Origin: a virus | Direction: 5' to 3' (one strand) | DNA: 64,000 bases | Virus record (IMG/VR): IMGVR_UViG_3300036770_003984 | Span: 62,001 to 126,000 of that record | Shown here: positions 1-64,000 of the stretch, in pieces | Position numbering within the stretch: position 1 is the stretch's first letter | How the letters are laid out: each line of letters starts with the position of its first letter | Notes under the pieces: model-generated | What the model was told of the DNA's origin: nothing | Seen by the model: only the letters and a program-made list of their open reading frames with translations | Database searches by the model: none | Program-made: the position numbers and the translations under genes

Positions 1-213
1 ATTTTCCATATCGTGAATTTTCTTTACATCACTTTCATTTTCCAAGTTGAATGCGATATTAACCCACTTATCAACTGGTAATCTGTTTGGTTTATCATAT
101 TTCTCAATCAATATTGGAGTTTTAATTGATTCATTCATCGTGTAATCAATCCCCTCATTTTTCAATCTTTCAAGTTTGTTTAGTACAAACTCATACGCTT
201 CATTAATGGTCAT
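1..213 (-). CDS. hypothetical protein, C-terminus outside window
   Basis: Leftward reading frame starting at ATG 213 (MTINEAYEFVLNKLERL) and still open at base 1, so at least 71 residues. It is rich in charged residues and has no membrane segment. The next upstream gene ends 5 bases before this start, so the two are probably co-transcribed. I do not recognise the family; the spacing and clean codon usage make it a real gene. Confidence 0.6.
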   Translation of the reverse strand, partial: MTINEAYEFVLNKLERLKNEGIDYTMNESIKTPILIEKYDKPNRLPVDKWVNIAFNLENESDVKKIHDMEN

Positions 214-217
214 TTTT

Positions 218-457
218 TTAATTTAAATTTTCTAAAAATTTTACGAATTCAGTTATATTTTTTTCCTCAAAAATTATTGTATTGTCTTGTGTTATTGAAA
301 CTTCTTTTTTGGGAAAAATTTTAATTGTAAATTTAGAATCTCTGGTTATTACAAATTCGTCATCAAATGTCAAATTAACTTGATAAGATTCTTTTTTAAT
401 TATTGGTTCAATTGTTTGCCAAACCTTAGTTTGAAACTTTGTTAATTTTTCTTTCAT
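218..457 (-). CDS. hypothetical protein, 79 aa
   Basis: Short soluble protein (MKEKLTKFQTKVWQTIEPII), mostly alternating charged and hydrophobic residues that suggest a small alpha/beta fold. Its start overlaps the stop of a 29-codon membrane-peptide gene (ATGA), and a strong AGGAGG ribosome site lies just upstream inside that gene. No family recognised. Confidence 0.6.
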   Translation of the reverse strand: MKEKLTKFQTKVWQTIEPIIKKESYQVNLTFDDEFVITRDSKFTIKIFPKKEVSITQDNTIIFEEKNITEFVKFLENLN

Positions 458-543
458 GCCTTCCTCCTTTTTCTAATTGTAAATAAAAATAGAAGAAATA
501 GTATAAACCAAATTCCTGTCATTATTTTATTGAATATATTCAT
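454..543 (-). CDS. very small membrane protein, 29 aa
   Basis: ATG at 543 gives MNIFNKIMTGIWFILFL followed by further hydrophobic residues and a basic tail RKRRKA. This predicts one membrane helix with a positive C-terminal end. The stop overlaps the start of the next gene as ATGA, typical translational coupling. Too short for homology claims; one of many tiny membrane proteins in this part of the window. Confidence 0.5.
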   Translation of the reverse strand: MNIFNKIMTGIWFILFLLFLFTIRKRRKA

Positions 544-547
544 AGTT

Positions 548-808
548 TTATTTTTTTTCAAATTCTTCCTTTAAAACAGATAATTCATCTTGTACATTTT
601 TTCTTTCAGTTTCTAAAACTGATTTAATTAAATCATCCCCACCTATATATAAAAATCTTGATATTTTAAACTTACAATCAGACATCCCCGTAATTTTCAT
701 ATCTAAATTATTATATTTCAGTAGAGAATCAATAATATGGAGTCTCATTTCCATATTTTCAATTTTATCCATAAAGGATTTTAACTCAAAAAATTTTTCT
801 TCTGTCAT
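548..808 (-). CDS. hypothetical protein, 86 aa
   Basis: Reads MTEEKFFELKSFMDKIENME and continues as a largely helical, acidic small protein with a likely coiled-coil C-terminus (KNVQDELSVLKEEFEKK). It lies between the 29-residue membrane peptide and the 163-residue protein in a tight leftward string. No family recognised. Confidence 0.6.
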   Translation of the reverse strand: MTEEKFFELKSFMDKIENMEMRLHIIDSLLKYNNLDMKITGMSDCKFKISRFLYIGGDDLIKSVLETERKNVQDELSVLKEEFEKK

Positions 809-814
809 AATTTT

Positions 815-1306
815 TTATACCAATTCTAAGTGATTTTCTTCACAAAACCAATAGGGAACATCACGATTTTTCCAAGAAACAAAATCTTTTTTTGCCCAAA
901 TGTAATAGTTTCTATAAGATTGGATAACATCTTTAACCTTATATTCATCAGGCATTGCTTTGGGTGGTTCAGTGAAACCTTTGTCACAAATATTGACAAA
1001 ATTTGTTACGCACCACTCAATAACATCTTGGGACTTATGACGTTTTCCATATCTATAAGTATACTCCTTACACAATTCCAATCCAAGTTCACATAGATAT
1101 AAATAGTTAGATAATGATTCTCTAACCCATATTGAACAAGGGTGATTTTTGTGGGATAATTTATAAGGGATATCCAATTTGGAATTTGTTACGTGGTGGG
1201 CAGAACATAATAGTTGAGCCGTTTCCAATATCATCTTAACAACGTGTTTGTCACAATGGTATTTAGCACATTTGACAACATCATAATCCAAAAAGAAAAT
1301 GTTCAT
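815..1306 (-). CDS. conserved phage/giant-virus-type hypothetical protein
   Basis: 163 residues starting MNIFFLDYDVVKCAKYHCDK. Recognisable landmarks are a CDKHVVKMILE helix, THKNH-like KLSHKNHPCSIWVRES, EYTYRYGKRHK, and a C-terminal YRNYYIWAKKDFVSWKNR followed by PYWF. I associate this set of motifs with a family seen in large phages and giant viruses, without an assigned function that I can support. The clustered His and Cys residues could bind metal, which is inference only. Confidence 0.65.
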   Translation of the reverse strand: MNIFFLDYDVVKCAKYHCDKHVVKMILETAQLLCSAHHVTNSKLDIPYKLSHKNHPCSIWVRESLSNYLYLCELGLELCKEYTYRYGKRHKSQDVIEWCVTNFVNICDKGFTEPPKAMPDEYKVKDVIQSYRNYYIWAKKDFVSWKNRDVPYWFCEENHLELV

Positions 1307-1365
1307 TTTTATTTATGTTGAATGGTGAAAGGTTCTACTTTGGGTAATAAGGAATTTCATCAAAA

Positions 1366-1953
1366 TCATTTTCCTCCCTCAAGAGTTTTTAAAGCTTCCA
1401 AATAAACTTCTATTGCTTTCAAGTAAAGATTAAAATTTCCACCCCTCATATTCTTAAGTAACTCTTTTTTCTCTTGAAGATAAGTAACAGCGAAAGATTT
1501 ATCATACTCAACAATAGATGAAATGTTCTCAATCAAGTCAGCATATTTAACTGTTTGACAATAAGCAGGAATTCTACCAAGTCTTTCAACTTCCATAGCT
1601 TTTCTTTTGGCTCTATTGACTTTAGGATAAGCTTCTTTGGTGTAGGTGTCGGTTAAATGACCAATACCTGAAACAATCATCTCAGTACTTAAATAGGGAT
1701 AACCAATCTCACTTAATTTTTTTCTTAAAGTTTCAATAGTACAAGGAGTATCTTCCAATAAATCATGACCTAACGATATTTCTATTGCAAATACTTCACC
1801 ATTACTAAAAGAATCTGATTTATATTTATTTACTAATTCTGCGACAGCCAATGGATGAGTCCAATAAGGTTCGCCCGTATATTTTCTCACTTGAGTGCCA
1901 TGTTGTTCTTTGACAAACTCAAGAAATTTTTCTTGTTGTTCTGTTAATACCAT
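1366..1953 (-). CDS. RelA/SpoT-type HD phosphohydrolase (small alarmone hydrolase-like)
   Basis: 195 residues, close in size to the MESH1/SAH family of (p)ppGpp hydrolases. The metal-binding HD signature is visible as YWTHPLAVAELV (first His, residues about 26-37), then GHDLLEDT (His-Asp near residue 63), and later KYADLIENISS (distal Asp, about residue 137). Known members hydrolyse the 3' pyrophosphate of (p)ppGpp, so this one might blunt the host stringent response during infection. No synthetase domain is present. Its start overlaps the end of the 55-residue gene by 10 bases. Another HD-type nucleotide hydrolase remains possible. Confidence 0.75.
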   Translation of the reverse strand: MVLTEQQEKFLEFVKEQHGTQVRKYTGEPYWTHPLAVAELVNKYKSDSFSNGEVFAIEISLGHDLLEDTPCTIETLRKKLSEIGYPYLSTEMIVSGIGHLTDTYTKEAYPKVNRAKRKAMEVERLGRIPAYCQTVKYADLIENISSIVEYDKSFAVTYLQEKKELLKNMRGGNFNLYLKAIEVYLEALKTLEGGK

Positions 1954-2111
1954 AATTCTTTTTTGCTTTTATTTTTACGTGAATATTGTTTTGAACTTTT
2001 GTGTACCTTAGTTACTGATACAAATCCGTGGGGATGTTTCTCCAAATATTCCAATCTAGCACCATTACCAATGGCATCAATAGTTATTCGTATTTTAGTC
2101 TTTGATTTCAT
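1944..2111 (-). CDS. hypothetical basic protein, 55 aa
   Basis: ATG at 2111 gives MKSKTKIRITIDAIGNGARL, a beta-strand-like N-terminal half and a Lys/Ser-rich tail ending KNKSKKELWY. The last 10 bases overlap the following HD gene in another frame, as elsewhere in this compact operon. The basic tail could contact nucleic acid. No family recognised. Confidence 0.55.
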   Translation of the reverse strand: MKSKTKIRITIDAIGNGARLEYLEKHPHGFVSVTKVHKSSKQYSRKNKSKKELWY

Positions 2112-2187
2112 AATATGTTTGGAATAAAGTTAATTTATGGTTTCTGATAATAGAACCAAACATACTAAAATAAAGTTCCTAAATAGG

Positions 2188-2910
2188 TTAAAATTTTGTT
2201 GTTTGTTTGGGTGGTAATGGTGGTGGTACTACAGAACTACCTTTTATCTGACTATATTCTGCTCTACTACTTAGTGGTACCCATCCTGTATCTTGCATAT
2301 CTTTTGTCCAAACTAATGTATTACCATTTATTTCACCTCTTTGGTACATAAGTTTTAACTTATTAAAATCAATTGGAGTTTTTGGGTTTGTGGAAATATA
2401 CCAATTACCACCTATAACATCACTTAACTCAGCTTGGGATTTTGGTATACCTTGTCCTTTTCTTGTATCCCTATTATCCTTACAAAATGTTGTAGAATAA
2501 TAGTCATAAATTTTAGGTACATAAACGTCCTCCATCCATTTAGGAATAACATTCATATCCTTACCAGTTTTACAAGAAAAAACAATAGTAAATTTATTTT
2601 TACTATGTATATCACCAGTAAGAGTAACACTATTTACAAAATTTGTTACATTTCTTCTAATATCACGACCAAGTCTAGTATTGAATCCCTCTATAGTTTC
2701 AACATCAAATTTAGCAATACCCATTAACGGATTTTCATCAATTTTTTTAATTCTAGCATACCCTAATAATTTATTTCCACCAATACCTTGGTATACCTCA
2801 ACCCTATCATTTATTTGTGGAGGGTTAGTATTTTCTTTCAATAAATTACGTAATTCCAATCTTTGATTTGCTTCTTGGATATGTCTTATTTTACTATAAC
2901 TTCTATTCAT
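2188..2910 (-). CDS. GYF_2 (DUF4339)-like domain protein with possible N-terminal tag
   Basis: 240 residues. The N-terminus MNRSYSKIRHIQEANQRLEL continues with RNLLKEN, an amphipathic stretch ending in L-K-E that resembles the tags found on many proteins of this window. Residues about 165-215 read GNWYISTNPKTPIDFNKLKL and NTLVWTKDMQDTGWVPLSS, the pattern of a GYF_2/DUF4339 domain, followed by a PPPLPP stretch. Such domains bind proline-rich peptides. The middle is beta-rich and unassigned. An octamer-like ATATTTAT lies upstream of the start. Possibly a virion or membrane-associated protein. Confidence 0.6.
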   Translation of the reverse strand: MNRSYSKIRHIQEANQRLELRNLLKENTNPPQINDRVEVYQGIGGNKLLGYARIKKIDENPLMGIAKFDVETIEGFNTRLGRDIRRNVTNFVNSVTLTGDIHSKNKFTIVFSCKTGKDMNVIPKWMEDVYVPKIYDYYSTTFCKDNRDTRKGQGIPKSQAELSDVIGGNWYISTNPKTPIDFNKLKLMYQRGEINGNTLVWTKDMQDTGWVPLSSRAEYSQIKGSSVVPPPLPPKQTTKF

Positions 2911-2953
2911 AAACTTTTTTTTAAATAAATATCACATTATGAATTAAAATTTA

Positions 2954-3259
2954 TCAAATTTTCTTTCTAACAAATTCTCCCAAGTCATAATCATTTGGAT
3001 GATTCAAAATTTCTTTTTTGGTTACACAAATAATATCATTATTCAAAGGTAAATCTTCAGCATTCATATTATACATATCCAATATTTCAATCGGTGATAA
3101 TACCCTATGTGTAAAATCTCCAGAATCACCCCACTCTGATATAACGTGATATTTTTCTTTCCAACCAGATTTTATAAATGTAACACAAAAAGGTTCATTA
3201 TTTCCGTGTGGGAAATAATATGTTATATTCAATCCTTTTTTAATAATTTTTGGTTCCAT
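2954..3259 (-). CDS. hypothetical protein, 101 aa
   Basis: Begins MEPKIIKKGLNITYYFPHGN and continues as a beta-rich soluble protein with no signal or membrane segment. It is followed 44 bases further left by the GYF_2-like gene promoter region and preceded by a small membrane protein gene. No family recognised. Confidence 0.6.
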   Translation of the reverse strand: MEPKIIKKGLNITYYFPHGNNEPFCVTFIKSGWKEKYHVISEWGDSGDFTHRVLSPIEILDMYNMNAEDLPLNNDIICVTKKEILNHPNDYDLGEFVRKKI

Positions 3260-3266
3260 AATATAT

Positions 3267-3515
3267 TCAATTTTTATTACAATCTTTTATCCCATCTTTA
3301 TAACCTTGCAAATAAATTGAATCCACATTAATTACCTTGTTTGATTTAATCTCAATTGGTTTTGGGTATTGTTTTGGGACAATCATAAAACCAAGAATAA
3401 ATAATATAAACCCAACAATAAATAAATAAAAACCTCGATTATCTATAAAAGAGAAAGAAGAAAAACAAGCAAATAATCCAATAACCATAAAAATTGAACC
3501 AAATAATAAATCCAT
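3267..3515 (-). CDS. small membrane protein, 82 aa
   Basis: Two hydrophobic stretches (about residues 2-22 and 29-46, for example FYLFIVGFILFILGFMIV) are separated by a short loop, then a polar C-terminal domain ends GYKDGIKDCNKN. This predicts a two-helix inner-membrane protein. It lies next to a truncated tRNA and an HNH gene, so this stretch may be a mobile-element landing site. Function unknown. Confidence 0.6.
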   Translation of the reverse strand: MDLLFGSIFMVIGLFACFSSFSFIDNRGFYLFIVGFILFILGFMIVPKQYPKPIEIKSNKVINVDSIYLQGYKDGIKDCNKN

Positions 3516-3538
3516 AATTTCTTTTTTTTAAAATGTTA

Positions 3539-3572
3539 GTACCCAAGGTGGGACTCGAACCCACACAAATAT
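3539..3572 (-). pseudogene. orphan tRNA 3' fragment (T arm plus acceptor half)
   Basis: On the minus strand a perfect T arm (GTGGG-TTCGAGT-CCCAC) is followed by CTTGGGTA, the 3' half of an acceptor stem. There is no matching 5' half, D arm or anticodon arm; an HNH endonuclease gene begins 12 bases away. This looks like a tRNA cut by insertion of the HNH gene or by recombination. Confidence 0.6.
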
Positions 3573-3583
3573 TTTAATAAATT

Positions 3584-4264
3584 TTATTCAAAAGTTGTTA
3601 ACCATTTTCTTATTGTGTTATCACTCACACCATATTTTCTTCCAGTACCTGAATACCCCAACTCAGTAACTTCACTCAATAATTGATTAAATGGAGGGCG
3701 ATTTACTTTTCTGTTTTTAATACTCCAACACTTTTCACACATTTTTGACTTCAAATTAATTTCCTTTCCACAATCACAAGTCTTTTCTACTTTTATTTTT
3801 TCAGTTTTAATTTTACTTTTTAATTTATTTGATTTCTTAATATTTGAATAATTATGTTCTTGCATATGACAATTAGAACACAAAATCCTCAAGTTATCTA
3901 ACTTATTATTAAATCTGTTTCCATCAATATGGTGAAGTTCTAATGGTATAGGTTTTCCCATCCATTCATCCAACTTACAACATTCACATTTTTTTTCCTT
4001 TATTCCATCATTAATCAATAAATTTCTCAATTTGGACGTAACCACAACATCTTTCTTTATATAATCCAATACATTAGATTTTCTATTTGATGTTTTTTTA
4101 CCTTTTAGTCCTTGATTACCATTATACGTTATCCCAAGTTTTTTCAAATATGAATTTAAAGTTTCAGGTTTACACTCTAAAAATTTACAAATATTTGATT
4201 TAGATTCATTATTCTTAATCATAGAAAGGATTATTTCCTTTTTTTCTATTATGTCATTTCTCAT
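3584..4264 (-). CDS. HNH endonuclease
   Basis: 226 residues. The N-terminal half carries a helix-turn-helix-like stretch (SKSNICKFLECKPETLNSYL). The centre has CECCKLDEW...PLELHHIDGNRFNNKLDNLR followed by ILCSNCHMQEH, a classical HNH motif with zinc-binding Cys pairs. A second CDCGKEINLK...CEKCW pair follows. Phage HNH proteins of this type usually act as homing or DNA-nicking enzymes. It sits against a truncated tRNA, consistent with insertion into a tRNA gene. A start promoter-like ATATTTAT lies upstream. Confidence 0.85.
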   Translation of the reverse strand: MRNDIIEKKEIILSMIKNNESKSNICKFLECKPETLNSYLKKLGITYNGNQGLKGKKTSNRKSNVLDYIKKDVVVTSKLRNLLINDGIKEKKCECCKLDEWMGKPIPLELHHIDGNRFNNKLDNLRILCSNCHMQEHNYSNIKKSNKLKSKIKTEKIKVEKTCDCGKEINLKSKMCEKCWSIKNRKVNRPPFNQLLSEVTELGYSGTGRKYGVSDNTIRKWLTTFE

Positions 4265-4331
4265 AGTAATATTTATTATATAAATATATTATACACTATG
4301 AAAAGTATAATAGTAAGTATACTATTTTTTG

Positions 4332-4415
4332 TACCTAAGAAGAGATTCGAACTCTTACTCCTTTAAACGGAATTTGGGTCTAAGCCAAACGTGTCTACCA
4401 TTCCACCACTCAGGT
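4332..4415 (-). tRNA. tRNA-Leu(UAG)
   Basis: 84 nt class II cloverleaf: acceptor ACCTGAG/CTTAGGT with A73, anticodon arm TTTGG-CTTAGAC-CCAAA giving UAG, long variable arm, T loop TTCGAAT. Canonical in every arm, which contrasts with the swollen Leu-type elements nearby. Confidence 0.9.
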
Positions 4416-4421
4416 AATTTT

Positions 4422-4550
4422 TTAAAGGTTAAATCCAAATTTAATTAGATAAACCAATCCCAATACAATAAGAGCAAGCATTGCACCAGAGAACATAACC
4501 ATTGCAAATTCTTTTTGTGCGTTTGTTTTACCTTGATTTTCGTTTTTCAT
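4422..4550 (-). CDS. small membrane protein, 42 aa
   Basis: ATG at 4550 gives MKNENQGKTNAQKEFAMVMF followed by a hydrophobic segment SGAMLALIVLGLVYLIKFG. It predicts a polar N-terminus and one membrane helix. The start overlaps the end of the upstream 86-residue gene by one base. Its stop lies 6 bases from tRNA-Leu(UAG). No family recognised. Confidence 0.5.
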   Translation of the reverse strand: MKNENQGKTNAQKEFAMVMFSGAMLALIVLGLVYLIKFGFNL

Positions 4551-4810
4551 TATAAAAATTTTTTGTAATCTATAAAATGTTTATTTACCCACATATTACC
4601 TGTTATTTGAGTTGTATGTTCTTTTTTACTTTTCTCAAAAACATCAACCATAGTTTTTCTTTCATTGTCAAGTTCGTCCCAAAGATAAGAAATAACTATG
4701 TTTAATTTTCTTTTTTCCTCTGTATTATGTTTAGCTTCTCTAGTAAGTTTTTCAACTTTATCTATAACGTTTTGAAGAGGTGTTTTATTTTGTGTTAATT
4801 TAGAATTCAT
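4550..4810 (-). CDS. hypothetical helical protein, 86 aa
   Basis: Starts MNSKLTQNKTPLQNVIDKVE and is almost entirely helix-forming and charged, probably a coiled coil. Coupled to the downstream 42-residue membrane protein by a one-base overlap. No family recognised. Confidence 0.55.
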   Translation of the reverse strand: MNSKLTQNKTPLQNVIDKVEKLTREAKHNTEEKRKLNIVISYLWDELDNERKTMVDVFEKSKKEHTTQITGNMWVNKHFIDYKKFL

Positions 4811-4828
4811 ATCTTAATAATGATTTAT

Positions 4829-5002
4829 TTAGTTTATATCAAGTTCAAGCTGACTCTCACTAAATATATGCAACATACCATTATTTATTAATTCTGCCAC
4901 AATTCTTGTTTCACCAGATGTGGTTTGGAATACCGCAACAACAATACCTGGGAATTTGTAACCTTTCGGTTTGTAAACTTTGTCTCCTACTTTAAATTTC
5001 AT
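4829..5002 (-). CDS. hypothetical SH3/KOW-like protein, 57 aa
   Basis: ATG at 5002 gives MKFKVGDKVYKPKGYKFPGI followed by VVAVFQTTSGETRIVAEL, the strand pattern of small SH3-like barrels common in phages. No catalytic residues are evident. Located between two short hypothetical genes in the leftward string. Confidence 0.55.
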   Translation of the reverse strand: MKFKVGDKVYKPKGYKFPGIVVAVFQTTSGETRIVAELINNGMLHIFSESQLELDIN

Positions 5003-5027
5003 AATTTTTTTTAAATAATATAATGAT

Positions 5028-5363
5028 TTATTTGTAAGATGAAAAATATTTTTCAGTGTAATGTTTTAGAATACTATCACTATTGGTGTATTTGGTATTA
5101 ATTGTATTACTGAAGAAAAAACTATTATCATCCAATATAAGCAAGTATTCGTCTCTAATGGACTCAAAATTTGTTAATCCATCTGTGTTGAATTGATTAA
5201 CACGACTTTTAAAATTTTCCAATTTTTCTTTAATACAATTTAAATCAATATTTGGAAAAAGATATGTTAATCGTGTCAATAAATTTGGATAGATGAATTG
5301 TAGTTTTGAATCTTCTTTAAGAAAGATTAAAATACCAACATTTACTTGTTCATCCAATACCAC
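5028..5363 (-). CDS. hypothetical protein, 111 aa
   Basis: Begins MVLDEQVNVGILIFLKEDSK and contains YLFPNIDLNCIKEKLENFKS; mixed alpha/beta with an aromatic C-terminus. The opening resembles DUF3037-like phrases (EQVNVGILIF), where such proteins occur next to toxin-antitoxin or phage genes, but I cannot confirm this. Confidence 0.55.
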   Translation of the reverse strand: MVLDEQVNVGILIFLKEDSKLQFIYPNLLTRLTYLFPNIDLNCIKEKLENFKSRVNQFNTDGLTNFESIRDEYLLILDDNSFFFSNTINTKYTNSDSILKHYTEKYFSSYK

Positions 5364-5464
5364 TGAAGGTCGGAATTTTAATAAACTATATTCTGCGTTT
5401 TTGAAAGCCGTTAGATTTTAAGTTATCAATTTACATAGAACTCTTGTACTTCTTTAAAATTTAG

Positions 5465-5537
5465 TACACCCAACAGGATTCGAACCTGTAACCTATTGCT
5501 TAGAAGGCAATTGCTCTTCCAGTTGAGCTATGGGTGC
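5465..5537 (-). tRNA. tRNA-Arg(UCU)
   Basis: 73 nt cloverleaf. Anticodon arm ATTGC-CTTCTAA-GCAAT gives UCU; T arm ACAGG-TTCGAAT-CCTGT; acceptor GCACCCA pairs with TGGGTGT (one G-U) and A73. Just beyond its 5' end the minus strand keeps AAGTGGCGGAATATTC, a leftover of a Leu-type tRNA 5' half. Confidence 0.9.
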
Positions 5538-5566
5538 GAATATTCCGCCACTTGACCATATTAATT

Positions 5567-5651
5567 AAAACATCTTGTTTAGGGTAGGTGGGTGCACGTC
5601 ACCTTTAATCTAAACCTCTTTGCCATCATTTTCTTTACGAGTTGATGTTTT
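5567..5651. ncRNA. candidate structured RNA closed by an 8-bp stem
   Basis: AAAACATC at 5567-5574 is complementary to GATGTTTT at 5644-5651, closing an 85-nt region that has no open reading frame and lies between tRNA-Arg(UCU) and a Leu-type element. Strand is not determined, although neighbours are leftward. Paired by eye only; the interior is not resolved. Confidence 0.3.
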
Positions 5652-5659
5652 AAATATTG

Positions 5660-5806
5660 TAGTCCTAATAGGATTTGAACCTATACGTAGATTTTGTATG
5701 TGCTTTTATCTTTGAAATCATCTACTAATTCCCGTTAATAGCGTTACACGAACCTAACAGAGCCATACACATACTCTCACAGCGTCTTCCATTCCGCCAC
5801 AGGACT
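5660..5806 (-). ncRNA. Leu-type tRNA-like element 1, expanded centre (147 nt)
   Basis: Acceptor AGTCCTG pairs with TAGGACT (A73), the D region reads TGGCGGAATGGAAGACGC as in tRNA-Leu, and the T arm is ATAGG-TTCAAAT-CCTAT. Between D and T arms lie about 97 nt instead of about 31, closed in part by GTATGTG/CACATAC, plus GTAGAT/ATCTAC. No ordinary 5-bp, 7-nt anticodon arm is evident. First of nine such elements. Confidence 0.6.
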
Positions 5807-5817
5807 TTGTTAAGTCA

Positions 5818-6105
5818 TTACCAACTATTCACAAATCGAATTTTATGTACTCCATCAGGTATTTCAGAAACAATAATCTCAAAACCTTCTACTTCATCTC
5901 CAAAATATTCGTGTTTTGGTATATTAATCTCCAATTTTTCTTCTAATAGATACCTTCCTGGATATCTACTACCAAAATATTCTGCAGTTTCTTTTGGAAG
6001 CTCTTGTATTTCCGCTTCAATACAAGCAATTACAACTTTAGCGTGTTTCTTATAATTTTCATTTTCAGGTGAAACAAAACCTATAATATGTGTTGACATT
6101 CCCAT
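5818..6105 (-). CDS. conserved phage-type hypothetical protein, 95 aa
   Basis: Reads MGMSTHIIGFVSPENENYKK, then HAKVVIACIEAEIQELPKET and EYFGSRYPGRYL. The pattern MSTHxxGF...ACxxAxxxxPxExxxYF is one I associate with small proteins of unknown function in diverse phages. The likely start is the third residue (MSTH). It is squeezed between two Leu-type tRNA-like elements. Confidence 0.6.
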   Translation of the reverse strand: MGMSTHIIGFVSPENENYKKHAKVVIACIEAEIQELPKETAEYFGSRYPGRYLLEEKLEINIPKHEYFGDEVEGFEIIVSEIPDGVHKIRFVNSW

Positions 6106-6129
6106 TTTATTATATTTTTTAATTTTTAG

Positions 6130-6275
6130 TAGTCCTGACAGGAATCGAACCTGTATTTACAACAACACCAATCTGACACATCCGTACCAGTAGAGGAATC
6201 GAACCTCAATATATTGTAACCCCCTTTGGGCTAATGGGATTTGCACCCAAACGTCTTCCATTCCGCCACAGGACT
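6130..6275 (-). ncRNA. Leu-type tRNA-like element 2 with extra T-arm hairpins (146 nt)
   Basis: Outer arms are Leu-like: AGTCCTG/CAGGACT acceptor with A73, GGCGGAATGGAAGACG D region, T arm ACAGG-TTCGATT-CCTGT. The interior holds TGGG-TGCAAAT-CCCA (CAA in the anticodon position but G instead of U33), a second T-arm-like GAGG-TTCGATT-CCTC, and a closing stem TTACAA/TTGTAA. It looks like a tRNA-Leu with a large inserted variable domain. Confidence 0.6.
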
Positions 6276-6280
6276 AAATT

Positions 6281-6553
6281 TTAATTTAAACTATCTAATT
6301 CCATACAATATCTTATGAATCTTTGTTCACCATCTTCAGTCTTATATTTGTATTCACCTTCATAAGGTGTATAATAACCTCTGTCATCAAATGGTTCAAA
6401 ACCTATATACTCAACACTTTCATCAAATATAGGACCTTCAACACCCATATATTGATTCAAAAGTAATTCAGCTTTTTCAATAGTACTTGCAGTTAGAATA
6501 GGAAGTCTATCGTTGCTATCTAAGATTATATAAATAAGTGCCATAATATTCAA
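6281..6553 (-). CDS. hypothetical protein, about 87-90 aa
   Basis: Translation starts MNIMALIYIILDSNDRLPIL or, equally well, at the second Met (MALIYI, base 6544). It is an acidic, aromatic-rich protein (FEPFDDRGYYTPYEGEYKYK). No family recognised; no membrane segment. Confidence 0.55.
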   Translation of the reverse strand: MNIMALIYIILDSNDRLPILTASTIEKAELLLNQYMGVEGPIFDESVEYIGFEPFDDRGYYTPYEGEYKYKTEDGEQRFIRYCMELDSLN

Positions 6554-6709
6554 AGTTTTAAAAGTTTTAAAAGTTTTCGGTTTTTCTATTCCAAACCTTA
6601 AAGTCAGGTAACATTCTAAGTGTCAACCACTACTTGTGAATTATTAGGTGTCACAACCAATTTATTAACAATTAAAAAGAAGATAAAGTTCAAAATAAGA
6701 CCTTCATTT

Positions 6710-6928
6710 TTAGAAATATTTTCTTGACGCGTCTTCAATTGTTCCATATTCACCCCCAACACCATTTATAAATTTAAATCCTTTATAAACATTTGACTTA
6801 AGAAGAATATGTTCTAACATACCACACATAACATACTTTTCAGCTGCATTGTGATAATCTGAAGCCAACATTTCATTTACATAAGTTTTATATTCTTCAA
6901 TATTAAATGTTTTTTTCTCTTTAGCCAT
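6710..6928 (-). CDS. hypothetical protein, 72 aa
   Basis: Begins MAKEKKTFNIEEYKTYVNEM and is helical in its first two thirds, ending GGEYGTIEDASRKYF. No motif recognised. Its upstream side opens onto a 330-base non-coding region that holds a candidate structured RNA. Confidence 0.55.
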   Translation of the reverse strand: MAKEKKTFNIEEYKTYVNEMLASDYHNAAEKYVMCGMLEHILLKSNVYKGFKFINGVGGEYGTIEDASRKYF

Positions 6929-7103
6929 TGTGATTATGTGTTTCAGTGATTAATAAGACAAAGATAGTTGTTCTTCCTGAATTATTCACTTTTTCCTATG
7001 TTTTTTTTTTAAAATTTTGGGGTATCTTCCAAGTTAGCTACACTTTTTCAACACCCCCTCATCCTGTAGAAATGGACTAGTGTTTTTTGCCTTTTGTAGA
7101 AAA

Positions 7104-7258
7104 TGCGAGTGACTATCTCGTGTAAACTGCCAACGTCTGGTCTTGGCAACCCTGGTTATAGTGACATATTAACCATAATACGTGGTTGTGTTAACATATT
7201 AACCAAATACGGCAGTTGAGGGCTAGCTGACCACCCAATCTATCTACATCAATTGGGA
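7104..7258. ncRNA. candidate multi-branched structured RNA
   Basis: The 6929-7265 gap has no gene but several hairpins: CGAG-tgactat-CTCG near 7106, GCCAA/TTGGC at about 7128-7147, GGTTA/TAACC at 7154-7174, GGTT/AACC at 7183-7204, and CCCAAT/ATTGGG at 7233-7257. ACTGCC near 7125 can also pair with GGCAGT near 7212, which would close a junction over the two GGTT hairpins. Neighbouring tRNAs are leftward, so the minus strand is the likelier transcript. Confidence 0.35.
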
Positions 7259-7265
7259 TTTTTGG

Positions 7266-7337
7266 AGCTGGTATGAGGAATCGAACCCCATTATCTTGAT
7301 TACAAGTCAAGTGCATCACCACTTATGCTTTACCAGC
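7266..7337 (-). tRNA. tRNA-Thr(UGU)
   Basis: 72 nt. Acceptor GCTGGTA/TACCAGC; anticodon arm CTTGA-CTTGTAA-TCAAG gives UGU; T loop TTCGATT. Follows the structured non-coding region in + coordinates, and is therefore transcribed before it. Confidence 0.9.
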
Positions 7338-7344
7338 CAATGTA

Positions 7345-7596
7345 TTATCTTCTTTTATAAACGTAGGTTATTGTATCCCCTATTTTATATACATCACTTC
7401 TTCTTGTCATTATCAATTCATCACAATCGGTTTTATAATTATATCTCTTACCAAATTCAATTGTGGATGGAGATTCTGTTATATACATCGTATCAATCAC
7501 ACACTTCTTAACAATATCACCAGGTTCTATTGTGGGGTGTTTGTTACAGGATACAAAGATAGTGATTAAAGTTGAAAACCAAAATATTTTTTTCAT
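7345..7596 (-). CDS. small putative lipoprotein, 83 aa
   Basis: Translation from ATG 7596 (MKKIFWFSTLITIFVSCNKH) gives a short hydrophobic signal and a lipobox-like IFVSC, so lipidation at Cys is likely. The mature part is beta-rich and ends YKIGDTITYVYKRR. The start overlaps the stop of the upstream SGNH hydrolase gene (AATGA), implying coupled expression of two exported proteins. An eight-residue upstream extension is possible but would bury the signal. Function unknown. Confidence 0.65.
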   Translation of the reverse strand: MKKIFWFSTLITIFVSCNKHPTIEPGDIVKKCVIDTMYITESPSTIEFGKRYNYKTDCDELIMTRRSDVYKIGDTITYVYKRR

Positions 7597-8198
7597 TTTT
7601 CCATATGTTTTATAACCCAATTAGCAAATTTTCTATGACCACTCGCAGCAAAATGAATTCCATCACCAGTATCACTATAAAACATTGTAGTGTCCATTGG
7701 AATTATCTTACAATTTTTTAAACCAGTTTTCTCGTGAACCATCAACTTTTGAAACTCAATGTATCTTCCAACACATCTCTTGGTTGTTTCCGCGTCATAG
7801 ACAGTCTTTGTTGTTACTTGAGCTGGATTAAAACCAACAATTACAATTGGTTCAATTCCTCTTCTATTACAACTATCAACCATCATTTGAATGTTATTAA
7901 CAGCACCTTGGAGATTTACATAAGAGAAAGCATCATTACATCCACCATAGATAAAAACACTTGAAAAAGCTGAATCGTTTTTAAAACAAGCGTTTAGGGT
8001 TGTCCTCATATAATCCGTTCTAACACCACCTTTTGATAGATTCACCCTTTGATATCCAAAATGTTTTGAAACTTGATCCTGCCATCCACCAGTCGCACAG
8101 GTTAAACTATCACCGATAAATAATACCCTACGTGGGGGTGTATATGACCAAGATGTCAATAATACAAATAATACTAAAAATACTAAAAATTTTTTCAT
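7593..8198 (-). CDS. secreted SGNH-family hydrolase
   Basis: 201 residues with an N-terminal signal peptide (MKKFLVFLVLFVLLTSWSY). SGNH blocks are visible: block I VLFIGDSLT (Ser nucleophile), block II KGGVRT (Gly), block III YGGCND (Asn), block V GDGIHF (Asp-x-x-His). Such enzymes hydrolyse ester bonds in acyl or acetyl groups of polysaccharides or lipids. The fold and motif spacing closely match the N-terminal domain of the tagged 550-residue lysin at 29122, indicating two paralogues, one exported and one probably virion-borne. Likely coupled to the lipoprotein gene that follows. Confidence 0.8.
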   Translation of the reverse strand: MKKFLVFLVLFVLLTSWSYTPPRRVLFIGDSLTCATGGWQDQVSKHFGYQRVNLSKGGVRTDYMRTTLNACFKNDSAFSSVFIYGGCNDAFSYVNLQGAVNNIQMMVDSCNRRGIEPIVIVGFNPAQVTTKTVYDAETTKRCVGRYIEFQKLMVHEKTGLKNCKIIPMDTTMFYSDTGDGIHFAASGHRKFANWVIKHMEK

Positions 8199-8229
8199 AA
8201 ATTAAATTTAAAAAATGTTTATTGTTTAG

Positions 8230-8303
8230 TGGAGGATGTCGGCTTTGCTCCGACCACCTCTTGTGTGCAAAACAAGTGCTCTTGCTGAATGAGCTAATCC
8301 CCC
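8230..8303 (-). tRNA. tRNA-Ala(UGC)
   Basis: 74 nt. Acceptor GGGGGAT/ATCCTCC with A73, D arm TTAGCTCATTCAGCAAGAGC, anticodon arm CTTGT-TTTGCAC-ACAAG giving UGC. The T loop is AGCAAAG instead of the TTCGAAN consensus, which is unusual and may affect tRNA folding or modification. Confidence 0.8.
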
Positions 8304-8376
8304 TTTTTGTATTATGTAATCGTGCTTAAATTTTAGACGTAAGGAAGCTATACACCAACCGACTTACTTTCTCCTA

Positions 8377-8589
8377 TTACATAATTTTTCTCCATAAACC
8401 ACCAGCCAAACATTTGAAATCATCAAAACTTGTTACTCTGATTGGATTTTCTTCATATTGCCATATTTTGCAGGTTATATGAATTTCACCACTTCTAAAG
8501 TCTTTTTTTAAGAAGGTATATAAACCATCACGAGACTTAATATGGATTTTATCCCCAGTTCTAAGATTTCTAAATTCAGACTGATTCAT
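8377..8589 (-). CDS. hypothetical SH3-like protein, 70 aa
   Basis: Reads MNQSEFRNLRTGDKIHIKSR followed by DGLYTFLKKDFRSGEIHITC, a strand pattern of a small barrel. No catalytic motif. Lies between tRNA-Ala and tRNA-Gly. Family unknown. Confidence 0.55.
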   Translation of the reverse strand: MNQSEFRNLRTGDKIHIKSRDGLYTFLKKDFRSGEIHITCKIWQYEENPIRVTSFDDFKCLAGGLWRKIM

Positions 8590-8608
8590 AATGAATTTTT
8601 AAATTTGG

Positions 8609-8680
8609 AGCAGTAAGCGAGACTCGAACTCGCAACATCTTGTTTGGAAGACAAGAACTCTACCATTGAGCTATTACTGC
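8609..8680 (-). tRNA. tRNA-Gly(UCC)
   Basis: 72 nt. Acceptor GCAGTAA/TTACTGC with T73, anticodon arm CTTGT-CTTCCAA-ACAAG giving UCC, T loop TTCGAGT. Confidence 0.9.
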
Positions 8681-8685
8681 AAATT

Positions 8686-8888
8686 AGAAATGAAAGTCCT
8701 TCCATAAGTATTATATGGGCAAGAGTTTTACGATGGTTTGTTCCCCATAGCCTGATACCGTGCACAGTAGAGCAGGGTCTCCTACATAACAACTTGGGTC
8801 ATTATTACTCTCGATTTAGGTTGCGATCCTCTGAGAGCCAAGTTCTCTTTCAATGGTGCTAATCCATCCTATGTAAGGTTTCATTTCT
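8686..8888 (-). ncRNA. candidate 200-nt structured RNA with paired ends
   Basis: No credible gene between tRNA-Gly and tRNA-Tyr. The ends are complementary: AAATGAAA near 8688 with TTTCATTT near 8879, continuing with CCTT/AAGG, which would close almost the whole region. On the minus strand hairpins such as GAGA-acttggc-TCTC and ATGGG...CCCAT are visible. I do not match it to tmRNA, RNase P or 6S RNA by signature. Strand is inferred from the neighbouring tRNAs. Confidence 0.4.
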
Positions 8889-8892
8889 TTTG

Positions 8893-8978
8893 TGGGTGCC
8901 GAGGGATTCGAACCCCCAAGTTTAGCATGTAGCAACTGATTTACAGTCAGCATCCTTCACCAATTTGGATAGACACCC
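8893..8978 (-). tRNA. tRNA-Tyr(GUA)
   Basis: 86 nt class II tRNA. Acceptor GGGTGTC/GGCACCC with A73, anticodon arm GCTGA-CTGTAAA-TCAGT giving GUA, long variable arm, T loop TTCGAAT. Confidence 0.9.
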
Positions 8979-8992
8979 TTTTTAATAATTTG

Positions 8993-9078
8993 ACGCAAGG
9001 TCCAGATTCGAACTGGAGTTCCACTTTCGCAGAAGAGGCTTATGAGACCCCTGACATTGACCACTCGTCCACCTTGCG
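8993..9078 (-). tRNA. class II tRNA with CAU anticodon
   Basis: 86 nt. Acceptor CGCAAGG/CCTTGCG with T73, D stem GAC/GTC, anticodon stem GGGGT/GCCTC with loop CTCATAA (CAU), a 6-bp variable arm TTCTGC-GAAA-GTGGAA, T loop TTCGAAT. Met and Ile(CAU) tRNAs normally have short variable regions, so the class II body, typical of Ser/Leu/Tyr, is odd. Whether it is charged with Met, Ile, Ser or Leu cannot be told from sequence. Confidence 0.7.
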
Positions 9079-9087
9079 TGATGTTTG

Positions 9088-9220
9088 TTGATTAAAAAGG
9101 ATTCGAACCTTAATCCACAGTCCCTTGCTTCTATCGTTGCCAGCTATTGTCTCCTATTAGGGATATCGTTGCCAGCTATTGTCGACATGGAGTACCGAGT
9201 GCTACCATACACCATAATCA
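9088..9220 (-). ncRNA. expanded tRNA-like element, 133 nt
   Basis: Acceptor TGATTAT pairs with TTAATCA (one mismatch), D arm GTGT/GCAC and a T arm with loop TTCGAAT are recognisable. The centre is expanded and contains a 20-base sequence (plus strand 9132-9151) repeated exactly at 9164-9183. No normal anticodon arm is evident. Probably related in kind to the Leu-type expanded elements, but with different arms. Confidence 0.45.
9132..9183. repeat. two exact 20-bp direct repeats, 32 bp apart
   Basis: The unit TATCGTTGCCAGCTATTGTC occurs at 9132-9151 and 9164-9183 inside an expanded tRNA-like element. This local duplication suggests how the central regions of these elements grow. Confidence 0.8.
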
Positions 9221-9272
9221 TTTCCGAGAGTTTCGAACCTCTCAGCCCCAGATTAATTACTTCTGAGATTTG
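9221..9272 (-). pseudogene. tRNA 3' fragment
   Basis: The minus strand shows a T arm GAGAG...CTCTC with a TTCGAA loop but no matching acceptor, D or anticodon arm before the 3' end of tRNA-Glu. Interpreted as a tRNA remnant between two longer elements. Confidence 0.4.
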
Positions 9273-9345
9273 TACACCATACGGGATTCGAACCCGTGAC
9301 TCCTCCGTGAAAGGGAGGTGACTTATACCCCTTGTCGAATGGTGC
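9273..9345 (-). tRNA. tRNA-Glu(UUC)
   Basis: 73 nt. Acceptor GCACCAT with ATGGTGT (terminal G-U), anticodon arm CCTCC-CTTTCAC-GGAGG giving UUC, T arm ACGGG-TTCGAAT-CCCGT. Confidence 0.9.
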
Positions 9346-9359
9346 GTTTTTAAAAATTT

Positions 9360-9463
9360 GAGGATGAGAAATCCTCTGTGTTGTAGTGTACGATTATGTT
9401 ACTATTCCATAATTCAAGTAATGTCACTCATCTTTATATTTCCTTTCTCAAGGGAACAACACA
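9360..9463 (-). ncRNA. candidate long-stem RNA in duplicated unit, copy A
   Basis: TGTGTTGT (9377-9384) pairs with ACAACACA (9456-9463). Further left GAGGAT-gagaa-ATCCTC forms a hairpin that, read on the minus strand, is followed by AAATTTTT and could terminate transcription. In minus order this gives tRNA-like element, long-stem domain, terminator, so the three may be one RNA of about 220 nt. Confidence 0.4.
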
Positions 9464-9467
9464 TTTG

Positions 9468-9574
9468 TAGTCCTGACAGGAGTCGAACCTGTATGATGAG
9501 TAGTAATGTTATTTAAGTGACAAGGTACTTACTCATCTATTCACTTCTAGCGTCTTCCATTCCGCCACAAGACT
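9468..9574 (-). ncRNA. Leu-type tRNA-like element 3 (107 nt)
   Basis: Acceptor AGTCTTG/CAGGACT with A73, GGCGGAATGGAAGACGC D region, T loop TTCGACT. In the centre AAGTGA and GATGAGTA are followed in the same order by their complements TCACTT and TACTCATC, an arrangement that forms either a pseudoknot or two alternative folds. No anticodon arm is evident. Confidence 0.6.
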
Positions 9575-9637
9575 ATTGTCTCACAAAATTACGATTTGAT
9601 TTTCTTAATTCCAAATCTTTTTTAAACTTTTTTTTTG

Positions 9638-9730
9638 TAGTCAGGATAGGATTCGAACCTATAACAGATTTGGTACTAATTTAATAGTTTGTAAAACCTC
9701 CCCCGTTTTCACCAGTTAAACTACCTAACT
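9638..9730 (-). ncRNA. tRNA-like element with unresolved anticodon (93 nt)
   Basis: Acceptor AGTTAGG/CCTGACT with A73, D stem GTTT/AAAC and T arm ATAGG-TTCGAAT-CCTAT are good. About 42 nt lie between D and T arms, and I find no convincing 5-bp, 7-nt anticodon arm (a GTTT-TACA-AAC hairpin is the best). Either a degenerate tRNA or another expanded element. Confidence 0.5.
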
Positions 9731-9785
9731 ATAATTTAAACCTTTTTACCTTTCATTTAGTTCCAAGAACTAAAACTTTTTTTTA

Positions 9786-9836
9786 ATAATCGGGCTACCC
9801 TCCTTTCGTCACAATCGCCCGACCATTGTGATTTCA
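9786..9836. ncRNA. candidate H-type pseudoknot
   Basis: CGGGC, then TCACAAT, then GCCCG, then ATTGTGA occur in that order, so stem 1 (CGGGC/GCCCG) and stem 2 (TCACAAT/ATTGTGA) interlock as a classical H-type pseudoknot. The stretch is non-coding, lies between two tRNA-like elements, and pairs equally on either strand. Confidence 0.4.
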
Positions 9837-9841
9837 GATTG

Positions 9842-9918
9842 TAGTCCTGACAGGATTCGAACCTGTAAACTTCCCCTTCACTTAAGGAGGGGTCACGTGT
9901 GCCTTCCGCCACAAGACT
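9842..9918 (-). ncRNA. Leu-type tRNA-like element 4, short form (77 nt)
   Basis: Acceptor AGTCTTG/CAGGACT with A73 and T arm ACAGG-TTCGAAT-CCTGT as in the other copies. The D region is altered (GGCGGAAGGCACACG). A CCCTC-CTTAAGT-GAAGG arm could present UAA with one mismatch, but no variable arm remains. A contracted or decaying member of the family. Confidence 0.55.
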
Positions 9919-9930
9919 ATTTAAAAATTT

Positions 9931-10034
9931 GAGGATGAGAAATCCTCTGTGTTGTAGTGTACGATTATGTTACTATTCCATAATTCAAGTAATGTCACTC
10001 ATCTTTATATTTCCTTTCTCAAGGGAACAACACA
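9931..10034 (-). ncRNA. candidate long-stem RNA in duplicated unit, copy B
   Basis: Exact counterpart of the copy A element: TGTGTTGT/ACAACACA stem with a GAGGAT/ATCCTC hairpin on its outer side. Being duplicated, it offers no independent evolutionary support for the structure. Confidence 0.35.
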
Positions 10035-10038
10035 TTTG

Positions 10039-10145
10039 TAGTCCTGACAGGAGTCGAACCTGTATGATGAGTAGTAATGTTATTTAAGTGACAAGGTACT
10101 TACTCATCTATTCACTTCTAGCGTCTTCCATTCCGCCACAAGACT
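10039..10145 (-). ncRNA. Leu-type tRNA-like element 5 (107 nt)
   Basis: Sequence-identical, as far as I can read, to element 3, carried in the second copy of the 294-bp repeat. Same AAGTGA/TCACTT and GATGAGTA/TACTCATC interlocking pairs. Confidence 0.6.
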
Positions 10146-10224
10146 ATTGTCTCACAAAATTACGATTTGTTTTTCTTAATTCCAAATCTTTTTTAAACTT
10201 TTTTTTTGTAGTCCCAACAAGATT

Positions 10225-10413
10225 CTAATGTAGAATCCATACAGAAGTTAATACACCTGCAATAACCATAACTAATGTTGCTATCCAACAAGTGTTTGAA
10301 ATCTTGTACCATAAATCACTTCTTTTAGTATCGCTATTCATAAGCGACCCAGTAACTCCAGCAACTATGATTGTGATAAGAAGTAGTGTAAAGTAAATTT
10401 TAAAATATATCAT
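10225..10413 (-). CDS. small membrane protein, 62 aa
   Basis: MIYFKIYFTLLLITIIVAGV followed by a polar loop and a second hydrophobic segment (CWIATLVMVIAGVLTSVWIL) predicts a two-helix hairpin protein. The gene ends against the broken tRNA-like sequence at 10208-10225. No family recognised. Confidence 0.6.
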   Translation of the reverse strand: MIYFKIYFTLLLITIIVAGVTGSLMNSDTKRSDLWYKISNTCWIATLVMVIAGVLTSVWILH

Positions 10414-10429
10414 GTTTTTTATTTTTTTG

Positions 10430-10513
10430 TACCCAGGGCGGGACTCGAACCCGCACGACCTTACTGGTCACAAGATTTTAAGTCTTGCGTGGCTACCATT
10501 ACACCACCTAGGT
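10430..10513 (-). tRNA. tRNA-Leu(UAA)
   Basis: 84 nt class II. Acceptor ACCTAGG/CCTGGGT with A73, anticodon arm CAAGA-CTTAAAA-TCTTG giving UAA, variable arm, T arm GCGGG-TTCGAGT-CCCGC. A regular tRNA-Leu. Confidence 0.9.
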
Positions 10514-10529
10514 AAATTTAAATACTTTT

Positions 10530-10664
10530 TTAATGTGGGGGAGTTGTATCCGTTAAATCATCCCATATTCTACCTAACCAAGAGTTTGGATATTTCTTAA
10601 CTACCCAATTACCAAAAAGTGTTAGAAGAATAAATAAAACTATAAACACAATCCAATTAATCAT
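10530..10664 (-). CDS. small membrane protein, 44 aa
   Basis: ATG at 10664 gives MINWIVFIVLFILLTLFGNW, one N-terminal membrane helix, then a polar tail with WLGRIWDDLTDTTPPH. Located between tRNA-Leu(UAA) and tRNA-Asp on the same strand. No family recognised. Confidence 0.5.
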   Translation of the reverse strand: MINWIVFIVLFILLTLFGNWVVKKYPNSWLGRIWDDLTDTTPPH

Positions 10665-10743
10665 AATCTTTTTTAATTTAAGTTACATTATTATAAACCA
10701 ACCTTCATCTCATTTAGTTCCAACTTTTAAAACTTTTTTTTGG

Positions 10744-10815
10744 CGGTACCAAGGGGAATCGAACCCCTACCATAAGAGTGACAACCTTATATTCTTGCCG
10801 TTAAACTATGGTACC
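10744..10815 (-). tRNA. tRNA-Asp(GUC)
   Basis: 72 nt. Acceptor GGTACCA/TGGTACC with G73, anticodon stem TAAGG/TCTTA with loop TTGTCAC giving GUC, T arm AGGGG-TTCGATT-CCCCT. Confidence 0.9.
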
Positions 10816-10862
10816 AAATATTTTTCCCTCAATTTCAATGAACATCACAAAAGTAGGTAATC

Positions 10863-11342
10863 TTATCCAATTTTCCAAGCTCCATAGATAGTTTTTTTTC
10901 TCTTTGTTGCATCATCTGGATTTCCAATCACCACCCCATCTTTAATTGTAAAAGCGTGACCTTTGACTGTGACTATGTAAGTTCCTTTGGGATAATCCTC
11001 CAAAAACTTTGCAGTTGTCATACTTCTCAAAGTGTTTACACCTTTAACCTTAATCCAATAAGAAAGGTTCACATCTTTACTTATTGTTTTAATTTTTTTT
11101 CTATTAACACTAATTCCTTTACTTTCCAAAGTCCTCATCACCAAACTAAAACAATAAGTTCCTTGTCCGTTTTTTCTTCCAAATATTTCAGCAACCTTTT
11201 TGTGAGCAAAATCATAAGTCACGTTGAAAGCTGAAGCAAAAGCTCTAACTACACAATCGTTTGTTTCAGACTTTGCAAGTCCTGAATCATTAATCCCTTT
11301 TATGGCGACCGAAGAGGATATGTATGGTGTTTGTTTTCTCAT
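10863..11342 (-). CDS. papain-like cysteine peptidase-like protein
   Basis: 159 residues. ETNDCVVRAFASAF (about residues 26-39) resembles a catalytic-Cys helix (NDC), and GTYIVTVKGHAFTIKDGVVI (about 119-138) places a His on a strand followed by IGN, the pattern of papain-like or C39-like folds seen in many phages. No signal peptide. Catalysis is not proven from sequence. It is the first gene after tRNA-Asp and has its own upstream space of 240 bases. Confidence 0.55.
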   Translation of the reverse strand: MRKQTPYISSSVAIKGINDSGLAKSETNDCVVRAFASAFNVTYDFAHKKVAEIFGRKNGQGTYCFSLVMRTLESKGISVNRKKIKTISKDVNLSYWIKVKGVNTLRSMTTAKFLEDYPKGTYIVTVKGHAFTIKDGVVIGNPDDATKRKKTIYGAWKIG

Positions 11343-11392
11343 ACCACAAAGTTACAAAACCATTTCTAATTCCCAAACTCTGTGACAAAAAA

Positions 11393-11423
11393 AAATCCAT
11401 CTTTTTTTTAGGAAGATGGATTT
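11393..11423 (-). terminator. intrinsic terminator
   Basis: AAATCCATCTT and AAGATGGATTT form an 11-bp hairpin; on the minus strand it runs into a T tract. It would end the leftward operon of the genes at 11584-14986, leaving the peptidase gene separate. The 11424-11583 stretch shows no gene. Confidence 0.75.
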
Positions 11424-11583
11424 GATTTTATTAACAATTAAAACCTTATATCATACCATCTCCATCCGAGGATTTCTACCCTCAGCTCCAGTCGTTAAGT
11501 CCATATAGAGATTGTGTTTCATTTGTGAAGTTTTTACTATTTTTTTATTAAATATAACGATATAATACAAAAGGTCAAGTTAG

Positions 11584-11901
11584 TTACAAAAATTGTGAAA
11601 TAATTTGTGCTACTTTATATCCAGTGAATGCCCCCAATGCCGCTGAACCAGGTAAAACAATGAATTTACCAAAATTACTTTCATATTTTGCACGATTAAC
11701 AATATAAGATATTAAGATATAATATAAGAAAAAATTAATCAATACGGCAAGATCAATTTCTTTGGCCATAAACACAACAATTGAGTTACCAAAGAATCCC
11801 CAACTGAAGTTAATCAATGTTTCTCTTATTAATTCACTAACAGATGTCTTAGCATCGGCTACCTTAATTTCTTTTGTAAATATATTTTTTTTCTTTTTCA
11901 T
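11584..11901 (-). CDS. membrane protein, 105 aa
   Basis: After a basic, soluble N-terminus (MKKKKNIFTKEIKVADAKTS) come three hydrophobic segments (WGFFGNSIVVFMA, LAVLINFFLYYILISYIV, and a Gly/Ala-rich FIVLPGSAALGAFTGYKVA). Predicted small polytopic inner-membrane protein. Last gene before the terminator at 11393. Confidence 0.6.
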   Translation of the reverse strand: MKKKKNIFTKEIKVADAKTSVSELIRETLINFSWGFFGNSIVVFMAKEIDLAVLINFFLYYILISYIVNRAKYESNFGKFIVLPGSAALGAFTGYKVAQIISQFL

Positions 11902-11903
11902 AA

Positions 11904-12143
11904 CTATTCTAAAATATCCCCAAATCCGTTTTCATCATTTATGTCTTTTATTTTTATTTTAGTACTCCATGACAATTTAAAATAATTAGTTTTTGATATT
12001 TCATCATATTGATTAAAACAAAATGCTGATAATGGGTACATACTTTCGATATCTATTTCATCAACAATAAGTTCAATAATTATTTTATCTCCTTTTTTAA
12101 TTGTTTCATCTTGCAATGCTTTTAATACGCCTATTGTTTTCAT
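11904..12143 (-). CDS. hypothetical protein with DENGFGDILE tail, 79 aa
   Basis: MKTIGVLKALQDETIKKGDK followed by IIIELIVDEIDIESMYPLSA. Its last ten residues, DENGFGDILE, are identical to the end of the adjacent 171-residue protein although the bodies are unrelated. Such a shared acidic tail may be a docking or degradation signal. Function unknown. Confidence 0.55.
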   Translation of the reverse strand: MKTIGVLKALQDETIKKGDKIIIELIVDEIDIESMYPLSAFCFNQYDEISKTNYFKLSWSTKIKIKDINDENGFGDILE

Positions 12144-12158
12144 ATTATTATCTTTTTT

Positions 12159-12674
12159 TTATTCTAAAATATCACCAAATCCGTTCTCATCCAACCAATC
12201 TTTGTCATCATCAATTTCTTTTAATTCATATTCAAACGCGAATATATTACATACAACATCATCAGCACTTGAAAAAGTTTCGTGAATGAAATCAAAATCA
12301 TCTGGTTCTAATTGAAACTTTTCTTTGTTTAAACATTTGAATAATTCTTTTGATGTTTTAAAAACATTTGGAGTTGTATAAGTTTTTAATCTACCCTCCA
12401 TTTCCATATGTTCAAATTTCTTATAGAATTTATCATTAAACACCAAGATGTTTTCAGTTCCCCATTCATTTAGAACTTGCATTATAAATGTTTTTAATCC
12501 TTGAAAACAAGCTGTACGATAGTCATCAAATTGTTGTTGAACGGAGACATCTCCAAATTCAACTTCACTTGTTTCCTTTTCGTGTTCGGCAATTTTATCC
12601 AATGCCATTAGTTGGAGTTGTTCCCAAGTTGTATCATAGGGTTTATAGAAATTTACAATTACCATTGGTGTCAT
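12159..12674 (-). CDS. hypothetical protein with DENGFGDILE tail, 171 aa
   Basis: MTPMVIVNFYKPYDTTWEQL, a helical acidic protein with no recognised motif until the C-terminal DENGFGDILE shared with the neighbouring gene. The DNA encoding the two tails is similar but not identical, so this is an old duplication or convergence under selection. Confidence 0.55.
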   Translation of the reverse strand: MTPMVIVNFYKPYDTTWEQLQLMALDKIAEHEKETSEVEFGDVSVQQQFDDYRTACFQGLKTFIMQVLNEWGTENILVFNDKFYKKFEHMEMEGRLKTYTTPNVFKTSKELFKCLNKEKFQLEPDDFDFIHETFSSADDVVCNIFAFEYELKEIDDDKDWLDENGFGDILE

Positions 12675-12683
12675 ATTTAAAAA

Positions 12684-13325
12684 TTATTTATTTTCATTTG
12701 TATCATAAAACATATACTCAGAATCTTCGGTTGCCCACTTATCATAACCCTCACAATTATAATAATCCTTATTAACCAAATAATCAGGTCTCTCAGGGAA
12801 AGATTTTGTGACAAAGGATGGTTCTGACCATCTTATTCTATTATTCGGTTGTAGGGCAATCTGGCCATTATCTAGTAGTATTATATGATGTGACTTATGT
12901 TCCATTGGGTCTTCTGCCAAAGTAAAGTCACTATTCAAATCACTAGAACCCCAATTTATTGTTGCATAATAACTTCCATCATACCATTTCTTATCTTTCA
13001 TAAAGACTGAAACTCTGGTATCATAGACATAACTTAAATGATGTACCGAGAAATTATATGAAAAACAATTCCATATTTGAAGATAATGGAATGGTAAATC
13101 AACATCAGGTAATTTGGGTTCAGTTAATAATGCGTGAGATGGAAGTTTATCTCTCATAACACCATTATTAAATAATACTTGGAATAATGCCGCTTGTCCT
13201 GGTAAACATCTAACTGAGATTATAACACCCTCAGTAAATTCACCAAATCCCTTCTTATTTTGATATAGATATTCATTTCGAACATATACCTTTAATGGGA
13301 AAAAATTACCTTCAATATAAGCCAT
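12684..13325 (-). CDS. conserved hypothetical protein, 213 aa
   Basis: MAYIEGNFFPLKVYVRNEYL, then GEFTEGVIISVRCLPGQAAL and repeated aromatic strands ending with ILLDNGQIALQPNNRIRWSE. It appears to be an all-beta protein, with phrases typical of phage proteins of unknown role (ALQPNNRIRW). It is followed immediately by the secreted T9SS protein gene upstream (gene start to stop separated by one base). Confidence 0.6.
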   Translation of the reverse strand: MAYIEGNFFPLKVYVRNEYLYQNKKGFGEFTEGVIISVRCLPGQAALFQVLFNNGVMRDKLPSHALLTEPKLPDVDLPFHYLQIWNCFSYNFSVHHLSYVYDTRVSVFMKDKKWYDGSYYATINWGSSDLNSDFTLAEDPMEHKSHHIILLDNGQIALQPNNRIRWSEPSFVTKSFPERPDYLVNKDYYNCEGYDKWATEDSEYMFYDTNENK

Positions 13326-14663
13326 TTAAATTAATATTATTTTTTTAATAATTGTATTCTCATCAATATTAATCTTAACTATATAAATTCCTTTTGACAA
13401 TGAGGATAAATCAATTTGAGATGTCGGATTCTCAATAACAAATTCAACCCCAAGTTCATTAAATAGTGAAATTCTATTAATATTTTTGGTTGTTTTTATA
13501 TTCAATATATCTTTTGTTGGATTGGGATATATTAATATATCATCGTTAATTTTATTTGAGATATTAATAATATTACTATAAGTTATATCACCACTATATT
13601 CAACAATTTTAAGTCTATAATAATTTTCTGAGTAAGTCAAATCATCAATATAATTCATTGTTAAATCATAAGGATAAATCTCAGAAATGGGATACAAATC
13701 ATAACCATTTGAACTCTTCTCCAACTCAATATAATTGACCTCTGTGACATCATCAAGTGTCCATTGAAGATTGACATCATCGTTGATTTTTGTCCCCTTA
13801 AATTCAATTATACCAATTGGTAATATTGTCCCACAATCAACCAATGTTGTTGATGAACCAATATTAATTGGGTCTAATAAGTTTGAATAATTATAAGTCC
13901 CCATTCTTAATGAATTTATAAAATATCTATTGGCATCATTATTTGGTTGACCTGGAGTTTCATTTGTTGGGGTAACACCTCTACTGAAATTGACTTTTGC
14001 TCCAAAACTACCACTATTGAAAAAATAATTTCTTTGCAATCCACTCCCTGTTATAATATTAAAAGATGAACCACCAAATGGAAAAGTGGGAAATGGGGTT
14101 GACACATCACCATATGAAAATCCGTGAAAAAATGAACCATTTGGACTTCTAACTTGTGCGGCATCACCATCATTTCTAAATCCAACCCTATCCCAAATTC
14201 TTGTTGCGGCATAACTAACTGGAGTATACAATGGATTTGTTGTTGTTGGTAAATTTGATGTATTATCCAAACACAAATCACTTATTGGTAAAATATAAAC
14301 ACAATCACCATCAAAATCTAATGGGTCTGGAGTTATCCCAAAAGTGGGATTAACATCAGCGCTATTATAAATTAAAATAATTGACCCAGGTTTTACATTG
14401 GATAAACATCCTGGTTTAATTCTTATATGACCTTGAGCAGTACCAACCCCACTTAAAACACCTTCAAAATCTCCATTATTATCATCTATTATCCATCCAC
14501 CCAAGTCTACACTTATTGTAGGGTTTGAAGTCGAGCCAATAACAACTAACTCAAAATATTCTCTGTTTCCAGAATCACCATTTGATATTTCATTTATTAT
14601 AAGACCTTGGGAATAAATTAAAAAAGGTAAAAAGATTAGTAAAATTAAATAGAAAATTTTCAT
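13326..14663 (-). CDS. secreted lamin-tail-domain protein with type IX secretion sorting tail
   Basis: 445 residues. Signal peptide MKIFYLILLIFLPFLIYSQ. Residues about 20-150 read GLIINEISNGDSGNREYFEL and GGWIIDDNNGDFEG, the pattern of a lamin tail (LTD) domain. Residues about 285-365 (ECD-like strands, NYYRLKIVEY) look like a fibronectin-type linker. The C-terminal 75 residues (ILIYPNPTKDILNIKTTK, LFNELG, SLSKGIYIVKI) match the Por/type IX secretion sorting domain restricted to Bacteroidota. The product should cross the inner membrane by Sec and the outer membrane by the host T9SS, ending at or beyond the cell surface. A phage gene with this signal is unusual and identifies the host phylum. 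Confidence 0.85.
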   Translation of the reverse strand: MKIFYLILLIFLPFLIYSQGLIINEISNGDSGNREYFELVVIGSTSNPTISVDLGGWIIDDNNGDFEGVLSGVGTAQGHIRIKPGCLSNVKPGSIILIYNSADVNPTFGITPDPLDFDGDCVYILPISDLCLDNTSNLPTTTNPLYTPVSYAATRIWDRVGFRNDGDAAQVRSPNGSFFHGFSYGDVSTPFPTFPFGGSSFNIITGSGLQRNYFFNSGSFGAKVNFSRGVTPTNETPGQPNNDANRYFINSLRMGTYNYSNLLDPINIGSSTTLVDCGTILPIGIIEFKGTKINDDVNLQWTLDDVTEVNYIELEKSSNGYDLYPISEIYPYDLTMNYIDDLTYSENYYRLKIVEYSGDITYSNIINISNKINDDILIYPNPTKDILNIKTTKNINRISLFNELGVEFVIENPTSQIDLSSLSKGIYIVKINIDENTIIKKIILI

Positions 14664-14674
14664 AGTTTAAACGA

Positions 14675-14986
14675 TTATTCATTAATAGAGCTGTACTCTC
14701 TCAATAAATAGTCGGTAAAATCTTCCACACTTTCAACATTAACTTCAATTTCATCATACCAAATCTTTTTTTCAATATTTTCATACAACCACCAACCAAC
14801 TAAATCCTGTATCCATCCGTATTGTTCGTCTTTTTCTTTTCTGAGAATGGTCGGAATAGACTTCTCAAGCTGGGACGTGGTATTGTTAAAGTCAAGTAAA
14901 TCAACTCCCATATCATACAACTTGTGCACTTTTTCATCGTGTTCCTTGATTTTCTTTAATGTTTCGATTATGTAATCCCTTACCAT
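14675..14986 (-). CDS. hypothetical protein, 103 aa
   Basis: MVRDYIIETLKKIKEHDEKV, helical and acidic, with GWIQDLVGWWLYENIEKKIW in the middle and an acidic tail. No motif recognised. First gene of the leftward string that runs to 11584. Confidence 0.6.
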   Translation of the reverse strand: MVRDYIIETLKKIKEHDEKVHKLYDMGVDLLDFNNTTSQLEKSIPTILRKEKDEQYGWIQDLVGWWLYENIEKKIWYDEIEVNVESVEDFTDYLLREYSSINE

Positions 14987-15022
14987 AATAAATATTATTT
15001 AATTGTTAAATTTTTAAATTTG

Positions 15023-15097
15023 CGAGAACGATAGGACTTGAACCTATAACCTGTGGGTCTGGAATCCACTGCTCTAATCCAATTGAGCTACATTCCC
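15023..15097 (-). tRNA. tRNA-Trp(CCA)
   Basis: 75 nt. Acceptor GGGAATG/CGTTCTC with G73, anticodon arm GTGGA-TTCCAGA-CCCAC giving CCA (one A-C mismatch at the loop end), T arm ATAGG-TTCAAGT-CCTAT. Confidence 0.85.
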
Positions 15098-15125
15098 ATA
15101 TGTTTTGTAAAGATAATAATAACTT

Positions 15126-15875
15126 TTAAATATTTCCGTATTTCTTATTCCAAATTTCAATATTTTCAAGTAGTTCGGATAATGTTAAAGACGATTTACC
15201 ATTTTTAGACGAATTATCCGAAAATAAAAGTAATTCACAATTTGCTGGATGAGATAAAATATTAGGGTCTATTTTATTTCTATAACCTTCCATCACTGAA
15301 TATTTATGGTCTTTTGTGACACCAACCAAATTATTTTTTTTATTTGTTGGGGAATACCATCCATATTGTTCAATTAAAATTAAATCAAATTCTTGTGGAT
15401 AATCCTTTACATTAAATTGAAAAGTACAAGAAGGTCTATAATATTGATAATACTCTAACCTACAATTAGTACAAACAATTTTGTACTTTTCAATAACTTT
15501 ATTATTACAAATCCTACAAGTTTTTATTTTTCCAACTTTAGGTTTAGTAGGGTTTGTCGGTTTAGTTGGTTTACTTTTTAATGTTTTTGAGATTTTATTT
15601 TTAGTTTCTTCACTATGTTTACGTTTTTTATTATTAAACGTTGTTGAACAAGATGAATTACAAAATAATTTGTTTTTACTTAAATAAGACTCAAATGTAT
15701 TTCCACAATTTTTACAAGTTTTATTTGTTGTATAAACTACTTGTAAACCTAATCTAAACATTTTGTTAGTTATCGTTTTATACGTAACTCCAAAAATTTC
15801 AGCAATCCTATTTGGTTTTAAACCTTGATTAACCAAATCAATTAATTTTTCAATATCGTTATCATTCCATTTCAT
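15126..15875 (-). CDS. homing-endonuclease-like protein (HTH, NUMOD3 and HNH-like)
   Basis: Start chosen at ATG 15875 (MKWNDNDIEKLIDLVNQGL). An N-terminal helix-turn-helix-like stretch (NRIAEIFGVTYKTITNKMFR) is followed by CKNCGNTF...FCNSSC, then KHSEETKNKISKTLK, the NUMOD3 DNA-binding motif, then CRICNN...CTNC. The C-terminal part (VTKDHKYSVMEGYRNKIDP and HPANCELL) carries the His and Asn spacing of a degenerate HNH nuclease. It lies between tRNA-Trp and a class II GCA tRNA, a usual kind of location for homing genes. 250 residues. Confidence 0.75.
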   Translation of the reverse strand: MKWNDNDIEKLIDLVNQGLKPNRIAEIFGVTYKTITNKMFRLGLQVVYTTNKTCKNCGNTFESYLSKNKLFCNSSCSTTFNNKKRKHSEETKNKISKTLKSKPTKPTNPTKPKVGKIKTCRICNNKVIEKYKIVCTNCRLEYYQYYRPSCTFQFNVKDYPQEFDLILIEQYGWYSPTNKKNNLVGVTKDHKYSVMEGYRNKIDPNILSHPANCELLLFSDNSSKNGKSSLTLSELLENIEIWNKKYGNI

Positions 15876-15927
15876 AAATATAAATATCAACAAAATGAGT
15901 AAAAATAACTAACTGAACTATTTTTTG

Positions 15928-16013
15928 AGGTCGGGGAGGGATTTGAACCCACGATGAATTTTTCATTCGATAGTTTTGCAGACTAGTGCCTTAACCAACT
16001 CGGCCACCCGACC
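15928..16013 (-). tRNA. class II tRNA with GCA (Cys) anticodon
   Basis: 86 nt. Acceptor GGTCGGG/CCCGACC with T73, Ser/Leu-like D arm GTGGCCGAGTTGGTTAAGGC, anticodon arm with loop CTGCAAA giving GCA, and a long variable arm (GAATGAAAAATTC hairpin). tRNA-Cys usually has a short variable region, so this could be an unusual tRNA-Cys or a Ser-type body with a Cys anticodon. Confidence 0.75.
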
Positions 16014-16028
16014 CTATTGTTTCTTTTT

Positions 16029-16240
16029 TAATCCCCCAACTTCACCCCACTCGTCAGTGGGGGATTGGTTGAGTTAAGCTTCCTAACTTATACCTTGGGC
16101 TATTCGTTTACAAGCAACAAGACCACAGCAGTGAGCAGTTCTTATGGGATGCCTCGTGGTACTATTATAACATAAAGAACAATTACCTACTAGCACCTCA
16201 CACCGAAATTGTAGGCAGGCTCGGTCCCTTAATTGTTCAA
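16029..16240 (-). ncRNA. candidate structured RNA, about 210 nt
   Basis: Non-coding between a GCA tRNA and a lipoprotein gene. A 9-bp stem GAACAATTA (16177-16185)/TAATTGTTC (16230-16238) closes one domain containing CCGA/TCGG. On the other side AATCCCCC/GGGGGATT encloses CCCCAC-tcgtca-GTGGGG, and ACCAC/GTGGT and TTATG/CATAA can pair between. Not a match to RNA classes I know by signature. Strand assumed from neighbours. Confidence 0.4.
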
Positions 16241-16244
16241 ATCT

Positions 16245-16493
16245 TTATTTCACGATTGTTTGTATTTCAAAATTTTTGGAGTTTTTATCATTACTCTTGT
16301 GAGTCACAGAACCATTACAAGTTGTAAAATACTTGTACCCATTATCCCAAAATCGATATACTTTACACCCATCGACCTCAAATAGAAGTTCAACTCTATA
16401 ATTCACATTATCTGTTTTTAGTTCTTCTAAACCTTCTCTTTGACAACTAAGGAATAATACAGATACCAAACCAAGAAATAATATTTTTTTCAT
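16245..16493 (-). CDS. small lipoprotein, 82 aa
   Basis: MKKILFLGLVSVLFLSCQRE has a clear signal and lipobox (LFLSC, Cys17). The mature domain is about 65 residues and beta-rich (YRVELLFEVDGCKVYRFWDN, then GYKYFTTCNGSVTH) with two Cys that could form a disulfide. Probably anchored in the host cell envelope, where it might act in superinfection exclusion, which is speculation. Confidence 0.7.
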   Translation of the reverse strand: MKKILFLGLVSVLFLSCQREGLEELKTDNVNYRVELLFEVDGCKVYRFWDNGYKYFTTCNGSVTHKSNDKNSKNFEIQTIVK

Positions 16494-16522
16494 TTTTTTT
16501 ATATTTTAAAAATCATTTAATG

Positions 16523-16607
16523 TGTCCTTACCTAGATTCGAACTAGGATTATACTTCTCGTCTCCACTTTGTAAGAGTGGGATGTTTAACCATTACACCA
16601 TAAGGAC
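16523..16607 (-). tRNA. tRNA-Val(UAC) with enlarged variable region
   Basis: 85 nt. Acceptor GTCCTTA/TAAGGAC with A73, anticodon arm CCACT-CTTACAA-AGTGG giving UAC, T arm CCTAG-TTCGAAT-CTAGG. About 16 nt lie between anticodon and T stems where Val tRNAs normally have five, one of several enlarged variable regions in this array. Confidence 0.8.
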
Positions 16608-16629
16608 TATTTATAAAAGAATGATTGGG

Positions 16630-16746
16630 CTATACTGATAATTGTACTCCAATAGAACCGAGACCGCGTATCTTAGTTACCTTTCCTAGTTTACAGTCAA
16701 AGTCCTGAACTTTCGTTCCATTCTTAATTTTTATTTTCAGACCCAT
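16630..16746 (-). CDS. hypothetical protein, 38 aa
   Basis: ATG at 16746 gives MGLKIKIKNGTKVQDFDCKL, a short beta-rich SH3-like peptide ending GSIGVQLSV. The frame stays open further upstream, but that would run through tRNA-Lys, so the internal start is preferred. Function unknown. Confidence 0.45.
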   Translation of the reverse strand: MGLKIKIKNGTKVQDFDCKLGKVTKIRGLGSIGVQLSV

Positions 16747-16809
16747 AATGTCAAAAAATATTTCTACTATTTTATAATAACACCTTTCGATAAGTGACTT
16801 ATTGTGTTG

Positions 16810-16884
16810 TGACCCTGGGGAGATTCGAACTCCCGCTCCCAATATTAAAAGTATTGTGCTTTAAACCAGCTAAGCTACAGGGTC
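16810..16884 (-). tRNA. tRNA-Lys(UUU)
   Basis: 75 nt. Acceptor GACCCTG/CAGGGTC with A73, anticodon arm CAATA-CTTTTAA-TATTG giving UUU, T arm CGGGA-GTTCGAAT-CTCCC region canonical. Confidence 0.9.
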
Positions 16885-16974
16885 ATTTTCTTGTTTCTTA
16901 ATGTAGTTGTTGTACTTATTTCTAAGCATTTCATAAAACTTGGATGAACTTGGTTTTCTAATTGTCCGTTTCAT
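16870..16974 (-). CDS. possible 34-aa basic peptide
   Basis: ATG at 16974 gives MKRTIRKPSSSKFYEMLRNK, overlapping the end of the 75-residue gene by 17 bases and stopping inside the 5' part of tRNA-Lys. The overlap with a tRNA argues against it; the sensible composition argues for. Weak call. Confidence 0.25.
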   Translation of the reverse strand: MKRTIRKPSSSKFYEMLRNKYNNYIKKQENDPVA

Positions 16975-17185
16975 TTGTTATTTTTTTAAGTGAGTTACAT
17001 CTACATAACACATTGAAGTAATGAATTGGTTCCATATGGTAGTTATTTTTGTCATCCAAATAAATCACCACCTCCATATCCACAATTGCCCTAATTTCGA
17101 TGTGTTTATTGTTTGGATTATCTTCACTATAATCAATAAACAACTTATCACCAACCTTAAATTCACCAATTTTTACATTAACCAT
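16958..17185 (-). CDS. hypothetical SH3-like protein, 75 aa
   Basis: MVNVKIGEFKVGDKLFIDYS, then HIEIRAIVDMEVVIYLDDKN, consistent with a small beta barrel. Situated between tRNA-Asn and tRNA-Lys. No family recognised. Confidence 0.55.
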   Translation of the reverse strand: MVNVKIGEFKVGDKLFIDYSEDNPNNKHIEIRAIVDMEVVIYLDDKNNYHMEPIHYFNVLCRCNSLKKITNETDN

Positions 17186-17201
17186 AATTTATTAAAATTT
17201 G

Positions 17202-17274
17202 CGTCCCAGGTAGGATTCGAACCTACGACAACTTGATTAACAGTCAAGGGCTACTACCACTGAGCTACTGAGAC
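17202..17274 (-). tRNA. tRNA-Asn(GUU)
   Basis: 73 nt. Acceptor GTCTCAG/CTGGGAC with G73, anticodon arm CTTGA-CTGTTAA-TCAAG giving GUU, T arm GTAGG-TTCGAAT-CCTAC. Confidence 0.9.
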
Positions 17275-17282
17275 ATTTGTTG

Positions 17283-17359
17283 TCGGCAAGATAGGAATCG
17301 AACCTATATGTAACCAATTAACCTTTCTACCGTGTATCAGACGGAGGGTATACTTGCCG
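17283..17359 (-). ncRNA. tRNA-like element without canonical D arm (Ile-like GAU)
   Basis: 77 nt. Acceptor CGGCAAG/CTTGCCG with A73 and T arm ATAGG-TTCGATT-CCTAT are perfect. Only nine nt separate the acceptor from a CCGT-CTGATAC-ACGG arm that shows GAU in the anticodon position. A D-loop-like GGTTAATTGGTTA follows instead of preceding that arm. Paralogous to the next element. Confidence 0.5.
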
Positions 17360-17372
17360 TATTATAATTCTG

Positions 17373-17449
17373 TAGGAAAGATGGGGTTCGAACCCATATG
17401 TTACCAGTTACCCTTTCTACGGCGTATAAGGCTGAGGGGATACTTTCCT
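17373..17449 (-). ncRNA. tRNA-like element without canonical D arm (UAU-like)
   Basis: 77 nt, aligned base for base with the element at 17283: acceptor AGGAAAG/CTTTCCT with A73, T arm ATGGG-TTCGAAC-CCCAT, and a CAGC-CTTATAC-GCCG arm that would show UAU, with a mismatch. GGTAACTGGTAAC follows. Acceptor and T stems differ from the sister by compensating changes, which supports that they are functional. Confidence 0.5.
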
Positions 17450-17457
17450 AAATGTTG

Positions 17458-17542
17458 TAGAGTAGACAGGACTTGAACCTGCAGCGTCACTATGACCCTT
17501 GTTCCCAAAACAAGACGGCTTCCATTTACCGGGTACTACTCT
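17458..17542 (-). tRNA. tRNA-Pro(UGG) with enlarged variable region
   Basis: 85 nt. Acceptor AGAGTAG/CTACTCT with A73, anticodon arm CTTGT-TTTGGGA-ACAAG giving UGG, T loop TTCAAGT. A GTCA-tag-TGAC hairpin forms an extra arm in the variable region, not usual for tRNA-Pro. Confidence 0.8.
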
Positions 17543-17690
17543 ATATTATTAAACCATATATAAATCCAAACAAAAGAACAATTAGAAATATAATTCCAAC
17601 TATAAACAAGTCTGAGTTCTTTGTTTTGTAAGACAAAATTAAGAATAAGATTCCAATAATCAAAAATAAAAGACCAATAATTACTAACAT
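17541..17690 (-). CDS. small membrane protein, 49 aa
   Basis: ATG at 17690 gives MLVIIGLLFLIIGILFLILS, a short polar loop (YKTKNSD) and a second helix. A two-helix hairpin filling the whole protein. It stops two bases into tRNA-Pro. No family recognised. Confidence 0.5.
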   Translation of the reverse strand: MLVIIGLLFLIIGILFLILSYKTKNSDLFIVGIIFLIVLLFGFIYGLII

Positions 17691-17693
17691 TTT

Positions 17694-17870
17694 TTAATTA
17701 TTTTTATCATATAAAATCCAAAAACGTAAACTAACCATAAACCAAATTTGAGAACCTAATAGCCAAAACCAAGTCATTAAATCTCGGTCATATTCTATTT
17801 CGTAGACAAATAGACAAAAATATCCTATACCTATTAAAAGCGAAAAAAGTGCAGAAATTTTATTTTTCAT
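17694..17870 (-). CDS. small membrane protein, 58 aa
   Basis: ATG at 17870 gives MKNKISALFSLLIGIGYFCL, a loop with EIEYDRD, then a Trp-rich second helix (TWFWLLGSQIWFMVSL). Three bases separate it from the next small membrane gene, so the pair is probably co-translated. Unknown function. Confidence 0.5.
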   Translation of the reverse strand: MKNKISALFSLLIGIGYFCLFVYEIEYDRDLMTWFWLLGSQIWFMVSLRFWILYDKNN

Positions 17871-17881
17871 ATTAGTTTGTT

Positions 17882-18094
17882 TTAATTTTCATCTTTAATT
17901 AAATCTAATACCCATTGTAAGAGTAATATTTTTTCTTTAAAAGAATGTTCAAAATCTTGACACATTACAAAAGATGGGTCACCCTCTTTTATAGTTTCTT
18001 CTGTCCATTTAAAATTTATTTGTCTATCTTTCCAATACTTCACACGTTTTTCAAACTCTTCTATTTTTTCAAGTATTTTTTTTCTTGCGTTCAT
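17882..18094 (-). CDS. hypothetical coiled-coil protein, 70 aa
   Basis: MNARKKILEKIEEFEKRVKY, then WKDRQINFKWTEETIKEGDP, helical throughout and amphipathic. First of three short genes running into tRNA-Pro. Similar small helical proteins are frequent in phages but I cannot name the family. Confidence 0.6.
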   Translation of the reverse strand: MNARKKILEKIEEFEKRVKYWKDRQINFKWTEETIKEGDPSFVMCQDFEHSFKEKILLLQWVLDLIKDEN

Positions 18095-18121
18095 TATATT
18101 TTAATTTTATAGTTTAAAAAA

Positions 18122-18248
18122 TAGTCCTGACAGGATTCGAACCTGTATTATGTGTGGACTCGAACCACTTTGAAAGGTGTTTCCTTTCCTGTAAACCCAG
18201 TACAGCTCCCAATATCTGAGAGGCGTCTACCAATTCCGCCACAGGACT
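18122..18248 (-). ncRNA. Leu-type tRNA-like element 6 (127 nt)
   Basis: Acceptor AGTCCTG/CAGGACT, D region GGCGGAATTGGTAGACGC, T arm ACAGG-TTCGAAT-CCTGT. A proper 5-bp, 7-nt arm exists (CTCTC-AGATATT-GGGAG) but lacks U33. It is followed by three hairpins in place of a variable arm: CTGTA/TACAG, GAAAGG/CCTTTC and a second T-arm-like GTGG-TTCGAGT-CCAC. Confidence 0.6.
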
Positions 18249-18254
18249 AAAATT

Positions 18255-18401
18255 CTACCATCTTACATATACACTAAAAAATAATAGTGCAATTGTGAAC
18301 ACTCGTTTTGTCCGACTGTGTGGGGTTCGTTGATATGACAATCCCAAATCGAACCACCATTCTTTATTGTCTAGTGTATTTAATGTGATTTCAACTTTCA
18401 T
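18255..18401 (-). CDS. hypothetical protein with C-terminal hydrophobic segment, 48 aa
   Basis: ATG at 18401 gives MKVEITLNTLDNKEWWFDLG, then a basic stretch and a hydrophobic end (FTIALLFFSVYVRW). Lies between two Leu-type tRNA-like elements on the same strand. No family recognised; short length lowers confidence. Confidence 0.45.
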   Translation of the reverse strand: MKVEITLNTLDNKEWWFDLGLSYQRTPHSRTKRVFTIALLFFSVYVRW

Positions 18402-18416
18402 AACTTTTAATTTTTG

Positions 18417-18546
18417 TAGTCCTGACAGGATTCGAACCCGTATTAAGCTACATATTGTTTATGTTAGACCTTTCGCTCCAATCCTAGTATTAAGGAGTGT
18501 CTGAACATTCAATCTTCACTCTACCCTTAGCTTTCGCCACAGGACT
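18417..18546 (-). ncRNA. Leu-type tRNA-like element 7 (130 nt)
   Basis: Acceptor AGTCCTG/CAGGACT with A73; T arm ACGGG-TTCGAAT-CCTGT. The D region is altered to GGCGAAAGCTAAGGG. The centre forms a long stem TAAGG-gta-GAGTG paired with CACTC-CTTA. No ordinary anticodon arm. Confidence 0.55.
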
Positions 18547-18554
18547 AAATTTAT

Positions 18555-18689
18555 TTAAAGTACACCAATTGCTTTTAATACAAATGGCGTTATTGCACAA
18601 GTAAGAACCAATAAATAAAACCACATTGGCATTACTCCGCTAATTTCGTTTCCTACTTTTCTATTTAAAAACTCTTTAAGCTCTTTCAT
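18555..18689 (-). CDS. small membrane protein, 44 aa
   Basis: ATG at 18689 gives MKELKEFLNRKVGNEISGVM and a single membrane helix (MWFYLLVLTCAITPFVL). Lies between tRNA-like elements 7 and 8. No family recognised. Confidence 0.5.
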   Translation of the reverse strand: MKELKEFLNRKVGNEISGVMPMWFYLLVLTCAITPFVLKAIGVL

Positions 18690-18712
18690 AACTTTTATTT
18701 TTTAATTTTTTG

Positions 18713-18860
18713 TAGTCCTGACAGGATTCGAACCTGTAAAAATTAAGCATGTACTCGTCACTCGGATAATCTGTACAACACTATGACTTTGCATATTTAC
18801 TCCGAGAAAATATACTGCCTTAGTTATCTTAATAGCGTCTACCAATTCCGCCATAGGACT
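18713..18860 (-). ncRNA. Leu-type tRNA-like element 8 with potential kissing loops (148 nt)
   Basis: Acceptor AGTCCTA/CAGGACT, D region GGCGGAATTGGTAGACGC, T arm ACAGG-TTCGAAT-CCTGT. ATTAAG/CTTAAT closes a central domain. Within it hairpin ATATTT/AAATAT exposes CTCGG in its loop and hairpin TGTAC/GTACA exposes CCGAG in its loop, so the two loops can pair. Confidence 0.6.
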
Positions 18861-18932
18861 ATTGTATCACAAAATTACGATTTCATTTTCTAATTTCCAA
18901 ACACTTTGGAATATTTTTTTATTCATTTAAAA

Positions 18933-19000
18933 TGATTAGGTGGGTCGCTCATCTCCACTGTCTGCATTCCTTTGAGTTATGAACTCAACTGCTCTAATCT
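18933..19000 (-). ncRNA. Met-like tRNA remnant or minimal tRNA
   Basis: Contains TTAGAGCAG followed by a perfect anticodon arm TTGAG-TTCATAA-CTCAA (CAU), as in tRNA-Met. A short GATTAG/CTAATC stem closes the ends, but the 5' half of the D arm is missing and the T arm lacks the TTCGA loop. Probably a tRNA-Met in which both outer arms have been rebuilt or lost. Confidence 0.4.
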
Positions 19001-19016
19001 TATTAAGATTTTTCTG

Positions 19017-19103
19017 CGGAGGACAGAGGACACGAACCCCACACCATACTTGGTGCCACTCGCTTAGCAGGCGGTGGTAACGACCCTGATTACTTTATCC
19101 TCC
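19017..19103 (-). tRNA. tRNA-Ser(GCU)
   Basis: 87 nt class II. Acceptor GGAGGAT/GTCCTCC with G73, anticodon CGC-CTGCTAA-GCG giving GCU, variable arm CACCA-agta-TGGTG, T loop TTCGTGT. Confidence 0.85.
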
Positions 19104-19108
19104 AATTG

Positions 19109-19339
19109 TTAACGTATGTGAACTCTGTCGTGGTCAGTTCCAACTATAACTGATACCTCATTTATAGTGTCATAATCTCCACCATAATCAATATCAATGG
19201 TTACTTCATAGTCATTATAACCTTCATCAGCTAATTCTTGTAATTTATCAATTAACCATTTTACAGTCTTAACTTTAGGTTTCACTGGTGTTTTTTCGGG
19301 TACATACCACACCCCATTTATTTGAATCCTATTTTCCAT
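19109..19339 (-). CDS. hypothetical protein, 76 aa
   Basis: MENRIQINGVWYVPEKTPVK, then TVKWLIDKLQELADEGYNDY and EVTIDIDYGGDYDTINEVSV. The helix followed by acidic strands (LIDKLQELADEGYNDYEV) is a pattern often seen in small phage proteins of unknown role. Upstream of tRNA-Ser(GCU) on the same strand. Confidence 0.6.
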   Translation of the reverse strand: MENRIQINGVWYVPEKTPVKPKVKTVKWLIDKLQELADEGYNDYEVTIDIDYGGDYDTINEVSVIVGTDHDRVHIR

Positions 19340-19422
19340 ATTTTTAATTATTTTTGTTTAAGGTTATCATTTACATAAACCTATCCAATAATTATTTAGT
19401 TCCAAGATTTAAATTTTTTTTG

Positions 19423-19545
19423 TAGTCTTGATAGGATTTGAACCTATACGATAACTGAGAACTGATTTACCCTGCTAATAGTTTAAAGGAGATTCACCTT
19501 CCAGCTAAGTTATCACAGCTGCGTCTACCATTCCGCCACAAGACT
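19423..19545 (-). ncRNA. Leu-type tRNA-like element 9 (123 nt)
   Basis: Acceptor AGTCTTG/CAAGACT fully paired with A73, D region GGCGGAATGGTAGACGC, T arm ATAGG-TTCAAAT-CCTAT. Centre closed by GATAACT/AGTTATC and containing hairpins AGCT/AGCT and AAGG-tgaatct-CCTT. The acceptor covaries relative to the other copies (T-A changes on both sides), supporting selection on the structure. Confidence 0.6.
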
Positions 19546-19553
19546 GAGTTTTG

Positions 19554-19626
19554 TAGTCCCAGCCCGATTTGAACGGGCATCTTATCATCCGTAGTGATAG
19601 ATTCTAATCCATTGAACTATGGGACT
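19554..19626 (-). tRNA. tRNA-Arg(ACG)
   Basis: 73 nt. Acceptor AGTCCCA/TGGGACT with A73, anticodon arm TATCA-CTACGGA-TGATA giving ACG, T arm GCCCG-TTCAAAT-CGGGC. Confidence 0.9.
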
Positions 19627-19635
19627 AAATATTTG

Positions 19636-19722
19636 CGGAAAGCTGAGGTGTCGATCCCCATACAATACAATTGTACCTATCGTTTTCAAGACGTAGACTC
19701 GGGCCGCCGAGCTTAACTTTCC
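19636..19722 (-). tRNA. tRNA-Ser(UGA), atypical D and T arms
   Basis: 87 nt class II. Acceptor GGAAAGT/GCTTTCC with G73, anticodon CGT-CTTGAAA-ACG giving UGA, variable arm TACAAT/ATTGTA. The D region (GCTCGGCGGCCCGAGT) and T loop (ATCGACA) deviate from consensus. Confidence 0.75.
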
Positions 19723-19731
19723 AATTTGTTT

Positions 19732-19807
19732 GGTGGTATGATGGGATTTGAACCCACACATACATCATCCACAATGATGCCCCTCTACCAGTTGGGGTAC
19801 ATACCAC
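19732..19807 (-). tRNA. tRNA-His(GUG)
   Basis: Acceptor GTGGTAT/ATACCAC with the His-typical C73, anticodon arm CATCA-TTGTGGA-TGATG giving GUG, T loop TTCAAAT. The base before position 1 is T, not the G(-1) normally encoded in bacterial tRNA-His. Confidence 0.85.
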
Positions 19808-19821
19808 ATATAATTGTTTGG

Positions 19822-19894
19822 TGGTGGGAGTAGGAATCGAACCTACATTAAATAATCTTCAGCTATTCGCCTTGACCAACTTGGCAATCCCACC
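19822..19894 (-). tRNA. tRNA-Phe(GAA)
   Basis: 73 nt. Acceptor GGTGGGA/TCCCACC with A73, anticodon arm AATAG-CTGAAGA-TTATT giving GAA, T arm GTAGG-TTCGATT-CCTAC. Confidence 0.9.
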
Positions 19895-20054
19895 ATAAAT
19901 TAGAGTAAGTATCCACCACGTTTAAGGCTGGTTGTGGACAGTGCTACCTACGACCTTTCCTTACTCTCCCACAAAATTACGACCCTTCATTCTTATTTCC
20001 AAATGTTTTATCAAGTTTTTTTTTAAAGTGGTCAAATTTCACCACTTTAGATTG

Positions 20055-20127
20055 TTCCCCCTGATGGAATTGAACCACCATCCTCAGATTCAAAATCTGA
20101 TGTAATCAACCTTTATACCAAGGGGGA
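20055..20127 (-). tRNA. tRNA-Gln(UUG)
   Basis: 73 nt. Acceptor TCCCCCT/AGGGGGA with A73, anticodon arm TCAGA-TTTTGAA-TCTGA giving UUG, T loop TTCAATT. First intact tRNA of the leftward array after the Ro60-like gene. Confidence 0.9.
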
Positions 20128-20161
20128 TTATATTTTACCAACGATGTCAAAGAACACAAAA

Positions 20162-20190
20162 AAACCCTGAACGTCTTTTGTCCAGGGTTT
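20162..20190 (-). terminator. intrinsic terminator between Ro60-like gene and tRNA array
   Basis: AAACCCTG/CAGGGTTT hairpin followed, on the minus strand, by a run of seven T. It would stop leftward transcripts from the Ro60-like gene before tRNA-Gln, so the array may be transcribed mainly from another promoter or by read-through. Confidence 0.75.
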
Positions 20191-20218
20191 GTATAAAAAA
20201 TTAATATTTTTTTACCAT

Positions 20219-20314
20219 CAAGAGATTCCACCTGAACCATAAGAATCCGCTGACCAACAATTTTTAAATTGCGGTTGTACTGACTTACTAATATGGTTTA
20301 TCGATGTTCTCATT
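20219..20314 (-). CDS. possible 31-aa peptide
   Basis: ATG at 20314 gives MRTSINHISKSVQPQFKNCW, ending YGSGGIS. An ATATTTAT-like octamer precedes the start by about 15 bases, as for larger genes in this window, which is the main reason to list it. Confidence 0.35.
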
Positions 20315-20362
20315 TTTGTTATTTGTTTATAAATATTACTAAATTATTAAAAAGTTTGGTTC

Positions 20363-20504
20363 GGAATGATTTTTTAAGATGTGCTGTCTTTTTTAAGTTG
20401 CTGAAGTCATTCGTTATAACCTTAATTGTCAGGATAGTTTTTGTTCAAATTTACAAGTTTTGATTTTTTTAGTTTGCTGAATCTATCCTTTGTTCTATAT
20501 AACG
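20363..20504 (-). ncRNA. two tandem stem-loops with shared TTCAGCAA motif (Y-RNA-like candidates)
   Basis: On the minus strand AGGATAG...CTATCCTGA (20432-20488) and GAATGA...TCATTC (20363-20412) are stem-loops. Each 5' strand is followed by TTCAGCAA(A)CT and an A-rich loop. CGTTATA (20412-20418) and TATAACG (20498-20504) enclose the first. They lie directly downstream of the Ro60-like gene, where Y RNA genes are often found in bacteria. No reading frame covers them. Confidence 0.45.
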
Positions 20505-20611
20505 TAAAATTAATTTAAAAGTTTCATTAAGTCAAGAAAAAATAGGAAAAATTGGTTTCAGAATGGGTTTTGGTTAGTAATTTATTTCCGTGCGATTAGA
20601 AAAGTGAGACT

Positions 20612-20664
20612 AACCCCCCTCCTTATCAGAGGGTGACAGGGTTTGAACCTATCCTCGGCCACCA
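20612..20664 (-). pseudogene. tRNA remnant (D-arm start fused to T arm)
   Basis: Minus strand shows GGTGGCCGAG, a Ser/Leu-type D-arm start, fused directly to GATAGG-TTCAAAC-CCTGTC, a T arm, then ACCCTC. The anticodon and variable regions are missing. An internal deletion derivative of a class II tRNA. Confidence 0.45.
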
Positions 20665-20733
20665 TTTTGATTAATTGATTTGTTGTGTTAACTTTGCAGT
20701 AATCATTCCTTTTAAACCAATTTTTCCATTTTT

Positions 20734-22137
20734 TTAAACTTCTATCATCTTGTATCTTTCGGACTCGATGGTTTCGGTCATAATTAATACTGGTGATAGT
20801 TCTTTTCCACCAAGAATTGACTTCAAGATTGATGGACTAAAACCAGATATTAACGCTGTACCACTTTCATTAAAACGAACTGGGAAGTTATCTCCTCTTG
20901 ATTGTATGTTCCAAAAGATAATACCAGGTAGTTGATATCCACTATTCTCATATTCTTCACGAATCATTTGAATTGCGGAATTATTACGCCCAGTTGCTTG
21001 ATTAAATTCCATATCCGATAAGATAAGGATTTTAGTCGGCATTTCACTTTGAGGTACATTGTGTTTAATTGATTGGTTTAGAATCAATTTGAACACAGAC
21101 TCCAAGTTTGTACTCATACCCCAATCAGCAGTACGTAGTTGTATGTATCTATTATATAGATTACCACTCAACTTTTGTAATTTTGGTTTTTCAGAGAATG
21201 TAATGAAAGAGTCTTTAAAAGAACCTTCATTTCTTTCTGAAATGTACAATCCCAATGATACTGCAACATCCATACAAGATAGATTATTGTTGTTACCAGC
21301 ACTAGTAGACATTGAACCTGATACATCAACTACTGGTAAAATTCTTTCGGTACTTCCTTCCATAAAGTTGGGAAGAGCTTTCCATTGTTCTACAGCCAAA
21401 TCTTTGACACCTTGCCCCAAAGTTTTAACTATATCATATGGATATACAGCCCCAGCATTTACTTTAGTTTCACCTTTTTTCAATGATTCCAAGTATACTC
21501 CAAAACCAGTTAAATCGTGTTTAGAGAATGCTTTGGTGTATCGAGCCATAGCTAAAGATGGTACTTTTGAGTATTCAATATTTGTCCACTCGTTAGCACA
21601 CATCTTTTGCTCGACCGTTTTGGAAAGAACAACCAACATTTTACGTAATGTTTTTGGTGTAAGACCCATAACCTTCCTGATTGAGTTAAAAATAACTCCT
21701 TTTCTTGGCATCCACTTTGCACATAGTCCATTTTTGGCTTCTAAACCTTGTACTATTGTGTCAATCGCATCGTCATTCACTTTTGTATTGAATAGGACTG
21801 TAAGATCGTCCCAACGACCGAATTCAGGGATGAATTTGATATTCTTTGCCAATACTTCTGGTGCCACCTCTGCTAAGAGTTGGATTATATCACGGAATAT
21901 TTGTCTTTCACCAGCACCACCACGAACATCTCTTACCCAAAATAATATACGCAATGCTGTCTGAGGATTCTCAATGAAAGCCTTTGAGAATAGACTTAAC
22001 AATCTTTCTTTGTCTTGTCCTCTCATTGCTCCAATGGTGAAGAATAGATTCACACACTCGTTAAGAGTTGATGAATTTGTAACCATACCATTTTCAGTTA
22101 AGGTATCTTCTGTTTGTAATGCGTCTAAGAAGTTCAT
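20734..22137 (-). CDS. Ro60-like TROVE/DUF2828 protein with C-terminal vWA domain
   Basis: 467 residues from ATG 22137 (MNFLDALQTEDTLTENGMVT). The longer open frame begins at a TTG that is the -35 box of a promoter, so the shorter start is preferred. The N-terminal two thirds are helical with ALRILFWVRDVRGGAGERQI and IPEFGRWDDLTVL, hallmarks of the TROVE-related DUF2828 family. The C-terminal third is a von Willebrand A domain with MIDAS residues DVSGSMS, a Thr in DWGMSTNLES, and LSDMEFNQ. Ro60 rings bind misfolded RNAs and Y RNAs and guide RNA decay. The gene is followed by tandem stem-loops and the tRNA-like array. Whether this member binds RNA is inference from the family. Confidence 0.85.
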   Translation of the reverse strand: MNFLDALQTEDTLTENGMVTNSSTLNECVNLFFTIGAMRGQDKERLLSLFSKAFIENPQTALRILFWVRDVRGGAGERQIFRDIIQLLAEVAPEVLAKNIKFIPEFGRWDDLTVLFNTKVNDDAIDTIVQGLEAKNGLCAKWMPRKGVIFNSIRKVMGLTPKTLRKMLVVLSKTVEQKMCANEWTNIEYSKVPSLAMARYTKAFSKHDLTGFGVYLESLKKGETKVNAGAVYPYDIVKTLGQGVKDLAVEQWKALPNFMEGSTERILPVVDVSGSMSTSAGNNNNLSCMDVAVSLGLYISERNEGSFKDSFITFSEKPKLQKLSGNLYNRYIQLRTADWGMSTNLESVFKLILNQSIKHNVPQSEMPTKILILSDMEFNQATGRNNSAIQMIREEYENSGYQLPGIIFWNIQSRGDNFPVRFNESGTALISGFSPSILKSILGGKELSPVLIMTETIESERYKMIEV

Positions 22138-22165
22138 AATATTCTGTTTTTGAATTTGTTTTGAA

Positions 22166-22194
22166 AGTATATAATTAATACTTTGGTTTGTCAA
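22166..22194 (-). promoter_or_regulatory. sigma70-like promoter of the Ro60-like gene
   Basis: TTGACA (22189-22194), a 17-base spacer and TATACT (22166-22171) lie 28 bases before ATG 22137. The spacing is ideal, unlike the ATATTTAT-type sites of most other genes here, suggesting separate, perhaps host-polymerase-driven expression. Confidence 0.65.
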
Positions 22195-22203
22195 GGGTTT
22201 TGA

Positions 22204-22476
22204 TTAAAATCTTTTTGCTATTTTTTCAATTAATTCAGTTTCTTCATCACTTAGTAGAAATCTATTACTTCTTATCTTTTCAATGGTTTCATACCAAGTA
22301 ACTTCACTAAGAGATAGACTTTGAGTCTTACTATAAGTTGTCAATGTTTTAGGTAATTTACCTTCCTCAACCAAACATTTGATTATTTTCTCAATATCTC
22401 TATCGGAACATTGATAAATGAAGTCTTCAACATCTATGTCAACTTCAGCTTCTACTTCTTGATAAAATCTAGGCAT
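22204..22476 (-). CDS. hypothetical acidic protein, 90 aa
   Basis: MPRFYQEVEAEVDIDVEDFI, then YQCSDRDIEKIIKCLVEEGK, ending SDEETELIEKIAKRF. The first 40 residues resemble short phage proteins with an EVDIDVEDFI..C phrase. Follows the 125-residue gene by 4 bases. Function unknown. Confidence 0.6.
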   Translation of the reverse strand: MPRFYQEVEAEVDIDVEDFIYQCSDRDIEKIIKCLVEEGKLPKTLTTYSKTQSLSLSEVTWYETIEKIRSNRFLLSDEETELIEKIAKRF

Positions 22477-22480
22477 AATT

Positions 22481-22858
22481 TTAATTTTTTAAATCTTGTA
22501 TTTGAATTAAATAATCTGTTACTTCTTTTGGACTTAGAAATCCAAGAACATCATTTGTAACTGGTGTATCATAAGTTAAATTACCTTCATTATCAAGAAC
22601 TGCTAATTCATAAAGACCTTTTTTACCACCATATGAATGTTCATGACGAATTACCGAAGCACCATACCCATTTTTAAACATAATTTTACCTGCAACACCT
22701 CCATAATGGGGCATAAAGTTAATATCCTCAAATGTTTTGTAATGTAAATCACAAAGTTCAATTAATTTATTGACACTTAGTCCAAATAGTTCTGATGTCT
22801 TGATTAAACCATCAGTTTCAATATTTGATTTTATTGCTTCAAGTGTTTTCTGTTTCAT
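22481..22858 (-). CDS. hypothetical protein with HTH-like N-terminus, 125 aa
   Basis: Start chosen at ATG 22858 (MKQKTLEAIKSNIETDGLIK) because the longer frame overlaps a Bacteroidota-type promoter. Residues about 8-35 (NIETDGLIKTSELFGLSVNK, LIELC) match the helical module that follows the tag in several proteins at 49-61 kb. The rest (VIRHEHSYGGKKGLYELAVL) looks like a small beta domain. Function unknown. Confidence 0.6.
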   Translation of the reverse strand: MKQKTLEAIKSNIETDGLIKTSELFGLSVNKLIELCDLHYKTFEDINFMPHYGGVAGKIMFKNGYGASVIRHEHSYGGKKGLYELAVLDNEGNLTYDTPVTNDVLGFLSPKEVTDYLIQIQDLKN

Positions 22859-22874
22859 TGGGATTAATTTTACA

Positions 22875-22906
22875 CAAAAATATGGTTTAATATTCAAACA
22901 AACAAA
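22875..22906 (-). promoter_or_regulatory. Bacteroidota-type promoter, leftward
   Basis: TTTG, 20 bases, then TATTTTTG fits the TTTG/TAnnTTTG pattern of Bacteroidota housekeeping promoters. It precedes ATG 22858 and lies back to back with a rightward copy. Confidence 0.55.
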
Positions 22907-22942
22907 TTTTTCATTCAAAAATGAATAAAATATTTTTTCTTA

Positions 22943-22974
22943 TTTGATAATATGTAAAAGAGTATTTAGATTTG
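22943..22974 (+). promoter_or_regulatory. Bacteroidota-type promoter, rightward
   Basis: TTTG (22943-22946), a 20-base spacer and TAGATTTG (22967-22974), an exact TTTG-N20-TAnnTTTG match, 28 bases before the HNH gene start at 23003. This supports a Bacteroidota host and early expression by host polymerase. Confidence 0.6.
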
Positions 22975-23002
22975 ATTGAAATGTATAATCAACAAAACAA
23001 AT

Positions 23003-23494
23003 ATGGAAAAAGTATTAGTATTAAATGCGGATTTCACCCCAATAAATGTAACATCTGTATATAAAGGATTTATCTTGGTTAATAAAGGTAAGGCTGAAGT
23101 TATCAAAGCAAGTGATAAACCAATTTTATCTGGTGTTAATCAGTTTGTACGACCATTAATAATTAGATTATTAAATTTTGTTAAGTTTAGAGTCAACAAA
23201 TTAAGAATCAATAGACAAAGAATTTACAAAAGAGATAATAATGAATGTACTTATTGTGGTAGTAAGAAAAATTTAACAATTGATCACATTATACCCAAAT
23301 CAAAAGGAGGACAAAACACTTGGATGAATTTAATTACTTGTTGTTCAAGTTGTAATAGATTAAAAGGAGATAGAACACCAGAAGAAGCAAATATGAGATT
23401 AAATATTAGACCTTATGAACCAACAATTTTTTCAGAGATATTAAATTCATCAGTTGGTGAGGTTTGGAAAGAATTTAAAAACACAATCTACTAA
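23003..23494 (+). CDS. HNH endonuclease
   Basis: 163 residues from ATG 23003 (MEKVLVLNADFTPINVTSVY); a TTG further upstream lies inside the promoter and is rejected. A compact C-terminal HNH motif is clear: RDNNECTYCGSKKNLTIDHI, IPKSKGGQNTWMNL, CCSSCNRLKGDRT, including two zinc Cys pairs. The family is widespread in bacteria and phages, often as a free-standing nuclease. It stands alone on the plus strand and ends at a terminator. Confidence 0.9.
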   Translation: MEKVLVLNADFTPINVTSVYKGFILVNKGKAEVIKASDKPILSGVNQFVRPLIIRLLNFVKFRVNKLRINRQRIYKRDNNECTYCGSKKNLTIDHIIPKSKGGQNTWMNLITCCSSCNRLKGDRTPEEANMRLNIRPYEPTIFSEILNSSVGEVWKEFKNTIY

Positions 23495-23500
23495 AACACA

Positions 23501-23522
23501 AAAGGACGTTTTCACGTCCTTT
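23501..23522 (+). terminator. intrinsic terminator after HNH gene
   Basis: AAAGGACGT-tttc-ACGTCCTTTT, a 9-bp hairpin with a short T tract, 7 bases after the HNH stop codon. Confidence 0.8.
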
Positions 23523-23599
23523 TGGTAGATGTTGGATACCTCCCTTTCTTTTAGTCGAGTTTATCCCATGTAAGCACTACCTTACAGGTATCTTTAAAA

Positions 23600-24217
23600 T
23601 TATTTGTTTTTTTCCATTGATTCAAATCCATTGCCAAACTTTTTTATTGTTGGACAAATGCTTCCAAGTAATTTTTCTTTCATTTTTTCTAGTAACTCAC
23701 CTTGTTCAAGCGTTTCTACCAAAGCATTTCTAATTAAATCGGATATACCACTAGTAAATCCCATTTGTCTTTTAACATGTTCAAGTGACCCCTCAACAAT
23801 TGATTTAGCTAATTGAGTTGTAACGAATTCACAATTACCTAATTTAGGTATTTCATTTATATCAATATCACCCAAACCCGTAACAATTACATTGGCCGCC
23901 CAAGAATCTTTTTTTGATGGTGCTACTGTATTTATAATTCCTCTAATTACTTTTTCTTTTATTGTGTCCCATAACCATGTTGGAAATCCTTTCCAAGAAT
24001 CTTCATTAATTAGTTTTGAATAATGTCCATTTGATTCTAGTATGATTAACTCATTGAACACCTTCATTGCGATATTTTCTTTTTCTCTTTTAGATTCAAA
24101 AATATTATCATAAACCTCAAATTGCAATCTTTTTAACTTATGTAGTGATTTTTGATAATTTTGTTTTTCAAGTTTAACACCTAAAAGATTTTCTTTAATT
24201 ATATTTTTGAGTTCCAT
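23600..24217 (-). CDS. hypothetical protein with possible N-terminal tag, 205 aa
   Basis: MELKNIIKENLLGVKLEKQN begins with an amphipathic stretch ending I-K-E, like tag class E of this window. The body has DSWKGFPTWLWDTIKEKVIR and repeated short amphipathic helices. An octamer TATTTATA lies just upstream. No family recognised; possible virion cargo or scaffold protein. Confidence 0.6.
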   Translation of the reverse strand: MELKNIIKENLLGVKLEKQNYQKSLHKLKRLQFEVYDNIFESKREKENIAMKVFNELIILESNGHYSKLINEDSWKGFPTWLWDTIKEKVIRGIINTVAPSKKDSWAANVIVTGLGDIDINEIPKLGNCEFVTTQLAKSIVEGSLEHVKRQMGFTSGISDLIRNALVETLEQGELLEKMKEKLLGSICPTIKKFGNGFESMEKNK

Positions 24218-24239
24218 ATTTTTTTATTTATAAATAGTC

Positions 24240-24494
24240 TCATAATAGAGTATTTGCCTTACCTCGTGTAACTTTTACAATATCTCTCCATTTTGTTAAT
24301 CCAATTTGATTTGCTGGACCTCTAGTAACCCCAGATTCCCATTTTGTAACTGTTGGGTATTTAGTTCCCCCTCCTGTTGTTGCTCCACCAGTAGCTGGTG
24401 GAGCGTCTTGTTCATCCAATTCGCCATCAATACCTTTTTTTGTTGTATATCGTTTCATTAGACTAATTAAGTCATCAATTTCATAATTTTCCAT
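24240..24494 (-). CDS. hypothetical protein, 84 aa
   Basis: MENYEIDDLISLMKRYTTKK, then GELDEQDAP, a Gly/Thr-rich linker and KWESGVTRGPANQIGLTKWR. The beginning up to LDEQ resembles the LxxLM...(L)xEQ tags of other proteins here. Start overlaps the stop of the next gene (one base). Function unknown. Confidence 0.55.
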   Translation of the reverse strand: MENYEIDDLISLMKRYTTKKGIDGELDEQDAPPATGGATTGGGTKYPTVTKWESGVTRGPANQIGLTKWRDIVKVTRGKANTLL

Positions 24495-24787
24495 TATAAC
24501 AATTCCGATTTTGGTAATTTATCTGTGAATAAAACATAATATTCATTTAAAAAAGATAAAATTTCATTTTCATCAATAAATAAATCATCATCAATATCAT
24601 CATAATCATCACTTGAAGTAAATTCATCTATATTCATATGGAAATTATACCCAAAATCATCAATTTCAATAAATGGTATTTTACCCTCCCTACATTCTTC
24701 ATCAGAATCAGAATTAGTTCTAAATGTGACTTCTAAAACTTCTTCTAACTTGTTAATATGAAATGTTATTACTTCTATGATTTCCAT
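24494..24787 (-). CDS. hypothetical acidic protein, 97 aa
   Basis: MEIIEVITFHINKLEEVLEV with a strongly acidic centre (FTSSDDYDDIDDDLFIDENE). No motif recognised. Part of a three-gene leftward string that starts at about 25287. Confidence 0.55.
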   Translation of the reverse strand: MEIIEVITFHINKLEEVLEVTFRTNSDSDEECREGKIPFIEIDDFGYNFHMNIDEFTSSDDYDDIDDDLFIDENEILSFLNEYYVLFTDKLPKSELL

Positions 24788-24789
24788 TT

Positions 24790-25287
24790 TTAATAATTTT
24801 TAAAACGTTTAAACATATCTAAAGTCTTATTAACTTGCTCTTGTAATTGTTCTTCCTCAACATCAAATTCGTCACCAAGTTCATATATGTCAATATCGGT
24901 AAATTTTGGTTCATCTGTTAGTTCTAATTCAAATTCAGTTTTGTCATCAAATGTACCATATTCCATATGAGGAGGATTGCCAATCATATCTTCACCAGTA
25001 AATTTTTCTTTAGTTGGTGTCATATACGTGTCTTCTTCCTCAGAAAATAATCCAGTACTTTTACCATCATACCTCATTTCATTTATTCTCATATTAGTAT
25101 ATGTTTTAACTTCACCTTTATTATTAACTGTTAATCCACCTTTATCATTGGCATAATCTTGGACATAAAGTGGTTGTTGATTTATTTGTTGTCCATATGT
25201 TGTCACAAATCCATCATAGACTTGTCTGTGTTGGTCAAGAATGTCATTCCTTTCCGCTTTGTTCATTTTAAAAAAATATGCGTTCAT
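24790..25287 (-). CDS. hypothetical phage protein, 165 aa
   Basis: Start chosen at ATG 25287 (MNAYFFKMNKAERNDILDQH), because an octamer TATTTATAAATA lies just upstream inside the longer frame; ATG 25266 is also possible. AERNDILDQHRQVYDGF resembles tag class C (ExxRILExH). Next comes YVQDYANDKGGLTVNNKGEV, a phrase I associate with structural proteins of large phages. The C-terminal half is acidic. Likely virion-associated, by inference. Confidence 0.6.
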   Translation of the reverse strand: MNAYFFKMNKAERNDILDQHRQVYDGFVTTYGQQINQQPLYVQDYANDKGGLTVNNKGEVKTYTNMRINEMRYDGKSTGLFSEEEDTYMTPTKEKFTGEDMIGNPPHMEYGTFDDKTEFELELTDEPKFTDIDIYELGDEFDVEEEQLQEQVNKTLDMFKRFKNY

Positions 25288-25312
25288 GTTCTTTTTATTT
25301 ATAAATATTATG

Positions 25313-25331
25313 TATTTATTTAAATATTTAT
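25313..25331 (+). promoter_or_regulatory. octamer promoter candidate before the 25336 gene
   Basis: TATTTATT at 25313-25320 and ATATTTAT at 25324-25331 precede ATG 25336. The reverse strand has the TATTTATAAATA site of the divergent 24790-25287 gene nearby. Confidence 0.4.
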
Positions 25332-25335
25332 TGAT

Positions 25336-25995
25336 ATGAGAATTATAATTACAGAAAGTCAAAAAAGAATGTTGTTATTCGAAATTGAAGAAAAACAATT
25401 GAATGATGAGATTGAAAATTCAATTGAGAATAACATTGACTTTACAAAAGAAATAGTAAAAGAAGCTGAAAAATTAGTAGAAGAGGGGAAGCTTCAAATT
25501 GGCCTTAATTTAAGATTTTTATTGACTTGGGGTGCTGGTGTTGGTGGGTTTATAAAACCAATATATGATTTTATTACTAATAATTTTTCTGATATAAGTG
25601 AAAAAGATAAAATCTTAATTATCATTGCAATAATGGCAACTTATTATTTTGATAATAAAGAAAAATTAATAAAAATAAAAGACGAAATTAGAAAGAGAGG
25701 GTTAAGTGAAATTATTCAAACTATCTTCACAAAAGCGGATGAATTAATAAAGGTATTTTCACAATTTTTACTTAGTTTAGGTAAAACTTTTCATAGTATT
25801 ACGAACTTATTAAGTTATGCCTTTTTGATACCAATTTTAGATAAATTAATAATTTTAATTAAAAATAGTACATTATCAACCAATGACTTGACTGAATCCC
25901 TAATGAGTTTATTAGGTTTCGGTACTTTAACCTTTGTAGGTATAGGTGTTAAAAATTTAATAGAAAATATGGTAAGAAGATTTAAGGGTAAATAA
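25336..25995 (+). CDS. tagged hydrophobic protein, 219 aa
   Basis: Tag MRIIITESQKRMLLFEIEEK (class A, ending I-E-E). The body has several hydrophobic stretches (LRFLLTWGAGVGGFIKPI, KILIIIAIMATYYF, LSYAFLIPILDKLIILI, LGFGTLTFVGIGV), suggesting a membrane-inserting or pore-like protein. If the tag directs it into the virion, it could be released at injection; that is inference. Function unknown. Confidence 0.65.
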   Translation: MRIIITESQKRMLLFEIEEKQLNDEIENSIENNIDFTKEIVKEAEKLVEEGKLQIGLNLRFLLTWGAGVGGFIKPIYDFITNNFSDISEKDKILIIIAIMATYYFDNKEKLIKIKDEIRKRGLSEIIQTIFTKADELIKVFSQFLLSLGKTFHSITNLLSYAFLIPILDKLIILIKNSTLSTNDLTESLMSLLGFGTLTFVGIGVKNLIENMVRRFKGK

Positions 25996-26049
25996 TTGAA
26001 TTTCTTAAATTATTAATTTATGTTTTGATTAAACAAATATAAATTACAT

Positions 26050-27075
26050 ATGCCTAAATTTGATTTTAAAGACATCACCTTAGTCCCAGAAACAATCACA
26101 AATATTGATTCAAGAAGTGAAATTAACATTTTAACCAAAAATTTAACCCTACCCATTATAGTCAGCCCAATGGATACTGTGGTAGATAATTCAAATTATA
26201 AAAAGTTTTTGGATAATAATTTAGAAGTTTGTTTACCAAGAGGTGAATATTCAAGTGATAATAATGTTTTTATTTCAATATCATTATCTGATTTTGAAAT
26301 TATGGTATTAAAACATAAAAAATTTGAAAAAGTACCAACATATCAAAAAATTCTTGTTGATATTGCAAATGGTCATATGTCAAAATTATATGACTTATGT
26401 AAATATTTCATTGAAAACATCAAAACTGACCACCAATTAATGATTGGTAATATTGCAAACCCAACAACATACGAAAAGTTTGCTGAACTTGGTGTTGATT
26501 ATATTCGTGTTGGTATTGGTGGTGGTTCAGGATGTCTAACATCAGCGAATACTGGTGTTCATTACCCTATGGCATCACTCATTTCAGAATGTCATCAAAT
26601 CAAAAAGAAACGAGGTTATAAAACCAATATTGTTGCTGATGGTGGATTTAGAAATTATGATGATATAATTAAAGCATTAGCCCTTGGTGCCGATTATATT
26701 ATGTTAGGCGGTGTGTTAAACAAATGTCTTGAATCTTGTTCGCCAATTTATTTCAATAAATGGATTAAATTAAATGATTCTACATCAAATTATATTTGGA
26801 ATAACTTACCATATCTTAGAAAATATATGTATAAAAAGTTTAGAGGTATGAGTACAAAAGAAGTACAAAAAAAATGGGGTAGAGATAAACTAATAACATC
26901 CGAAGGTATATCAAAATATAATAAAGTTGAATATAAATTGGATAAATGGCTTGAGAATCTACAAGATTATCTTAAATCAGCAATGTCATATACTAACTCA
27001 AGGAATTTAGAAGAATTTAAAGACACTGAATATATATTTATTACGGAGAATGCCTTAAAAAGGTATTATAAATAA
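26050..27075 (+). CDS. IMP dehydrogenase/GMP reductase family protein
   Basis: 341 residues. N-terminal FDFKDITLVPETITNIDSRS and LPIIVSPMDTV match the start of IMPDH/GMPR barrels. The catalytic loop GIGGGSGCLTSANTGVHYP has the active Cys in place, and VADGGFRNYDDIIKALALGA followed by DYIMLGG is the phosphate-binding region. No CBS domains are present, so GMP reductase-like architecture. Product would change the IMP/GMP balance in the infected cell. Substitutions around the loop (GGGSGC instead of GPGSxC) leave the exact reaction open. Confidence 0.8.
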   Translation: MPKFDFKDITLVPETITNIDSRSEINILTKNLTLPIIVSPMDTVVDNSNYKKFLDNNLEVCLPRGEYSSDNNVFISISLSDFEIMVLKHKKFEKVPTYQKILVDIANGHMSKLYDLCKYFIENIKTDHQLMIGNIANPTTYEKFAELGVDYIRVGIGGGSGCLTSANTGVHYPMASLISECHQIKKKRGYKTNIVADGGFRNYDDIIKALALGADYIMLGGVLNKCLESCSPIYFNKWIKLNDSTSNYIWNNLPYLRKYMYKKFRGMSTKEVQKKWGRDKLITSEGISKYNKVEYKLDKWLENLQDYLKSAMSYTNSRNLEEFKDTEYIFITENALKRYYK

Positions 27076-27076
27076 T

Positions 27077-27907
27077 ATGAATAAGAAAACATTAATTAGA
27101 GTTGTTGAAAATGTAGATTATTTTAATGAATCCAATTCACCTCAAGAAATTTATCTAAATCTACGTAGTTATTCTGGTGAACTATTAAATATTTTAGATG
27201 TTATGACTGGTAAAGACGTAATGTTATTTTGTTTTTTAGCTTATGAACAAAGATTTTCAGTTGATTTATCTAAATTATATGACTTTATTAGTAATAACTA
27301 CTCTGAATTTACTATTGGAGAAATTTTAAATCTTAATCCAAACAAAGAATGTTATCAATGTGATGGTAATGGTAATGTAGGTTGTACACAATGTGGTTGG
27401 GATGGAGAAGTAGATTGTTCTGAATGTGGTGGTGATGGTAAAATGGAATGTAATGTCTGTGATGGTGATGGGGTTGATAGTGATGGTGATACTTGTTATG
27501 ATTGTGAAGGTGATGGAGAAGTAAAATGTAGTAATTGTTATGGACGAGGTAGTGAAACTTGTTCTGATTGTGGAGGTGATGGTGATTTAGAATGTGAAAT
27601 ATGTGATGGTAAGGGAGAGATTAAAGCTGTTAATGAAACTTTAGTTAAAATGACTAGATATCTATCTTATGATATTAATTTCACTAAAAAATTTGAAAAT
27701 ATGGAGGAAGATGAAGTTATTTCTCCAGAATTTTATAACCGATTGTTGAGTAGAAAAAAGTTTATAGTAATTAACGATTTTGATCATCTTTTTGAAGACT
27801 ATGAACACCCTAATTATAAAGAAATGAAAGAAGATGATGTATTTTTAGTTCACGAAAAGAATCAACCTGAATTGAAACATAGTTCTGGTAAAATTAGTGT
27901 ATGGTAA
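27077..27907 (+). CDS. DnaJ-type zinc-finger protein lacking a J domain
   Basis: 276 residues. Residues about 93-190 hold eight or more CxxC modules of the CxxCxGxG type (CYQCDGNG, CTQCGWDG, CSECGGDG, CNVCDGDG, CYDCEGDG, CSNCYGRG, CSDCGGDG, CEICDGKG). DnaJ has four. There is no HPD J domain, so it cannot stimulate DnaK ATPase in the usual way; it could bind unfolded protein or act as a thiol-rich scaffold. Starts one base after the IMPDH-like gene, so co-expressed. A phage DnaK is encoded 7 kb away. Confidence 0.75.
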   Translation: MNKKTLIRVVENVDYFNESNSPQEIYLNLRSYSGELLNILDVMTGKDVMLFCFLAYEQRFSVDLSKLYDFISNNYSEFTIGEILNLNPNKECYQCDGNGNVGCTQCGWDGEVDCSECGGDGKMECNVCDGDGVDSDGDTCYDCEGDGEVKCSNCYGRGSETCSDCGGDGDLECEICDGKGEIKAVNETLVKMTRYLSYDINFTKKFENMEEDEVISPEFYNRLLSRKKFIVINDFDHLFEDYEHPNYKEMKEDDVFLVHEKNQPELKHSSGKISVW

Positions 27908-28169
27908 TTTTGACTTTCAAAATACTATTTCCTTTAATAACACGATGATAAACACCCTCTGGAATAAAATATTTCTCCCCAACAATTAATTTGATGGGGA
28001 GTTCATTATCCATTTGTAAATACCAATTATCACTTTCTAAGATTTCAACAAGTCTATTTTCTCTATCTCTATGCCATTTTAATTCTTCATCATCAACATT
28101 TTCATCAAATGTTCTGATTCTAATGTCATCAATTATTTCTTGTTGAAAGGGTAAATTTTCCATTACCAA
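27894..28169 (-). CDS. small cupin-like protein, 91 aa
   Basis: ELKWHRDRENRLVEILESDN, then WYLQMDNELPIKLIVGEKYF and IPEG-VYHRVIKGNS match the strand and His pattern of a single cupin barrel, with His at about residues 30 and 74. Could bind a metal. Starts four bases inside the upstream gene's end and converges with the zinc-finger gene, overlapping it by 14 bases. Confidence 0.55.
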   Translation of the reverse strand: MVMENLPFQQEIIDDIRIRTFDENVDDEELKWHRDRENRLVEILESDNWYLQMDNELPIKLIVGEKYFIPEGVYHRVIKGNSILKVKITIH

Positions 28170-28789
28170 CTTTTACTAGATTTTAATCCCAATTTTTTGG
28201 CATGCCTCCCAACATTGCAACTCCAGTACCCGGCCATTGTTCTGTCTTTCTTTTGGTCACAATTATGTCTCGCTCTAAATGATTTTGCAGCCTTTGGATT
28301 TCTATTTCTCACTTTAAGATTTGGATCCCCAAATGTTACTTTTTTAATTGTACCCTTTGGTGTTTTTACATATACTGCAAATTTCTTAGGACCTCCTGGT
28401 GTTCTAAATGGGGAATTTAATTTAACATTCTTTCCATGATGTTTTGCCTCAAATAAAAGTTCTTCAACTTCTTCTTCATACATTGGTGCATCCAACCAAA
28501 CCTCATCACCATTCTCTAATAATACCTTTTTACCCAAGTCAGATTCAACCAACCAAATATCATCTTCGTTTAATCTAATACTACCTTGATTGTATAAATT
28601 TCTTACTTCGTTAATTAATTTAAAATACTTGTCAGAATATATCCTAAAGATATTTTCATTCAACGATATTCTGTTCTCCAAATGATATTTTAAATCTTCA
28701 GATATTATACAAGGTTCGGTTAATGTCATTGGTGGGTTAAGAGATTCTCTCAAAACTTTTTTTATTAAGTTATCTAAACTATTGCTCAT
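28163..28789 (-). CDS. tagged protein with C-terminal FRARHNC...GYWSC motif, 208 aa
   Basis: N-terminus MSNSLDNLIKKVLRESLNPP is an amphipathic tag ending L-R-E. The centre carries WLDAPMYEEEVEELLFEAKH. The last 70 residues include KKFAVYVKTPKGTIKKVTFG, KSFRARHNCDQKKDRTMAGY and WSCNVGRHAKKLG, a motif I have seen at the C-termini of large-phage structural proteins. Three His/Cys positions (RHNC, WSC, RH) suggest metal binding. Role probably structural or morphogenetic. Confidence 0.6.
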   Translation of the reverse strand: MSNSLDNLIKKVLRESLNPPMTLTEPCIISEDLKYHLENRISLNENIFRIYSDKYFKLINEVRNLYNQGSIRLNEDDIWLVESDLGKKVLLENGDEVWLDAPMYEEEVEELLFEAKHHGKNVKLNSPFRTPGGPKKFAVYVKTPKGTIKKVTFGDPNLKVRNRNPKAAKSFRARHNCDQKKDRTMAGYWSCNVGRHAKKLGLKSSKSW

Positions 28790-28861
28790 AATTTGTTTTT
28801 TTAGATAAATATTCTTACTTTTATAATCATATATTAACTATCAAACAATTAAACAACTATT

Positions 28862-29050
28862 ATGAAATTTTATCAGTTTTTTCACACGATTATACAAATC
28901 TATATTCTTATTAAAGTTTCTTATCTACTTTTTATGACATCTTATAATCCTGAAGCCTACCCACTATCAATATTAAATTGGTGGATATATTTCCTAATTT
29001 TTGATATTTGGATGAATACTATTCTACCAAATGAAAAAAATAAAGATTAA
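28862..29050 (+). CDS. small membrane protein, 62 aa
   Basis: MKFYQFFHTIIQIYILIKVS and a second hydrophobic segment (LNWWIYFLIFDIWMNTIL) predict two membrane helices. A hairpin with a T tract follows at 29060. No family recognised. Confidence 0.55.
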   Translation: MKFYQFFHTIIQIYILIKVSYLLFMTSYNPEAYPLSILNWWIYFLIFDIWMNTILPNEKNKD

Positions 29051-29059
29051 AGACTGCCA

Positions 29060-29090
29060 AAAACCTCATTTATATATGGGGTTTTTTATT
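29060..29090 (+). terminator. intrinsic terminator
   Basis: AAAACC-tcatttatatat-GGGGTTTTTT, a short hairpin with T tract just after the 62-residue gene and before the promoter of the lysin gene. Confidence 0.6.
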
Positions 29091-29097
29091 TTAATTT

Positions 29098-29105
29098 ATA
29101 TTTAT
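29098..29105 (+). promoter_or_regulatory. octamer promoter candidate ATATTTAT
   Basis: 16 bases before ATG 29122. Same octamer stands 12-14 bases before the starts at 30822, 31487 and 33814, with no recognisable -35 box. Confidence 0.5.
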
Positions 29106-29121
29106 AAAGAAATATAAATTT

Positions 29122-30774
29122 ATGAAATTAATTATAAATGAAAATCAATTAAAAAAATTGGTTAACGTTATTAAAGAGGAAAATTCAGATGGAAAATTAA
29201 ATGTATTATTTGTTGGGGATAGTTTAAGTTCAGCACCAGGTTATACTTGGAATTATAAATTAGCTGATAAAAATTCTAATAAATGGAATAGTGCCCATTT
29301 AGTTAAAGGTGGGGTTAGGACTGGCTGGATGTTGGATGAATTAAGGTCAAAATTAAATCAAGGTAAAAAATATGATTTAGTTTTTATATATGGTGGTACT
29401 AATGATATGTTTTCATTAGTCACTAAAAATGAAGCAATATCAAATATAAATAAAATGGCGGATTTAGTTGCGGAACAAGGTGGTAAAACCATTGTATTTG
29501 CTGGTTATGACGCTGAAAAAGTAATGTCTGAAAAATCGCATTCAAACGGAGGGAATTTAATGAAAACAAGGTATTGTAGTGAAGAATGTATGTTAAAGAG
29601 TAGAAAAAAAATGATTGAATTTCAAGACGCTCTTCCAAGTGAAATTTCAGGTGAAAATGTAATGGTAATACCAAAAATGCCTGGTGGTAATCCATCTTGG
29701 GCTGGTGATGGTACACACGTTGGACCTAGTGTACATAATGATATGGCTAATTATGTTAATGATAGGATTTCAGGTAAAGTAACTATAAAAGATAAAACTA
29801 AAAAAAAGGATTGGGATTGGGATTTTGGCTTTAACTTTTTAGGCGGGTTAAAAAAATATTTATCTAAATATTTGTCATCAACTTTCGGTTCTTTATTTGG
29901 TGAAAAAAAATTAACAAACAAATTTGTTTCAGATTTGGAAAAAATCACAGAACATAATATTAATAGTAATAGAATTATAAGTGAAAATAAAATTTTAGAG
30001 ATAGGTGATGTTAACGAAAAAGTTGCACTCTTCCAACTAGCGTTACAATTACTAGGATATTCCTTAAACAAATGGGGTGTTGATGGTATATTTGGTCCAG
30101 AAACAAAAAAAGCGGTTAAAGATTTTCAAAGAGATAACAATTTAGAAGAAACTGGTAAAATCACAACAAAGATTAAAAATAAAATTATTAGTATGATAAA
30201 AAATACAATAACTGATGAAGATTTTACTAAAATAAATTTCACAAAAACAGAAAGTTTACCAGCCTCCAATGCTAAAATAAGTGGGAATTCTTTTTCAAAA
30301 GTAACTGGATCTTCTAGTATTGTAGACAAATTTAAAAATGTATTGAAACAAAACAATCTTGATTATTCTAATTTTGTAAACGAATTAAATAACATTGGTC
30401 TAAATCCAAACATTGCAATTAAACAACTTTATGCTGAATCAGGATTCAGGTCAGATGTAATTAGTTGTAAAACAAAATCAAGTGCGGGGGCAGAAGGTAT
30501 TGCTCAATTTATACCATCAACTTGGGATTATTATGGGGCTGGTGGAAGTCCTTGTAATGTTAAAGACTCATTAAAAGCTTATGTTAAATTAATGAAAGAT
30601 TTAATCAAAATGTTTCCAAATAGAATTGATTTGGCTATTGCTGGTTATAATAGTGGCCCTTATTTATCAATTTATAAAAAAGCATTAAATAATGATTTAA
30701 GTTTTGACGATATAAAATATGATATACCTAGTGAAACTAGAGGTTATGTTGAAAAAATATTATTCTCAAATTAA
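29122..30774 (+). CDS. tagged SGNH hydrolase / peptidoglycan-binding / lytic transglycosylase fusion
   Basis: 550 residues. Tag MKLIINENQLKKLVNVIKEE (ends I-K-E). Residues about 28-215 are a SGNH domain: FVGDSLS, KGGVRT, YGGTND, GDGTHV, homologous to the secreted SGNH protein at 7593. Residues about 290-350 form a PG_binding_1 domain (ALQLLGYSLNKWGVDGIFGP, TKKAVKDFQR). Residues about 415-550 are an SLT-type transglycosylase domain: NPNIAIKQLYAESGF with catalytic Glu, then GAEGIAQFIPSTW and IAGYNSGP. Probably a virion-associated wall-degrading enzyme that also removes acyl groups. Own promoter; 48 bases to the next tagged gene. Confidence 0.85.
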   Translation: MKLIINENQLKKLVNVIKEENSDGKLNVLFVGDSLSSAPGYTWNYKLADKNSNKWNSAHLVKGGVRTGWMLDELRSKLNQGKKYDLVFIYGGTNDMFSLVTKNEAISNINKMADLVAEQGGKTIVFAGYDAEKVMSEKSHSNGGNLMKTRYCSEECMLKSRKKMIEFQDALPSEISGENVMVIPKMPGGNPSWAGDGTHVGPSVHNDMANYVNDRISGKVTIKDKTKKKDWDWDFGFNFLGGLKKYLSKYLSSTFGSLFGEKKLTNKFVSDLEKITEHNINSNRIISENKILEIGDVNEKVALFQLALQLLGYSLNKWGVDGIFGPETKKAVKDFQRDNNLEETGKITTKIKNKIISMIKNTITDEDFTKINFTKTESLPASNAKISGNSFSKVTGSSSIVDKFKNVLKQNNLDYSNFVNELNNIGLNPNIAIKQLYAESGFRSDVISCKTKSSAGAEGIAQFIPSTWDYYGAGGSPCNVKDSLKAYVKLMKDLIKMFPNRIDLAIAGYNSGPYLSIYKKALNNDLSFDDIKYDIPSETRGYVEKILFSN

Positions 30775-30801
30775 ACATTATTAAATTTTTAAACCCTTGA
30801 T

Positions 30802-30809
30802 ATATTTAT
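30802..30809 (+). promoter_or_regulatory. octamer promoter candidate ATATTTAT
   Basis: Twelve bases before ATG 30822, in the context TGATATATTTATAAAG. Confidence 0.45.
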
Positions 30810-30821
30810 AAAGAAAAACTT

Positions 30822-31367
30822 ATGAGAAAATATACTATAAATGAATTTAACATTAGAAATTCACTTAAAAAAAATTTATTAAAAGAAATTGAGTCACCTA
30901 AAAAAGATATAAAAAAAGATGGTGAGATTGAGGAAAAACCTAGATGTGTTGCTGGAAATATGATTCCGTTGGATGAAATTGTTGGTTCTGCAGATGAATA
31001 TGAAGATTATGCAACTGGAGTTAATAAAAGAAAATTAGGTGTAAATTCAATGGTTGATACTTTGGGTATTCTTAATAATATAAGACTATTCAAAGATATT
31101 AAAGATGGAGGTTCACATTTGGCATATAAACTTATGCACCATCTTAATAAATTTAGAAATAAAAATTATTTTGACGAAGCTTCAAATGAATGTAAAAAAG
31201 CTATGAACAAAATAACAGAACTTTATAAAGAAAATGAACACGGAACTGAGCTTGTTAAAGACATTGAAAGAGTTTTAAATCTTCAAACAAAAGATGATGA
31301 ATATACACCATCACCAAGAGCAAAAGAATATTTAAAAAGATGTGTTGAACTTGCAAAAGGTAAATAA
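30822..31367 (+). CDS. tagged hypothetical protein, 181 aa
   Basis: N-terminus MRKYTINEFNIRNSLKKNLL then KEIE, a Lys-rich amphipathic tag with an L-K-E site. The rest is helical and charged; CVAGNMIPLDEIVGSADEYE and a C-terminal KEYLKRCVELAKGK are recognisable only as phrases. Follows the lysin gene and ends at a strong terminator. Possible internal virion protein. Confidence 0.65.
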   Translation: MRKYTINEFNIRNSLKKNLLKEIESPKKDIKKDGEIEEKPRCVAGNMIPLDEIVGSADEYEDYATGVNKRKLGVNSMVDTLGILNNIRLFKDIKDGGSHLAYKLMHHLNKFRNKNYFDEASNECKKAMNKITELYKENEHGTELVKDIERVLNLQTKDDEYTPSPRAKEYLKRCVELAKGK

Positions 31368-31418
31368 TCTAACCTCTTAGGAGGACTTTTAGGACCGTTA
31401 CTAGTTATGGTAACAAAA

Positions 31419-31445
31419 AAAGGAGAAATTCGCTACTTCTCCTTT
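31419..31445 (+). terminator. intrinsic terminator
   Basis: AAAGGAGAA-attcgctac-TTCTCCTTTT with a T-rich tail, about 50 bases after the stop of the 181-residue gene. A second small hairpin (GGACC...GGTAAC region) precedes it. Confidence 0.8.
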
Positions 31446-31464
31446 TCTTTTTTTTAAAATTAAT

Positions 31465-31472
31465 ATATTTAT
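31465..31472 (+). promoter_or_regulatory. octamer promoter candidate ATATTTAT
   Basis: Fourteen bases before ATG 31487 and right after a terminator, so the following gene is probably a separate transcription unit. Confidence 0.5.
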
Positions 31473-31486
31473 AAATAAAAAAAAAT

Positions 31487-32941
31487 ATGAAGAATAATTT
31501 AAACGAAGAATTAAATAGATTAAAATTCCTATTGGGTTATAAACCCGGACAACTTATGACCGAAAGTCAAGTCAAAGAAACTTATTTAAGTGAACAAAGT
31601 AGAGGATTCAGACGAACTCCTGAACCTACAAATACTCCACAACAACCATTTGACCGACAAGCTGATCTTGACGCATATGAAAGAACACGAGAAGCTCCAC
31701 CTTCAATTACTACTAGAATAAACACAAACCAAGGTGTTCAAAACTTTGAAGTTGATTTTTCTAATTATCCTCAAGACAATACAATAACTACGAAACAAGT
31801 AAGATTTTTTGATAAAATTGGATATCTTAAAATTGATTCAAATATTGTAAGATTTAAACCACCAAAAGAAACAAAAACTATAATTCCTGGTTACACTAAA
31901 GAAAAAACAATTATACCAAAATTTGAATACACAACAATTCAAGGTCAATCATTTAGGGATAATTTTATAGGTATTGATAAAAACGTTACCAATTCTTTAA
32001 TACAAAATGCTAGAGAATTAAATAAAACATTCAGAGAAATTTACCAACTAAAACCAACCGAAGCTTTAGAAAATATTAAAAAATTTCTTAACAGAGGATT
32101 TGAATTAGAAGGTCATGCTGATGGTAATATACCTTCGGCAACAAGATTAAATCAAACAGACCACGCTAATTTTGGAAATGGTCAATTATATGGTGGAAAT
32201 ACAACTCCTAATTCTAAAAATACTTGGTTAGCTGAACAAAGAGCTCGTAATGCTTATAATATCTTTATGAAAGAATTGTCAAGATTATTAAAAACCACAT
32301 TTTATGATAATTCTGAAATAATTGAACTTATTACAAATATTTTAACAATAGGTGGTGGATATACGACATTAAACGTAGTTGATCACTTAAATCAAAATGG
32401 GACTAGGAATTCAAGAGAAATTGGTCCAGAATATAAAAGATTTGAGTTTAAACCAACATTTAAAACAAATATACCAATTCCTATATCAACATTTGTTCCA
32501 CCTACAGAAAAAATTGAAGTAGAAAAAGGCGATGAAGTCGGTAACGTTTCAATATATTTATATGAATATAATCAAGATATTCTTATTCCTGGTATGGTAT
32601 ATTTTGACAACAATCTTTTTAGTCAAAATGATAAATGGGTTGGTGTTACTAAGGATGTTTTAGAAAAATATAAAATTCCAATACTTAGTGATGGTAAGTT
32701 AAATGGTAGTCCTACACATAGAGCTATGATTGATGAAAATATGCGAGCGACAATAGGTGATTTACAATTTGGTACATTTGATAGAAAAAGAGTGAGTGAC
32801 GCTACAAATTTAGCACAAGCTGCAGGCCCTTTAATTCATAATACAACAATAAATAGTGCTAGAAAGGTAATCGAAGGTGTAACATATTACAAGGTATCTT
32901 ATGCTAATTTAATAATTAGTACTATGCCACCTAAAAAGTAG
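31487..32941 (+). CDS. tagged OmpA-like protein, 484 aa
   Basis: N-terminus MKNNLNEELNRLKFLLGYKP belongs to tag class D (LNEELNRxxxLxG), followed by TYLSEQ. The middle has FELEGHADGNIPSATRLNQT and LAEQRARNAYNIFMKELSRL, resembling OmpA C-terminal domains (GHxD, then RAxxxxxxL), which bind peptidoglycan. The C-terminal 150 residues are beta-rich and unassigned. Suggests a cell-wall-binding virion or effector protein. OmpA assignment is moderate. Confidence 0.6.
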   Translation: MKNNLNEELNRLKFLLGYKPGQLMTESQVKETYLSEQSRGFRRTPEPTNTPQQPFDRQADLDAYERTREAPPSITTRINTNQGVQNFEVDFSNYPQDNTITTKQVRFFDKIGYLKIDSNIVRFKPPKETKTIIPGYTKEKTIIPKFEYTTIQGQSFRDNFIGIDKNVTNSLIQNARELNKTFREIYQLKPTEALENIKKFLNRGFELEGHADGNIPSATRLNQTDHANFGNGQLYGGNTTPNSKNTWLAEQRARNAYNIFMKELSRLLKTTFYDNSEIIELITNILTIGGGYTTLNVVDHLNQNGTRNSREIGPEYKRFEFKPTFKTNIPIPISTFVPPTEKIEVEKGDEVGNVSIYLYEYNQDILIPGMVYFDNNLFSQNDKWVGVTKDVLEKYKIPILSDGKLNGSPTHRAMIDENMRATIGDLQFGTFDRKRVSDATNLAQAAGPLIHNTTINSARKVIEGVTYYKVSYANLIISTMPPKK

Positions 32942-32954
32942 TAGATAAATATTT

Positions 32955-32990
32955 AATAAAGAATAACTACAATTGTAGTTATTCTTTATT
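32955..32990. terminator. bidirectional terminator
   Basis: A perfect 36-base inverted repeat (AATAAAGAATAACTACAA and its complement) between convergent genes ending at 32941 (+) and 32979 (-). It runs into T on the plus side and overlaps the minus gene's stop codon end. Confidence 0.75.
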
Positions 32991-33701
32991 ATAAAAAACT
33001 GAACCACTCCATATTGTAAATGAGTTTTTAGTACTTGTTACTTCAATTTTCCAAAAACAAACCATATTGTTTTTTGATGCCATCTCAATTCCAAATCTAT
33101 GCCATACTGATAATATCATAAAGTTAGTATAAATTTCATCAACAATTTTTTCATAAGTAATTAAATCAGAATATAAAGTATTTAAGTCATTTATATGTGT
33201 ATATTTACTAGTATTTACATCATATGTAAAATATAATCTACCATCATTCACTTTTTCAGTCTTAATCATATTTAAATTTCCAAACTTATCGTATTCTTTA
33301 ATATACCATTGTTTTTTTGTTGTGTCTCTAATTGTAAATATTTCAGTAAACTTTGTCGCAACTTCAATACTTAACCCATCAACCCTTTTTTTATTAAAAA
33401 ATTCAATTCTATCTCTTGGAGTAACCAATAGAACGTTTCTAAATGGTTTTTTATTATCGTGATTAACTTCATCTTCATTTTTAAAATGACTCAATTGATA
33501 CTCAATTGCTTTATATGCTATTGAATCTTTTTTTAATGGATGATGTTCTTCAGATATTTTTACTAATTCAGAATTGAATTTTTCGTGTAACAAATTTTCA
33601 GCAAAAACATAATCAAAATTTTTAAAATCAACAATGTCCTTTGGAGATTTTTGAGCTGTCAAATTCAGACTCAACAAAACAAAAATTATTAAGTTTCTCA
33701 T
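32979..33701 (-). CDS. secreted protein, 240 aa, possibly CAP-like
   Basis: Signal peptide MRNLIIFVLLSLNLTAQK. The first third (ENLLHEKFNSELVKISEEHH, then AYKAIEYQLSHF, NHDN) resembles the opening helix pattern of CAP/SCP domains, and WHRFGIEMASKNNMVCFWKI would fit the GxxxA...V.xxF segment. The middle is beta-rich. I rate CAP at about one in three; otherwise an unknown exported protein of the infected cell. Confidence 0.6.
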   Translation of the reverse strand: MRNLIIFVLLSLNLTAQKSPKDIVDFKNFDYVFAENLLHEKFNSELVKISEEHHPLKKDSIAYKAIEYQLSHFKNEDEVNHDNKKPFRNVLLVTPRDRIEFFNKKRVDGLSIEVATKFTEIFTIRDTTKKQWYIKEYDKFGNLNMIKTEKVNDGRLYFTYDVNTSKYTHINDLNTLYSDLITYEKIVDEIYTNFMILSVWHRFGIEMASKNNMVCFWKIEVTSTKNSFTIWSGSVFYNKE

Positions 33702-33792
33702 AGTCGTAAAATTTAAAATGGTGATTAAATGTTATAATAATATAACGAACTAACTTACTATAAAGTTCACTGAAGGACATTTTTTTTTCATT

Positions 33793-33800
33793 ATATTTAT
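33793..33800 (+). promoter_or_regulatory. octamer promoter candidate ATATTTAT
   Basis: Thirteen bases before ATG 33814 in the context TTATATTTATAAATA. Confidence 0.45.
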
Positions 33801-33813
33801 AAATAAAACTATT

Positions 33814-34110
33814 ATGAAAAAGAAACTATTTTTTGGCTGGGAAAATACCAAATGGTTTATAAGAGAAATTGGTAAAATTTATTCTTCTAAAAACTCAATA
33901 TTTTCCAAAAAAAGAATTGAATCTGGTATTGCTTTTATCGTTGCACAATGGGGTATGATTTTCTTCCTACTTGAAAAACACTCAACATTAACTATGACTG
34001 ATTTAATTATGTGGGCTGGAGTTGAATTTGCAATCTCAGGTTATATAATTCACCAAATTCAAAAAGAAAAGAAAACTGAAGAACAAAAAGAAGAAACCCC
34101 CAACGTTTAA
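33814..34110 (+). CDS. small membrane protein, 98 aa
   Basis: MKKKLFFGWENTKWFIREIG, a basic helix, then two hydrophobic segments (GIAFIVAQWGMIFFLLE and LIMWAGVEFAISGYIIH) and a very charged Lys/Glu tail. Topology resembles some small phage holins or holin-associated proteins; the main holin candidate is at 37327. Ends at a terminator shared with dnaK. Confidence 0.6.
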   Translation: MKKKLFFGWENTKWFIREIGKIYSSKNSIFSKKRIESGIAFIVAQWGMIFFLLEKHSTLTMTDLIMWAGVEFAISGYIIHQIQKEKKTEEQKEETPNV

Positions 34111-34117
34111 TTGGGGG
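34097..34117. terminator. bidirectional terminator
   Basis: CCCCCAA-cgttta-ATTGGGGG hairpin with T tracts on the plus side, between the convergent 98-residue gene and dnaK. Confidence 0.75.
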
Positions 34118-34124
34118 CTTTTAT

Positions 34125-35984
34125 TTACTTCACTTCTTCAAATTCTACATCTGAACCTGCAAATCCATCAGTATTTTCTGTTTGACTTACATTACTATAA
34201 AGTTCTTGTGTGACTTTTTGCATAGTTGAGTTAACATTATCTAGTGCTGTATTAATTTTATCCATTTCACCAGTATTTTTAGCTTCTTTTAACTCTTCCA
34301 AGCCTTTTTTAATCTCTTCTTTATGTTCATCACTGATTTTTTCATCCAAATCTTTCATTGTTTTCTCAATATTGAAGATTGTACTATCAGCTTCATTAAT
34401 TTTCTCAACTTTTTCTTTCACTAATCTATCACTTTCAGCGTTTTCTTCAGCTTCTTTCTTCATTCTATCAATTTCTTCTTGTGAAAGTCCAGATGATGAC
34501 TCAATTCTAATGGTTTGTTTCTTATTTGTACCCTTATCTAGAGCTGAAACATTAATAATACCATTTGAGTCAATGTCAAATGTTACTTCAATCTGAGGAA
34601 CACCTCTCATTGATGGTGGAATACCATCCAAATGGAATTTACCTATAGTTTTATTGTCTTTTGCCATTGACCTTTCACCTTGTAGTACGTGAATTTCTAC
34701 AGATGGTTGATTATCTACGGCTGTTGAGAAAATTTGAGACTTTTTAGTTGGAATTGTGGTATTTGCCTCAATTAATTTGGTCATAATACCCCCCATTGTC
34801 TCAATTCCTAGTGAAAGTGGGGTTACATCCAATAAAAGTACATCTTTTACGTCTCCCGCTAACACACCACCTTGAATTGCAGCACCTAAAGCAACAACTT
34901 CGTCAGGATTTACACCTTTTGATGGTTCTTTACCAAAGAATTTCTTAACTGCGTCTTGAATAGCTGGAATTCTTGTTGATCCACCAACCAAAATGATTTC
35001 GTCAATGTCATTTACAGATAATCCAGCGTTTTTAAGGGCTGATTTACAAGGATTTATTGTTCTTTCAACCAATTTGTCAATAATCTGTTCAAATTTAGCT
35101 CTTGTAAGTGTTTTTACAAGGTGTTTTGGCTGATTATCAATAACCATAAAGTATGGTAGGTTTATTTCAGTATTTAGAGCCGATGAAAGTTCAATTTTTG
35201 CCTTCTCTGCGGCTTCTCTAAGTCTTTGTAATGACATTGAGTCTTCAATCCAACCTCCATTATCATTTTTAAACTCAGTTGTCAACCAATCCACAATTGC
35301 TTGGTCAAAATCATCACCTCCAAGGTGAGTATCTCCATCAGTTGACAATACTTCAAACACACCACCACCCAATTCAAGAATAGAAACGTCATGAGTACCA
35401 CCACCACAGTCAAAAACAACGATTTTTGAGTCTTTGTTCTTCTTATCTAGACCATAAGCCAATGCTGCGGCCGTTGGTTCATTGATAATACGTCTCACAT
35501 TCAACCCTGCAATCTCTCCAGCTTCCTTTGTTGCTTGTCTTTGAGCATCATTGAAGTATGCTGGGACTGTAATCACAGCTTCAGTTACTGATTGACCCAA
35601 ATAATCCTCAGCAGTTTGTTTCATTTTTTGTAAAACCATTGCCGAAATTTCTTGTGGGGAATATTCCTTTCCATCAATGTTCACTTTAGGTGTGTTATTT
35701 TTCCCTTTTACGACATTATATGGTACTCTCTTAACCTCAGACTTAATTTCATCATAATTTGAGCCCATAAATCGTTTAATTGAATAAACTGTCTTGTCTG
35801 GATTTGTTACAGATTGTCTTTTAGCGGGGTCTCCAATCTTTCTCTCCCCTCCATCAATAAATCCAACAATTGATGGGGTAGTTCTTTTACCTTCCGAATT
35901 GGTGATAATTACTGGTTCACCATTTTCCATAATTGCGACACATGAATTCGTAGTGCCCAAATCAATTCCCAAAATTTTACTCAT
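34125..35984 (-). CDS. dnaK: chaperone DnaK (Hsp70)
   Basis: 619 residues, full length for bacterial DnaK. N-terminal ATPase signatures [36 protein letters not shown] (FDLGGGTFDVS-like with a Cys), and [20 protein letters not shown] are present. The substrate-binding domain has [14 protein letters not shown] and the helical lid ends [13 protein letters not shown]. With ATP it would bind and release unfolded proteins in the cytoplasm, for example capsid or tail proteins. Complete DnaK genes are rare in phages; this one may be host-derived. Its partner functions (J domain, GrpE) are not in the window, although a J-less zinc-finger protein is. Confidence 0.95.
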
Positions 35985-36083
35985 AATTTTTCTGTTTTTG
36001 TTTAATTATATGTTTTATTTTTTATGGAGTCAATCCAAAATTTATATTTCAATATATAAAAACTAGACCATAATGAAAATAAC

Positions 36084-36096
36084 TGACAATTTGTCA
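36084..36096. promoter_or_regulatory. TGACA-ATT-TGTCA palindrome upstream of dnaK
   Basis: Matches the TGACA-N3-TGTCA sites clustered at 55.6-56.7 kb. Lies 100 bases before the dnaK start. Extended as AACTGACAATTTGTCAGTTTTT it could also act as a rightward terminator, so the operator reading is tentative. Confidence 0.35.
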
Positions 36097-36179
36097 GTTT
36101 TTATGACAAATTAAATTTTTTTTATCAAATTATTGTTTTTTTAAAAACTTTGTAGTATTTATTCCTAAAATAAAAATCA

Positions 36180-36224
36180 ATGGGAACTAATCTAATCAAC
36201 ATAAATCGAGTTTTATCTTACTAA
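36180..36224 (+). CDS. possible 14-aa leader peptide rich in Asn
   Basis: ATG GGA ACT AAT CTA ATC AAC ATA AAT... reads MGTNLININRVLSY, with three Asn in residues 4-9. A TATTTATT promoter-like box precedes it (about 36157), and a terminator hairpin starts at its stop codon. The next gene is an AsnRS-like protein, so translation-dependent attenuation is conceivable. Confidence 0.35.
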   Translation: MGTNLININRVLSY

Positions 36225-36251
36225 TCCTCCTATTATTAGGGGGATTTTTTT
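36223..36251 (+). terminator. terminator in the leader of the AsnRS-like gene
   Basis: AATCCTCC/GGGGGATT, 8 bp with one G-U, followed by eight T. It lies between the promoter-like box and the AsnRS-like gene, so most transcripts would stop here unless antiterminated. Confidence 0.65.
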
Positions 36252-36291
36252 TATACATAAATTAACACATAAAAACAAATTTTTTAAAAAA

Positions 36292-37125
36292 ATGAAAAAC
36301 ACAAAAATTTACAATGAATTGGTTCAAAAGATGAGAACCTTCTTCCAAGCTAAAGGTTTCTTGGAAGTTCCAGTACAATCAAGACTATCTATCTTAGCCG
36401 CATGTGAAAATCCACATAGCATCACAACATTTGAGTATTCTAATGAGGTTTGGCCATTGCCGCAGACTGGACAGATGTGGCTTGAGTACGAATTATTGAA
36501 AAATCCTGAATATCCTGGAGTATATTGTATCTCAACATCATATAGACAAGAAAAAACACCAATTCTTGGTAGACACGACCTAATTTTCCCTATGTTTGAA
36601 GTTGAGACTAAAGGTACGAAAGAAGATATGGTTAAACTTCAAGCTGAAATGTTGGAATATCTTGGTTTTAACACACCAAAAGTTGTTGATTATAACCAGC
36701 TATGTGAACATTATGGAACAGAAATCCTTGAAGCCGAACACGAAACAAAAATGTGGAATGAAATCGGTGATTCAATATCCCTACAAAACTTCCCATTGAG
36801 AACCAACCCATTCTGGAATATGCAAAAAGGTGAAGGTGACAAATTCAATAAGGTTGACGTAATATTATTTGGTCAAGAGACTATTGGTTCAGCAGAACGT
36901 AGTTGTGATAAAGACGCAATGAGAGAAATGTTCTACACCATTGAAGGTGGAAACTACGCTGGAAAACTTTTTGAATTATTTGGTAAGGAAAGAGTAGAAA
37001 AAGATTTGGAAGATTTCTTATCTTTGGACTTCTTCCCAAGATTTGGTTGGGGTTGTGGTATGACCAGATTGGCAAGAGCATATGAACTTAATCTTCAAAA
37101 AAAACTTAGTCTAGACATCGCTTAA
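36292..37125 (+). CDS. class II aminoacyl-tRNA-synthetase core, AsnRS/AsnA-like
   Basis: 277 residues, only the catalytic core. Motif 2 is visible as VYCISTSYRQEKTPILGRHD, LIFPMFEVE (FRxE-like with YRQE), and motif 3 as RFGWGCGMTRLARA near residues 254-267. No N-terminal anticodon-binding OB fold. The sequence is closest to Asp/AsnRS cores and to AsnRS-related asparagine synthetases of archaea, NCBI-type label: amino acid-tRNA ligase-related protein. It might activate an amino acid for tRNA or for another acceptor. A leader peptide and terminator precede it. Next gene starts 3 bases later. Confidence 0.75.
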   Translation: MKNTKIYNELVQKMRTFFQAKGFLEVPVQSRLSILAACENPHSITTFEYSNEVWPLPQTGQMWLEYELLKNPEYPGVYCISTSYRQEKTPILGRHDLIFPMFEVETKGTKEDMVKLQAEMLEYLGFNTPKVVDYNQLCEHYGTEILEAEHETKMWNEIGDSISLQNFPLRTNPFWNMQKGEGDKFNKVDVILFGQETIGSAERSCDKDAMREMFYTIEGGNYAGKLFELFGKERVEKDLEDFLSLDFFPRFGWGCGMTRLARAYELNLQKKLSLDIA

Positions 37126-37127
37126 TT

Positions 37128-37313
37128 ATGGCAAAAAAACAAAATCCTGAACCCATTAATACTGAAACTACTAAATACGAGGTTGTTGTTGATGGGGATG
37201 ATATTATTCAAATATGGAAATACGACAAAAGAATTAGTAAAACACCATATGAGATAGAAAATATATATAAAGGAGAACCAAAATTTAATAAATTAAAAAA
37301 GGGGTCGAAATAG
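37128..37313 (+). CDS. hypothetical protein, 61 aa
   Basis: MAKKQNPEPINTETTKYEVV, then VDGDDIIQIWKYDKRISKTP, a small beta-containing charged protein directly downstream of the AsnRS-like gene and ending at a terminator. Function unknown; may be co-regulated with the synthetase-like gene. Confidence 0.6.
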   Translation: MAKKQNPEPINTETTKYEVVVDGDDIIQIWKYDKRISKTPYEIENIYKGEPKFNKLKKGSK

Positions 37314-37318
37314 ACCCC
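37301..37318. terminator. bidirectional terminator
   Basis: GGGGTC-gaaata-GACCCC flanked by A and T tracts, between convergent genes ending at 37313 (+) and 37327 (-). Confidence 0.75.
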
Positions 37319-37326
37319 CTTTTTTA

Positions 37327-37821
37327 TTATTTATCCCCCTCTTGATATTTTTCATTATTAATTTCTTTAAGGTTATCCTTTATTTTTTTTCCAAAATTAA
37401 TAAGGTCTAATACATGTTTTAGAATTCCTTTACCAAACATAACTTTCCAATTTTCATCAATTGATTTAATTTCAGCATAAATCAGCCCCAAACTCATAAT
37501 TTTTGTTGACAGATGTTGTATTGGTATAAAATATTTAACAAATTCATCTAATAAGAAAACATCCAACATAAACAACAATAATATCAGTGAGGTATAACCA
37601 ATTAATTTTGGAACAAATCCTCTAACAAAAGCTCTTGATGTCCAATTAATTTTGACACCATCTCTACGTTGTTTATTTATCCTACAATAAGCAGTAATTA
37701 TATCAAGTGACACAAACCCTAGCACAACCAATAATATTCCTGCTGCGGGGGCAAAAAAGGTTAGAATCGATATTAATAACCCAAACAACCCATCTTTAAA
37801 CGACTCAAACAAATGCTTCAT
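37327..37821 (-). CDS. holin-family membrane protein
   Basis: 164 residues. MKHLFESFKDGLFGLLISIL, FFAPAAGILLVVLGFVSLDI, TAYCRINK, then KLIGYTSLILLLFMLDVFLL and a polar, basic C-terminus (KHVLDLINFGKKIKDNLKEI). Three or four membrane segments with a DIITAY motif are typical of a phage holin family common in Bacteroidota phages. It would permeabilise the inner membrane to release the endolysin encoded 100 bases away on the opposite strand. Confidence 0.65.
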   Translation of the reverse strand: MKHLFESFKDGLFGLLISILTFFAPAAGILLVVLGFVSLDIITAYCRINKQRRDGVKINWTSRAFVRGFVPKLIGYTSLILLLFMLDVFLLDEFVKYFIPIQHLSTKIMSLGLIYAEIKSIDENWKVMFGKGILKHVLDLINFGKKIKDNLKEINNEKYQEGDK

Positions 37822-37898
37822 ATATATTTTTTGTTTTAAAAGTAAATAGTTTTTATTAAATTTAACAATTATAAATATCTAAATTCGAATAAAAGTTG

Positions 37899-37906
37899 GT
37901 ATTTAT
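37899..37906 (+). promoter_or_regulatory. octamer-like promoter candidate GTATTTAT
   Basis: Eighteen bases before ATG 37925, in the context TTGGTATTTATATAAAA. Drives the endolysin gene. Confidence 0.4.
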
Positions 37907-37924
37907 ATAAAAAACTATTATACT

Positions 37925-38725
37925 ATGTTAAAAATTGGATCAAAAGGAAATTTGGTTAAACTCCTACAAGAAAAATTAGGAATAACCGCTGATGGTGATT
38001 TCGGACCTAAAACCGAACAAGCATTAAAAGAATGGCAATCTAAGAATGGTTTGGTTGCTGATGGTATTGCAGGTCAAGTGACTTTGGGTAAAATGGGAAT
38101 TGAACTACCCACAGTCAAAAAAGAACCATTAAAATTGGATAAACTTAAAGGTCACGTACCACAAAATGTGATTGATGAAATTAGTTTAATTGCTGAAAAA
38201 TTTAACATCATCACAAATCTTCGTTTAGCACATTTCTTAGCTCAATGTTCTCACGAATCGGGTAATTTTAAAATCCTTACAGAAAATTTAAATTATTCAA
38301 AAGATGGTTTGATTAAAATCTTTGGAGGATATTTTGCTGGTAACTTGGCTGAATCTTATGCACACCAACCTGAAAAGATTGCTTCTCGTGTTTATGGAAG
38401 TAGAATGGGAAATGGTGATGAAGCATCAAAAGAAGGATGGAAATTCAGAGGTCGTGGTTATATCCAACTTACTGGTAAACAAAATTATGAAATCTTCTCA
38501 AAATTCATTGGTGAAGATTGTGTCGCAAATCCTGATTTAGTTGCTACAAAGTACCCACTTGGTTCGGCAGCATTCTTTTTCAATAATGTAGGTCTTTGGC
38601 CTATGTGTGATGAAGGTTCAACTGATGATGTTGTAACAAAAGTAACAAGAAGAGTGAATGGTGGTACAAATGGTTTAGCACATCGTTTACAAGAATTCAA
38701 AAAATTTAATAGTTTATTATCTTAA
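37925..38725 (+). CDS. endolysin: PG_binding_1 plus GH19 chitinase/lysozyme-like domain
   Basis: 266 residues. Residues 1-60 are a peptidoglycan-binding repeat (LKIGSKGNLVKLLQEKLG, ADGDFGPKTEQALKEW). Residues about 75-265 are a GH19-type domain: FLAQCSHESGNFKILTENLN (catalytic Glu), FRGRGYIQLTGKQNY, and NVGLWPMCDEG, RRVNGGTNGLAHR. It cleaves peptidoglycan glycan strands at the end of infection. No signal peptide, so it needs the holin. Followed by a terminator. No N-terminal tag, unlike the virion-type lysin at 29122. Confidence 0.9.
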   Translation: MLKIGSKGNLVKLLQEKLGITADGDFGPKTEQALKEWQSKNGLVADGIAGQVTLGKMGIELPTVKKEPLKLDKLKGHVPQNVIDEISLIAEKFNIITNLRLAHFLAQCSHESGNFKILTENLNYSKDGLIKIFGGYFAGNLAESYAHQPEKIASRVYGSRMGNGDEASKEGWKFRGRGYIQLTGKQNYEIFSKFIGEDCVANPDLVATKYPLGSAAFFFNNVGLWPMCDEGSTDDVVTKVTRRVNGGTNGLAHRLQEFKKFNSLLS

Positions 38726-38729
38726 AAAA

Positions 38730-38755
38730 AAAACCAATAAAATGGGTTTTTTTTT
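38730..38755 (+). terminator. intrinsic terminator after endolysin gene
   Basis: AAAAAACC-aataaaat-GGGTTTTTTTT, 5 bases after the stop. Confidence 0.7.
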
Positions 38756-38802
38756 ATTTATATTGATATTTATTGTATAAATAAAAAGTCAAAAAAAAAA
38801 CA

Positions 38803-39189
38803 ATGAAAAAGATAGTAAGATTAACCGAATCGGATTTAATTAGATTGGTAAAGAGAGTAATAAATGAACAATCTCAATTTGAGGAAATAACTTTTTGGAA
38901 GTCCCCACAACAAAATGCTACATACGGGGTATATAAAATTAAAAAAGTACAAGCTAATTCTGAACTTTTAGTGATTGACACAACAACAGATGTTCAATTT
39001 TATTTTAATTGTTTAAATAAACAATTCAAACATAAAGGCACTCAAAATATTGTTTTTAATAATGAGTATGCGTCACATTTAGATAATACATATTGTAAAA
39101 ATATTAAACCAACAGTGGTGAATAAAGTAGATTATCAGATATCTCCAAAAATAAATAGGAGTCCAGGTGCAAATGCGGCTATAAGATAA
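38803..39189 (+). CDS. tagged protein, class B tag, 128 aa
   Basis: N-terminus MKKIVRLTESDLIRLVKRVI then NEQ is the best example of tag class B, ending I-N-E. The body is a small beta-rich domain (YGVYKIKKVQANSELLVIDT, DVQFYFNCLNKQF) without recognised motifs. Octamer-like ATATTTAT upstream at about 38765-38772. Probably a packaged or virion-associated protein. Confidence 0.7.
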   Translation: MKKIVRLTESDLIRLVKRVINEQSQFEEITFWKSPQQNATYGVYKIKKVQANSELLVIDTTTDVQFYFNCLNKQFKHKGTQNIVFNNEYASHLDNTYCKNIKPTVVNKVDYQISPKINRSPGANAAIR

Positions 39190-39201
39190 TTTAATTTATA
39201 A

Positions 39202-39230
39202 AAAAACCCCCAATAAAATGGGGGTTTTTT
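39202..39230. terminator. bidirectional terminator
   Basis: AAAAACCCCC-aataaaat-GGGGGTTTTTT between the convergent 128-residue gene and the phosphoesterase gene. Confidence 0.8.
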
Positions 39231-39948
39231 ATATGAATTCTAATTCATTTGTTGTTGGATTCCAATCAATTGTAAGTGGTTTATTACTATAAACATATTG
39301 TTCATTAAGAACTGATGCGTTGATGTAATGAGTGTCACCATCAAAAGTATATCCATAACCAGTATGAATGTGACCACAAACGTGAATCTTTGGTTTAATT
39401 TCTTTGATTCTATCAGCCAATAGTTCACACCCAAGATGGTCAGTTCTACCAATTACTTTATCTAGATAACCATAAGCTGGTCCGTGAGTGATAAGGATGT
39501 CAGTATCAGTTGGAATATTATTCCATCTGCGTTTTAGTTCCTCACCTTTTCTTGGTAGATTAAATGCCCAATCAAAGAATTCTGGTTGCCAAGGGCTTCC
39601 ATAGATTTTAATAGGGGGCTCGTTACCAATTTCGATTTCGACTAAATTGTCTCTAAGGTATTCAAAGTTCTTATAGCTGTTTAATATTTCTTCGGTACGT
39701 CTAGGTATTAGAACACTCTTATGAACAAAGAATGGTTCTCTATCTATAAAACCCCAATCGTGATTACCAGCAATGAATACTTTGAAATCGTAATCCAATC
39801 CATCAAACCATTGACAGAAATCTTGTATCTCGTGATTATAACCCATTGAAGACATATCTCCAGCATGAATTAAAAGATTACCTCCAGGTAAATCCTTCTC
39901 GATTAATTTATGTTTGCTATGTGTATCTGATATAAATGTGATTTTCAT
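39229..39948 (-). CDS. calcineurin-like metallophosphoesterase
   Basis: 239 residues with the full motif set: FISDTHSKH (D-x-H), LIHAGDMSSMGYN (GD), VFIAGNHDWGF (GNHD/E), LITHGPAYGYLD (H), VCGHIHTGYGY (GHxH). These residues bind two metals. Family members hydrolyse phosphoesters in cyclic nucleotides, RNA caps or phosphoproteins; substrate here unknown. Similar proteins occur in large phages. No signal peptide. Confidence 0.85.
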   Translation of the reverse strand: MKITFISDTHSKHKLIEKDLPGGNLLIHAGDMSSMGYNHEIQDFCQWFDGLDYDFKVFIAGNHDWGFIDREPFFVHKSVLIPRRTEEILNSYKNFEYLRDNLVEIEIGNEPPIKIYGSPWQPEFFDWAFNLPRKGEELKRRWNNIPTDTDILITHGPAYGYLDKVIGRTDHLGCELLADRIKEIKPKIHVCGHIHTGYGYTFDGDTHYINASVLNEQYVYSNKPLTIDWNPTTNELEFI

Positions 39949-39967
39949 TGTAAACTAGTTTAAAAAA

Positions 39968-40525
39968 TTAATCCCACCAACCTCTAAGTCCTGAACCATC
40001 AAATATGTCATCCCAATTCCCTTCATTTTCATAAACACTTGGATGTTGACCTTTCAATATTTCCCAAAGTTCATTCCATTCTATTTCTTCAAGTTCTCTA
40101 ATTCTAGCAAAATATCTATTTTTGAACTCTTTTTCTTCTTCAGAATCTTTATCAACCATTTCCAAGAAACCTGGTTTATCTTCAAGAGGTATAAAATCAT
40201 AATTAAACCCACTTAAACCTCTTCCCATTTCCGCTTCTACGATATCAAAATATCTATCTTCTCTAATGTTTTTAATTATCTCAGTAGCACGTCTCATTTT
40301 AGCTACTTTCTTCATTCTACTATGTTGAATTTCAATACCTCTCTTTTCAACACCATTAGCGATATCATCAACACCAATTTCAATGAAGTCTAATGTACCA
40401 CTATAGTCCCACCAATGATGATTCCACAGAGCTTTTCTGAATTTGTATATATTCCTAAAGAAATTAGGTAAATCTCGCATTAAAAATCGTTTGGTTCTAC
40501 CAAACCAAGTATATGAGTAAGACAT
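39968..40525 (-). CDS. hypothetical protein, 185 aa
   Basis: MSYSYTWFGRTKRFLMRDLP, aromatic and basic at the start, with FRKALWNHHWWDYSGTLDFI and a conserved-looking C-terminus DDIFDGSGLRGWWD. WHWWDYxGTLxFI is a phrase I have seen in phage proteins of unknown function. Soluble. 19 bases downstream of the phosphoesterase gene start region. Confidence 0.6.
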   Translation of the reverse strand: MSYSYTWFGRTKRFLMRDLPNFFRNIYKFRKALWNHHWWDYSGTLDFIEIGVDDIANGVEKRGIEIQHSRMKKVAKMRRATEIIKNIREDRYFDIVEAEMGRGLSGFNYDFIPLEDKPGFLEMVDKDSEEEKEFKNRYFARIRELEEIEWNELWEILKGQHPSVYENEGNWDDIFDGSGLRGWWD

Positions 40526-40541
40526 TTTGAATATTTTTTAT

Positions 40542-40832
40542 TTAGAACAAAAAAATTTGAGAGAATTTTGAAAAAAATGATTTGCTTTTTCTCAATTTAT
40601 ATGATTTTGATTTAGTTTCCTTATCAAAGTTACTAGTTAAAGTAGTTTTACTAACTTCACTTATATCTTTACCCCATTTTTTGAGAAAAAGTTCAAAAAG
40701 TTTTCTTGTAGTTTCAACTTGACTTGGGTTTTCACAAGAATCTAAAACAGTCATAATCCAAGCGTACTGATTGTATGGTCCTTTTCTGTTCATAATGACT
40801 ATAAGTTTAATGGGTGAGTTAATAATCATCAC
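40542..40832 (-). CDS. hypothetical basic protein, about 83-96 aa
   Basis: The internal start MNRKGPYNQYAWIMTVLDSC (ATG about 40793) is likelier than the first Met. CENPSQVETTRKLFELFLKK is helical, followed by a Lys/Ser-rich tail with several Phe. Function unknown. Confidence 0.55.
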   Translation of the reverse strand: MMIINSPIKLIVIMNRKGPYNQYAWIMTVLDSCENPSQVETTRKLFELFLKKWGKDISEVSKTTLTSNFDKETKSKSYKLRKSKSFFSKFSQIFLF

Positions 40833-40863
40833 AAAAGTATGAAAAGAAATCCAAAGTAAAAAA

Positions 40864-41328
40864 TTATTTGATATAAAAATCCAAAAATTTTTTCACAACT
40901 AGATTAAGAGGATGTTCAATTTCATTTCTATGAATTTCCATTTGATTTGACATTTCATTTTCATAAAACTCTCTGTCAGAATCAGTTTCAGCAGTTTGTA
41001 TCAGATTATTTAATTTTTTAAATCCACCAATTTGAAGTATCTTATATATTTTGGGGTCATACTTCAGAAAATTAACAATCTCTTCCTTTAATACTTTTTT
41101 ATTATTAAGATATCTAAAATACTCTTCAACCTCAACACCATATACATCTTTATATTTTCCTAAAATATCAATTTTATTTCCTCTACCATCAGTTAGGTTG
41201 TGATATAAAAGGTCATTACTGACATTAAAAATTGTTTTAAGGTATTCAAATAATTCTTGGTTAACATCACCATAATGTTTGTTAAGGATTCTTCTTTTTT
41301 CGTTTTCCGAAATTATTATTTTTTTCAT
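40864..41328 (-). CDS. tagged hypothetical protein, 154 aa
   Basis: MKKIIISENEKRRILNKHYG combines the IIISEN start of class A with the EKRRILxKH of class C tags. The remainder is helical (ELFEYLKTIFNVSNDLLYHN, KEEIVNFLKYDPKIYKILQI). No enzyme motif. An octamer lies upstream at about 41352 on the minus strand. Confidence 0.65.
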   Translation of the reverse strand: MKKIIISENEKRRILNKHYGDVNQELFEYLKTIFNVSNDLLYHNLTDGRGNKIDILGKYKDVYGVEVEEYFRYLNNKKVLKEEIVNFLKYDPKIYKILQIGGFKKLNNLIQTAETDSDREFYENEMSNQMEIHRNEIEHPLNLVVKKFLDFYIK

Positions 41329-41370
41329 AATAAAATTGATTATCTATTTAAATATAAATATTTTTGGTTA

Positions 41371-41649
41371 ATGAAAAAATGTCTAACACTATTAATGAAT
41401 AAAGTTTTAATTGAAGAACTTGAAAACCTATATGGTAAAGGAAGTAATATTGAAATTAGTTCAATAGTTGTCGCATCAAGACAGAATGAAACAATAATAA
41501 GTTATAAATTATTTTATACCAATCAAGAATATTTGTTAGAAACAATGAATGTTGGGTCTGATTTTTTATTGGAAAAATGTTGGGAGTTAATGGGTTATCC
41601 AAAAACAAAATTAATTTTAGCTTGTTCAATGCAAATGGTTGATTTATAA
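41371..41649 (+). CDS. hypothetical protein, 92 aa
   Basis: Start chosen at ATG 41371 (MKKCLTLLMNKVLIEELENL), because the longer frame runs back through a divergent promoter. Contains GKGSNIEISSIVVASRQNET and WELMGYPKTKLILACSMQM. Function unknown; precedes the FKBP gene by 35 bases. Confidence 0.55.
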   Translation: MKKCLTLLMNKVLIEELENLYGKGSNIEISSIVVASRQNETIISYKLFYTNQEYLLETMNVGSDFLLEKCWELMGYPKTKLILACSMQMVDL

Positions 41650-41684
41650 AAAAAATAAAATTATTATTAAATAAAAATTACAAA

Positions 41685-42113
41685 ATGAAAAGAGTAAAAA
41701 ATGGTGACACCGTTATAGTCAATTACACAGGTAAACTCGTTGATGGTACTGTATTTGATTCTTCATTAAATGAAGGTCGTGAACCTTTAAAATCAACTTT
41801 GGGTGAAGGTCAATTAATCCCTGGATTTGAAATTGGTCTTATTGATATGATTATTGGTGAGAAAAAAACAATTGAAATTGAGGCCGAGAACGCTTATGGA
41901 TATCATAATCCAAATATGATAACAACTGTAAATAAATCTCAATTTCCACCTGATGTTAAAGTTGGTGAAACTATGCAGGGTATGACAGAAAGAGGTCCTA
42001 TTGTTGTAAAAGTTATTGATGTTTTGGAAGATACAATCACTATTGATGCTAACCACCCATTGGTTGACCAAAAATTAATCTTTGAATTGGAACTCCTTGA
42101 AATTGTAGAATAA
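41685..42113 (+). CDS. FKBP-type peptidyl-prolyl isomerase, SlyD-like
   Basis: 142 residues. VIVNYTGKLVDGTVFDSSLN, EPLKSTLGEGQLIPGFEIGL are the FKBP core; EAENAYGYHNPNMITTVNKS opens the insert-in-flap chaperone domain; DANHPLVDQKLIFELELLEI closes the fold. It lacks the His-rich tail of SlyD. It should accelerate proline isomerisation and aid folding in the cytoplasm, together with the phage DnaK. Isolated on the plus strand, convergent with the next gene. Confidence 0.9.
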   Translation: MKRVKNGDTVIVNYTGKLVDGTVFDSSLNEGREPLKSTLGEGQLIPGFEIGLIDMIIGEKKTIEIEAENAYGYHNPNMITTVNKSQFPPDVKVGETMQGMTERGPIVVKVIDVLEDTITIDANHPLVDQKLIFELELLEIVE

Positions 42114-42115
42114 TT

Positions 42116-42508
42116 TTATTCGTACAAAACTTTGTTTTTTTGGGGAAATTGGAACTCAAATTTTTTAACTAATGCTCCTGATTTTGCGTTTGCTTCATCT
42201 TCATTTCTGCCACCAATTTGTTTTCCGATTTCCCTATTTAAATTATTTATTTGATATTCATGAACCCATTCATGTGCAATAGTCCTCAAAATATCACGAT
42301 TAAGTCTATTATTGGTTAATACATTTATAATATTATGTTTAGGTATAGAATTTCCTGTTGTCATATTTGGTACTCTTTCAGATAAACAACAAATTATTAT
42401 ATCATTTTTCAAAGGTATTTCTTGATGTAAGAATTTTATAAAATCCTTAATTAAATTGTAGTCTTCTTTTCTAAGACTTTTGTCACTTTTAATTAATCTA
42501 ACTTTCAT
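42116..42508 (-). CDS. small HExxH putative metallopeptidase, 130 aa
   Basis: ILRTIAHEWVHEYQINNLNR carries HExxH at about residues 79-83, and NEDEANAKSGALVKKF downstream could give the third ligand (Glu). The N-terminal half lacks a signal. The pattern resembles the protein at 55792 (HEYTHSVQD...EIEAYA), so the two may be paralogous small gluzincins. Peptidase activity is not established. Confidence 0.6.
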   Translation of the reverse strand: MKVRLIKSDKSLRKEDYNLIKDFIKFLHQEIPLKNDIIICCLSERVPNMTTGNSIPKHNIINVLTNNRLNRDILRTIAHEWVHEYQINNLNREIGKQIGGRNEDEANAKSGALVKKFEFQFPQKNKVLYE

Positions 42509-42838
42509 TTATCCTATACAAAAACTTTTATTATCCAAAGAATGTATATTTTTATCTTTATATGTAGCAACAAGTGGTAATCCACCTTTACCACACTTCA
42601 TAATTGCATTTTTATTAATATCTTTTATAATTTTTTCTTTTTGGTCAGTTGTTAAAGTTGTACTTTGTGATTGAGGTGTTGGGGTACTAACTTGCGTTTG
42701 ACCTGATTGTGATGGGGTAGCTTGGGTTTCACTTGATGTAGTACCTGTTTGGACTACCCCACTATTTACTTGTTCTCTCAAGTACTTTTGTTCTAAGAGA
42801 ATGTTAGCTAACTTAATATTTTTTAATTTGTTGTTCAT
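42509..42838 (-). CDS. tagged small protein, 109 aa
   Basis: Start chosen at ATG 42838 (MNNKLKNIKLANILLEQKYL), giving an amphipathic tag with LLEQ and LREQ sites. A Gln/Thr/Ser-rich linker (about residues 30-65) leads to DINKNAIMKCGKGGLPLVAT, a short domain with two Cys. Stop abuts the next gene's start. Possible virion cargo; function unknown. Confidence 0.6.
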   Translation of the reverse strand: MNNKLKNIKLANILLEQKYLREQVNSGVVQTGTTSSETQATPSQSGQTQVSTPTPQSQSTTLTTDQKEKIIKDINKNAIMKCGKGGLPLVATYKDKNIHSLDNKSFCIG

Positions 42839-42860
42839 TTGAATATATTTCAATCTTAAT

Positions 42861-43046
42861 TTAATTAAATAAATTCTTGACTTTGTTCATTATTTCAACT
42901 TGTTTTCTTTCCAACATCATAATTTTATTAGTTATGGTCTTATCATTGTCCATATTTTGACTTTTTAACAAACTAATTTCGTTAAATAATTTTGTATGTT
43001 CATTCAATAACTGACCATAAAGCTGTCCTTTTTGTTCTTCTCTCAT
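42861..43046 (-). CDS. coiled-coil protein, 61 aa
   Basis: MREEQKGQLYGQLLNEHTKL continues as one long amphipathic helix (EISLLKSQNMDNDKTITNKI). Likely a small coiled-coil. TATTTATG, an octamer-like box, directly overlaps its start codon. Confidence 0.55.
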   Translation of the reverse strand: MREEQKGQLYGQLLNEHTKLFNEISLLKSQNMDNDKTITNKIMMLERKQVEIMNKVKNLFN

Positions 43047-43053
43047 AAATAGT

Positions 43054-43653
43054 TTAAATTTGAATTGTTTTATTTTTTAATGTTAATTTTATCGTATCAT
43101 CGTAAGTATATAATTGATACATCTCAATAATTTTACCAATGTGTTCCCAATAACCAATTCCCCCATAACCCGTACAATTATTAACCCAATATTTCCAAGG
43201 TTTTCCAACTGCTTGTGGATAAAATTTTTTAAGAAATAAGGCATGGTCTTCAAAAGAATCTTCAAAACTTTTATATTTTCTCCATTTCACACCAGATTCA
43301 GTTTGGAAATAATCCCCAGCATATAATTCCTTATAATATTTCATACCAAATAAGTTATTGGCCAAAACACCTAAATCAGATTTTCCACCTCCACTCTCAG
43401 CAATTGCTTGTGCAAATTGAATACTTACAGGAATACCATATTCTAGATGATGAAATATTGCGATTTCTTGATACTTCTCACAAAATTCAACAAATGGGTG
43501 GTTAGTATTATTTTTTTGGTTGTACGTGACAAATTTTGCAATTTTTTTATTATCGGCATTAGGTGATAAAAAACTTGTTTCTCTCTTTATTATCTGATTC
43601 TTATGTCCACATACTAAACACCATAAAAATAATACAATTAATAATTTTTTCAT
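43054..43653 (-). CDS. exported GH73-type glucosaminidase
   Basis: 199 residues with an N-terminal signal sequence (MKKLLIVLFLWCLVCGHK). GIPVSIQFAQAIAESGGGKS (catalytic Glu), LGVLANNLFGMKYYKELYAG, WRKYKSFEDSFEDHALFLKK and GYGGIGYWEHIGKIIEMYQL are typical of GH73 (beta-N-acetylglucosaminidase) peptidoglycan hydrolases. It would act in the periplasm of the infected cell or as a tail-associated enzyme. Adds a third glycan-cleaving enzyme to the window. Confidence 0.85.
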   Translation of the reverse strand: MKKLLIVLFLWCLVCGHKNQIIKRETSFLSPNADNKKIAKFVTYNQKNNTNHPFVEFCEKYQEIAIFHHLEYGIPVSIQFAQAIAESGGGKSDLGVLANNLFGMKYYKELYAGDYFQTESGVKWRKYKSFEDSFEDHALFLKKFYPQAVGKPWKYWVNNCTGYGGIGYWEHIGKIIEMYQLYTYDDTIKLTLKNKTIQI

Positions 43654-43758
43654 ACTTGTTTTTTTATAAAAATATATCCAACACTATATAATAAGTATTA
43701 GTGTTGGAAAAGAAAGACAAAAGTTGGGGATGTGAGTTTAAATTAAAAAAGTATATGT

Positions 43759-45450
43759 TTATTTCACATAAACATAACCTGTTTCATCTTTAACTAATCC
43801 TTTTTCTTCAAACATAGATTCCAATTCTTTTATTTTAGAACTATCTTTAACTTCAACCCATTTAGTATCGTCATCATCTTTATTCTTTGAATAAAATTTA
43901 CCACCTATGAATTTATACTCTTCTGGATTGTCAAACCAACTAGTTGGTCTTCCATAAGTACCATATATTCTAGAATCCTTTGATTTTGGTACTCTTTTAT
44001 CTAACCACTCTGTAATATCTTTAATATTTTTTTTATATTCTTTTGTTTGGTATATTAATGGCACAGGTCTATTTGGTCTCCAAGGTCCGTATGGTGAGGC
44101 TTTATGGTCTTTCAAAGCTAAAACTAATAATCTTTCATCTTCTTTAGTTTTAACTTGAAACAAAGCTTTTAAATCTTCAACTTTAAACCCAACTTCATTA
44201 CTTAATTCATATAAAGTATCCCCAATAACCGCATCAAATATTGGATTATGTAATAATCTAGCCGCCTCATATGTTCCTAAAGTTGTTGTGGTAGATACAA
44301 GATTTTTGAAAAATTGATACTGCGCTGCTCTATCAGTATAATACATTGTTTGTATAAATTTTTTGTCCAAAGCATTATTGGCCTGTGATATTAAATATCT
44401 TTCAATAGCTAATTGACCTTCTTTTGTTGCTAATTGTTTTGATATTTCATTAACTAAATATGTTTCTTCTGTGGTTAAACCTTTAATTCCACTTTGACCT
44501 AATTTTTCACCTAACTTAATCATACCAGCTTCACCATATTTAGCAACAAGTGGAATTTTTGAAGAAATAGGACCAATTAAAGGTATTATTGATAATGTAA
44601 AAACAAATGATGCAGTCCTTGTGTCTCCATAATCCTGCCATTTTTTAGCGTCATATATACCAATTGACGCAGAAATACCAGCGGCAACCAAAGGACCTAC
44701 CCAAGGAATAAACAATGCACCAATTGATAAAATAGTTAACCAACTACTTTCACCAGATCTACGTCTATACGCCCATTCTTCAGGTGTCATTTTACGTTCT
44801 TGAGTTGTGTCAAGTGGAGTACCATCAGGATTAGTATAATACCTATCCACATTTCCTTGTTCCATAGCCCTCATTATATCTTTGTATAAATAATTTTGAT
44901 ATTCTATCAGATTATTATAAATTTCACCTAATGTTTTACCTTGTTCATATTCAAATGTTAAATTAGATTTATTTAAATCTTTATCCATAGTTGATGTCAT
45001 AGGATAATTCCAAGCTCTCTGAATATAAATGTTTTTATATCCATCAGATGTTGTTGCACCACTACTTAATTGTAAGTGTGCCGCAATATCTTTAAAATTT
45101 GTATTTACCCATAGTCTAAATTCATCACCCTCCGTATTATTTTTAAATGGGGGTTGTTCATTTATTTTAATTTGATTCCATGGAATCCCAATAAAATTTT
45201 GTTTTTTAGTTGTATTATTAACACTTGATGTCGGATTTGTTGTAGTATTAGTTGGTGCTGTTGTAACTTTACTTGGCATTGTTACTCTACTACTATATGA
45301 ATCTGTTTGTACTATATTATTTTGTGGGGCGGGCTGATTACCAGTCGCCCAAGTATAGGTTGGATTATGTTCAAACAAATATGGTTTCATTGGAGTCTTA
45401 TGATGTAACTCCAATATCCTTTGTTTTTCCTTATCTGATATTTTTTTCAT
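43759..45450 (-). CDS. tagged protein with pore-like hydrophobic centre, 563 aa
   Basis: Tag class C: MKKISDKEKQRILELHHKTP. Residues about 90-165 (IPWNQIKINEQPPFKNNTEG, EFRLWVNTNFKDIAAHLQLS, IQRAWNYP) form a domain shared with the next protein (45473). Residues about 225-290 are hydrophobic and Gly-rich (SWLTILSIGALFIPWVGPLV, FVFTLSIIPLIGPISSKI), resembling a membrane-inserting hairpin. The C-terminal part is soluble (RWRPNRPVPLIY). The order tag, shared domain, hydrophobic hairpin, C-terminal domain suggests a delivered effector. Function inferred only. Confidence 0.65.
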   Translation of the reverse strand: MKKISDKEKQRILELHHKTPMKPYLFEHNPTYTWATGNQPAPQNNIVQTDSYSSRVTMPSKVTTAPTNTTTNPTSSVNNTTKKQNFIGIPWNQIKINEQPPFKNNTEGDEFRLWVNTNFKDIAAHLQLSSGATTSDGYKNIYIQRAWNYPMTSTMDKDLNKSNLTFEYEQGKTLGEIYNNLIEYQNYLYKDIMRAMEQGNVDRYYTNPDGTPLDTTQERKMTPEEWAYRRRSGESSWLTILSIGALFIPWVGPLVAAGISASIGIYDAKKWQDYGDTRTASFVFTLSIIPLIGPISSKIPLVAKYGEAGMIKLGEKLGQSGIKGLTTEETYLVNEISKQLATKEGQLAIERYLISQANNALDKKFIQTMYYTDRAAQYQFFKNLVSTTTTLGTYEAARLLHNPIFDAVIGDTLYELSNEVGFKVEDLKALFQVKTKEDERLLVLALKDHKASPYGPWRPNRPVPLIYQTKEYKKNIKDITEWLDKRVPKSKDSRIYGTYGRPTSWFDNPEEYKFIGGKFYSKNKDDDDTKWVEVKDSSKIKELESMFEEKGLVKDETGYVYVK

Positions 45451-45472
45451 TTGTTTTATTTTGTATTATAAA

Positions 45473-46831
45473 TTAATTTTGATAACTTTTAACAACATCA
45501 CCTATAACCTTTCCAAGTTCGTATGGTTGTTTAGCTTTATTGCAATAACCATAATGTAAAAGAAAATAATCACTATATCGCCAAACATCATTTGTTTTTC
45601 TTAATTTTTTAGGTGCTGGTGGTATATCAGTTCGTTTGCTCCAATCTATAGGTCCGAATTCGTTAGAATAAAAATAACCATGTAGTTCACCTCTTAATGG
45701 TCGTACTTTGGTTGTTTCTCGTGGTACTTCAGGAATATTAATTTTATTTGTATTATATGGTGTATTTACTCCTGAGAATTGTCCATAATTTTGTTGTTCT
45801 TTTTTCCAATTCATATATGATAAATAATCTGGACTTGGTCTTTCCCACATTGTTCCATCTTCTTCTCTTATATAAAAATCATTAACATCGGATTCATTTA
45901 TTGGTTTTGGTTTACACATATAATATCCTTTTTCATGTGCTGTACCATAATAACCTGTACCCTTACCACCATATACGTTAACACCTAATACTTTTGCAGC
46001 GTCTTTAAGAACATCTAAAGTGTCTGCACCATGACATGCTGTAAAATGAACTTCAGAATCAGGACCTTTCAAAACACTTTTTAACATTGTCAACCATTCA
46101 GTTTTAAACTTAAAATCACCACCCACCATAGGATTTATTAAATCACCATCACCATAACCATGAGAACCTACAATTATTTTTTTAAATTTCCAACCCTTCT
46201 CATTACATTTCTGTATCAATTTTTGTAAATCACCATAAGATTCTAATATTATTGATATCCATCCTGTCTTTTTTATTGTTTCTAATATTTTCTTGTCAGA
46301 TTCACTACCTGGAAAAGTAAAATATAATGTATCTGAGTTTAAAGAATCTAATATATTAAAACGACTAAGCCTATTAAATTTGTTATTAATTATTGCCATT
46401 TCAAATTCACGTATAGCGTCATCTATACCTTTTGATGGTTCACTTACGTTATTTGTTTGGTTTTTATTTAATTCCTTCATATAAAGTTGACCAATTGTTA
46501 CTTCATTTGAAATTGGATATCCACCTCCACCAATAGGATAATGATAAGCCCATTGAATATTTTCGTTATTATATGACCCACTTGAACTCAAGTCTAAATT
46601 TACTGCCAATATTGGAAACCTATTTCTAAACCAAACTCTAAATTTGTTACCGTCTTCTTGATTTTCAAATGGCACTGAACCTTTTTTTAATGTTTTTAAT
46701 TTTTCATTATCCCATTTCTTTGGATTAAGACCATAACCTAAACCCAAATCTTCCTGATATTGTTCATTAATAATATTATATAATTTTTTAATATATAATT
46801 TTTCATTTTCAGTGATTATTAATCTTTTCAT
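45473..46831 (-). CDS. tagged protein with caspase-like (CHAT/C80-type) His-Cys pair, 452 aa
   Basis: Tag MKRLIITENEKLYIKKLYNI then INEQ (I-N-E). Residues about 50-110 share the domain of the previous protein (VPFENQEDGNKFRVWFRNRF, LDLSSSG, IQWAYHYP). Residues about 215-300 read KKIIVGSHGYGDGDL and EVHFTACHGADTLDV, a His and Cys spacing as in caspase-fold peptidases and self-cleaving toxin domains (DUF4347, CHAT, C80). The C-terminus has YFYSNEFGPIDWSKRTD and an HYGYCNKAKQPYELG end. A protease effector is plausible; catalysis unproven. Confidence 0.65.
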   Translation of the reverse strand: MKRLIITENEKLYIKKLYNIINEQYQEDLGLGYGLNPKKWDNEKLKTLKKGSVPFENQEDGNKFRVWFRNRFPILAVNLDLSSSGSYNNENIQWAYHYPIGGGGYPISNEVTIGQLYMKELNKNQTNNVSEPSKGIDDAIREFEMAIINNKFNRLSRFNILDSLNSDTLYFTFPGSESDKKILETIKKTGWISIILESYGDLQKLIQKCNEKGWKFKKIIVGSHGYGDGDLINPMVGGDFKFKTEWLTMLKSVLKGPDSEVHFTACHGADTLDVLKDAAKVLGVNVYGGKGTGYYGTAHEKGYYMCKPKPINESDVNDFYIREEDGTMWERPSPDYLSYMNWKKEQQNYGQFSGVNTPYNTNKINIPEVPRETTKVRPLRGELHGYFYSNEFGPIDWSKRTDIPPAPKKLRKTNDVWRYSDYFLLHYGYCNKAKQPYELGKVIGDVVKSYQN

Positions 46832-46846
46832 ATTATAATTTTATTT

Positions 46847-46854
46847 ATAAATAT
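46847..46854 (-). promoter_or_regulatory. octamer promoter candidate ATATTTAT (minus)
   Basis: Fifteen bases before ATG 46831, reading AAATATTTATAAATAAAA on the coding strand. Confidence 0.45.
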
Positions 46855-46865
46855 TTTTTAAAAAC

Positions 46866-48371
46866 TTAACCTACCATATTAGGGTCAATTTTATTTGGTT
46901 GTTGTGGCTTATATTTTTCGTTTGGATACCATTCAAATGGTAATTTACCTTTATTCTTTTCTTCGTTTTTTGCCAAAGCGTTGAATTCATCTAAAAATTG
47001 TTGTACAGGTGGAAATCCTTTTGCTGCCCAATGTCCCATAATATATTTTATATTACCATCATTACTTGACTTAAAGTTTTTAATATAATCAACAAAATTA
47101 TTTTTAGAAACATAAGGACTATCTGGTATACCATCTTTATTTTTATCTAATAAAAATGTTCTTATTCCAAACACTCTAGAATTAAATTCACTATGATCTG
47201 TTTGAAAATAATCGTGTTCAAAATCATTATACCCAGCTTTGAGAATTGATTCAATAATTTGTTTAGTTTTTTCAAAATCTAAACCTATATCTGAAGCAAT
47301 AGATTTTAGTTTTTCATCTGTTAGATTTAACGCTAAGAATTTAGAATTCATATTTAATTTTACATCTTCATAAGCTAATCTATTTTTTCTATAACAATCA
47401 TCAGTACTTTTGAATTGTGTTATATTTTTATTAGGTGTTAATGGTTTAATACCATATAAAATATGTTGTATCTCATGTACTATTGTTCCATACCAACCAT
47501 CATCAGTTTTATCATCAGCTAAAGACACATTCAAATTTATTATATTATTTTGATTTTTATCATATGGATAAGTACAAGCATAAGCACTTAGACAACCATT
47601 TGACTTATACCCATTAATTTCATAATTAATTACTCTTCCTCCTTTTCCTGGTAGTTCTGTATCAACGTATTCAGAATATATAACGATTTTTAAATCATCA
47701 ATACGGGTCAAATATTTTTCAAAAATTAAATTAATAATAGTATCCCAATACAAATCATTTAATTTTTTAAATTTAATACGTGTTTCAGGTAAATTTAACC
47801 AATTACGCCAAAATGTTTTAGCTCTTTCTAATAAAGGTAACATTCTATTGTAAAATAATAAATATTCTTGTTGGGTTAATTTACCACCATATATTGGTGG
47901 TTTTTCCATAATATCTTTGAATATTACAGTTGCAATCCTATATTCATTTAAAGGGTCATTTGTTAAATCAAACCAATTTAATCCAGTTTTTAATTTAGTA
48001 TAATATTTAGCATTTTTAGGGTTTTCAATTTCATACTCTTTTCTATATTCATATGGGTCATTTCCACCACCTTGAATAATTAATTCAGTTCTACCAGCCA
48101 ATCTTAATTTGTTTTTACGTATTGTTTCAGGAAATTCCGAAGCTTTTTCTTCATTTCCAATAGCATAATTTCTTTCTACACCCATTTTATTTGGAATATA
48201 ACTTTGGTCAACTCTAGTACTAGATACTGGAGGATAAGTCTGTTTAAAATTAGGATATAAGTTTGAAACATCAATCGTTGACCCTGATGGATCTATAGGG
48301 TCTTCAGTTATTAAATTATATAATTTCTTTATATGAAATTTTTCATTTTCAGTGATTATAAGTTTTTTCAT
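46866..48371 (-). CDS. tagged zinc-metallopeptidase-like protein, 501 aa
   Basis: Tag MKKLIITENEKFHIKKLYNL then ITED (I-T-E). The central region has WYGTIVHEIQHILYGIKPLT, an HExxH motif at about residue 290, and downstream NRLAYEDVKLNMNSKF could supply the third ligand. C-terminal NFVDYIKNFKSSNDGNIKYI, GHWAAKGFPPVQQF. Starts overlap the previous gene's stop by 4 bases. Together with the caspase-like gene it suggests a set of packaged proteases; inferred. Confidence 0.65.
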   Translation of the reverse strand: MKKLIITENEKFHIKKLYNLITEDPIDPSGSTIDVSNLYPNFKQTYPPVSSTRVDQSYIPNKMGVERNYAIGNEEKASEFPETIRKNKLRLAGRTELIIQGGGNDPYEYRKEYEIENPKNAKYYTKLKTGLNWFDLTNDPLNEYRIATVIFKDIMEKPPIYGGKLTQQEYLLFYNRMLPLLERAKTFWRNWLNLPETRIKFKKLNDLYWDTIINLIFEKYLTRIDDLKIVIYSEYVDTELPGKGGRVINYEINGYKSNGCLSAYACTYPYDKNQNNIINLNVSLADDKTDDGWYGTIVHEIQHILYGIKPLTPNKNITQFKSTDDCYRKNRLAYEDVKLNMNSKFLALNLTDEKLKSIASDIGLDFEKTKQIIESILKAGYNDFEHDYFQTDHSEFNSRVFGIRTFLLDKNKDGIPDSPYVSKNNFVDYIKNFKSSNDGNIKYIMGHWAAKGFPPVQQFLDEFNALAKNEEKNKGKLPFEWYPNEKYKPQQPNKIDPNMVG

Positions 48372-48940
48372 TTTCTGACATTAGGTTTTATTGAACTTCT
48401 AAATGTATTTGTTTTATGTCTTGGTTCATTTATATTACGTCCAATTATATCTTTCTCATCACTAGTTTGCGGTTTATTTTTTTTATTAAAATCCATTTGT
48501 TTTAATAAATCTTCAATATTGACAATATCATCATCTTGTGTTGTATTATATGGAGATTGACCAACTATATTATATTTTACAATATCATCAATATCGGCAT
48601 AAATTAATGTCCCATCATTCAATTTAGCACCAAATTTATCCCAAATTGGTTTATTATTAATAGTGTCTTTAATTATGTCACTGACTTCATCCATTGTTAT
48701 ATAATAAACATCTTTACCATATAACACTCTTATATTACCATCATCATCCATATTCTCCTCAGATGTTATTTTTGTAAATAATCTCTCAAGTTCTTTTAAT
48801 CCAGGTTCAGTTAAATTATTAATCAAATGTTGATAATCATCATCATTCAAAAACATTTTCATTAATTGATAATTTTTATCCTCATTGATTAATTTTTTAA
48901 TCAATTTTTTATATTGAGTCTCGTTTAATATAATTTTCAT
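48368..48940 (-). CDS. tagged hypothetical protein, 190 aa
   Basis: Start at ATG 48940 (MKIILNETQYKKLIKKLINE, then D), since an octamer lies four bases upstream and the longer frame includes it. Class A tag with I-N-E end. Body is acidic and helical (LFTKITSEENMDDDGNIRVL, GKDVYYITMDEVSDIIKDTI) with a proline-containing C-terminus. Ends 4 bases into the metallopeptidase gene. Unknown function. Confidence 0.65.
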   Translation of the reverse strand: MKIILNETQYKKLIKKLINEDKNYQLMKMFLNDDDYQHLINNLTEPGLKELERLFTKITSEENMDDDGNIRVLYGKDVYYITMDEVSDIIKDTINNKPIWDKFGAKLNDGTLIYADIDDIVKYNIVGQSPYNTTQDDDIVNIEDLLKQMDFNKKNKPQTSDEKDIIGRNINEPRHKTNTFRSSIKPNVRK

Positions 48941-48944
48941 AATG

Positions 48945-48952
48945 ATAAATAT
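48945..48952 (-). promoter_or_regulatory. octamer promoter candidate ATATTTAT (minus)
   Basis: Directly upstream (4 bases) of ATG 48940, implying a very short or absent 5' leader if it is the -10 element. Confidence 0.4.
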
Positions 48953-48978
48953 CTTACTCCAAATAAAAAAATCCCCAT

Positions 48979-49134
48979 TCATCTTGGGGATTTCTTATCA
49001 TCAATAAAACGTTTTATTATTTTCTTAAAATCAGTTTCACCTGACATATTTAGTTTATTGGTTATAATACTTTTTGTACCTTTTAATTGGTGATATAAAT
49101 CCCAATCCCAAATTGATTTATTTTCTATTCTCAT
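48979..49134 (-). CDS. small protein with NKSIWDW module, 51 aa
   Basis: ATG 49134 (MRIENKSIWDWDLYHQLKGT) overlaps the stop of the tagged gene before it as ATGA. The first 20 residues match the C-terminal module of the 211-residue protein at 50760 (ENKSIWDWEMYQKIHGKNS), so this is a free-standing copy of that module. The last codons overlap an AATCCCC...GGGGATT hairpin that probably terminates the transcript. Confidence 0.55.
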   Translation of the reverse strand: MRIENKSIWDWDLYHQLKGTKSIITNKLNMSGETDFKKIIKRFIDDKKSPR

Positions 49135-49595
49135 TTATTACAATTTTCAATAAATTTATCCTTAATTAATTTTCCATATTTTTTATCAACATAGTTTGAA
49201 ACCAAATAAGCCACATTATAAAATTCAATGGTATCATCACCATACATACTAATATAATAATTATAATATAAAAATTCAAGGATGGCTTCTTCAACAACAT
49301 TTAAAAATGTTTTGGGAGTTTCATATCTTTCACAATAAAAATCCTTATCTTTCTCAAAATTATATATTTTATCAAATTTTTCATCCATATAAACTTTGAT
49401 AAGTTTTTTAGCCTCATCATCATCAAATGGTATATTGAATTTATCAATGAGTTTATTAGACGTAATACCCATAGATTCAGCAACATCCCCAATCCCATAC
49501 TTTTCAATATTGTTTATAATTTCTTGACGTTCCTCATCAAATTTAGACTCAGAAATCAAAAACTTATATTGTGACTCACTAATTATTATTCTCAT
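49131..49595 (-). CDS. tagged hypothetical protein, 154 aa
   Basis: Class A tag MRIIISESQYKFLISESKFD. The following NIEKYGIGDVAESMGITSNK then LID matches the helix module found after the tag at 59782-61678. The remainder is acidic helical. Eight bases from the next gene upstream. Likely packaged protein; function unknown. Confidence 0.65.
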   Translation of the reverse strand: MRIIISESQYKFLISESKFDEERQEIINNIEKYGIGDVAESMGITSNKLIDKFNIPFDDDEAKKLIKVYMDEKFDKIYNFEKDKDFYCERYETPKTFLNVVEEAILEFLYYNYYISMYGDDTIEFYNVAYLVSNYVDKKYGKLIKDKFIENCNK

Positions 49596-49602
49596 TTCTT
49601 TT

Positions 49603-50205
49603 TTATTTTTTGTTATACAACTTGTCAGTTAACCCATCCAAAATATATTCATCAATAACTTCCCACATTTCAGTATAATAATCATCATCAGATATGTAAT
49701 CAGGTTCAAATTCCCATTCATCACCCCTACCAGAAGAATATTGAGATAGTGTTCCAGTTAATTCAAAAAATCTACCATCATCCAATGATTTCGTTAATGT
49801 GACATCATACTCATCACCATCCTTTTCATATTCAACTTTAGCGGAAAAATCTTTTTCAAATTTGAATTGAGCATTATTATATCGCCAAGGTAGTTGTTCT
49901 CTTATCTTTGAAAGATAATCATCATAAAAATAAGTTTTTTCACCTTCCATTAAGACATAAATTGTTCCACGCTTAATCTCAACATCTTTATACAACCCTT
50001 CCAATACCTCATCACAAATTTTCTTAACCTCATTTTTGAATACATCATCAAATGATGAACCCAATTTTTTGATAACAATGTCCTCACCAAAATTTTCAAA
50101 TACGTGTTTCAATCCAAATTCTTGAATTAATTCTTTCATCTTTTCTTTAGAAGACTTATCCTCCAATATTAATCTATACTGACGTTCAGTTATTATTATT
50201 TTCAT
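49603..50205 (-). CDS. tagged hypothetical protein, 200 aa
   Basis: Class A tag MKIIITERQYRLILEDKSSK, followed by the helical module (LIQEFGLKHVFENFGEDIVI, KKLG). The second half is a beta domain with acidic turns (WRYNNAQFKFEKDFSAKVEY, EKDGDEYDVTLTKSL). Coupled to the upstream gene by a 4-base overlap. Same layout as 59782 and 60980, so probably the same broad family. Confidence 0.65.
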   Translation of the reverse strand: MKIIITERQYRLILEDKSSKEKMKELIQEFGLKHVFENFGEDIVIKKLGSSFDDVFKNEVKKICDEVLEGLYKDVEIKRGTIYVLMEGEKTYFYDDYLSKIREQLPWRYNNAQFKFEKDFSAKVEYEKDGDEYDVTLTKSLDDGRFFELTGTLSQYSSGRGDEWEFEPDYISDDDYYTEMWEVIDEYILDGLTDKLYNKK

Positions 50206-50699
50206 ACTTTTGAAAAATATACATTACCCCTAGGTTTATTCATAAACGAATTTATATTTAATTCACATCTATATTCTCTTTTTATATCTAAGTCATCATT
50301 TTCAAACACGTAGTTTGTTGCAAATATTTCTGGGATTTGTTTGTAATATTCGTCTAACTCAGCTTTTAGTTGTTTTGTCTCATTAGTCCTATTATCTTTA
50401 CTATTGCTAAGACTTAAAAGAAAAAAAGTAGAATAATTGTCATCCTCCTTCCACACATCTAACCAATGTTTTTTAATTTGTGTTTCAGGTGTAAGTGTTC
50501 CGTTATCTAAATAAAACTCATTAACTTTATCCAAATCAACAATCAAATCGATATATATAACCGAAGCATATTCATTAGCCATTTCTCCTAGTTCCCACCC
50601 AATAATAAAATCATAATCTGAGGCCAATGCCTTAACAGCCATATTAATACCCTTAATCTGCTTATTACTAAATTTTTCGTTAATTCTATATGATTTCAT
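50202..50699 (-). CDS. hypothetical protein, 165 aa
   Basis: MKSYRINEKFSNKQIKGINM has no clear tag, although RINE gives an I-N-E. ALASDYDFIIGWELGEMANE and YIDLIVDLDKVNEFYLDNGT suggest an alpha/beta fold. Octamer ATATTTAT upstream, overlapping the hairpin at about 50730. Function unknown. Confidence 0.6.
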   Translation of the reverse strand: MKSYRINEKFSNKQIKGINMAVKALASDYDFIIGWELGEMANEYASVIYIDLIVDLDKVNEFYLDNGTLTPETQIKKHWLDVWKEDDNYSTFFLLSLSNSKDNRTNETKQLKAELDEYYKQIPEIFATNYVFENDDLDIKREYRCELNINSFMNKPRGNVYFSKV

Positions 50700-50724
50700 T
50701 TTTTTTTATTTATGTAAATAAATA

Positions 50725-50758
50725 TCCCCACTCCTAATATAAGAAATGGGGATATTAA
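50725..50758. terminator. hairpin terminator candidate
   Basis: ATATCCCCA...TGGGGATAT inverted repeat just downstream of the stop-to-start gap between 50699 and 50760. It lies between two leftward genes, so partial termination before the next unit is likely. Confidence 0.5.
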
Positions 50759-50759
50759 A

Positions 50760-51395
50760 TTAAACGTTTTTCTTAATCCGTTTTGCCAATTCAGAAATTA
50801 ATTCATCCTTGGTCTTTATCTTGGTAACAATTGGTGAGTTCTTCCCATGTATTTTTTGATACATCTCCCAATCCCAAATTGATTTGTTTTCTTTCATAGT
50901 ATTTTGATTTGTTAATTCATATAATCGACCCAATTTCTTAATCATCTTTGTTGCGGTATGTTTCATAAATCTTGATTCATCAATATAAAATCTTTCATAA
51001 TCATTTTTATATTTTTGAATCTTATCCGTATATGTAGAAATATAATTATCTTTATCGTCATTTACCATATGTTGAAACATAGGATTGTCTCTTCCTCTAG
51101 GATAAATAAAATTAATCATTTGTTCTTGTTTCCAATTCACAAGGTTAATATAAAATAATTCAAGGATACTATCAATAGCCTCATCTTCACTACCAACATC
51201 CATACCAACCATATCCAAAATCTCATAAACTTGAATCATATATTTTTTTAATGATTCTTTTAAATTTTCCAATGAAAATTCTTTGGCCTCTTTTAATGTT
51301 TTAAAAATCTCATTACCAACAAAAAAATTATAAAATTCTTTTGGGGTAATCTTTCCAAGATGAATCTCTGTTGCCAATTGTGTTGGTCTAACCAA
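50760..51395 (-). CDS. hypothetical protein with C-terminal NKSIWDW module, 211 aa
   Basis: No N-terminal tag (MVRPTQLATEIHLGKITPKE). A helical body (YNFFVGNEIFKTLKEAKEFS, IDSILELFYINLVNWKQEQM) and a C-terminal ENKSIWDWEMYQKIHGKNSP module shared with the 51-residue protein at 48979. Its frame is open further upstream of the ATG but no better start is visible. Function unknown. Confidence 0.6.
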   Translation of the reverse strand: MVRPTQLATEIHLGKITPKEFYNFFVGNEIFKTLKEAKEFSLENLKESLKKYMIQVYEILDMVGMDVGSEDEAIDSILELFYINLVNWKQEQMINFIYPRGRDNPMFQHMVNDDKDNYISTYTDKIQKYKNDYERFYIDESRFMKHTATKMIKKLGRLYELTNQNTMKENKSIWDWEMYQKIHGKNSPIVTKIKTKDELISELAKRIKKNV

Positions 51396-51429
51396 ATTCT
51401 CAATATGGTGAATATAATATCAAATTAAT

Positions 51430-51657
51430 TTAATCCCAAGAATATGGGTCTTCAGAACTTGGGCTTATATAATAAGTACTATTATCACCATTAAATTTCA
51501 AAAGTACAGACCCATCCTTATCTATTGTAAAAGTTCCTGATTTACCTACGGCACGTCTAGCATCGTCAGGATTGAAATTTGGAATTGCTCCTTCATTAAT
51601 TACTCTCATAACTAATCTAGTTAAATCACTTTCTGTTAATCTTATTGTCCTTTTCAT
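51430..51657 (-). CDS. tagged small protein, class B tag, 75 aa
   Basis: MKRTIRLTESDLTRLVMRVI then NEG is class B with I-N-E. After the tag only about 50 residues remain (ARRAVGKSGTFTIDKDGSVL, LKFNGDNSTYYISPSSE). Because the tag is almost a third of the protein, it may be the functional address. Octamer ATATTTAT upstream. Confidence 0.65.
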   Translation of the reverse strand: MKRTIRLTESDLTRLVMRVINEGAIPNFNPDDARRAVGKSGTFTIDKDGSVLLKFNGDNSTYYISPSSEDPYSWD

Positions 51658-51695
51658 TGTTTTTTTTTAAATTTATTTTATATATAAATATTATA

Positions 51696-52475
51696 TTATT
51701 TAAAAATGTATGTACCAATTAATTGCCCATCATTACTTTTAATAGAAATTCCAGGTAATTGACCTCCACTCATATCATTAGTTGTTTCACTATATTCATA
51801 ATTATGTACTCCACCTGAAAAACCTCTTCCACCAACATTATTTTTTTTAAGATATTTTAAAAAATCTCTATCTGGATATTTTATAGCAATATCATTAATT
51901 TTTTCAATTAGTGGATAAGTTAGATTTTGATATTGTATAGTACCTTTTGGATTTGTCATAAAATATTGTTTATCAAAAATAGTTGGTGTACTACCTTGGG
52001 TGTTATTATTAACACCTTGTGTTTTTGTCGACAATCCACTACTATTTAATTTGGTTTCATTTAACATTAATGAGTTAAATTTACCATTAACCCCAATATA
52101 AGCTCCATTCTTACCAATTACAATTCTAACCGAACCCCTAGTATTAATTGGTTCTTTCCAAAATAATACATAACCCGTATCAACACCTTTGGGTGTTTTT
52201 ATAAATACATAATCTTGTGTACCTTCACCAATATATTCACCATCAGGTATATAAACAACCCCAACATCACTTAAATACCAAGAAGTAATATCTTTATATC
52301 CTTGTTTTATTAGTTCATCTTTAAAATTTTGTTCATTAATCAATGGTCTTACATCACCTAATTGAGATTTCATTAATTGATTGAATCTTTTTGTTTCAAT
52401 AATTAATGAATTATTATATTGTTCCAATATTCTATTTTTTTCTGATTGACTTAAATCATTAAATAAATTTTTCAT
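51696..52475 (-). CDS. tagged hypothetical protein, class C tag, 259 aa
   Basis: MKNLFNDLSQSEKNRILEQY then GDVRPLINEQ shows class C (SEKNRILExY) with a later I-N-E. The body is beta-rich (GVVYIPDGEYIGEGTQDYVF, KTPKGVDTGYVLFW) and includes a Gly/Ser-rich stretch (VGGRGFSGGVHNYEYSE). Possible outer virion or envelope-contact protein. Octamer upstream at about 52505 (minus). Confidence 0.65.
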   Translation of the reverse strand: MKNLFNDLSQSEKNRILEQYNNSLIIETKRFNQLMKSQLGDVRPLINEQNFKDELIKQGYKDITSWYLSDVGVVYIPDGEYIGEGTQDYVFIKTPKGVDTGYVLFWKEPINTRGSVRIVIGKNGAYIGVNGKFNSLMLNETKLNSSGLSTKTQGVNNNTQGSTPTIFDKQYFMTNPKGTIQYQNLTYPLIEKINDIAIKYPDRDFLKYLKKNNVGGRGFSGGVHNYEYSETTNDMSGGQLPGISIKSNDGQLIGTYIFK

Positions 52476-52544
52476 TGTTTTTTTTTTGATTATTTTATTT
52501 ATATAATAAATATATCATCAATTTAAAAAGGGGTTGGGGATTGA

Positions 52545-53993
52545 TTACGACCGAAGGGAGAGATAATTTTCTTTACCCATGTCACCCAAATTTTTAATAA
52601 ATCCTTTTTCAGTCTCACCAATGAAATTCAAAAATTTATAGAAATCATTTTTATTGGTTTTCAAATAGTATATTCCAAATAAATCAATTAAATCGGATTT
52701 TTCCATAAATTCATTTTTAATATCCTTTTTAATAAATTTTTCAACAAAAAACATTTCAGGGATTTTATTATAACCAATTTCATTTAATAATTCCAAATCA
52801 TAATAAAAACGATATTGTCTTGGATTGGATTTAATCAACATCAAAATAAATCTATTAATGTCCAATTCCAATAGGTAATCAAACTTATTTTTATTTTCTC
52901 CCTTAATTAATTCGTAATCCCCACTTGAAAATTTTGAAAAAATAGCTTGATTTGGATCATTCTTACGAAGTTTAAAAAATGTTTCTAACCTTTCATCCAA
53001 AATTTTATTATACCTATTCAACAATTTACCATCTTGTTTTATTAATTCAACTTGATTATTTGTTAATGAAACCCCAAGATTCATATACTTATTCTTCAAA
53101 TCCGATGGTAAACTCTGAAATTGTTTATCCGTTAATGTATTAATTAATGTTACATAAACATCAATATAATATTCCTTGTCCTTATAACTTAATTTGGAAA
53201 ACTCCTCATCATTTAATCCATCCTTAAATCTTTCATATTTTCCCTTCTCATCATCACCCAATGGAACATTCTTAAAGTAATCCTGTAATCCATTTAATTC
53301 TGGGGCAATTCCCAATATTTGTTCCCAACTCATTTTTTTATCCCCATCATTCAATGCCGATGTAACAACATATTCACCACCCTTCAAAACTTGTATAACA
53401 AAGAAATGCCACTTATCCCTAAAATCGCCTTCAAACTTTTTTCCAGATGTATTCCAATAATTAAATTCATTATCAGTTGCACCCTTCCTCTTAACAAAAT
53501 AAAATGATGGTTCAGTTTCACCCATCCTATATCTCATATACATATTTGAAGCATCACTCCTAGATACACACCAACTATATGGTTTATTACCCTTATACTC
53601 AACACAGGATTGTCTATTTGGTGCATAATATATCTCAACCTTTTCATTCTCAAATATTGGTTTCCCATCAACCTTTATATCCTCAAAATTTGCTGAACCA
53701 AAATTCCTCTGTCCAGCCATATAATCAACAACCAATTCCAATTCCTTGAATGTCTTATATTGGTCAATGTCATATCTTTTCATCCCCTTCTCAATATTCA
53801 ATCCATCCAAGTCAGCATTCTCCAACTCCTTATACTTCTTATCCTTAATCTCCCTAAAATCATTCAAGTACTTATCAACAATCCCCTCATCATTCCCCTG
53901 TTGAATAAATTTATTTTTTTGTGTCTTGAAATCTTCATTAATTACCCCATTAATTAATTTCCTCAATTGAGATTCCGTTATTATAATTTTCAT
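52545..53993 (-). CDS. tagged protein with YSWCVSR motif, 482 aa
   Basis: Class A tag MKIIITESQLRKLINGVINE (I-N-E). Middle: YYAPNRQSCVEYKGNKPYSW, CVSRSDASNMYMRYRMGETE, PSFYFVKRKG; SW-C followed by an aromatic strand is a signature I associate with virion proteins of large phages but cannot name. The C-terminal half has repeated DEEFSKLSYKDKEYYIDVYV-type helices. Ends with LSLRS. Likely internal virion protein. Confidence 0.65.
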   Translation of the reverse strand: MKIIITESQLRKLINGVINEDFKTQKNKFIQQGNDEGIVDKYLNDFREIKDKKYKELENADLDGLNIEKGMKRYDIDQYKTFKELELVVDYMAGQRNFGSANFEDIKVDGKPIFENEKVEIYYAPNRQSCVEYKGNKPYSWCVSRSDASNMYMRYRMGETEPSFYFVKRKGATDNEFNYWNTSGKKFEGDFRDKWHFFVIQVLKGGEYVVTSALNDGDKKMSWEQILGIAPELNGLQDYFKNVPLGDDEKGKYERFKDGLNDEEFSKLSYKDKEYYIDVYVTLINTLTDKQFQSLPSDLKNKYMNLGVSLTNNQVELIKQDGKLLNRYNKILDERLETFFKLRKNDPNQAIFSKFSSGDYELIKGENKNKFDYLLELDINRFILMLIKSNPRQYRFYYDLELLNEIGYNKIPEMFFVEKFIKKDIKNEFMEKSDLIDLFGIYYLKTNKNDFYKFLNFIGETEKGFIKNLGDMGKENYLSLRS

Positions 53994-54099
53994 AATTTAA
54001 TTTTAATATAAATATATCAATTTAAAAAGGGGCTGGGGATTTGAAACGAGTGTAACGAGAAAAAAAATATCCCCACTATAAAAATGAGGACAATTAATA

Positions 54100-54612
54100 T
54101 TAATCAATTGACTTCAAATAAGCCATACATTCTTTTAACCCAATAATATTAACACCAATATTCTCATAGTCCTCACAAGTCTTTTCATAAAACCCCTTAG
54201 TACCCTTAGGCAATCTATTGTGTTCACTCTCAGTTAATGTTATTGTTGTACCATATTTTTTTAATATCTCAATAAACTCCTCAATAGTCATATTAGGATT
54301 TTTCTCCAACTTCGAAAATATAACCCTACTTGAAAGAGTTCTATTATATACATGCTCCTCAACATTCTTCTCCAACTTTTTTAATGCCTCATCAGATATT
54401 AAACCCACCTTGAAAAAACTACAACTCGTTATATCATATATAACACTCCTATTCAAACCACAAAATGTTTTACACTGTGACTTATTACTCTTATACTCAA
54501 TATACAATGGTAAAAGACACTTAAACATCTTTAATACCATATCAATTTTCATAAATTGAATGTCAGTTAATTTCTTCTCCTTTGGTTCTTTTACCTTTTT
54601 TGTCGTTGCCAT
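54100..54612 (-). CDS. hypothetical protein, 170 aa
   Basis: MATTKKVKEPKEKKLTDIQF, Lys-rich start, then VLKMFKCLLPLYIEYKSNKS and several Cys (CKTFCGLNRSVIYDITSC). C-terminal ITLTESEHNRLPKGTKGFYE. Basic N-terminus and Cys-rich middle could indicate DNA contact, which is guesswork. Convergent space of about 180 bases with a hairpin separates it from 54797. Confidence 0.55.
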   Translation of the reverse strand: MATTKKVKEPKEKKLTDIQFMKIDMVLKMFKCLLPLYIEYKSNKSQCKTFCGLNRSVIYDITSCSFFKVGLISDEALKKLEKNVEEHVYNRTLSSRVIFSKLEKNPNMTIEEFIEILKKYGTTITLTESEHNRLPKGTKGFYEKTCEDYENIGVNIIGLKECMAYLKSID

Positions 54613-54796
54613 AATTGTATATTTTTAATTGGTAATTTAATTCTGTAAAGTTAATACATTATCCCAATTTCTCAAATTTTTTCCAAAATTTTTTTTTTAC
54701 ATTTTCACTTATATATGGGGGTACTTACTTTTTTCCCATAAATAAAAAACCCCTCTTTTGGGGGAGGGGAATAAATTATTTTTTATATAATATTTG

Positions 54797-55174
54797 TTAT
54801 GTCACTTGACAATATTTTGATTTTATTATTGCCTCAACTTTTTCGTTGAATCTCATATCAATAGATCCTATCCTTTTATTTGTTTTTCCTGTCAAAACCA
54901 CTAAACCTGTTTTACAGTCAAAAAAGGAAAACCCACTCCAAGGTTCATTGGACTTATCCAATAGTGATTCTGCTACAACATCAAATTTTATTTTGAGAGT
55001 ATTTTGTTCTTCAATTGTTTCCAAATATTTTAAAACTATTTGGTTAGCAAATTCCGTATCATGTCTATCTTTGTCATAAAGATATGTAGTATATGTCTCA
55101 TCATTTGATTCATTTATTATCCTTTTAACTAATCTAGTTAAATCACTTTCTGTTAATCTTACTATTCTTCTCAT
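54797..55174 (-). CDS. tagged protein, class B tag, 125 aa
   Basis: MRRIVRLTESDLTRLVKRII then NES, near-identical to the tags at 38803 and 51430, with I-N-E. The body is a compact beta domain (TYTTYLYDKDRHDTEFANQI, GFSFFDCKTGLVVLTGKTNK). Octamer-like TATATTTATATATA upstream. Function unknown; strong tag case. Confidence 0.7.
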   Translation of the reverse strand: MRRIVRLTESDLTRLVKRIINESNDETYTTYLYDKDRHDTEFANQIVLKYLETIEEQNTLKIKFDVVAESLLDKSNEPWSGFSFFDCKTGLVVLTGKTNKRIGSIDMRFNEKVEAIIKSKYCQVT

Positions 55175-55299
55175 ATTTTTTTTTGATTAATTTATTTGTA
55201 TATATAAATATACCTCATATTATGAAATTTTTCCCAAATTTTTTTTTCATATATGGGTATTTCCCAATTTTCCAAAATTTTTACCAGAAATTTTTTTAT

Positions 55300-55480
55300 A
55301 CACTTTGTAAAGGGGATTGTCCCCCCTATTTACGACAAATACGACATTTTATGGGGAGGGGGGATACCCAGCTCCCACCCATATAAGGAGGCAGGGGGGT
55401 TATATGACCATAATATAGGGAGGGGAATGGGGTTTAAACAAATAAAATAGATAGTCCCCCCTGTGTCAAATTAAACCCCG
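55300..55480. other. G-rich, gene-free divergent region with inverted repeats
   Basis: Between the leftward gene at 55174 and the rightward gene at 55792 there is no credible coding. It has several GGGG/CCCC runs (GGGGATTGTCCCCCC at about 55312), a GGGGTTTAA/TTAAACCCC pair (about 55430-55480) and AT-rich flanks. Possible replication origin, packaging site or control region; not proven. Confidence 0.35.
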
Positions 55481-55657
55481 TGACAATATGACATACCATC
55501 CCCCTTCGTATATGTTATGTATTGTGTATATGGGGGACTGACATAATGACAAAGGAAGTATGTCGTATGTTGTGGGTAAGATGGGGAGATGAGTACTGAC
55601 ATAATGTCAATGTAGGTATTGGATGTATTACGTATATGCCGGCATGACAAGATGTCA
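55481..55657. promoter_or_regulatory. TGACA-N3-TGTCA operator-like cluster, left part
   Basis: Perfect palindromes TGACATAATGTCA (55597-55609) and TGACAAGATGTCA (55645-55657), plus same-spacing variants TGACAATATGACA (55481-55493) and TGACATAATGACA (55539-55551). They lie upstream of the rightward HExxH gene at 55792 and the leftward 54797 gene. Confidence 0.5.
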
Positions 55658-55791
55658 TACCCAACTTGTTCAATTTTCGCACAAGTTGAATCCTACAGAA
55701 TAATATTTTATTATAGTATTGGGGAACTAAATGGTGTGATGGATCGTTATAGTATTGTAATGATTATTCACCCACCTATAATACAACTGAT

Positions 55792-56193
55792 ATGATATAC
55801 GCTAACGACAGACTTGAAGGGATGACCAAGTACAAGGTCAATAAGATTAAGGATAAGGTTATGGAGTATTGTGTTAATACTCTTGGGTATAGAAAGACAT
55901 TGGGTATCAGTGGTATTACCCTTTCGTATATTGAGTGTGATGAATATTGGGGAATTTATGACCCTGAATCCCACCACATCTATGTGTATATGAATAACCT
56001 TAAGACAGTTAGTGACTTGACTAGAACTATTATCCACGAGTATACCCACTCTGTCCAGGATATTAGTAAATTATATAGTAAGTTGTATAAGAAGTTTGGG
56101 TATGATAATCACCCAATGGAGATTGAGGCTTATGCCAATGAGAAAGTTTACAATAGGAAGGTATTGAACTATATTCGTAGGGAACTAAAATAG
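55792..56193 (+). CDS. small HExxH putative metallopeptidase, 133 aa
   Basis: RTIIHEYTHSVQDISKLYSK holds HExxH (about residues 84-88), and HPMEIEAYANEKVYNRKVLN provides a plausible distal Glu. N-terminal KVNKIKDKVMEYCVNTLGYR is helical. Similar motif layout to the protein at 42116. No signal peptide. Downstream a small membrane protein gene starts 7 bases after its stop. May act on a phage or host protein; unproven. Confidence 0.65.
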   Translation: MIYANDRLEGMTKYKVNKIKDKVMEYCVNTLGYRKTLGISGITLSYIECDEYWGIYDPESHHIYVYMNNLKTVSDLTRTIIHEYTHSVQDISKLYSKLYKKFGYDNHPMEIEAYANEKVYNRKVLNYIRRELK

Positions 56194-56199
56194 ATTATT

Positions 56200-56352
56200 A
56201 TGTTGTATATTATTGCTTGGATGGTTGTTATTGTTGGAGGGGTTGCATTATTCCTCTACATTGGGGAACTTATTAGTAACAAGTATCCCCAATCTTCATT
56301 TGCTAAGACCTGGAGACACTATGTATCAGACACGGATCCTGATGAGATGTAG
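56200..56352 (+). CDS. small membrane protein, 50 aa
   Basis: ATG at 56200 gives MLYIIAWMVVIVGGVALFLY, one helix, then a polar tail with SFAKTWRHYVSDTDPDEM. Co-directional with the metallopeptidase gene. Its 3' end overlaps the converging 99-residue ORF. No family recognised. Confidence 0.45.
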   Translation: MLYIIAWMVVIVGGVALFLYIGELISNKYPQSSFAKTWRHYVSDTDPDEM

Positions 56353-56618
56353 TGTTTCAGTTTAGTAAGTGAGTCTTCTCGTATTTCGAATTGAAGATTA
56401 AAGAAGTCCCCCTCTGTGAGTGGGGATTTTTTGTTTATGTCAGTTATGATGTCAGTCATATTGCAATAAGATAGTACATAGAATGTATGGGGTTGTAGTT
56501 TGGATGTGTATGTTGAGTATATACAAGTCCCACTTATATCATCCTGACAATATGTCACCACATATTTTTCGTTTACTTTAGATATTATGGTGGGGATGTT
56601 GGTTAAAAACTGGTTCAT
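56319..56618 (-). CDS. hypothetical protein, 99 aa, operator-flanked
   Basis: MNQFLTNIPTIISKVNEKYV, then VTYCQDDISGTCIYSTYTSK. A perfect TGACA-N3-TGTCA site (56638-56650) lies about 20 bases upstream of the start, and another (56545-56557) falls within the gene. It overlaps the end of the 50-residue gene. It could be the regulator or a target of that site. Weak support otherwise. Confidence 0.4.
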   Translation of the reverse strand: MNQFLTNIPTIISKVNEKYVVTYCQDDISGTCIYSTYTSKLQPHTFYVLSYCNMTDIITDINKKSPLTEGDFFNLQFEIREDSLTKLKHYISSGSVSDT

Positions 56619-56703
56619 AATTTAGTATATTTGGGTCTGACACTATGTCAGTCGTTAATTTTTATGTTAAAATTGTTAAAAAATTTGGAAATGTCATTGT
56701 GTC
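56434..56703. promoter_or_regulatory. TGACA-N3-TGTCA operator-like cluster, right part
   Basis: Perfect sites TGACAATATGTCA (56545-56557) and TGACACTATGTCA (56638-56650), with TGTCA direct pairs at 56438 and 56692. Same element as in 55481-55657 and before dnaK. Confidence 0.5.
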
Positions 56704-57413
56704 AGGTGGAGGGGACAATCCCCAGCTATACGTTGAACAAGTAATGTTTCCCACTTCTTCCCACAATTATCCACCAATAAATAGTGTTAATGATAGTTAA
56801 AACGTAATTTATTGTCGTTTTTGACATCATTAGGGTCGATTATTTTACTATACCCATTTCTCAGTAAAAAAAGTTATTGATTATTGGGGAGTGGGTGGGA
56901 CACATAGTGTCTTAGGAATAGGACTAATATAGTGAATAATATGAATACTTCAACCCCATCTTTGATGGATATGATAATGTTTAAATGATTATACAAATGC
57001 GTACTATATTGTTCATATAATTGTGCATTATGAAATCCATTAATAATAACCCTTGTAATAATTTACCATAAAATATCATTGAAAGAGACGATAGTCTAAT
57101 ATATCGTTGATATTGGTGATAAATTACGATTGTGGAGGATTTAAATACACTTACCATATATGGAGTCGGAGACAATGTAGAAAGTGTTGTGATGGGGGAA
57201 TGAGAGGGTTATGTGATGGATTACCATTATATATTAATAAAAAAGGAATGTGTAAAATTTACACATTGCAATATAATGGGGGATTGGATTATGAACGACT
57301 CATAGTGGAACGATAGTGTAGCGGTTTCCCAGAAACGGAGTGGAGGGGAAAATGAGAGGGGAGTGAGTAATTTAATTCCCCATTATTGTATTTATGTATA
57401 AAATAATAATTGA
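56704..57413. other. gene-poor stretch of about 700 bases
   Basis: No open frame here looks convincing; those present are short, rich in rare residues and overlapping. The only clear structure is the palindrome at 57248-57268. Upstream of the tandem tagged-gene array at 57414, so leader and promoter signals are expected. A TTGTATTTATGTATAAAAT box lies at about 57386. Confidence 0.4.
57248..57268. promoter_or_regulatory. 21-bp perfect palindrome
   Basis: AATGTGTAAA-A-TTTACACATT. Too short a loop for a stable terminator, better suited as a protein-binding operator. Located 145 bases upstream of the first gene of the tandem tagged array. Confidence 0.5.
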
Positions 57414-58073
57414 ATGAGAGTAATAATAAGTGAGGAACAATATAGATACATTCTTGAGAATGAGGAGGAGTTAACCAATAAACCAATTGATAAAAATCTA
57501 TTGGAAATATCTGTGGATGAGTTTTTACCAATTTGGAGTATTTTTATAAAAACATATAAGAAGAAGGGATATGATGGGTTAAAATTATATGGTGATTTGG
57601 ATTTAAGTAAATTAGATGTTGAAGATATTGAAAAGATATTAAATGAGGTCGTTATAGTTACAGGTAATTTGGATTTACGATATACAGATATAACAACATT
57701 AGGTAAATTAGAATCTGTTGGGGGTAATTTGAACTTGATTTTGAATGATATTAAATCACTGGGTAATTTAAAATATGTTGGGGGTTATTTATCTTTGAAG
57801 GAAACATCAATAACATCTTTGGGTAATTTAGAAAAAGTTGGAACCGCTTTATATTTGGAGGGTACACCAATAACATCTTTGGGTGAATTGAAATCGGTTG
57901 GGGATGATTTGGATTTAGATTTTAGTAAAATTAAAAGTTTGGGAAATCTTAAATCAGTTGGAGAAGATTTGTATTTAAGGCGTACTCCACTTGGAAAAAA
58001 ATTAAAAGAAAGTGGAATGAGTGAAGATGAAATTAAAAATAAATTTGGTGTTAAAGGTAATTTATATCTATGA
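57414..58073 (+). CDS. tagged leucine-rich-repeat-like protein, 219 aa
   Basis: Class A tag MRVIISEEQYRYILENEEEL. From about residue 75 there are five or more repeats of about 21-23 residues built on ITSLGNLxxVGxxLxLxxT (for example TDITTLGKLESVGGNLNLIL, TSITSLGNLEKVGTALYLEG), an LRR-like solenoid. Stop overlaps the start of the next gene (ATGA). First gene of an eight-gene rightward array. Likely a binding protein; ligand unknown. Confidence 0.75.
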   Translation: MRVIISEEQYRYILENEEELTNKPIDKNLLEISVDEFLPIWSIFIKTYKKKGYDGLKLYGDLDLSKLDVEDIEKILNEVVIVTGNLDLRYTDITTLGKLESVGGNLNLILNDIKSLGNLKYVGGYLSLKETSITSLGNLEKVGTALYLEGTPITSLGELKSVGDDLDLDFSKIKSLGNLKSVGEDLYLRRTPLGKKLKESGMSEDEIKNKFGVKGNLYL

Positions 58074-58594
58074 GAGTAATAATAAGTGAGAGTCAGTATA
58101 GACAAATTATTGAATCTGAGAATAAGATTAGTGATAGGAAGTTAAAGATATATAAAGACACCATTGATGAAATTGGACTTGAGTTGGCTGGACATGCGTT
58201 AAGTAAAGGATTATGGGAATTTATTGAGATGGGTTTGGTTAAACATTATAATGAGTATTTGGATTTAGATGGGACACCGATTAAGACATTGGGTAATTTA
58301 AAATCAGTTGATGGTAGTGTGGATTTACGTAATACATCAATTGAAGATTTGGGTAATTTAACCTCAATTGAGAATGATTTATTCTTAATGTTCATACCTA
58401 CTATTAAATCATTAGGAAATTTGAAATCAGTTGGTGGTGATTTGTATTTAAATAATTGTGAAAATTTAACATCATTGGGTAATTTGAATAAAGTTGGTGG
58501 TAATTTGTATTTAAGAAATACCCCAATATCAAAAACAATGTCAAAATATGATATAAAGAGAAAAATAAAAGTTAGGGGTGAAATTTTAATATGA
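58070..58594 (+). CDS. tagged leucine-rich-repeat-like protein, 174 aa
   Basis: Tag MRVIISESQYRQIIESENKI (I-I-E). The helix module (YKDTIDEIGLELAGHALSKG, LWEFIEMGLV) follows, then repeats such as IKTLGNLKSVDGSVDLRNTS and IKSLGNLKSVGGDLYLNNCE. ATGA overlaps on both sides. Paralogue of the preceding and following genes. Confidence 0.75.
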   Translation: MRVIISESQYRQIIESENKISDRKLKIYKDTIDEIGLELAGHALSKGLWEFIEMGLVKHYNEYLDLDGTPIKTLGNLKSVDGSVDLRNTSIEDLGNLTSIENDLFLMFIPTIKSLGNLKSVGGDLYLNNCENLTSLGNLNKVGGNLYLRNTPISKTMSKYDIKRKIKVRGEILI

Positions 58595-59178
58595 GAATAA
58601 TAATAAGTGAGAGTCAGTATAGACAGATTATTGAGAATGAGGAAAACTCATTTGATTATAACTTATATCCATTGGATTTGAATGATATTGTTGGGGATGA
58701 TATTGAAGAGATATTAGTTAAGGGGTATAGACGTTTTAATAAATTTCGTACATCTTTTGATGGTATAATGATAATAGGTTATTTTGATTTATCATATGTT
58801 TATAATGATGATGTGAAGGAAATATTAAAAGAATTAGTTATGGTTGTTGGTAATTTTGAGATTTTTAATAGACGTGTTGATTTACCAAAATTAAAAATGG
58901 TAAAAGGTAGTTTAATATTAGAAAATACTAAAATGAAATCTTTACCTGAATTAGAATATGTTGATGGGTCTTTAAAACTTCATAGTTCTAGTATTGAATC
59001 ATTACCTAAATTAAAAAAAGTTGGTGTGGAATTGGATTTAAGGAATACTAAAATAGCTGAATTACCTAGTTTGGAATTTGTTGGTGGTGATTTACATACT
59101 GGTGAATCCCCACTCGCTAAATTAAATTTTAGGGATTTTAGAAGTAAGATAAAAATTTTAGGAGGAATAAGTAAATAA
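58591..59178 (+). CDS. tagged repeat protein, 195 aa
   Basis: Tag MRIIISESQYRQIIENEENS. Repeats diverge to LPKL/LPEL variants: MKSLPELEYVDGSLKLHSSS, IESLPKLKKVGVELDLRNTK, IAELPSLEFVGGDLHTGESP. Same solenoid type with Pro instead of Gly after L. Starts in the ATGA overlap of the previous gene. Confidence 0.75.
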   Translation: MRIIISESQYRQIIENEENSFDYNLYPLDLNDIVGDDIEEILVKGYRRFNKFRTSFDGIMIIGYFDLSYVYNDDVKEILKELVMVVGNFEIFNRRVDLPKLKMVKGSLILENTKMKSLPELEYVDGSLKLHSSSIESLPKLKKVGVELDLRNTKIAELPSLEFVGGDLHTGESPLAKLNFRDFRSKIKILGGISK

Positions 59179-59179
59179 T

Positions 59180-59785
59180 ATGAAAATAATAATTAATGAA
59201 GAACAATTAAGACAGATTATTGAATCTAGGTATTTGAGGAGTACACCCAAATTAAGGGAATCGATTAACAAGTATTTGGATGATTATGTGTCGAGTGGTA
59301 ATAGAAAGATTGGGAAGAAATCTCGTAACTATGGTAATCTTCGTGAGGATTGGTGTGTTGATGGGGTTAAAGTTATAACTATGATATATTATTTTGTGGA
59401 TGGTAAATTTGAGAATGGGACTTTGCTTATATCTAAAGATGTTCTTAAAACAATACAACAAATGTTTAGTGTAAGAGAGTCATTTGCATTAAATACAATT
59501 GAGGAGTGGTATGAAGATACAATGATACCCAAGTTTGAGGAAATTGTTGGTGAGTCAGGGTTTTATATTACTGAGATTGATAAAGTTAGTAGTAACCCTT
59601 GTGTTCCTGAACCTGTTAAACCTGAAGGTATTACAGATGAGGAGATGATTGACTTCATTGATAAAAACACGGGATATAATAGACAAAAGATTATAGATAA
59701 GATTGAATCTGGTGAGAGAGAATTGGAGGATTTTTATTTGGATATTGTTGATACTGTTAATATGAAAAAAATATATGGAATATGA
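59180..59785 (+). CDS. tagged hypothetical protein, 201 aa
   Basis: Tag MKIIINEEQLRQIIESRYLR. The body has NYGNLREDWCVDGVKVITMI and NTIEEWYEDTMIPKFEEIVG, the latter like the ExxxWYxxxxxPxxxxI segment of the 59782 and 60980 proteins. C-terminal helix bundle ending NMKKIYGI. Overlaps the next gene by ATGA. Function unknown. Confidence 0.7.
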   Translation: MKIIINEEQLRQIIESRYLRSTPKLRESINKYLDDYVSSGNRKIGKKSRNYGNLREDWCVDGVKVITMIYYFVDGKFENGTLLISKDVLKTIQQMFSVRESFALNTIEEWYEDTMIPKFEEIVGESGFYITEIDKVSSNPCVPEPVKPEGITDEEMIDFIDKNTGYNRQKIIDKIESGERELEDFYLDIVDTVNMKKIYGI

Positions 59786-60480
59786 AAATAATAATAAATG
59801 AAAGACAGTTAAGACAGATTATTGAATCTGAGGATAAGGTTAAAAAAAATTTAAGGGCTTATAAAATTGCCATTGATGAATATGGAATTTATGATGCAGC
59901 TAGAATATTAAGTAAAACAATTATTGAGTTATATGAACTTGGTCTTTTTGATATTCCCACAGCAATTAAACAATTGGGTTTACATGAAACATCAGAGTTT
60001 TTAGATATACCTACGCTTGAATTACTTAAAAAGATTGACTACGATATTAGTGAAATAAAACCATTTGACTTGTTTCCAGTATTGTTTGAAATGGATAAGT
60101 ATTATAAGGGTGGTGAAATTGATGTTAATTGGGACGATGAAAATAGTTATTTTGTTACTTGGTCATCAGATTTTAAAATAGGTGAATATTTAATCGGTTG
60201 TGCAACAATGGCTCTTCCTGAATTTGAGGGTAAAGATAAGGGTAAAGTGTATGTTGAGAATTCTCATTGTTGGGTTGATAATAATTTAACAACATCTGAT
60301 TTTAATAATGTTTTTGATTATGATGTTAAAACAATTGATTTTGATATTCCCACCGAATTTGAGAGTTGGGATGTTATGGTTGAATGGTATAAGACTGAAT
60401 ATAAGCCAAATGTTTATAAGATAATGAAAGAACAAGCGTTTGAGATAATTAAACAATTGAAAAGAAAAGGCGAAATATAA
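59782..60480 (+). CDS. tagged hypothetical protein, 232 aa, paralogue of 60980
   Basis: Tag MKIIINERQLRQIIESEDKV followed by helix module LRAYKIAIDEYGIYDAARIL, SKTIIELYELGLFD. C-terminal beta domain includes NSYFVTWSSDFKIGEYLIGC and ESWDVMVEWYKTEYKPNVYK. The same order and many identical residues recur at 60980-61678, so this is a duplicate pair separated by one gene. Confidence 0.7.
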   Translation: MKIIINERQLRQIIESEDKVKKNLRAYKIAIDEYGIYDAARILSKTIIELYELGLFDIPTAIKQLGLHETSEFLDIPTLELLKKIDYDISEIKPFDLFPVLFEMDKYYKGGEIDVNWDDENSYFVTWSSDFKIGEYLIGCATMALPEFEGKDKGKVYVENSHCWVDNNLTTSDFNNVFDYDVKTIDFDIPTEFESWDVMVEWYKTEYKPNVYKIMKEQAFEIIKQLKRKGEI

Positions 60481-60983
60481 TGAAAATAATAATTAACGAG
60501 AGTCAGTTGAGACAGATTATTGAATCTAAAAAAAATATTAGGGCATATAAACTAATGGTTGATGAACTTGGATTAAAGAACGCATCAGAACAATTGGGAA
60601 TACCTGTATATAAATTAATTGAGATGGGTGCTGTTGAAAAATCTTTATTTCAAAATACATTAAATGAAACACTTAAAATGTTAAAGGATGCTGCTGAAGA
60701 AGAGCCTAGGGATTTTCGTCCTATTTTCTCGGAAAATATTGATAATGTTGAAAGTATTGATATTGAAAGTTTTGATAATGAAGAAATTCGTAATAATATA
60801 AAACTAATTATTAATGTTGTTGTAACACTTGATGTTGATATTCCATTTGGAAAATGGGAAGCTATTGCAGAAATATTTGATGAATTACAATATTATATGA
60901 AAAGAAAACTGATGACTTATATTAAATTAAAATTGGCTGATAATGGTGTTAAAATATTAAATAATATTGAAAGGGATATATGA
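60480..60983 (+). CDS. tagged hypothetical protein, 167 aa
   Basis: Tag MKIIINESQLRQIIESKKNI and helix module RAYKLMVDELGLKNASEQLG, IPVYKLIEMGAVE. The C-terminal half is different (KLIINVVVTLDVDIPFGKWE, AIAEIFDELQYYM). First base overlaps the stop of the preceding gene. A mosaic of shared N-terminus and new C-terminus. Confidence 0.7.
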   Translation: MKIIINESQLRQIIESKKNIRAYKLMVDELGLKNASEQLGIPVYKLIEMGAVEKSLFQNTLNETLKMLKDAAEEEPRDFRPIFSENIDNVESIDIESFDNEEIRNNIKLIINVVVTLDVDIPFGKWEAIAEIFDELQYYMKRKLMTYIKLKLADNGVKILNNIERDI

Positions 60984-61678
60984 AAATAATAATTAATGAG
61001 AATCAATTAAGACAGATTATTGAATCTGAGGATAAGACTAGAAAAAATTTAAAGGCTTATAAAATTGCGATTGATGAATATGGAATTTATGCCGCTTCTA
61101 GAATATTGGATAAAACAATTATTGAGTTATATGAACTTGGTCTTTTTGATATTGAGGAATTAAGAAAATTAGTAAATGAATATGGTTTTTACGATATTGC
61201 TGAATCTCAAGGAATGTCAAAACTTAAACTTGCAAAAATGGTTGATTTGCCAATTAAAAGTCATAGTAATAATGATAATGAAATTTTTGTTCGTCAATTA
61301 TTAAAAGAATTGGTTGAGATTGATGATGTATATAATGAATGTGATTTAATTTATAATTCTTTTTCTGGAACTATAAATTGGAGTTGTAGATTTGATGATG
61401 GTAATCAAATAATTAATACACTAACTTATGCAACCCCTTATTTTAACGAAGATGATACTGGTAGAACACCTATTGAAACTGATGAGTTTGAGGTTATCAA
61501 AGATGATGAAAAAGAAGAATATGGTACTATGAGTGGTATTTATTTCAATACTATTCATAGTCCAAGTGAGTTTAAGAATGTTGATAAATTAATTCATTGG
61601 TTTGAGAATGACTATAAACTTGATGTATATAAAACAATAAAAACACATCTTAAAGATTTTAAGGAAAGATATACATAA
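60980..61678 (+). CDS. tagged hypothetical protein, 232 aa, paralogue of 59782
   Basis: Tag MKIIINENQLRQIIESEDKT and LKAYKIAIDEYGIYAASRIL, DKTIIELYELGLFD, then a second helix module copy (LRKLVNEYGFYDIAESQGMS, KLKLAKMVDLP). C-terminal domain: GTINWSCRFDDGNQIINTLT, YATPYFNEDDTG, KNVDKLIHWFENDYKLDVYK. Same length as 59782. Confidence 0.7.
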   Translation: MKIIINENQLRQIIESEDKTRKNLKAYKIAIDEYGIYAASRILDKTIIELYELGLFDIEELRKLVNEYGFYDIAESQGMSKLKLAKMVDLPIKSHSNNDNEIFVRQLLKELVEIDDVYNECDLIYNSFSGTINWSCRFDDGNQIINTLTYATPYFNEDDTGRTPIETDEFEVIKDDEKEEYGTMSGIYFNTIHSPSEFKNVDKLIHWFENDYKLDVYKTIKTHLKDFKERYT

Positions 61679-61681
61679 TAT

Positions 61682-62551
61682 ATGAAAATAATAATTAATG
61701 AGAATCAATTAAAACAGATTATTGAATCTGAGAATAAAATTAACAAATTTTTTGAGAAATACTTAAAAAGTGAATTTGGTCGTAATGAAAATTTTAAAGA
61801 GGGAGATAAAGTTTATATCCCAATGGATAAATATTATGGAACAATATTAACAATTAAAGGAAATAGTGTTGAATTAGATACACCAATGGGAATAGAAGTT
61901 AAAGACATTTCAGAACTTGAAAAAAAACCAATGCAAAATGTAATTGAATTTGGGGGATTGGAATTGAAATTTAATTATAATAAAGATACTACTGATATGG
62001 AGTGGTCAATTGATAATCCAAATGATGTGTCTTATCTTAGAAGTGGAATTTCTGGTTTTATTGATGAACTAGTTGATGATTTTGCAAATATAACTTCACG
62101 TGAATATTATAAACAAATAAATAGAAAACAATTATTTGTTAATATGATAAGAAAAGGAGTATACATAAATGCTGTTGATCGTGAACAATTTTTAAAATTG
62201 GCGCAAAAACCAAAAAAATATCATTATGATAATGTTAGAGCCAGATTAAATGTATTTGATATAGATTTTGAGGATGATGGTGGTCGAGGATTGGGGATAA
62301 ATATACATATGAAATTGACTGACCCAATTGACCCAAAGACTGGAGAAAAACTTACATATAATGAAGTTGGAGAAAGATTACGTGGTTTGAATGAAGATGA
62401 TGATTTTCTTGAATATATTGATGCCTTATTTAATGATTTGGCTAGTGAGATATATGACAATCGTCCAACAATATTTGACCCAAATAGTATGTATATTAGT
62501 ATATACCCTTATTTTTATACAGATGAAGGAAAACAAATGAAACATTGGTAA
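61682..62551 (+). CDS. tagged hypothetical protein, 289 aa
   Basis: Tag MKIIINENQLKQIIESENKI. Residues about 40-80 (EGDKVYIPMDKYYGTILTIK, GNSVELDTPMGIEV) look like an SH3-type fold. The rest has GGLELKFNYNKDTTDMEWSI, RLNVFDIDFEDDGGRGLGIN and IHMKLTDPIDPKTGEKLTYN. Last tagged gene of the array; followed one base later by a membrane protein gene. Function unknown. Confidence 0.7.
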   Translation: MKIIINENQLKQIIESENKINKFFEKYLKSEFGRNENFKEGDKVYIPMDKYYGTILTIKGNSVELDTPMGIEVKDISELEKKPMQNVIEFGGLELKFNYNKDTTDMEWSIDNPNDVSYLRSGISGFIDELVDDFANITSREYYKQINRKQLFVNMIRKGVYINAVDREQFLKLAQKPKKYHYDNVRARLNVFDIDFEDDGGRGLGINIHMKLTDPIDPKTGEKLTYNEVGERLRGLNEDDDFLEYIDALFNDLASEIYDNRPTIFDPNSMYISIYPYFYTDEGKQMKHW

Positions 62552-62552
62552 T

Positions 62553-63038
62553 ATGAATGTAGTAAAAAGATATGATTTTTATTTAAAATTGGTTGTAATC
62601 CTCATTTCGATATTACAACCATTTATTTTATTACTTACTTGTGGTAAGTTATGGTCAATATCTAGTTATTGGGAAACACCAATGCAACCTTTATTTATCG
62701 TTGTTAATGCTGCGACAAGTTATTATTTTTTTAGTACAGATAAATGGTTAATACCATCAGTATTTTTATTATTGTTGACAGCATTTTCAATTGAAATGTA
62801 TCCAATAATTCATAATATTCTTGCTGGGATGTTTTTTATTTCTTGTAGTTATCCTCTTTTAAGTTTAAAGAGATTTAGATTTTTTGGTATAATATATCTT
62901 TTGTCCTTAGTTATATTTTATTTTTTTGGTATGTTATGGTTTGAGATATATTGTGTATTAATATTGGGAAGTTATCACTTAAGTATTTTATTGTACAAAA
63001 ATTATTTGGATAACTTGAGGTTATCAAATTTTAAATAA
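62553..63038 (+). CDS. polytopic membrane protein, 161 aa
   Basis: MNVVKRYDFYLKLVVILISI then at least five hydrophobic segments (QPFILLLTCGKLW, LFIVVNAATSYYFF, SVFLLLLTAFSIEM, IFFISCSYPLLSL, IIYLLSLVIFYFFGML). Compact inner-membrane protein without tag. It ends the rightward array and converges with the two paralogues at 63 kb. No family recognised. Confidence 0.7.
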   Translation: MNVVKRYDFYLKLVVILISILQPFILLLTCGKLWSISSYWETPMQPLFIVVNAATSYYFFSTDKWLIPSVFLLLLTAFSIEMYPIIHNILAGMFFISCSYPLLSLKRFRFFGIIYLLSLVIFYFFGMLWFEIYCVLILGSYHLSILLYKNYLDNLRLSNFK

Positions 63039-63048
63039 TTTGGTAATA

Positions 63049-63522
63049 CTATTCCTCCCAATTATCACTAAAAGGACTGCTAATATTAAGGATTGGTCTA
63101 TCTTCAAATTCTTTTTTATATCTTGTATTTAAATAATCAATAAACATTTGTTTGTATTCTTCGTAAGTTAAAGATAACAAATCTTTTGCTATTGATTTAA
63201 GTGGTCTAAAAAATCTATTATCACTAATAAAAAAATATCCATAATTATTTCTACCACACATAATTTCCCCATTATAATACCATTCAAAACTAATTAAATC
63301 AGGTTCTTTTTTTAATGTAAATTTATCAAATACTTCATCAAATTCGTTTTTTAGAATTTTAATTCTTTTACTTTCCTTCTTTGAATTATCATTTCCACAT
63401 TTGTGACATAGATATGGTTCATCACCACCTTCAGAGAATTTCCAAGACCAACCACATTTACAGGTTATCTTTTTATCAAATTCTTCTCTTAATATTCTTC
63501 TTATTGTTTGTTGTAGTTTCAT
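63049..63522 (-). CDS. tagged zinc-ribbon protein, 157 aa, paralogue of 63569
   Basis: Start at ATG 63522 (MKLQQTIRRILREEFDKKIT); the longer frame opens with a run of Met codons from a CAT repeat and is implausible. The tag IRRILREE has an L-R-E. Residues about 21-46 form a zinc ribbon (CKCGWSWKFSEGGDEPYLCH, KCGND). The body (KILKNEFDEVFDKFTLKKEP, LISFEWYYNG, IDYLNTRYKKEFEDRPI) matches the neighbour at 63569, which has a different tag. Confidence 0.7.
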   Translation of the reverse strand: MKLQQTIRRILREEFDKKITCKCGWSWKFSEGGDEPYLCHKCGNDNSKKESKRIKILKNEFDEVFDKFTLKKEPDLISFEWYYNGEIMCGRNNYGYFFISDNRFFRPLKSIAKDLLSLTYEEYKQMFIDYLNTRYKKEFEDRPILNISSPFSDNWEE

Positions 63523-63568
63523 ATTATATTTCTTACTTTTAAAATCTAATGAAACATTGGTAATGTTG

Positions 63569-63967
63569 TTACCAATCATCATCATCAAAAAATGTAATTG
63601 ATTTATCTATTTCACGAATGGGTTTTTTATCAAATTCTTCTTTATATCTTGTATTCAAATAATCAATTAATGTTTTTTCATATTCTTCATTAGTTAATGA
63701 TAAATTCTTTACTAAGGATTTAATTGGTTTGATAAAACTAAATTCTTCAATAAAGAACATACCCCAATGATTCTTCTCAAATGCTTTGTTTCCATCATTA
63801 TCTAACCATTGATATGCGATAAGTTCTGGTTCATTTGGGTAAAGTCTTTCAATTGTTAGGTTATTGAATATTTCATCTAATTCATTTTTTAGAATTTTAA
63901 GTCTTTTACTTTCATTAAGAGTCCCCATCATTTCTTGGATTCTATTTAATTGTTCTTGTAGATTCAT
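63569..63967 (-). CDS. tagged protein, class D tag, 132 aa, paralogue of 63049
   Basis: Tag MNLQEQLNRIQEMMGTLNES (class D, ending L-N-E). Body KILKNELDEIFNNLTIERLY, ELIAYQWLDNDG, IDYLNTRYKEEFDKKPIREI aligns with the body at 63049, but there is no zinc ribbon and the tag differs. Evidence that tags are exchangeable modules on one body. Confidence 0.7.
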   Translation of the reverse strand: MNLQEQLNRIQEMMGTLNESKRLKILKNELDEIFNNLTIERLYPNEPELIAYQWLDNDGNKAFEKNHWGMFFIEEFSFIKPIKSLVKNLSLTNEEYEKTLIDYLNTRYKEEFDKKPIREIDKSITFFDDDDW

Positions 63968-64000
63968 ATTAATTCATTCTGCCAAAATAAGTTTTATCTT

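Follow-up and report, generated by a model that had tools for sequence, protein, structure and literature searches.

A phage tRNA array with putative non-decoding RNAs that combine a tRNA-like shell and exchangeable cargos

Nine elements with tRNA-like ends lie on the minus strand of the window, the 64,000-nt stretch of viral DNA analyzed here, within an array of 24 tRNAs. Each element keeps the outer parts of a tRNA as a shell around a cargo that replaces the anticodon arm and variable region. The architecture and modularity of the elements are observed directly. Their shell helices show covariation between lineages, and the cargos form distinct, structured units that are common to different shells. 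Non-decoding RNAs that are processed as tRNAs and carry an interchangeable cargo acting on the host are the best explanation, one that we hold to be probable; expression and target are inferred. The features of the window are listed below.

4331..20127, minus strand: tRNA array in which the elements are embedded; ARAGORN makes 24 calls, every one on this strand, with small ORFs interspersed
5660..5806, minus strand: tRNA-shelled RNA, cargo C2 (97 nt); acceptor AGTCCTG/TAGGACT, T stem ATAGG/CCTAT
6130..6275, minus strand: tRNA-shelled RNA, cargo C4/K3 (96 nt); four hairpins, one of them inner and T-arm-like (GAGGTTCGATTCCTC)
9468..9574, minus strand: tRNA-shelled RNA, cargo C16/K1 (57 nt); 8-bp helix GAUGAGUA/UACUCAUC that stops 2 nt short of the T stem
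9637..9730, minus strand: 94-nt possible tenth member, which ARAGORN calls tRNA-Val(tac); acceptor AGTTAGG/CCTGACT
9842..9918, minus strand: cargo C28 (29 nt) in the window's shortest element, 77 nt in all; scores 38.2 bits against Rfam tRNA
10039..10145, minus strand: tRNA-shelled RNA, second identical C16/K1 copy; local duplication
18122..18248, minus strand: tRNA-shelled RNA, cargo C7 (76 nt); four hairpins, z -2.43
18417..18546, minus strand: tRNA-shelled RNA, cargo C8/K5, divergent D region; T stem ACGGG/CCUGU
18713..18860, minus strand: tRNA-shelled RNA, cargo C3/K2 (97 nt); acceptor paired at 6/7 in the window and 7/7 in relatives
19423..19545, minus strand: tRNA-shelled RNA, cargo C10/K4 (73 nt); closing helix GAUAACU/AGUUAUC
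20734-22194, minus strand: DUF2828/DUF7788 protein gene; PHROG 850 'RNA-binding protein'

All nine elements proposed by the first-pass annotation were recovered at their starts on the minus strand. In order, the shell consists of AGTC(C/T)TG, TG, GCGGAAT(T)GG(T/A)AGACGC, and, beyond the cargo, a 5-bp T stem with a canonical T loop, CAGGACT and A. The acceptor AGTC(C/T)TG and T arm that the annotation described as common to the nine are seen as a 7-bp acceptor (variant AGTCCTA at 18713) and a canonical T arm. Its Leu-like D motif, taken exactly, fits only seven of the nine, because the D region of the 18417 element is divergent (GGCGAAAGCTAAGGGTAGAGTG) and that of the 9842 element is shortened (GGCGGAAGGCACACGT). 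The middle, put at 29 to about 100 nt, measures 29-97 nt from D to T arm, and an ordinary anticodon arm is indeed missing. Regular tRNA-Leu genes exist separately, as had been noted, at 4331 (tag) and 10429 (taa) by ARAGORN.

The copies differ in ways that preserve pairing. As claimed earlier, the acceptor covaries between copies: AGTCTTG/CAAGACT at 19423 is compensatory relative to AGTCCTG/CAGGACT. One G-U pair is present in the acceptor at 9468, 9842, 10039 and 5660, and the 18713 acceptor (AGTCCTA/CAGGACT) has one A-C mismatch that is absent from the fully paired relatives in G001/G008. T stems vary within the window (ATAGG/CCTAT, ACAGG/CCTGT), and that of the 18417 element reads ACAAG/CUUGU in L100/L101. 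The first hairpin of the 6130 element alternates between GUGG/CCAC and UGGG/CCCA among phages. ARAGORN calls a 'tRNA-Leu(caa)' at 6184-6274 that is built on the inner T arm of this element and falls short of the real 3' end, located at 6130; the program labels the 9842 element Leu(taa). The C7 cargo at 18122 contains one anticodon-arm-like hairpin (CUGUA CUGGGUU UACAG) and one inner T-arm-like hairpin (GUGGUUCGAGUCCAC). Possible tertiary contacts include a pseudoknot AAGUGA x UCACUU in C16/K1 at 9468 and a loop pairing CUCGGA x UCCGAG in C3/K2 at 18713. The K1 pseudoknot stem is invariant and thus has no support from covariation.

Considerably more than a hundred IMG/VR contigs contain the same shell, which takes two main forms, AGTCCTG/CAGGACT and AGTCAGG/CCTGACT. 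Shell patterns searched at 2-3 mismatches matched 24/25 records and reversed patterns none, indicating that the matches are not due to chance. The elements are situated in tRNA arrays and occupy a single strand in 50/50 multi-element loci. Discriminator A is present in 191/207 elements, and an encoded CCA is rare. The 5' shell was not found in 84,980 prokaryote genomes. Among isolate phage records, the two whole elements searched had no match, and shell queries gave only partial matches, mostly to ordinary tRNA genes.

The acceptor, D and T helices of decoding tRNA (RF00005) are all present in the elements. In a free-pairs test, acceptor pairs 5-7 were left out of element selection and then scored for pairing; they were formed in 175/181 elements. 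Five compensatory types occur in this region (AGG/CCT 127, CTG/CAG 26, AAG/CTT 3, TTG/CAA 2, CTA/TAG 1). Random mutations in the acceptor and T stems among relatives would have refuted the annotation's view of the elements as mimics; compensatory changes were found instead, and that view survives. Pseudogenes are ruled out by compensatory changes in the acceptor, D, T and cargo helices.

The 207 distinct elements fall into 155 cargo families, 123 of them singletons, and the Chao1 estimate is at least 533; cargo length is about 20-180 nt across the class. Pairs changed on both sides number 10 in family A2 (shuffled mean 3.7) and 8 in family A1 (shuffled mean 2.0), each reached in 0/500 shuffles, and slide controls were far lower. 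In A3 the stem alternates between GUUGAA/UUCAAC and GAGCAA/UUGCUC around an invariant enclosed loop. The cargos of 142 families fold better than shuffles (mean MFE z = -0.66, t = -7.3). H-type pseudoknot propensity overall is not above shuffles; strong candidates exist in a few cargos (C12, C14, C21), and C3 and C16 are marginal. The tendency of a helix to end 0-4 nt before the T stem is weak as a general rule (Fisher p = 0.04). In a decoding tRNA the D arm is followed by an anticodon arm with 5 bp, a 7-nt loop and U33; hairpins resembling such an arm are no more frequent in the cargos than expected by chance (9/142 vs 12.9 in shuffles). One was found in 20/218 shell-like sequences, 16 of which have other acceptors. 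No shared cargo motif that names a target was found. With the 64-kb window as the only target, the longest complementary stretch that each of the window cargos has elsewhere in the window was no better than in shuffles, and an antisense role against the phage is unsupported.

Cargos move between shells. C23 is identical at 42/43 nt between an AGTCTTG element (L039) and an AGTCAGG element (L227), and a cargo can be 98% identical despite a different acceptor. Clustering placed seven families in different shells; one of the seven, the C20 cluster, is partly joined via a long merged record. A cargo-only pattern for K1 matched nine contigs, and 9/9 matches start inside a tRNA shell; seven contigs were new, all with the AGTCAGG shell. 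K1 alone crossed lineages, as the K2 and K3 cargo-only patterns found only unrelated sequence outside the window clade. At one site with 98-99% identical flanks, C16/C28/C16 in G000 is replaced by C23 in G001/G008, and a second site in related phages, with equally similar flanks, holds C22, C0 or C3. The site of the 5660 element is occupied by different elements in G001, G005, G008 and G027. Its cargo, C2, recurs in G011 (L103) with flanks of 94-96%, and C28 recurs in L020 with an AGTCCTG acceptor. Conservation of cargos within the window clade was dropped as evidence of selection, since these phages are 93-98% identical overall.

The elements resemble several known RNAs without matching any of them. 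Like class II tRNA-Leu (RF00005), they have a D arm (GCGGAAUUGGUAGACGC), a T arm, A73 and a 7-bp acceptor, and in several cargos a V-arm-like helix ends 2 nt before the T stem, but the anticodon arm is gone and 20-180 nt stand in its place. At the curated RF00005 cut-off of 29 bits, the 9842 element (38.2 bits) and the 9468 and 10039 elements (31.8 bits) score as tRNA and the other six fall below; no other Rfam family matched the elements at its gathering score. As in tmRNA, tRNA-like ends surround a long middle that is not tRNA and may in some cases contain pseudoknots. However, the Ala-type tRNA-like domain and tag ORF of tmRNA are not seen: the shell is of Leu type, and ARAGORN found no tmRNA in the window. 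Bacterial Y RNA (YrlA) is also a non-coding RNA carrying a tRNA-like module, but its topology is opposite, the protein neighbouring the elements has no TROVE match, and there is no consistent RNA-binding partner. The elements may also be compared with type III antitoxin RNAs and the phage-encoded mimics of these, as small structured phage RNAs that might serve as decoys. In contrast to type III antitoxins, the elements have a tRNA shell and no tandem cargo repeats, and no toxin gene was seen beside them. To our knowledge, no RNA class in Rfam or the literature searched has a constant tRNA-like shell that accommodates over 150 exchangeable cargos unrelated to one another.

Several other explanations can be weighed against these data. 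Bacterial LeuRS does not require the anticodon, and the shell could be charged by LeuRS and act via its aminoacyl end or EF-Tu, with the cargo mainly a spacer. The Leu-type D arm of most elements and the prevalence of A73 (191/207) are compatible with such mimics. We judge them rather unlikely, as a spacer needs neither better folding than shuffles nor specific helices with compensatory changes, and some D regions are not Leu-like (18417, several in L212). Decoys that sequester anticodon nucleases, or other effectors directed at tRNA, appear unlikely as well. The shells are tRNA-like and multi-copy, and tRNAs of phages are known to work against defences aimed at tRNA; Septu cleaves the variable loop of tRNA-Tyr, and anti-defence loci are amplified by phage T6 (PMC13096335). 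Yet a common tRNA decoy would not need mutually unrelated cargos, and the lack of enrichment of anticodon-like arms led us to reject anticodon decoys. A decoy for elbow- or acceptor-directed effectors is not excluded.

Recombination between tRNA-end repeats could shuffle random middles that are tolerated since the ends are processed away. That shells recombine, cargos turn over, 123/155 families were seen once and pseudoknot propensity is unremarkable would all be expected of such junk, but its origin from random middles is quite improbable and already disfavoured given the compensatory maintenance of acceptor, D, T and cargo helices and the near identity of a cargo across differing acceptors. 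Group I introns in tRNA-Leu(UAA) are a known bacterial precedent for a middle that is spliced out to leave a decoding tRNA. The inserts, however, are not flanked by an anticodon arm and match no Rfam intron family, the shortest members (69-79 nt, with middles of about 20-31 nt) generally have no anticodon arm for splicing, and ordinary Leu tRNAs are also present; introns, already disfavoured, retain very little probability. Equally little attaches to Y-RNA-like partners of the DUF2828/DUF7788 protein, considered as possibly Ro60-like. Its gene adjoins the array in the window and several relatives, the PHROGs name of the family is RNA-binding, and bacterial Y RNAs are capable of mimicking tRNA. 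The gene is found in only 7/32 and 5/26 records searched, and is missing from long element-bearing records such as G033 (149.7 kb) and G055 (159.9 kb). Pfam gives its product no TROVE match, and a relevant solved relative is lacking. Moreover, the tRNA-like part is distal in YrlA, whereas it forms the ends of the elements. The inconsistent presence of DUF2828 led to the rejection of a Ro60/Y RNA system. Pseudogenes, introns, anticodon decoys and Ro/Y RNAs are all either refuted or without support as explanations.

Non-decoding, tRNA-processed RNAs with an exchangeable cargo remain the preferred reading. They would form a large class of phage-borne RNAs with a 7-bp acceptor, D arm, T arm and usually discriminator A, in which an independently folded cargo takes the place of the anticodon arm and variable region. 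Co-transcription with the tRNAs is inferred, as is excision by host tRNA enzymes, with RNase P acting at the 5' end and, at the 3' end, RNase Z or trimming together with the addition of CCA, proposed because CCA is rarely encoded. The shell may provide defined ends and stability, and homology between shells may allow cargos to recombine between phages. The cargo is predicted to bind a host protein or RNA and possibly serves host takeover or counter-defence, whether by inhibition, as a decoy or in the manner of an antitoxin RNA. An arms race would be compatible with the fast turnover of cargos, but turnover could also arise via repeated-shell recombination without one, and the target and counter-defence role are inferred from turnover and analogy only. 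The annotation's suggestion that the elements mimic tRNA, with ends recognised as tRNA and a middle that has another role, is supported by shell covariation, modular cargos and the absence of an anticodon-arm excess; transcription, end processing, CCA addition and aminoacylation have not been shown.

A cultivated parallel may exist in species 1 RNA (rnaC) of phage T4, a late RNA validated by Northern blot, reported to accumulate as a discrete stable RNA and of unknown function as of 2022 (PMC9697503). It lies at NC_000866 70908-71046, and about 700-800 Straboviridae and Marfavirus records contain its relatives. It has a T arm, an end helix and a covarying kissing loop UUGACG x CGUCAA (0/500 shuffles). 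The 17 aligned members start with CGATTCG or CGGTTCGAGG and end with CGTTYCG. Between Moon and NM4.3, identity is 11/11 at the 5' end and 47/48 in the 3' part but 45/77 in the interior. Like the window elements, rnaC (138-141 nt) is an RNA of unknown function inside a T4-like phage tRNA cluster, without a decoding anticodon arm. A helix ends directly before its canonical T arm, which is followed by a 3' strand pairing with the 5' end, and its ends are conserved while the interior differs between close relatives. The two also have in common a T arm, an end helix and a replaced interior, in the tRNA cluster of a T4-like phage (T4-type terminase). The conserved ends share no sequence homology with the AGTCCTG/CAGGACT shells. 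No kissing loop like the conserved TTGACG x CGTCAA of rnaC was seen in the window elements by sequence inspection, and rnaC occurs as one main copy whose interior is essentially of two types, as opposed to up to nine copies and 155+ cargo families. As rnaC has no recognisable D arm and its acceptor-like helix contains a UU/UU mismatch, the parallel is architectural and kinship is unproven. T4 species 1 RNA might be a single-copy, cultivated RNA of the same architecture.

A wider proposal, which we offer tentatively as something short of probable, is that large phages carry open-ended RNA effector cassettes. In these, a constant tRNA shell with a lineage-specific acceptor would be matured by host enzymes and present hundreds of interchangeable structured cargos directed at factors of the host or of defence; T4 species 1 RNA would be the example of the architecture seen first. 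If the RNAs are made, the cargos would be a library of evolved, autonomously folding RNAs used by phages in infected cells, and a natural counterpart to the engineered tRNA scaffold. T4 species 1 RNA gains a testable view, namely that of a kissing-loop RNA with a tRNA-like shell and an interior open to replacement, in a workable laboratory phage. The breadth of the class, the exchange of cargos and this parallel extend beyond the first-pass annotation. A better tRNA-Val(tac) than the possible tenth member at 9637..9730 is located at 16522, and elements with AGTTAGG/CCTAACT acceptors and expanded middles are also present in L017/L020.

Nine RNA genes on the minus strand combine tRNA-like ends (acceptor, D arm and T arm, the "shell") with a replaced middle (the "cargo"). 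These elements, claimed in the first-pass annotation, were found in the tRNA array at exactly the reported starts (5660, 6130, 9468, 9842, 10039, 18122, 18417, 18713 and 19423). In every element a D arm, a T arm and discriminator A accompany a 7-bp acceptor (6/7 in one), and the middle, 29-97 nt long, lacks an ordinary anticodon arm. Two elements are miscalled as Leu tRNAs by ARAGORN, and the Rfam tRNA model in sensitive mode accepts only those at 9842, 9468 and 10039. ARAGORN makes 24 tRNA calls between 4331 and 20127, every one on the minus strand. By eye, 9345-9640 and 9918-10210 form a local direct duplication, with one element of cargo family K1 (=C16) per copy and the 9842 element in between.

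The parent IMG/VR record is 128.5 kb long, and the window covers its bases 62001-126000. Its large terminase matches PF03237. The closest isolates, Flavobacterium phage immuto and a Microcystis phage among them, are of T4 type and reach 27-29% identity. Judged from sequence, the phage is T4-like. An ORF with a Por_Secre_tail domain suggests a Bacteroidota host, an inference resting on one domain and distant isolates. Other ORFs encode a class II tRNA synthetase-like (D, K and N) protein (36292-37125, plus strand), a full-length Hsp70 (34125-35984, minus) and an HD-domain protein (1366-1953, minus). A protein gene adjoins the array:

20734-22194, minus strand: DUF2828/DUF7788 protein (PHROG 850, RNA-binding protein)

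At least 41 IMG/VR stretches carry the 5' shell AGTCYTGTGGCGGAAT, and most of these hold a complete element whose middle differs. With its D arm, the 5' shell had no match in 84,980 prokaryote genomes, and there the 3' shell matched four cyanobacterial sequences only, of which three or more are ordinary tRNAs. A second lineage of elements has an AGTCAGG/CCTGACT acceptor. A related contig with a 78% identical terminase carries seven AGTCAGG-type 3' ends, at least six belonging to complete elements, and pattern scans for this shell gave at least 120 IMG/VR stretches. Terminase identity, where a terminase was found, ranges from 79% down to 29% on these contigs, which include 246-271 kb phages; near-identical shells are thus common to deeply diverged phages. 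At least 207 distinct elements and at least 155 cargo families were gathered, IMG/VR counts being lower bounds; 123 families were seen once, and Chao1 is at least 533. All elements share one strand in 50/50 loci with two or more, discriminator A is present in 191/207, and CCA is encoded in 7/207. The searches made found no element in isolate phage records. An earlier description was not found in the open-access literature; a subscription-journal or preprint account could be missed. In two phages, AGTCCTG elements are followed immediately downstream by an element with a further shell, AGTTAGG/CCTAACT, and a G-rich middle (approximately L017:6440-6560 and L020:977-1095).

Most of the element set was found via a 7/7 acceptor filter. 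In the unbiased check, which avoids circularity, selection used only pairs 1-4 of the acceptor together with the T arm, and pairs 5-7 were then scored. All three pairs were formed in 175/181 elements, among them AGG/CCT (127), CTG/CAG (26), AAG/CTT (3), TTG/CAA (2) and CTA/TAG (1). The T stem changes on both sides (GCCCG/CGGGU and GUGGG/CCUAC vs ACAGG/CCUGU), as does the D stem (GCG/CGC vs GCA/UGC). The tRNA fold of the shell is maintained. Random mutation in the acceptor and T stems had been proposed as the sign of decaying pseudogenes; the pairing at 5-7 and the two-sided changes in the T and D stems answer this test, and the elements are not pseudogenes in decay.

The cargo is also structured. 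Compensatory changes affect 10/29 pairs in an alignment of five elements with three acceptor variants (3.7 in shuffles, 0/500) and 8/28 in one of six elements (2.0, 0/500), with 0-3 pairs in slid-partner controls; these counts include shell helices, and cargo helices contribute 7/10 and 3/8, respectively. A third alignment shows a 6-bp stem that is GUUGAA/UUCAAC in one form and GAGCAA/UUGCUC in another, its 9-nt loop being invariant. Across 142 cargo families, folding energy is lower than in dinucleotide shuffles, with a mean z of -0.66 (t = -7.3), and T-arm-like hairpins are enriched (6 vs 0.8 in shuffles). The cargo is a module, and the same cargo occurs in both shells. C23 cargo is identical at 42/43 positions between AGTCTTG and AGTCAGG elements. 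A cargo-only pattern for K1 matched 9 contigs, and 9/9 matches begin inside a tRNA shell, seven newly in AGTCAGG; one contig stops before the 3' half of the shell. Cargo-only patterns built from K2 or K3 revealed no new shells.

Near-identical phages (93-98% identity in the array) differ in cargo at fixed sites. Between flanks 10146-10396 and 9218-9467, the window phage has C16, C28, C16, and two relatives (G001 and G008) have a single C23, with flanks 98.0% and 98.8% identical; in a third (G011), C14 lies beside a downstream flank of 99.3% identity. C22, C0 and C3 occupy the site adjoining 17541-17703 in three phages (flanks 98.8-99.6% identical), and the site below 18861-19110 holds C3 or C8. 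The repeated shells are an obvious place for recombination to exchange cargo.

A similar architecture is seen in a cultivated T4-like phage. Two stable RNAs whose function is unknown come from the T4 tRNA cluster. At the 3' end of one of them, species 1 RNA, a canonical T arm precedes a strand that pairs with the RNA's own 5' end:

NC_000866 70908-71046 (L195:1409-1547): T4 species 1 RNA (relatives L196-L211), tRNA-like ends and covarying kissing loop

Relatives occur in 718 to 811 isolate records. In 13 aligned members, 97% of cells are paired in the proposed structure, and two-sided changes occur at 15 pairs vs 7.5 in shuffles (0/500). The kissing loop between two hairpins, TTGACG x CGTCAA, covaries to TTGGCG x CGCCAA in Marfavirus, where CCA is also encoded behind the end helix. 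The Moonvirus phages Moon and NM4.3 have the ends in common (11/11, 47/48) but not the interior (45/77). The window shells have no sequence homology to species 1 RNA; the resemblance is one of architecture, and membership is not claimed.

The elements would be transcribed together with the tRNA array, although this is inferred without transcript data. RNase P would cut the 5' end, the 3' end would be matured with CCA addition, and the tRNA elbow would supply stability. The cargo, in place of the anticodon and variable arms, may bind a host factor. Two observations, the high turnover of cargo at fixed sites and the presence of common cargo in distant phages, suggest an arms race, and for this reason counter-defence or host takeover is the preferred role, not demonstrated.

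The main rival is that the shell is charged with Leu, which A73 and the Leu-type D arm favour. Anticodon decoys are disfavoured because anticodon-arm-like hairpins are not enriched in the 142 cargo families (9 vs 12.9 in shuffles). A Y-RNA-like partnership with the neighbouring DUF2828 protein is disfavoured by the inconsistent presence of that protein among element-bearing phages, and pseudogenes and introns in tRNA genes are likewise disfavoured.

Two further genes in the array have intact acceptors and T arms:

17283-17359, minus strand: tRNA-like gene, acceptor CGGCAAG/CTTGCCG
17373-17449, minus strand: tRNA-like gene, acceptor AGGAAAG/CTTTCCT

They have a long variable region, no evident D arm and the anticodon-loop-like sequences CTGATAC (GAT, Ile) and CTTATAC (TAT, Ile). 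With no tRNA-Ile among the ARAGORN calls for the array, these genes may be D-armless Ile tRNAs. Also in the array, 8726-8786 (minus) matches Rfam freshwater-1 RNA (RF02979) at 58.9 bits, under the gathering score of 72. A tRNA-like stretch with an expanded middle at 19632-19730 (minus) has a different shell (GGAAAGT...GCTTTCC), and the loop of its T-arm-like hairpin departs from the consensus. Lone T-arm-like hairpins with no obvious acceptor partner lie at 3548-3564, 9090-9115, 9205-9235 and 20636-20652 (minus), possibly broken or unusual tRNA-like elements.

Follow-up and report, generated by a model that had tools for sequence, protein, structure and literature searches.

Phage T4 equips its internal proteins with capsid-targeting (CTS) propeptides of 10-20 residues that are removed by gp21, and in SPN3US the first 15 residues of gp53 and gp54 are identical (PMC5694885). 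The CTS is all that the T4 internal proteins have in common (PMC3012670), and Ip1-3, which are injected anti-restriction proteins, share a common leader only (PMC12373910).

The locus described here lies in a 64-kb window, meaning the whole stretch at positions 62,001-126,000 of the viral record IMGVR_UViG_3300036770_003984. The analysed record spans 128.5 kb and probably comes from a large phage of Bacteroidota. As in T4, a short N-terminal peptide ending in L/I-x-E is found on non-homologous proteins, the bodies vary while the tag stays, and a gp21-type protease and a gp23 capsid protein are encoded in the same genome. Unlike T4, with its three internal proteins (IPI, IPII and IPIII) and Alt, these phages have about 20-44 tagged proteins per genome, and their tags fall into several parallel families that do not resemble MKTYQEFIAE; the host is probably one of the Bacteroidota, and one tagged body is a lytic transglycosylase fusion. 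Inner-head proteins of phiKZ, SPN3US and 201phi2-1 also have N-terminal propeptides removed by the prohead protease, as is proposed here, but most of theirs exceed 100 residues and have A/S/T-x-E motifs, whereas the present tags are short, are not of that long A/S/T-x-E type and sit on unrelated bodies; the shared start of gp53 and gp54 is on paralogues. Freshwater bS21-encoding Bacteroidetes phages (PMC9723584) resemble the record in the placement of S21 within the structural block, and the passages of that paper on structural genes and S21 mention no targeting tags. The best reading is a tag system that is T4-like in logic, mostly unlike T4 in sequence and expanded into several parallel families.

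Tags shared by proteins with different bodies

The preliminary description claimed that about 30 proteins share a few short tags, and 29 ATG-started ORFs within 25336-63967 of the window do have tag-like N-termini; at least four more lie outside this region of the record (C1:27811, 31516, 33972 and 35118). When the first 32 residues were compared blindly and body-related pairs were taken out before counting, the record gave 55 high-scoring pairs among 26 body-unrelated proteins, and its mid-protein, C-terminal or shuffled segments gave 0 pairs. The same test found 119, 50 and 30 pairs in the genomes G015, G009 and G004, 90 in a 200-kb part of LR756508 and 10 in Flavobacterium phage immuto, with 0-3 pairs from mid, C-terminal and shuffled segments across the tagged genomes and 0 N-terminal pairs in crAss001, phi14:2 and RM378. 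T4 gave two pairs, one of them IPII/IPIII with the known targeting sequence MKTYQEFIAE. Relative genomes of 229-296 kb encode 20-44 tagged proteins each (the 296-kb genome has 338 proteins, 44 of them tagged), and a 484-kb phage encodes at least 29. In immuto, tagged proteins are found at record positions 117631 (MADNFNLRSFLTENKLTKNAQLLKE↓GSD, the arrow marking the boundary between tag and body), 118632, 1803, 103806, 25061 and 111675.

Profile A1 found nothing in T4, and the tags are not homologous to those of T4; T4-like MKTF.EW tags occur only in LR756511. When isolate phages were searched by tblastn with short tags, the immuto tag matched only immuto and class B was unmatched, and no paper came up when the literature was searched for the tag sequences as text. 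Recognisable genes of the window without tags include those for IMPDH, HSP70, a tRNA synthetase, FKBP, a phosphoesterase, an endolysin and a holin.

Shared N-termini might also reflect common descent, with the tags being the conserved opening part of genuine domains that belong to a small number of expanded families. The claim that the bodies are otherwise unrelated needs amending in this direction, as three sets of bodies are paralogous (57414/58070/58591, 59782/60980 and 63049/63569) and a second module of about 40 residues recurs in several class A proteins. The pair counts, however, exclude body-related pairs, the class B tag is found on 33 body clusters without detectable similarity and its conservation ends at E, and several bodies have been seen with different tags or none at a sharp boundary. 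Common descent is thus a very unlikely account.

Tag families along the locus

Class A tags open several minus-strand genes, namely 45473..46831 (MKRLIITENEKLYIKKLYNIINE↓QYQE), 46866..48371 (MKKLIITENEKFHIKKLYNLITE↓DPID), 48368..48940 (MKIILNETQYKKLIKKLINE↓DKNY; ATG start 48940), 52545..53993 (MKIIITESQLRKLINGVINE↓DFKTQ) and the two genes 49131..49595 (MRIIISESQYKFLISE↓SKFD) and 49603..50205 (MKIIITERQYRLILE↓DKSS) that have the second module of about 40 residues. On the plus strand, class A is found at 25336..25995 (MRIIITESQKRMLLFE↓IEEKQ), an unknown body whose G009 and G015 relatives carry the same tag and which gave the only PADLOC match, a weak one to SduA/DUF4263. It is also found on the LRR-like bodies at 57414..58073 (MRVIISEEQYRYILE↓NEEE), 58070..58594 (MRVIISESQYRQIIE↓SENK) and 58591..59178 (MRIIISESQYRQIIE↓NEEN), for which the LRR assignment is supported by a near-threshold Pfam match and visible repeats. 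Further plus-strand class A genes are 59180..59785 (MKIIINEEQLRQIIE↓SRYL; MRNLIKLILE and MRSIIKKILRE in relatives), 59782..60480 (MKIIINERQLRQIIE↓SEDK), 60480..60983 (MKIIINESQLRQIIE↓SKKN), 60980..61678 (MKIIINENQLRQIIE↓SEDK) and 61682..62551 (MKIIINENQLKQIIE↓SENK). A class A/B tag at 29122..30774 (+; MKLIINENQLKKLVNVIKE↓ENSDG) precedes the body originally called a lysin fusion, which was confirmed as SGNH-like, PG_binding_1 and SLT transglycosylase domains, the SGNH match lying below the Pfam cut-off. The caspase-like (E=0.072) and HExxH (HExxH/SprT, E=0.071) bodies were left unsupported, and no OmpA domain was found for the body described as OmpA-like.

Class B tags are found at 38803..39189 (+; MKKIVRLTESDLIRLVKRVINE↓QSQF), 51430..51657 (-; MKRTIRLTESDLTRLVMRVINE↓GAIP) and 54797..55174 (-; MRRIVRLTESDLTRLVKRIINE↓SNDE), and 30822..31367 (+; MRKYTINEFNIRNSLKKNLLKE↓IESPK) has G015 and G009 relatives with class B-like tags. 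Class C at 43759..45450 (-; MKKISDKEKQRILELHHKTPMKPYLFE↓HNPTY) does not end at RILExH as first thought; the class runs on to ...KxQYLxE↓Q. Class D likewise extends past LNEELNRxxxLxG to ...GYxRGxVISE↓Q, the counterpart at 31487..32941 (+; MKNNLNEELNRLKFLLGYKPGQLMTE↓SQVK) being ...GYKPGQLMTE↓S. Another class D tag, at 63569..63967 (-; MNLQEQLNRIQEMMGTLNE↓SKRL), and a class E tag, at 63049..63522 (-; MKLQQTIRRILRE↓EFDK), precede paralogous bodies. Class E also opens 28163..28789 (-; MSNSLDNLIKKVLRE↓SLNPP), a phrog_7595-like body. Less regular N-termini are a loose helix at 42509..42838 (-; MNNKLKNIKLANILLE↓QKYL; ATG start 42838), a class A/C hybrid with an uncertain site at 40864..41328 (-; MKKIIISENEKRRILNKHYGDVNQELFE↓YLK), and a possible double tag at 51696..52475 (-), where class C-like SQSEKNRILE...LIIE is followed by class F-like RFNQLMKSQLGDVRPLINE↓QNF. 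The divergent N-terminus at 50202..50699 (-; MKSYRINEKFSNKQIKG) has no clear site, and its G009 relative begins MKELIRHILKE↓ET. The ORF at 24790-25287 is class C-like and is without L-x-E.

Boundary at I/L-x-E and tag swapping

Tags are about 12-30 residues long with I/L/V-x-E sites. All 29 tagged ORFs contain [ILVMF]-x-E one or more times beyond residue 8 and inside the first 45 residues; it occurs at residues 12-28 in 28 of them, and in 50202, which like 40864 lacks a clear site, only at 39. The claim that most tags end in I/L-x-E held when classes were set by the first half of the tag only, with the terminal motif not required: [ILVMF]-x-E lies within 22 residues in 104/110 body clusters, compared with 56 by shuffling. 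By class the counts are 60/63, 29/32 and 15/15 (shuffled means 33.7, 15.3 and 6.6), and 0/1000 shuffles equalled the observed count in any class. In the RLTESDL (class B) tag, common to 33 unrelated bodies, columns carry about 2-3 bits as far as E and drop to about 0-0.4 from P2' onwards, and P2 varies most among the columns near the end, in an analysis whose search pattern itself required the terminal motif.

Several bodies are found with different N-termini. The tag of 52545 (...GVINE↓DFKTQ...) is replaced in its relative in the 595-kb LR756511 by MEFREWFRSAETRTINE↓DFKTQ..., joined at the same point; 3.4 kb separate the end of that gene from the capsid gene. The YMFFSNLEQM family carries many different tags, the ATSxxGSRGSF family is conserved straight after xxE, and several bodies have relatives without tags, such as those of 28163 in G004 and immuto, which have no clear tag. 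Structure models gave mean pLDDT values of 69 for the YMFFSNLEQM family, in which the tag forms a helix of its own and which matched nothing in the PDB, and 47 for the ATSxxGSRGSF family; the former, the one usable model, is only moderately confident and says little.

The tags might instead send proteins to a different destination or partner, such as the tail, baseplate, membrane or a phage replication compartment, with I/L-x-E being simply where an amphipathic helix ends. Most tags do look helical, and class B is enriched for [ILVMF]..E as well, which is explained by the periodicity of its tag. However, class C shows enrichment of [ILVMF]-x-E (15/15) and not of [ILVMF]..E (123/1000 shuffles reach the observed value), the swap boundary sits at E, and the propeptide of the capsid protein closes with I/L-x-E as well. 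Neither the recognised endolysin nor the recognised holin carries a tag, and a hydrophobic core of the signal-peptide kind is missing from the tags. Such an address is therefore unlikely. A recombination or expression cassette, in the sense of a start region spread as DNA with no peptide role, is a most improbable account of the tags. They do stand exactly at gene starts and mark tandem gene clusters, yet class A preserves its peptide (pN 0.08-0.17, pN/pS 0.11-0.28, with pN biased downwards as the tags were picked by pattern) despite strong divergence at synonymous sites (pS 0.61-0.74). The tags are conserved as peptide rather than as DNA. The T4-type late promoter motif TATAAATA lies within 60 nt of 5/18 tagged and 5/66 untagged operon heads, a weak signal that makes no convincing upstream enrichment, and the motif is only moderately above expectation.

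Head protease, capsid protein and the predicted route of the cargo

A search of the record for a prohead protease, as the preliminary description had proposed, found a T4-type Peptidase_S77 (E=5e-24); Peptidase_S78 is not in the record. The same genome encodes a gp23-type capsid protein whose propeptide has a matching site, ending LINE↓A ([FHQY]LINE↓A among the relatives inspected in the alignment), and ribosomal protein S21 is encoded on the opposite strand inside the terminase-portal-protease-capsid block. Among tagged records with a length of 120 kb or more, Peptidase_S77 is present in 11/14, the remaining 3 also being without gp23, and among random viral contigs in 1/12 (Fisher p=0.0005 overall and 0.08 length-matched; only 4 of the controls reach 120 kb). 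Possession of the protease is not enough to predict tags, because RM378 has Peptidase_S77 without shared tags detected in the blind test. Mimicry of a gp22-like scaffold by the tags was considered and found unsupported: immuto was the only genome in which the scaffold ranked first, and in five genomes its rank was about 33rd-145th. An Alt-like ADP-ribosyltransferase identity for LR756508 tagged proteins received no support from Pfam.

At the sequence level, the T4-like reading is strongly supported by the shared tags, their boundary at I/L-x-E, swapping at that point, an S77 protease together with a gp23 whose propeptide has this motif, and recovery of the T4 control. It is likely, judging from these sequences, that the tags are capsid-targeting propeptides working like those of the T4 internal proteins. 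Each cargo would be made as a precursor, and its N-terminal tag of 12-30 residues would bring it into the core of the prohead during assembly. In a next step, predicted solely from the capsid protein motif, the gp21-type protease that the phage encodes would cut after I/L-x-E, as at the capsid LINE↓A. Mature cargo would be freed inside the head, probably to leave it together with the DNA when the next cell is infected. The cargo probably comprises accessory proteins (by analogy, anti-defence factors), together with cell-wall entry enzymes and some head-associated proteins. A bolder proposal, which is conceivable though rather doubtful, is that large Bacteroidota phages possess a general head-loading system in which at least six interchangeable tag families mark about one tenth of the proteome as cargo, cell-wall enzymes included, and in which the tag family may determine the site or the stage of head assembly to which cargo is directed.

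If capsid targeting is the function of the tags, a simple sequence rule would tell, for a large and abundant phage group whose proteins are mostly uncharacterised, which of these are carried in the virion and are probably the first to enter the host, and dozens of hypothetical genes per genome would become candidate injected effectors. Flavobacterium phage immuto is an isolated phage that carries its own tag set. T4-style capsid targeting would then be a widespread system in which the tag sequences change and the cleavage motif stays.

Shared N-termini on unrelated bodies

The preliminary description had counted about 30 proteins with a few short N-terminal tags, and 29 ORFs at window positions 25336-63967 do start with one of them: class A (MKIIITESQLR...), class B (RLTESDLxRLVKRVINE), class C (EEEKxRILxLH...), class D (NEELNRxKxLLGY...) or a short amphipathic tag (LxxIIRRILRE). 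The virus record (128,541 bases, the window being C1:62001-126000) has at least four further tagged ORFs in its first 62 kb. Gene starts are those of a simple caller, and a few N-termini are ambiguous. Among the body labels first proposed, the lysin fusion (SGNH-like, peptidoglycan-binding and SLT) and the LRR-like proteins stood, while the remaining bodies mostly have no family match; structure models of tagged proteins were weak. None of the window's recognisable non-head enzymes (IMPDH, HSP70, tRNA synthetase, FKBP and phosphoesterase) has a tag, nor have the endolysin and holin.

In a blind test, the first 32 residues of every called protein were compared all against all, with body-matching pairs removed and a BLOSUM62 score of at least 48 required. 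The record gave 55 pairs among 26 proteins, compared with 0 for its mid-protein, C-terminal and shuffled segments at the same threshold, which bears out the sharing of N-termini by body-unrelated proteins. Three relatives, G015 (296 kb), G009 (272 kb) and G004 (229 kb), gave 119, 50 and 30 pairs, a few being non-tags such as G004 fibre proteins. A 200-kb part of the large phage LR756508 (484 kb) gave 90 and Flavobacterium phage immuto 10, including one signal-peptide pair and one fibre pair; crAss001, phi14:2 and RM378 gave none. T4 gave two, one of which served as a positive control (IPII and IPIII, sharing the known capsid-targeting sequence MKTYQEFIAE).

A second module of about 40 residues (IDEYGxxxAAxxLSKxxxELxELG) follows class A tags in ORFs at window positions 49131, 49603, 58070, 59782, 60480 and 60980, and also in G015 and G009; in relatives, similar stretches come after the amphipathic class E tags.

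Where the tags end

All 29 window ORFs have [ILVMF]-x-E after residue 8 and inside the first 45 residues, at residues 12-28 in 28 of them and only at residue 39 in the ORF at 50202. With each class defined anew from its first half alone, and each body cluster counted once, the motif fell within 22 residues in 60/63 body clusters of class B (shuffled mean 33.7; this loose pattern includes a few members that are doubtful, and some tags from LR756508), 29/32 of class A (15.3) and 15/15 of class C (6.6), and 0 of 1000 shuffles equalled the observed count in each class. The control motif [ILVMF]..E was not enriched in class C. The proposal that tags mostly end at I/L-x-E is thus supported. Across 33 unrelated class B bodies, a set selected with the terminal motif required, unlike the first-half count, each column as far as the E carries about 2-3 bits of conservation, and the columns from P2' on carry almost none; near the tag end P2 (N/K/S) is the freest position, as in an I/L-x-E site.

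Just as one tag precedes many bodies, one body follows many tags, and these reverse patterns have their boundary at the same point. The family starting YMFFSNLEQM bears class A, class B and short helical tags, and the ATSxxGSRGSF family is conserved from the first residue after xxE, with variable tags before it. The body of the ORF at 52545 has a relative with 49% identity in the 595-kb phage LR756511, in a gene 3.4 kb from the capsid gene; the relative starts with MEFREWFRSAETRTINE directly before DFKTQ, where the window protein has MKIIITESQLRKLINGVINE. Some tagged bodies have relatives without a tag. Synonymous divergence of the tags is high and the peptide is kept, which argues for a function of the peptide.

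The protein at window 24790-25287 (-) has a class C-like N-terminus (MNKAERNDILDQH) without L-x-E, kept in G015, and is a possible counterexample to class C or its source domain. At window 51696-52475 (-) there are apparent tandem tags, a class C-like one and then RFNQLMKSQLGDVRPLINE before Q, the second being a further tag class in G015 and G009.

Distribution and host

In IMG/VR, 65 stretches match the class B DNA pattern. Among the 14 tagged records that reach 120 kb or more, 11 carry Peptidase_S77, the T4 gp21-type protease family; the other three also lack gp23, so the head module is probably missing from them. Random viral contigs have S77 in 1/12; only 4 of these 12 contigs are 120 kb or longer. 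RM378 has S77, and tags were not detected in it.

A ribosomal protein S21 gene (PF01165, E=1e-12) lies outside the window at C1:41907-42098 (+), inside the head block on the opposite strand. This arrangement is the hallmark of freshwater bS21 phages with predicted Bacteroidetes hosts (PMC9723584), and on that account the phage groups with them. A protein at window 13326-14663 (-) has a Por_Secre_tail domain (type IX secretion C-terminal sorting; E=2.6e-13), which points to a Bacteroidota host, in agreement with this placement; the protein is possibly secreted by the host. The window also has 24 tRNA genes on a single strand (4331-20127, -) and a DUF2828/DUF7788 protein (20734-22194, -) that has an ORF of 301 aa on the other strand.

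Prohead protease and comparison with T4

A search of the rest of the genome for a prohead protease had been proposed, and the record does contain one, of the Peptidase_S77 family (E=5e-24; head maturation protease in PHROG). It also encodes a gp23 capsid protein. The capsid precursor's propeptide ends at about residue 60, at LINE before A, and [FHQY]LINE before A is kept in the displayed capsid relatives (80 fetched, 79 aligned).

In T4, the internal proteins, like Alt, are taken into the prohead core by a capsid-targeting sequence of 10-20 residues, which gp21 later removes (PMC5694885). The internal proteins are injected and are very diverse outside this sequence (PMC3012670), and Ip1-3 inhibit type IV restriction enzymes that differ between them (PMC12373910). 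A profile search with the tag profile against T4 found no homology to the T4 sequence, and the claim is therefore that the tags work like it, not that they belong to its sequence family. LR756511, whose tags include MKTFSEWLE and MKTFAEWME, links the two by sequence resemblance. No virion proteome of this clade was found in open-access full texts.

Candidate cargo also occurs elsewhere. In G004, a tagged protein of 748 residues (L176:16449-18695; MKIIITESQYRQIIKE before SG) contains a SET domain (E=7.9e-9) and weakly matches a DHH phosphoesterase; it is a candidate for an unusual phage cargo. In LR756508, tagged genes in a row adjoining the capsid gene (C1:177696-183575; L181, L182) encode proteins with a common YRGT-like motif and no Pfam family, which are candidate packaged enzymes.

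Judged from sequence, the tags most probably act like the T4 capsid-targeting sequence, in head loading followed by removal by a protease: tagged proteins would be carried into the prohead core, the tag would be cut off by the prohead protease, and the cargo would be injected.
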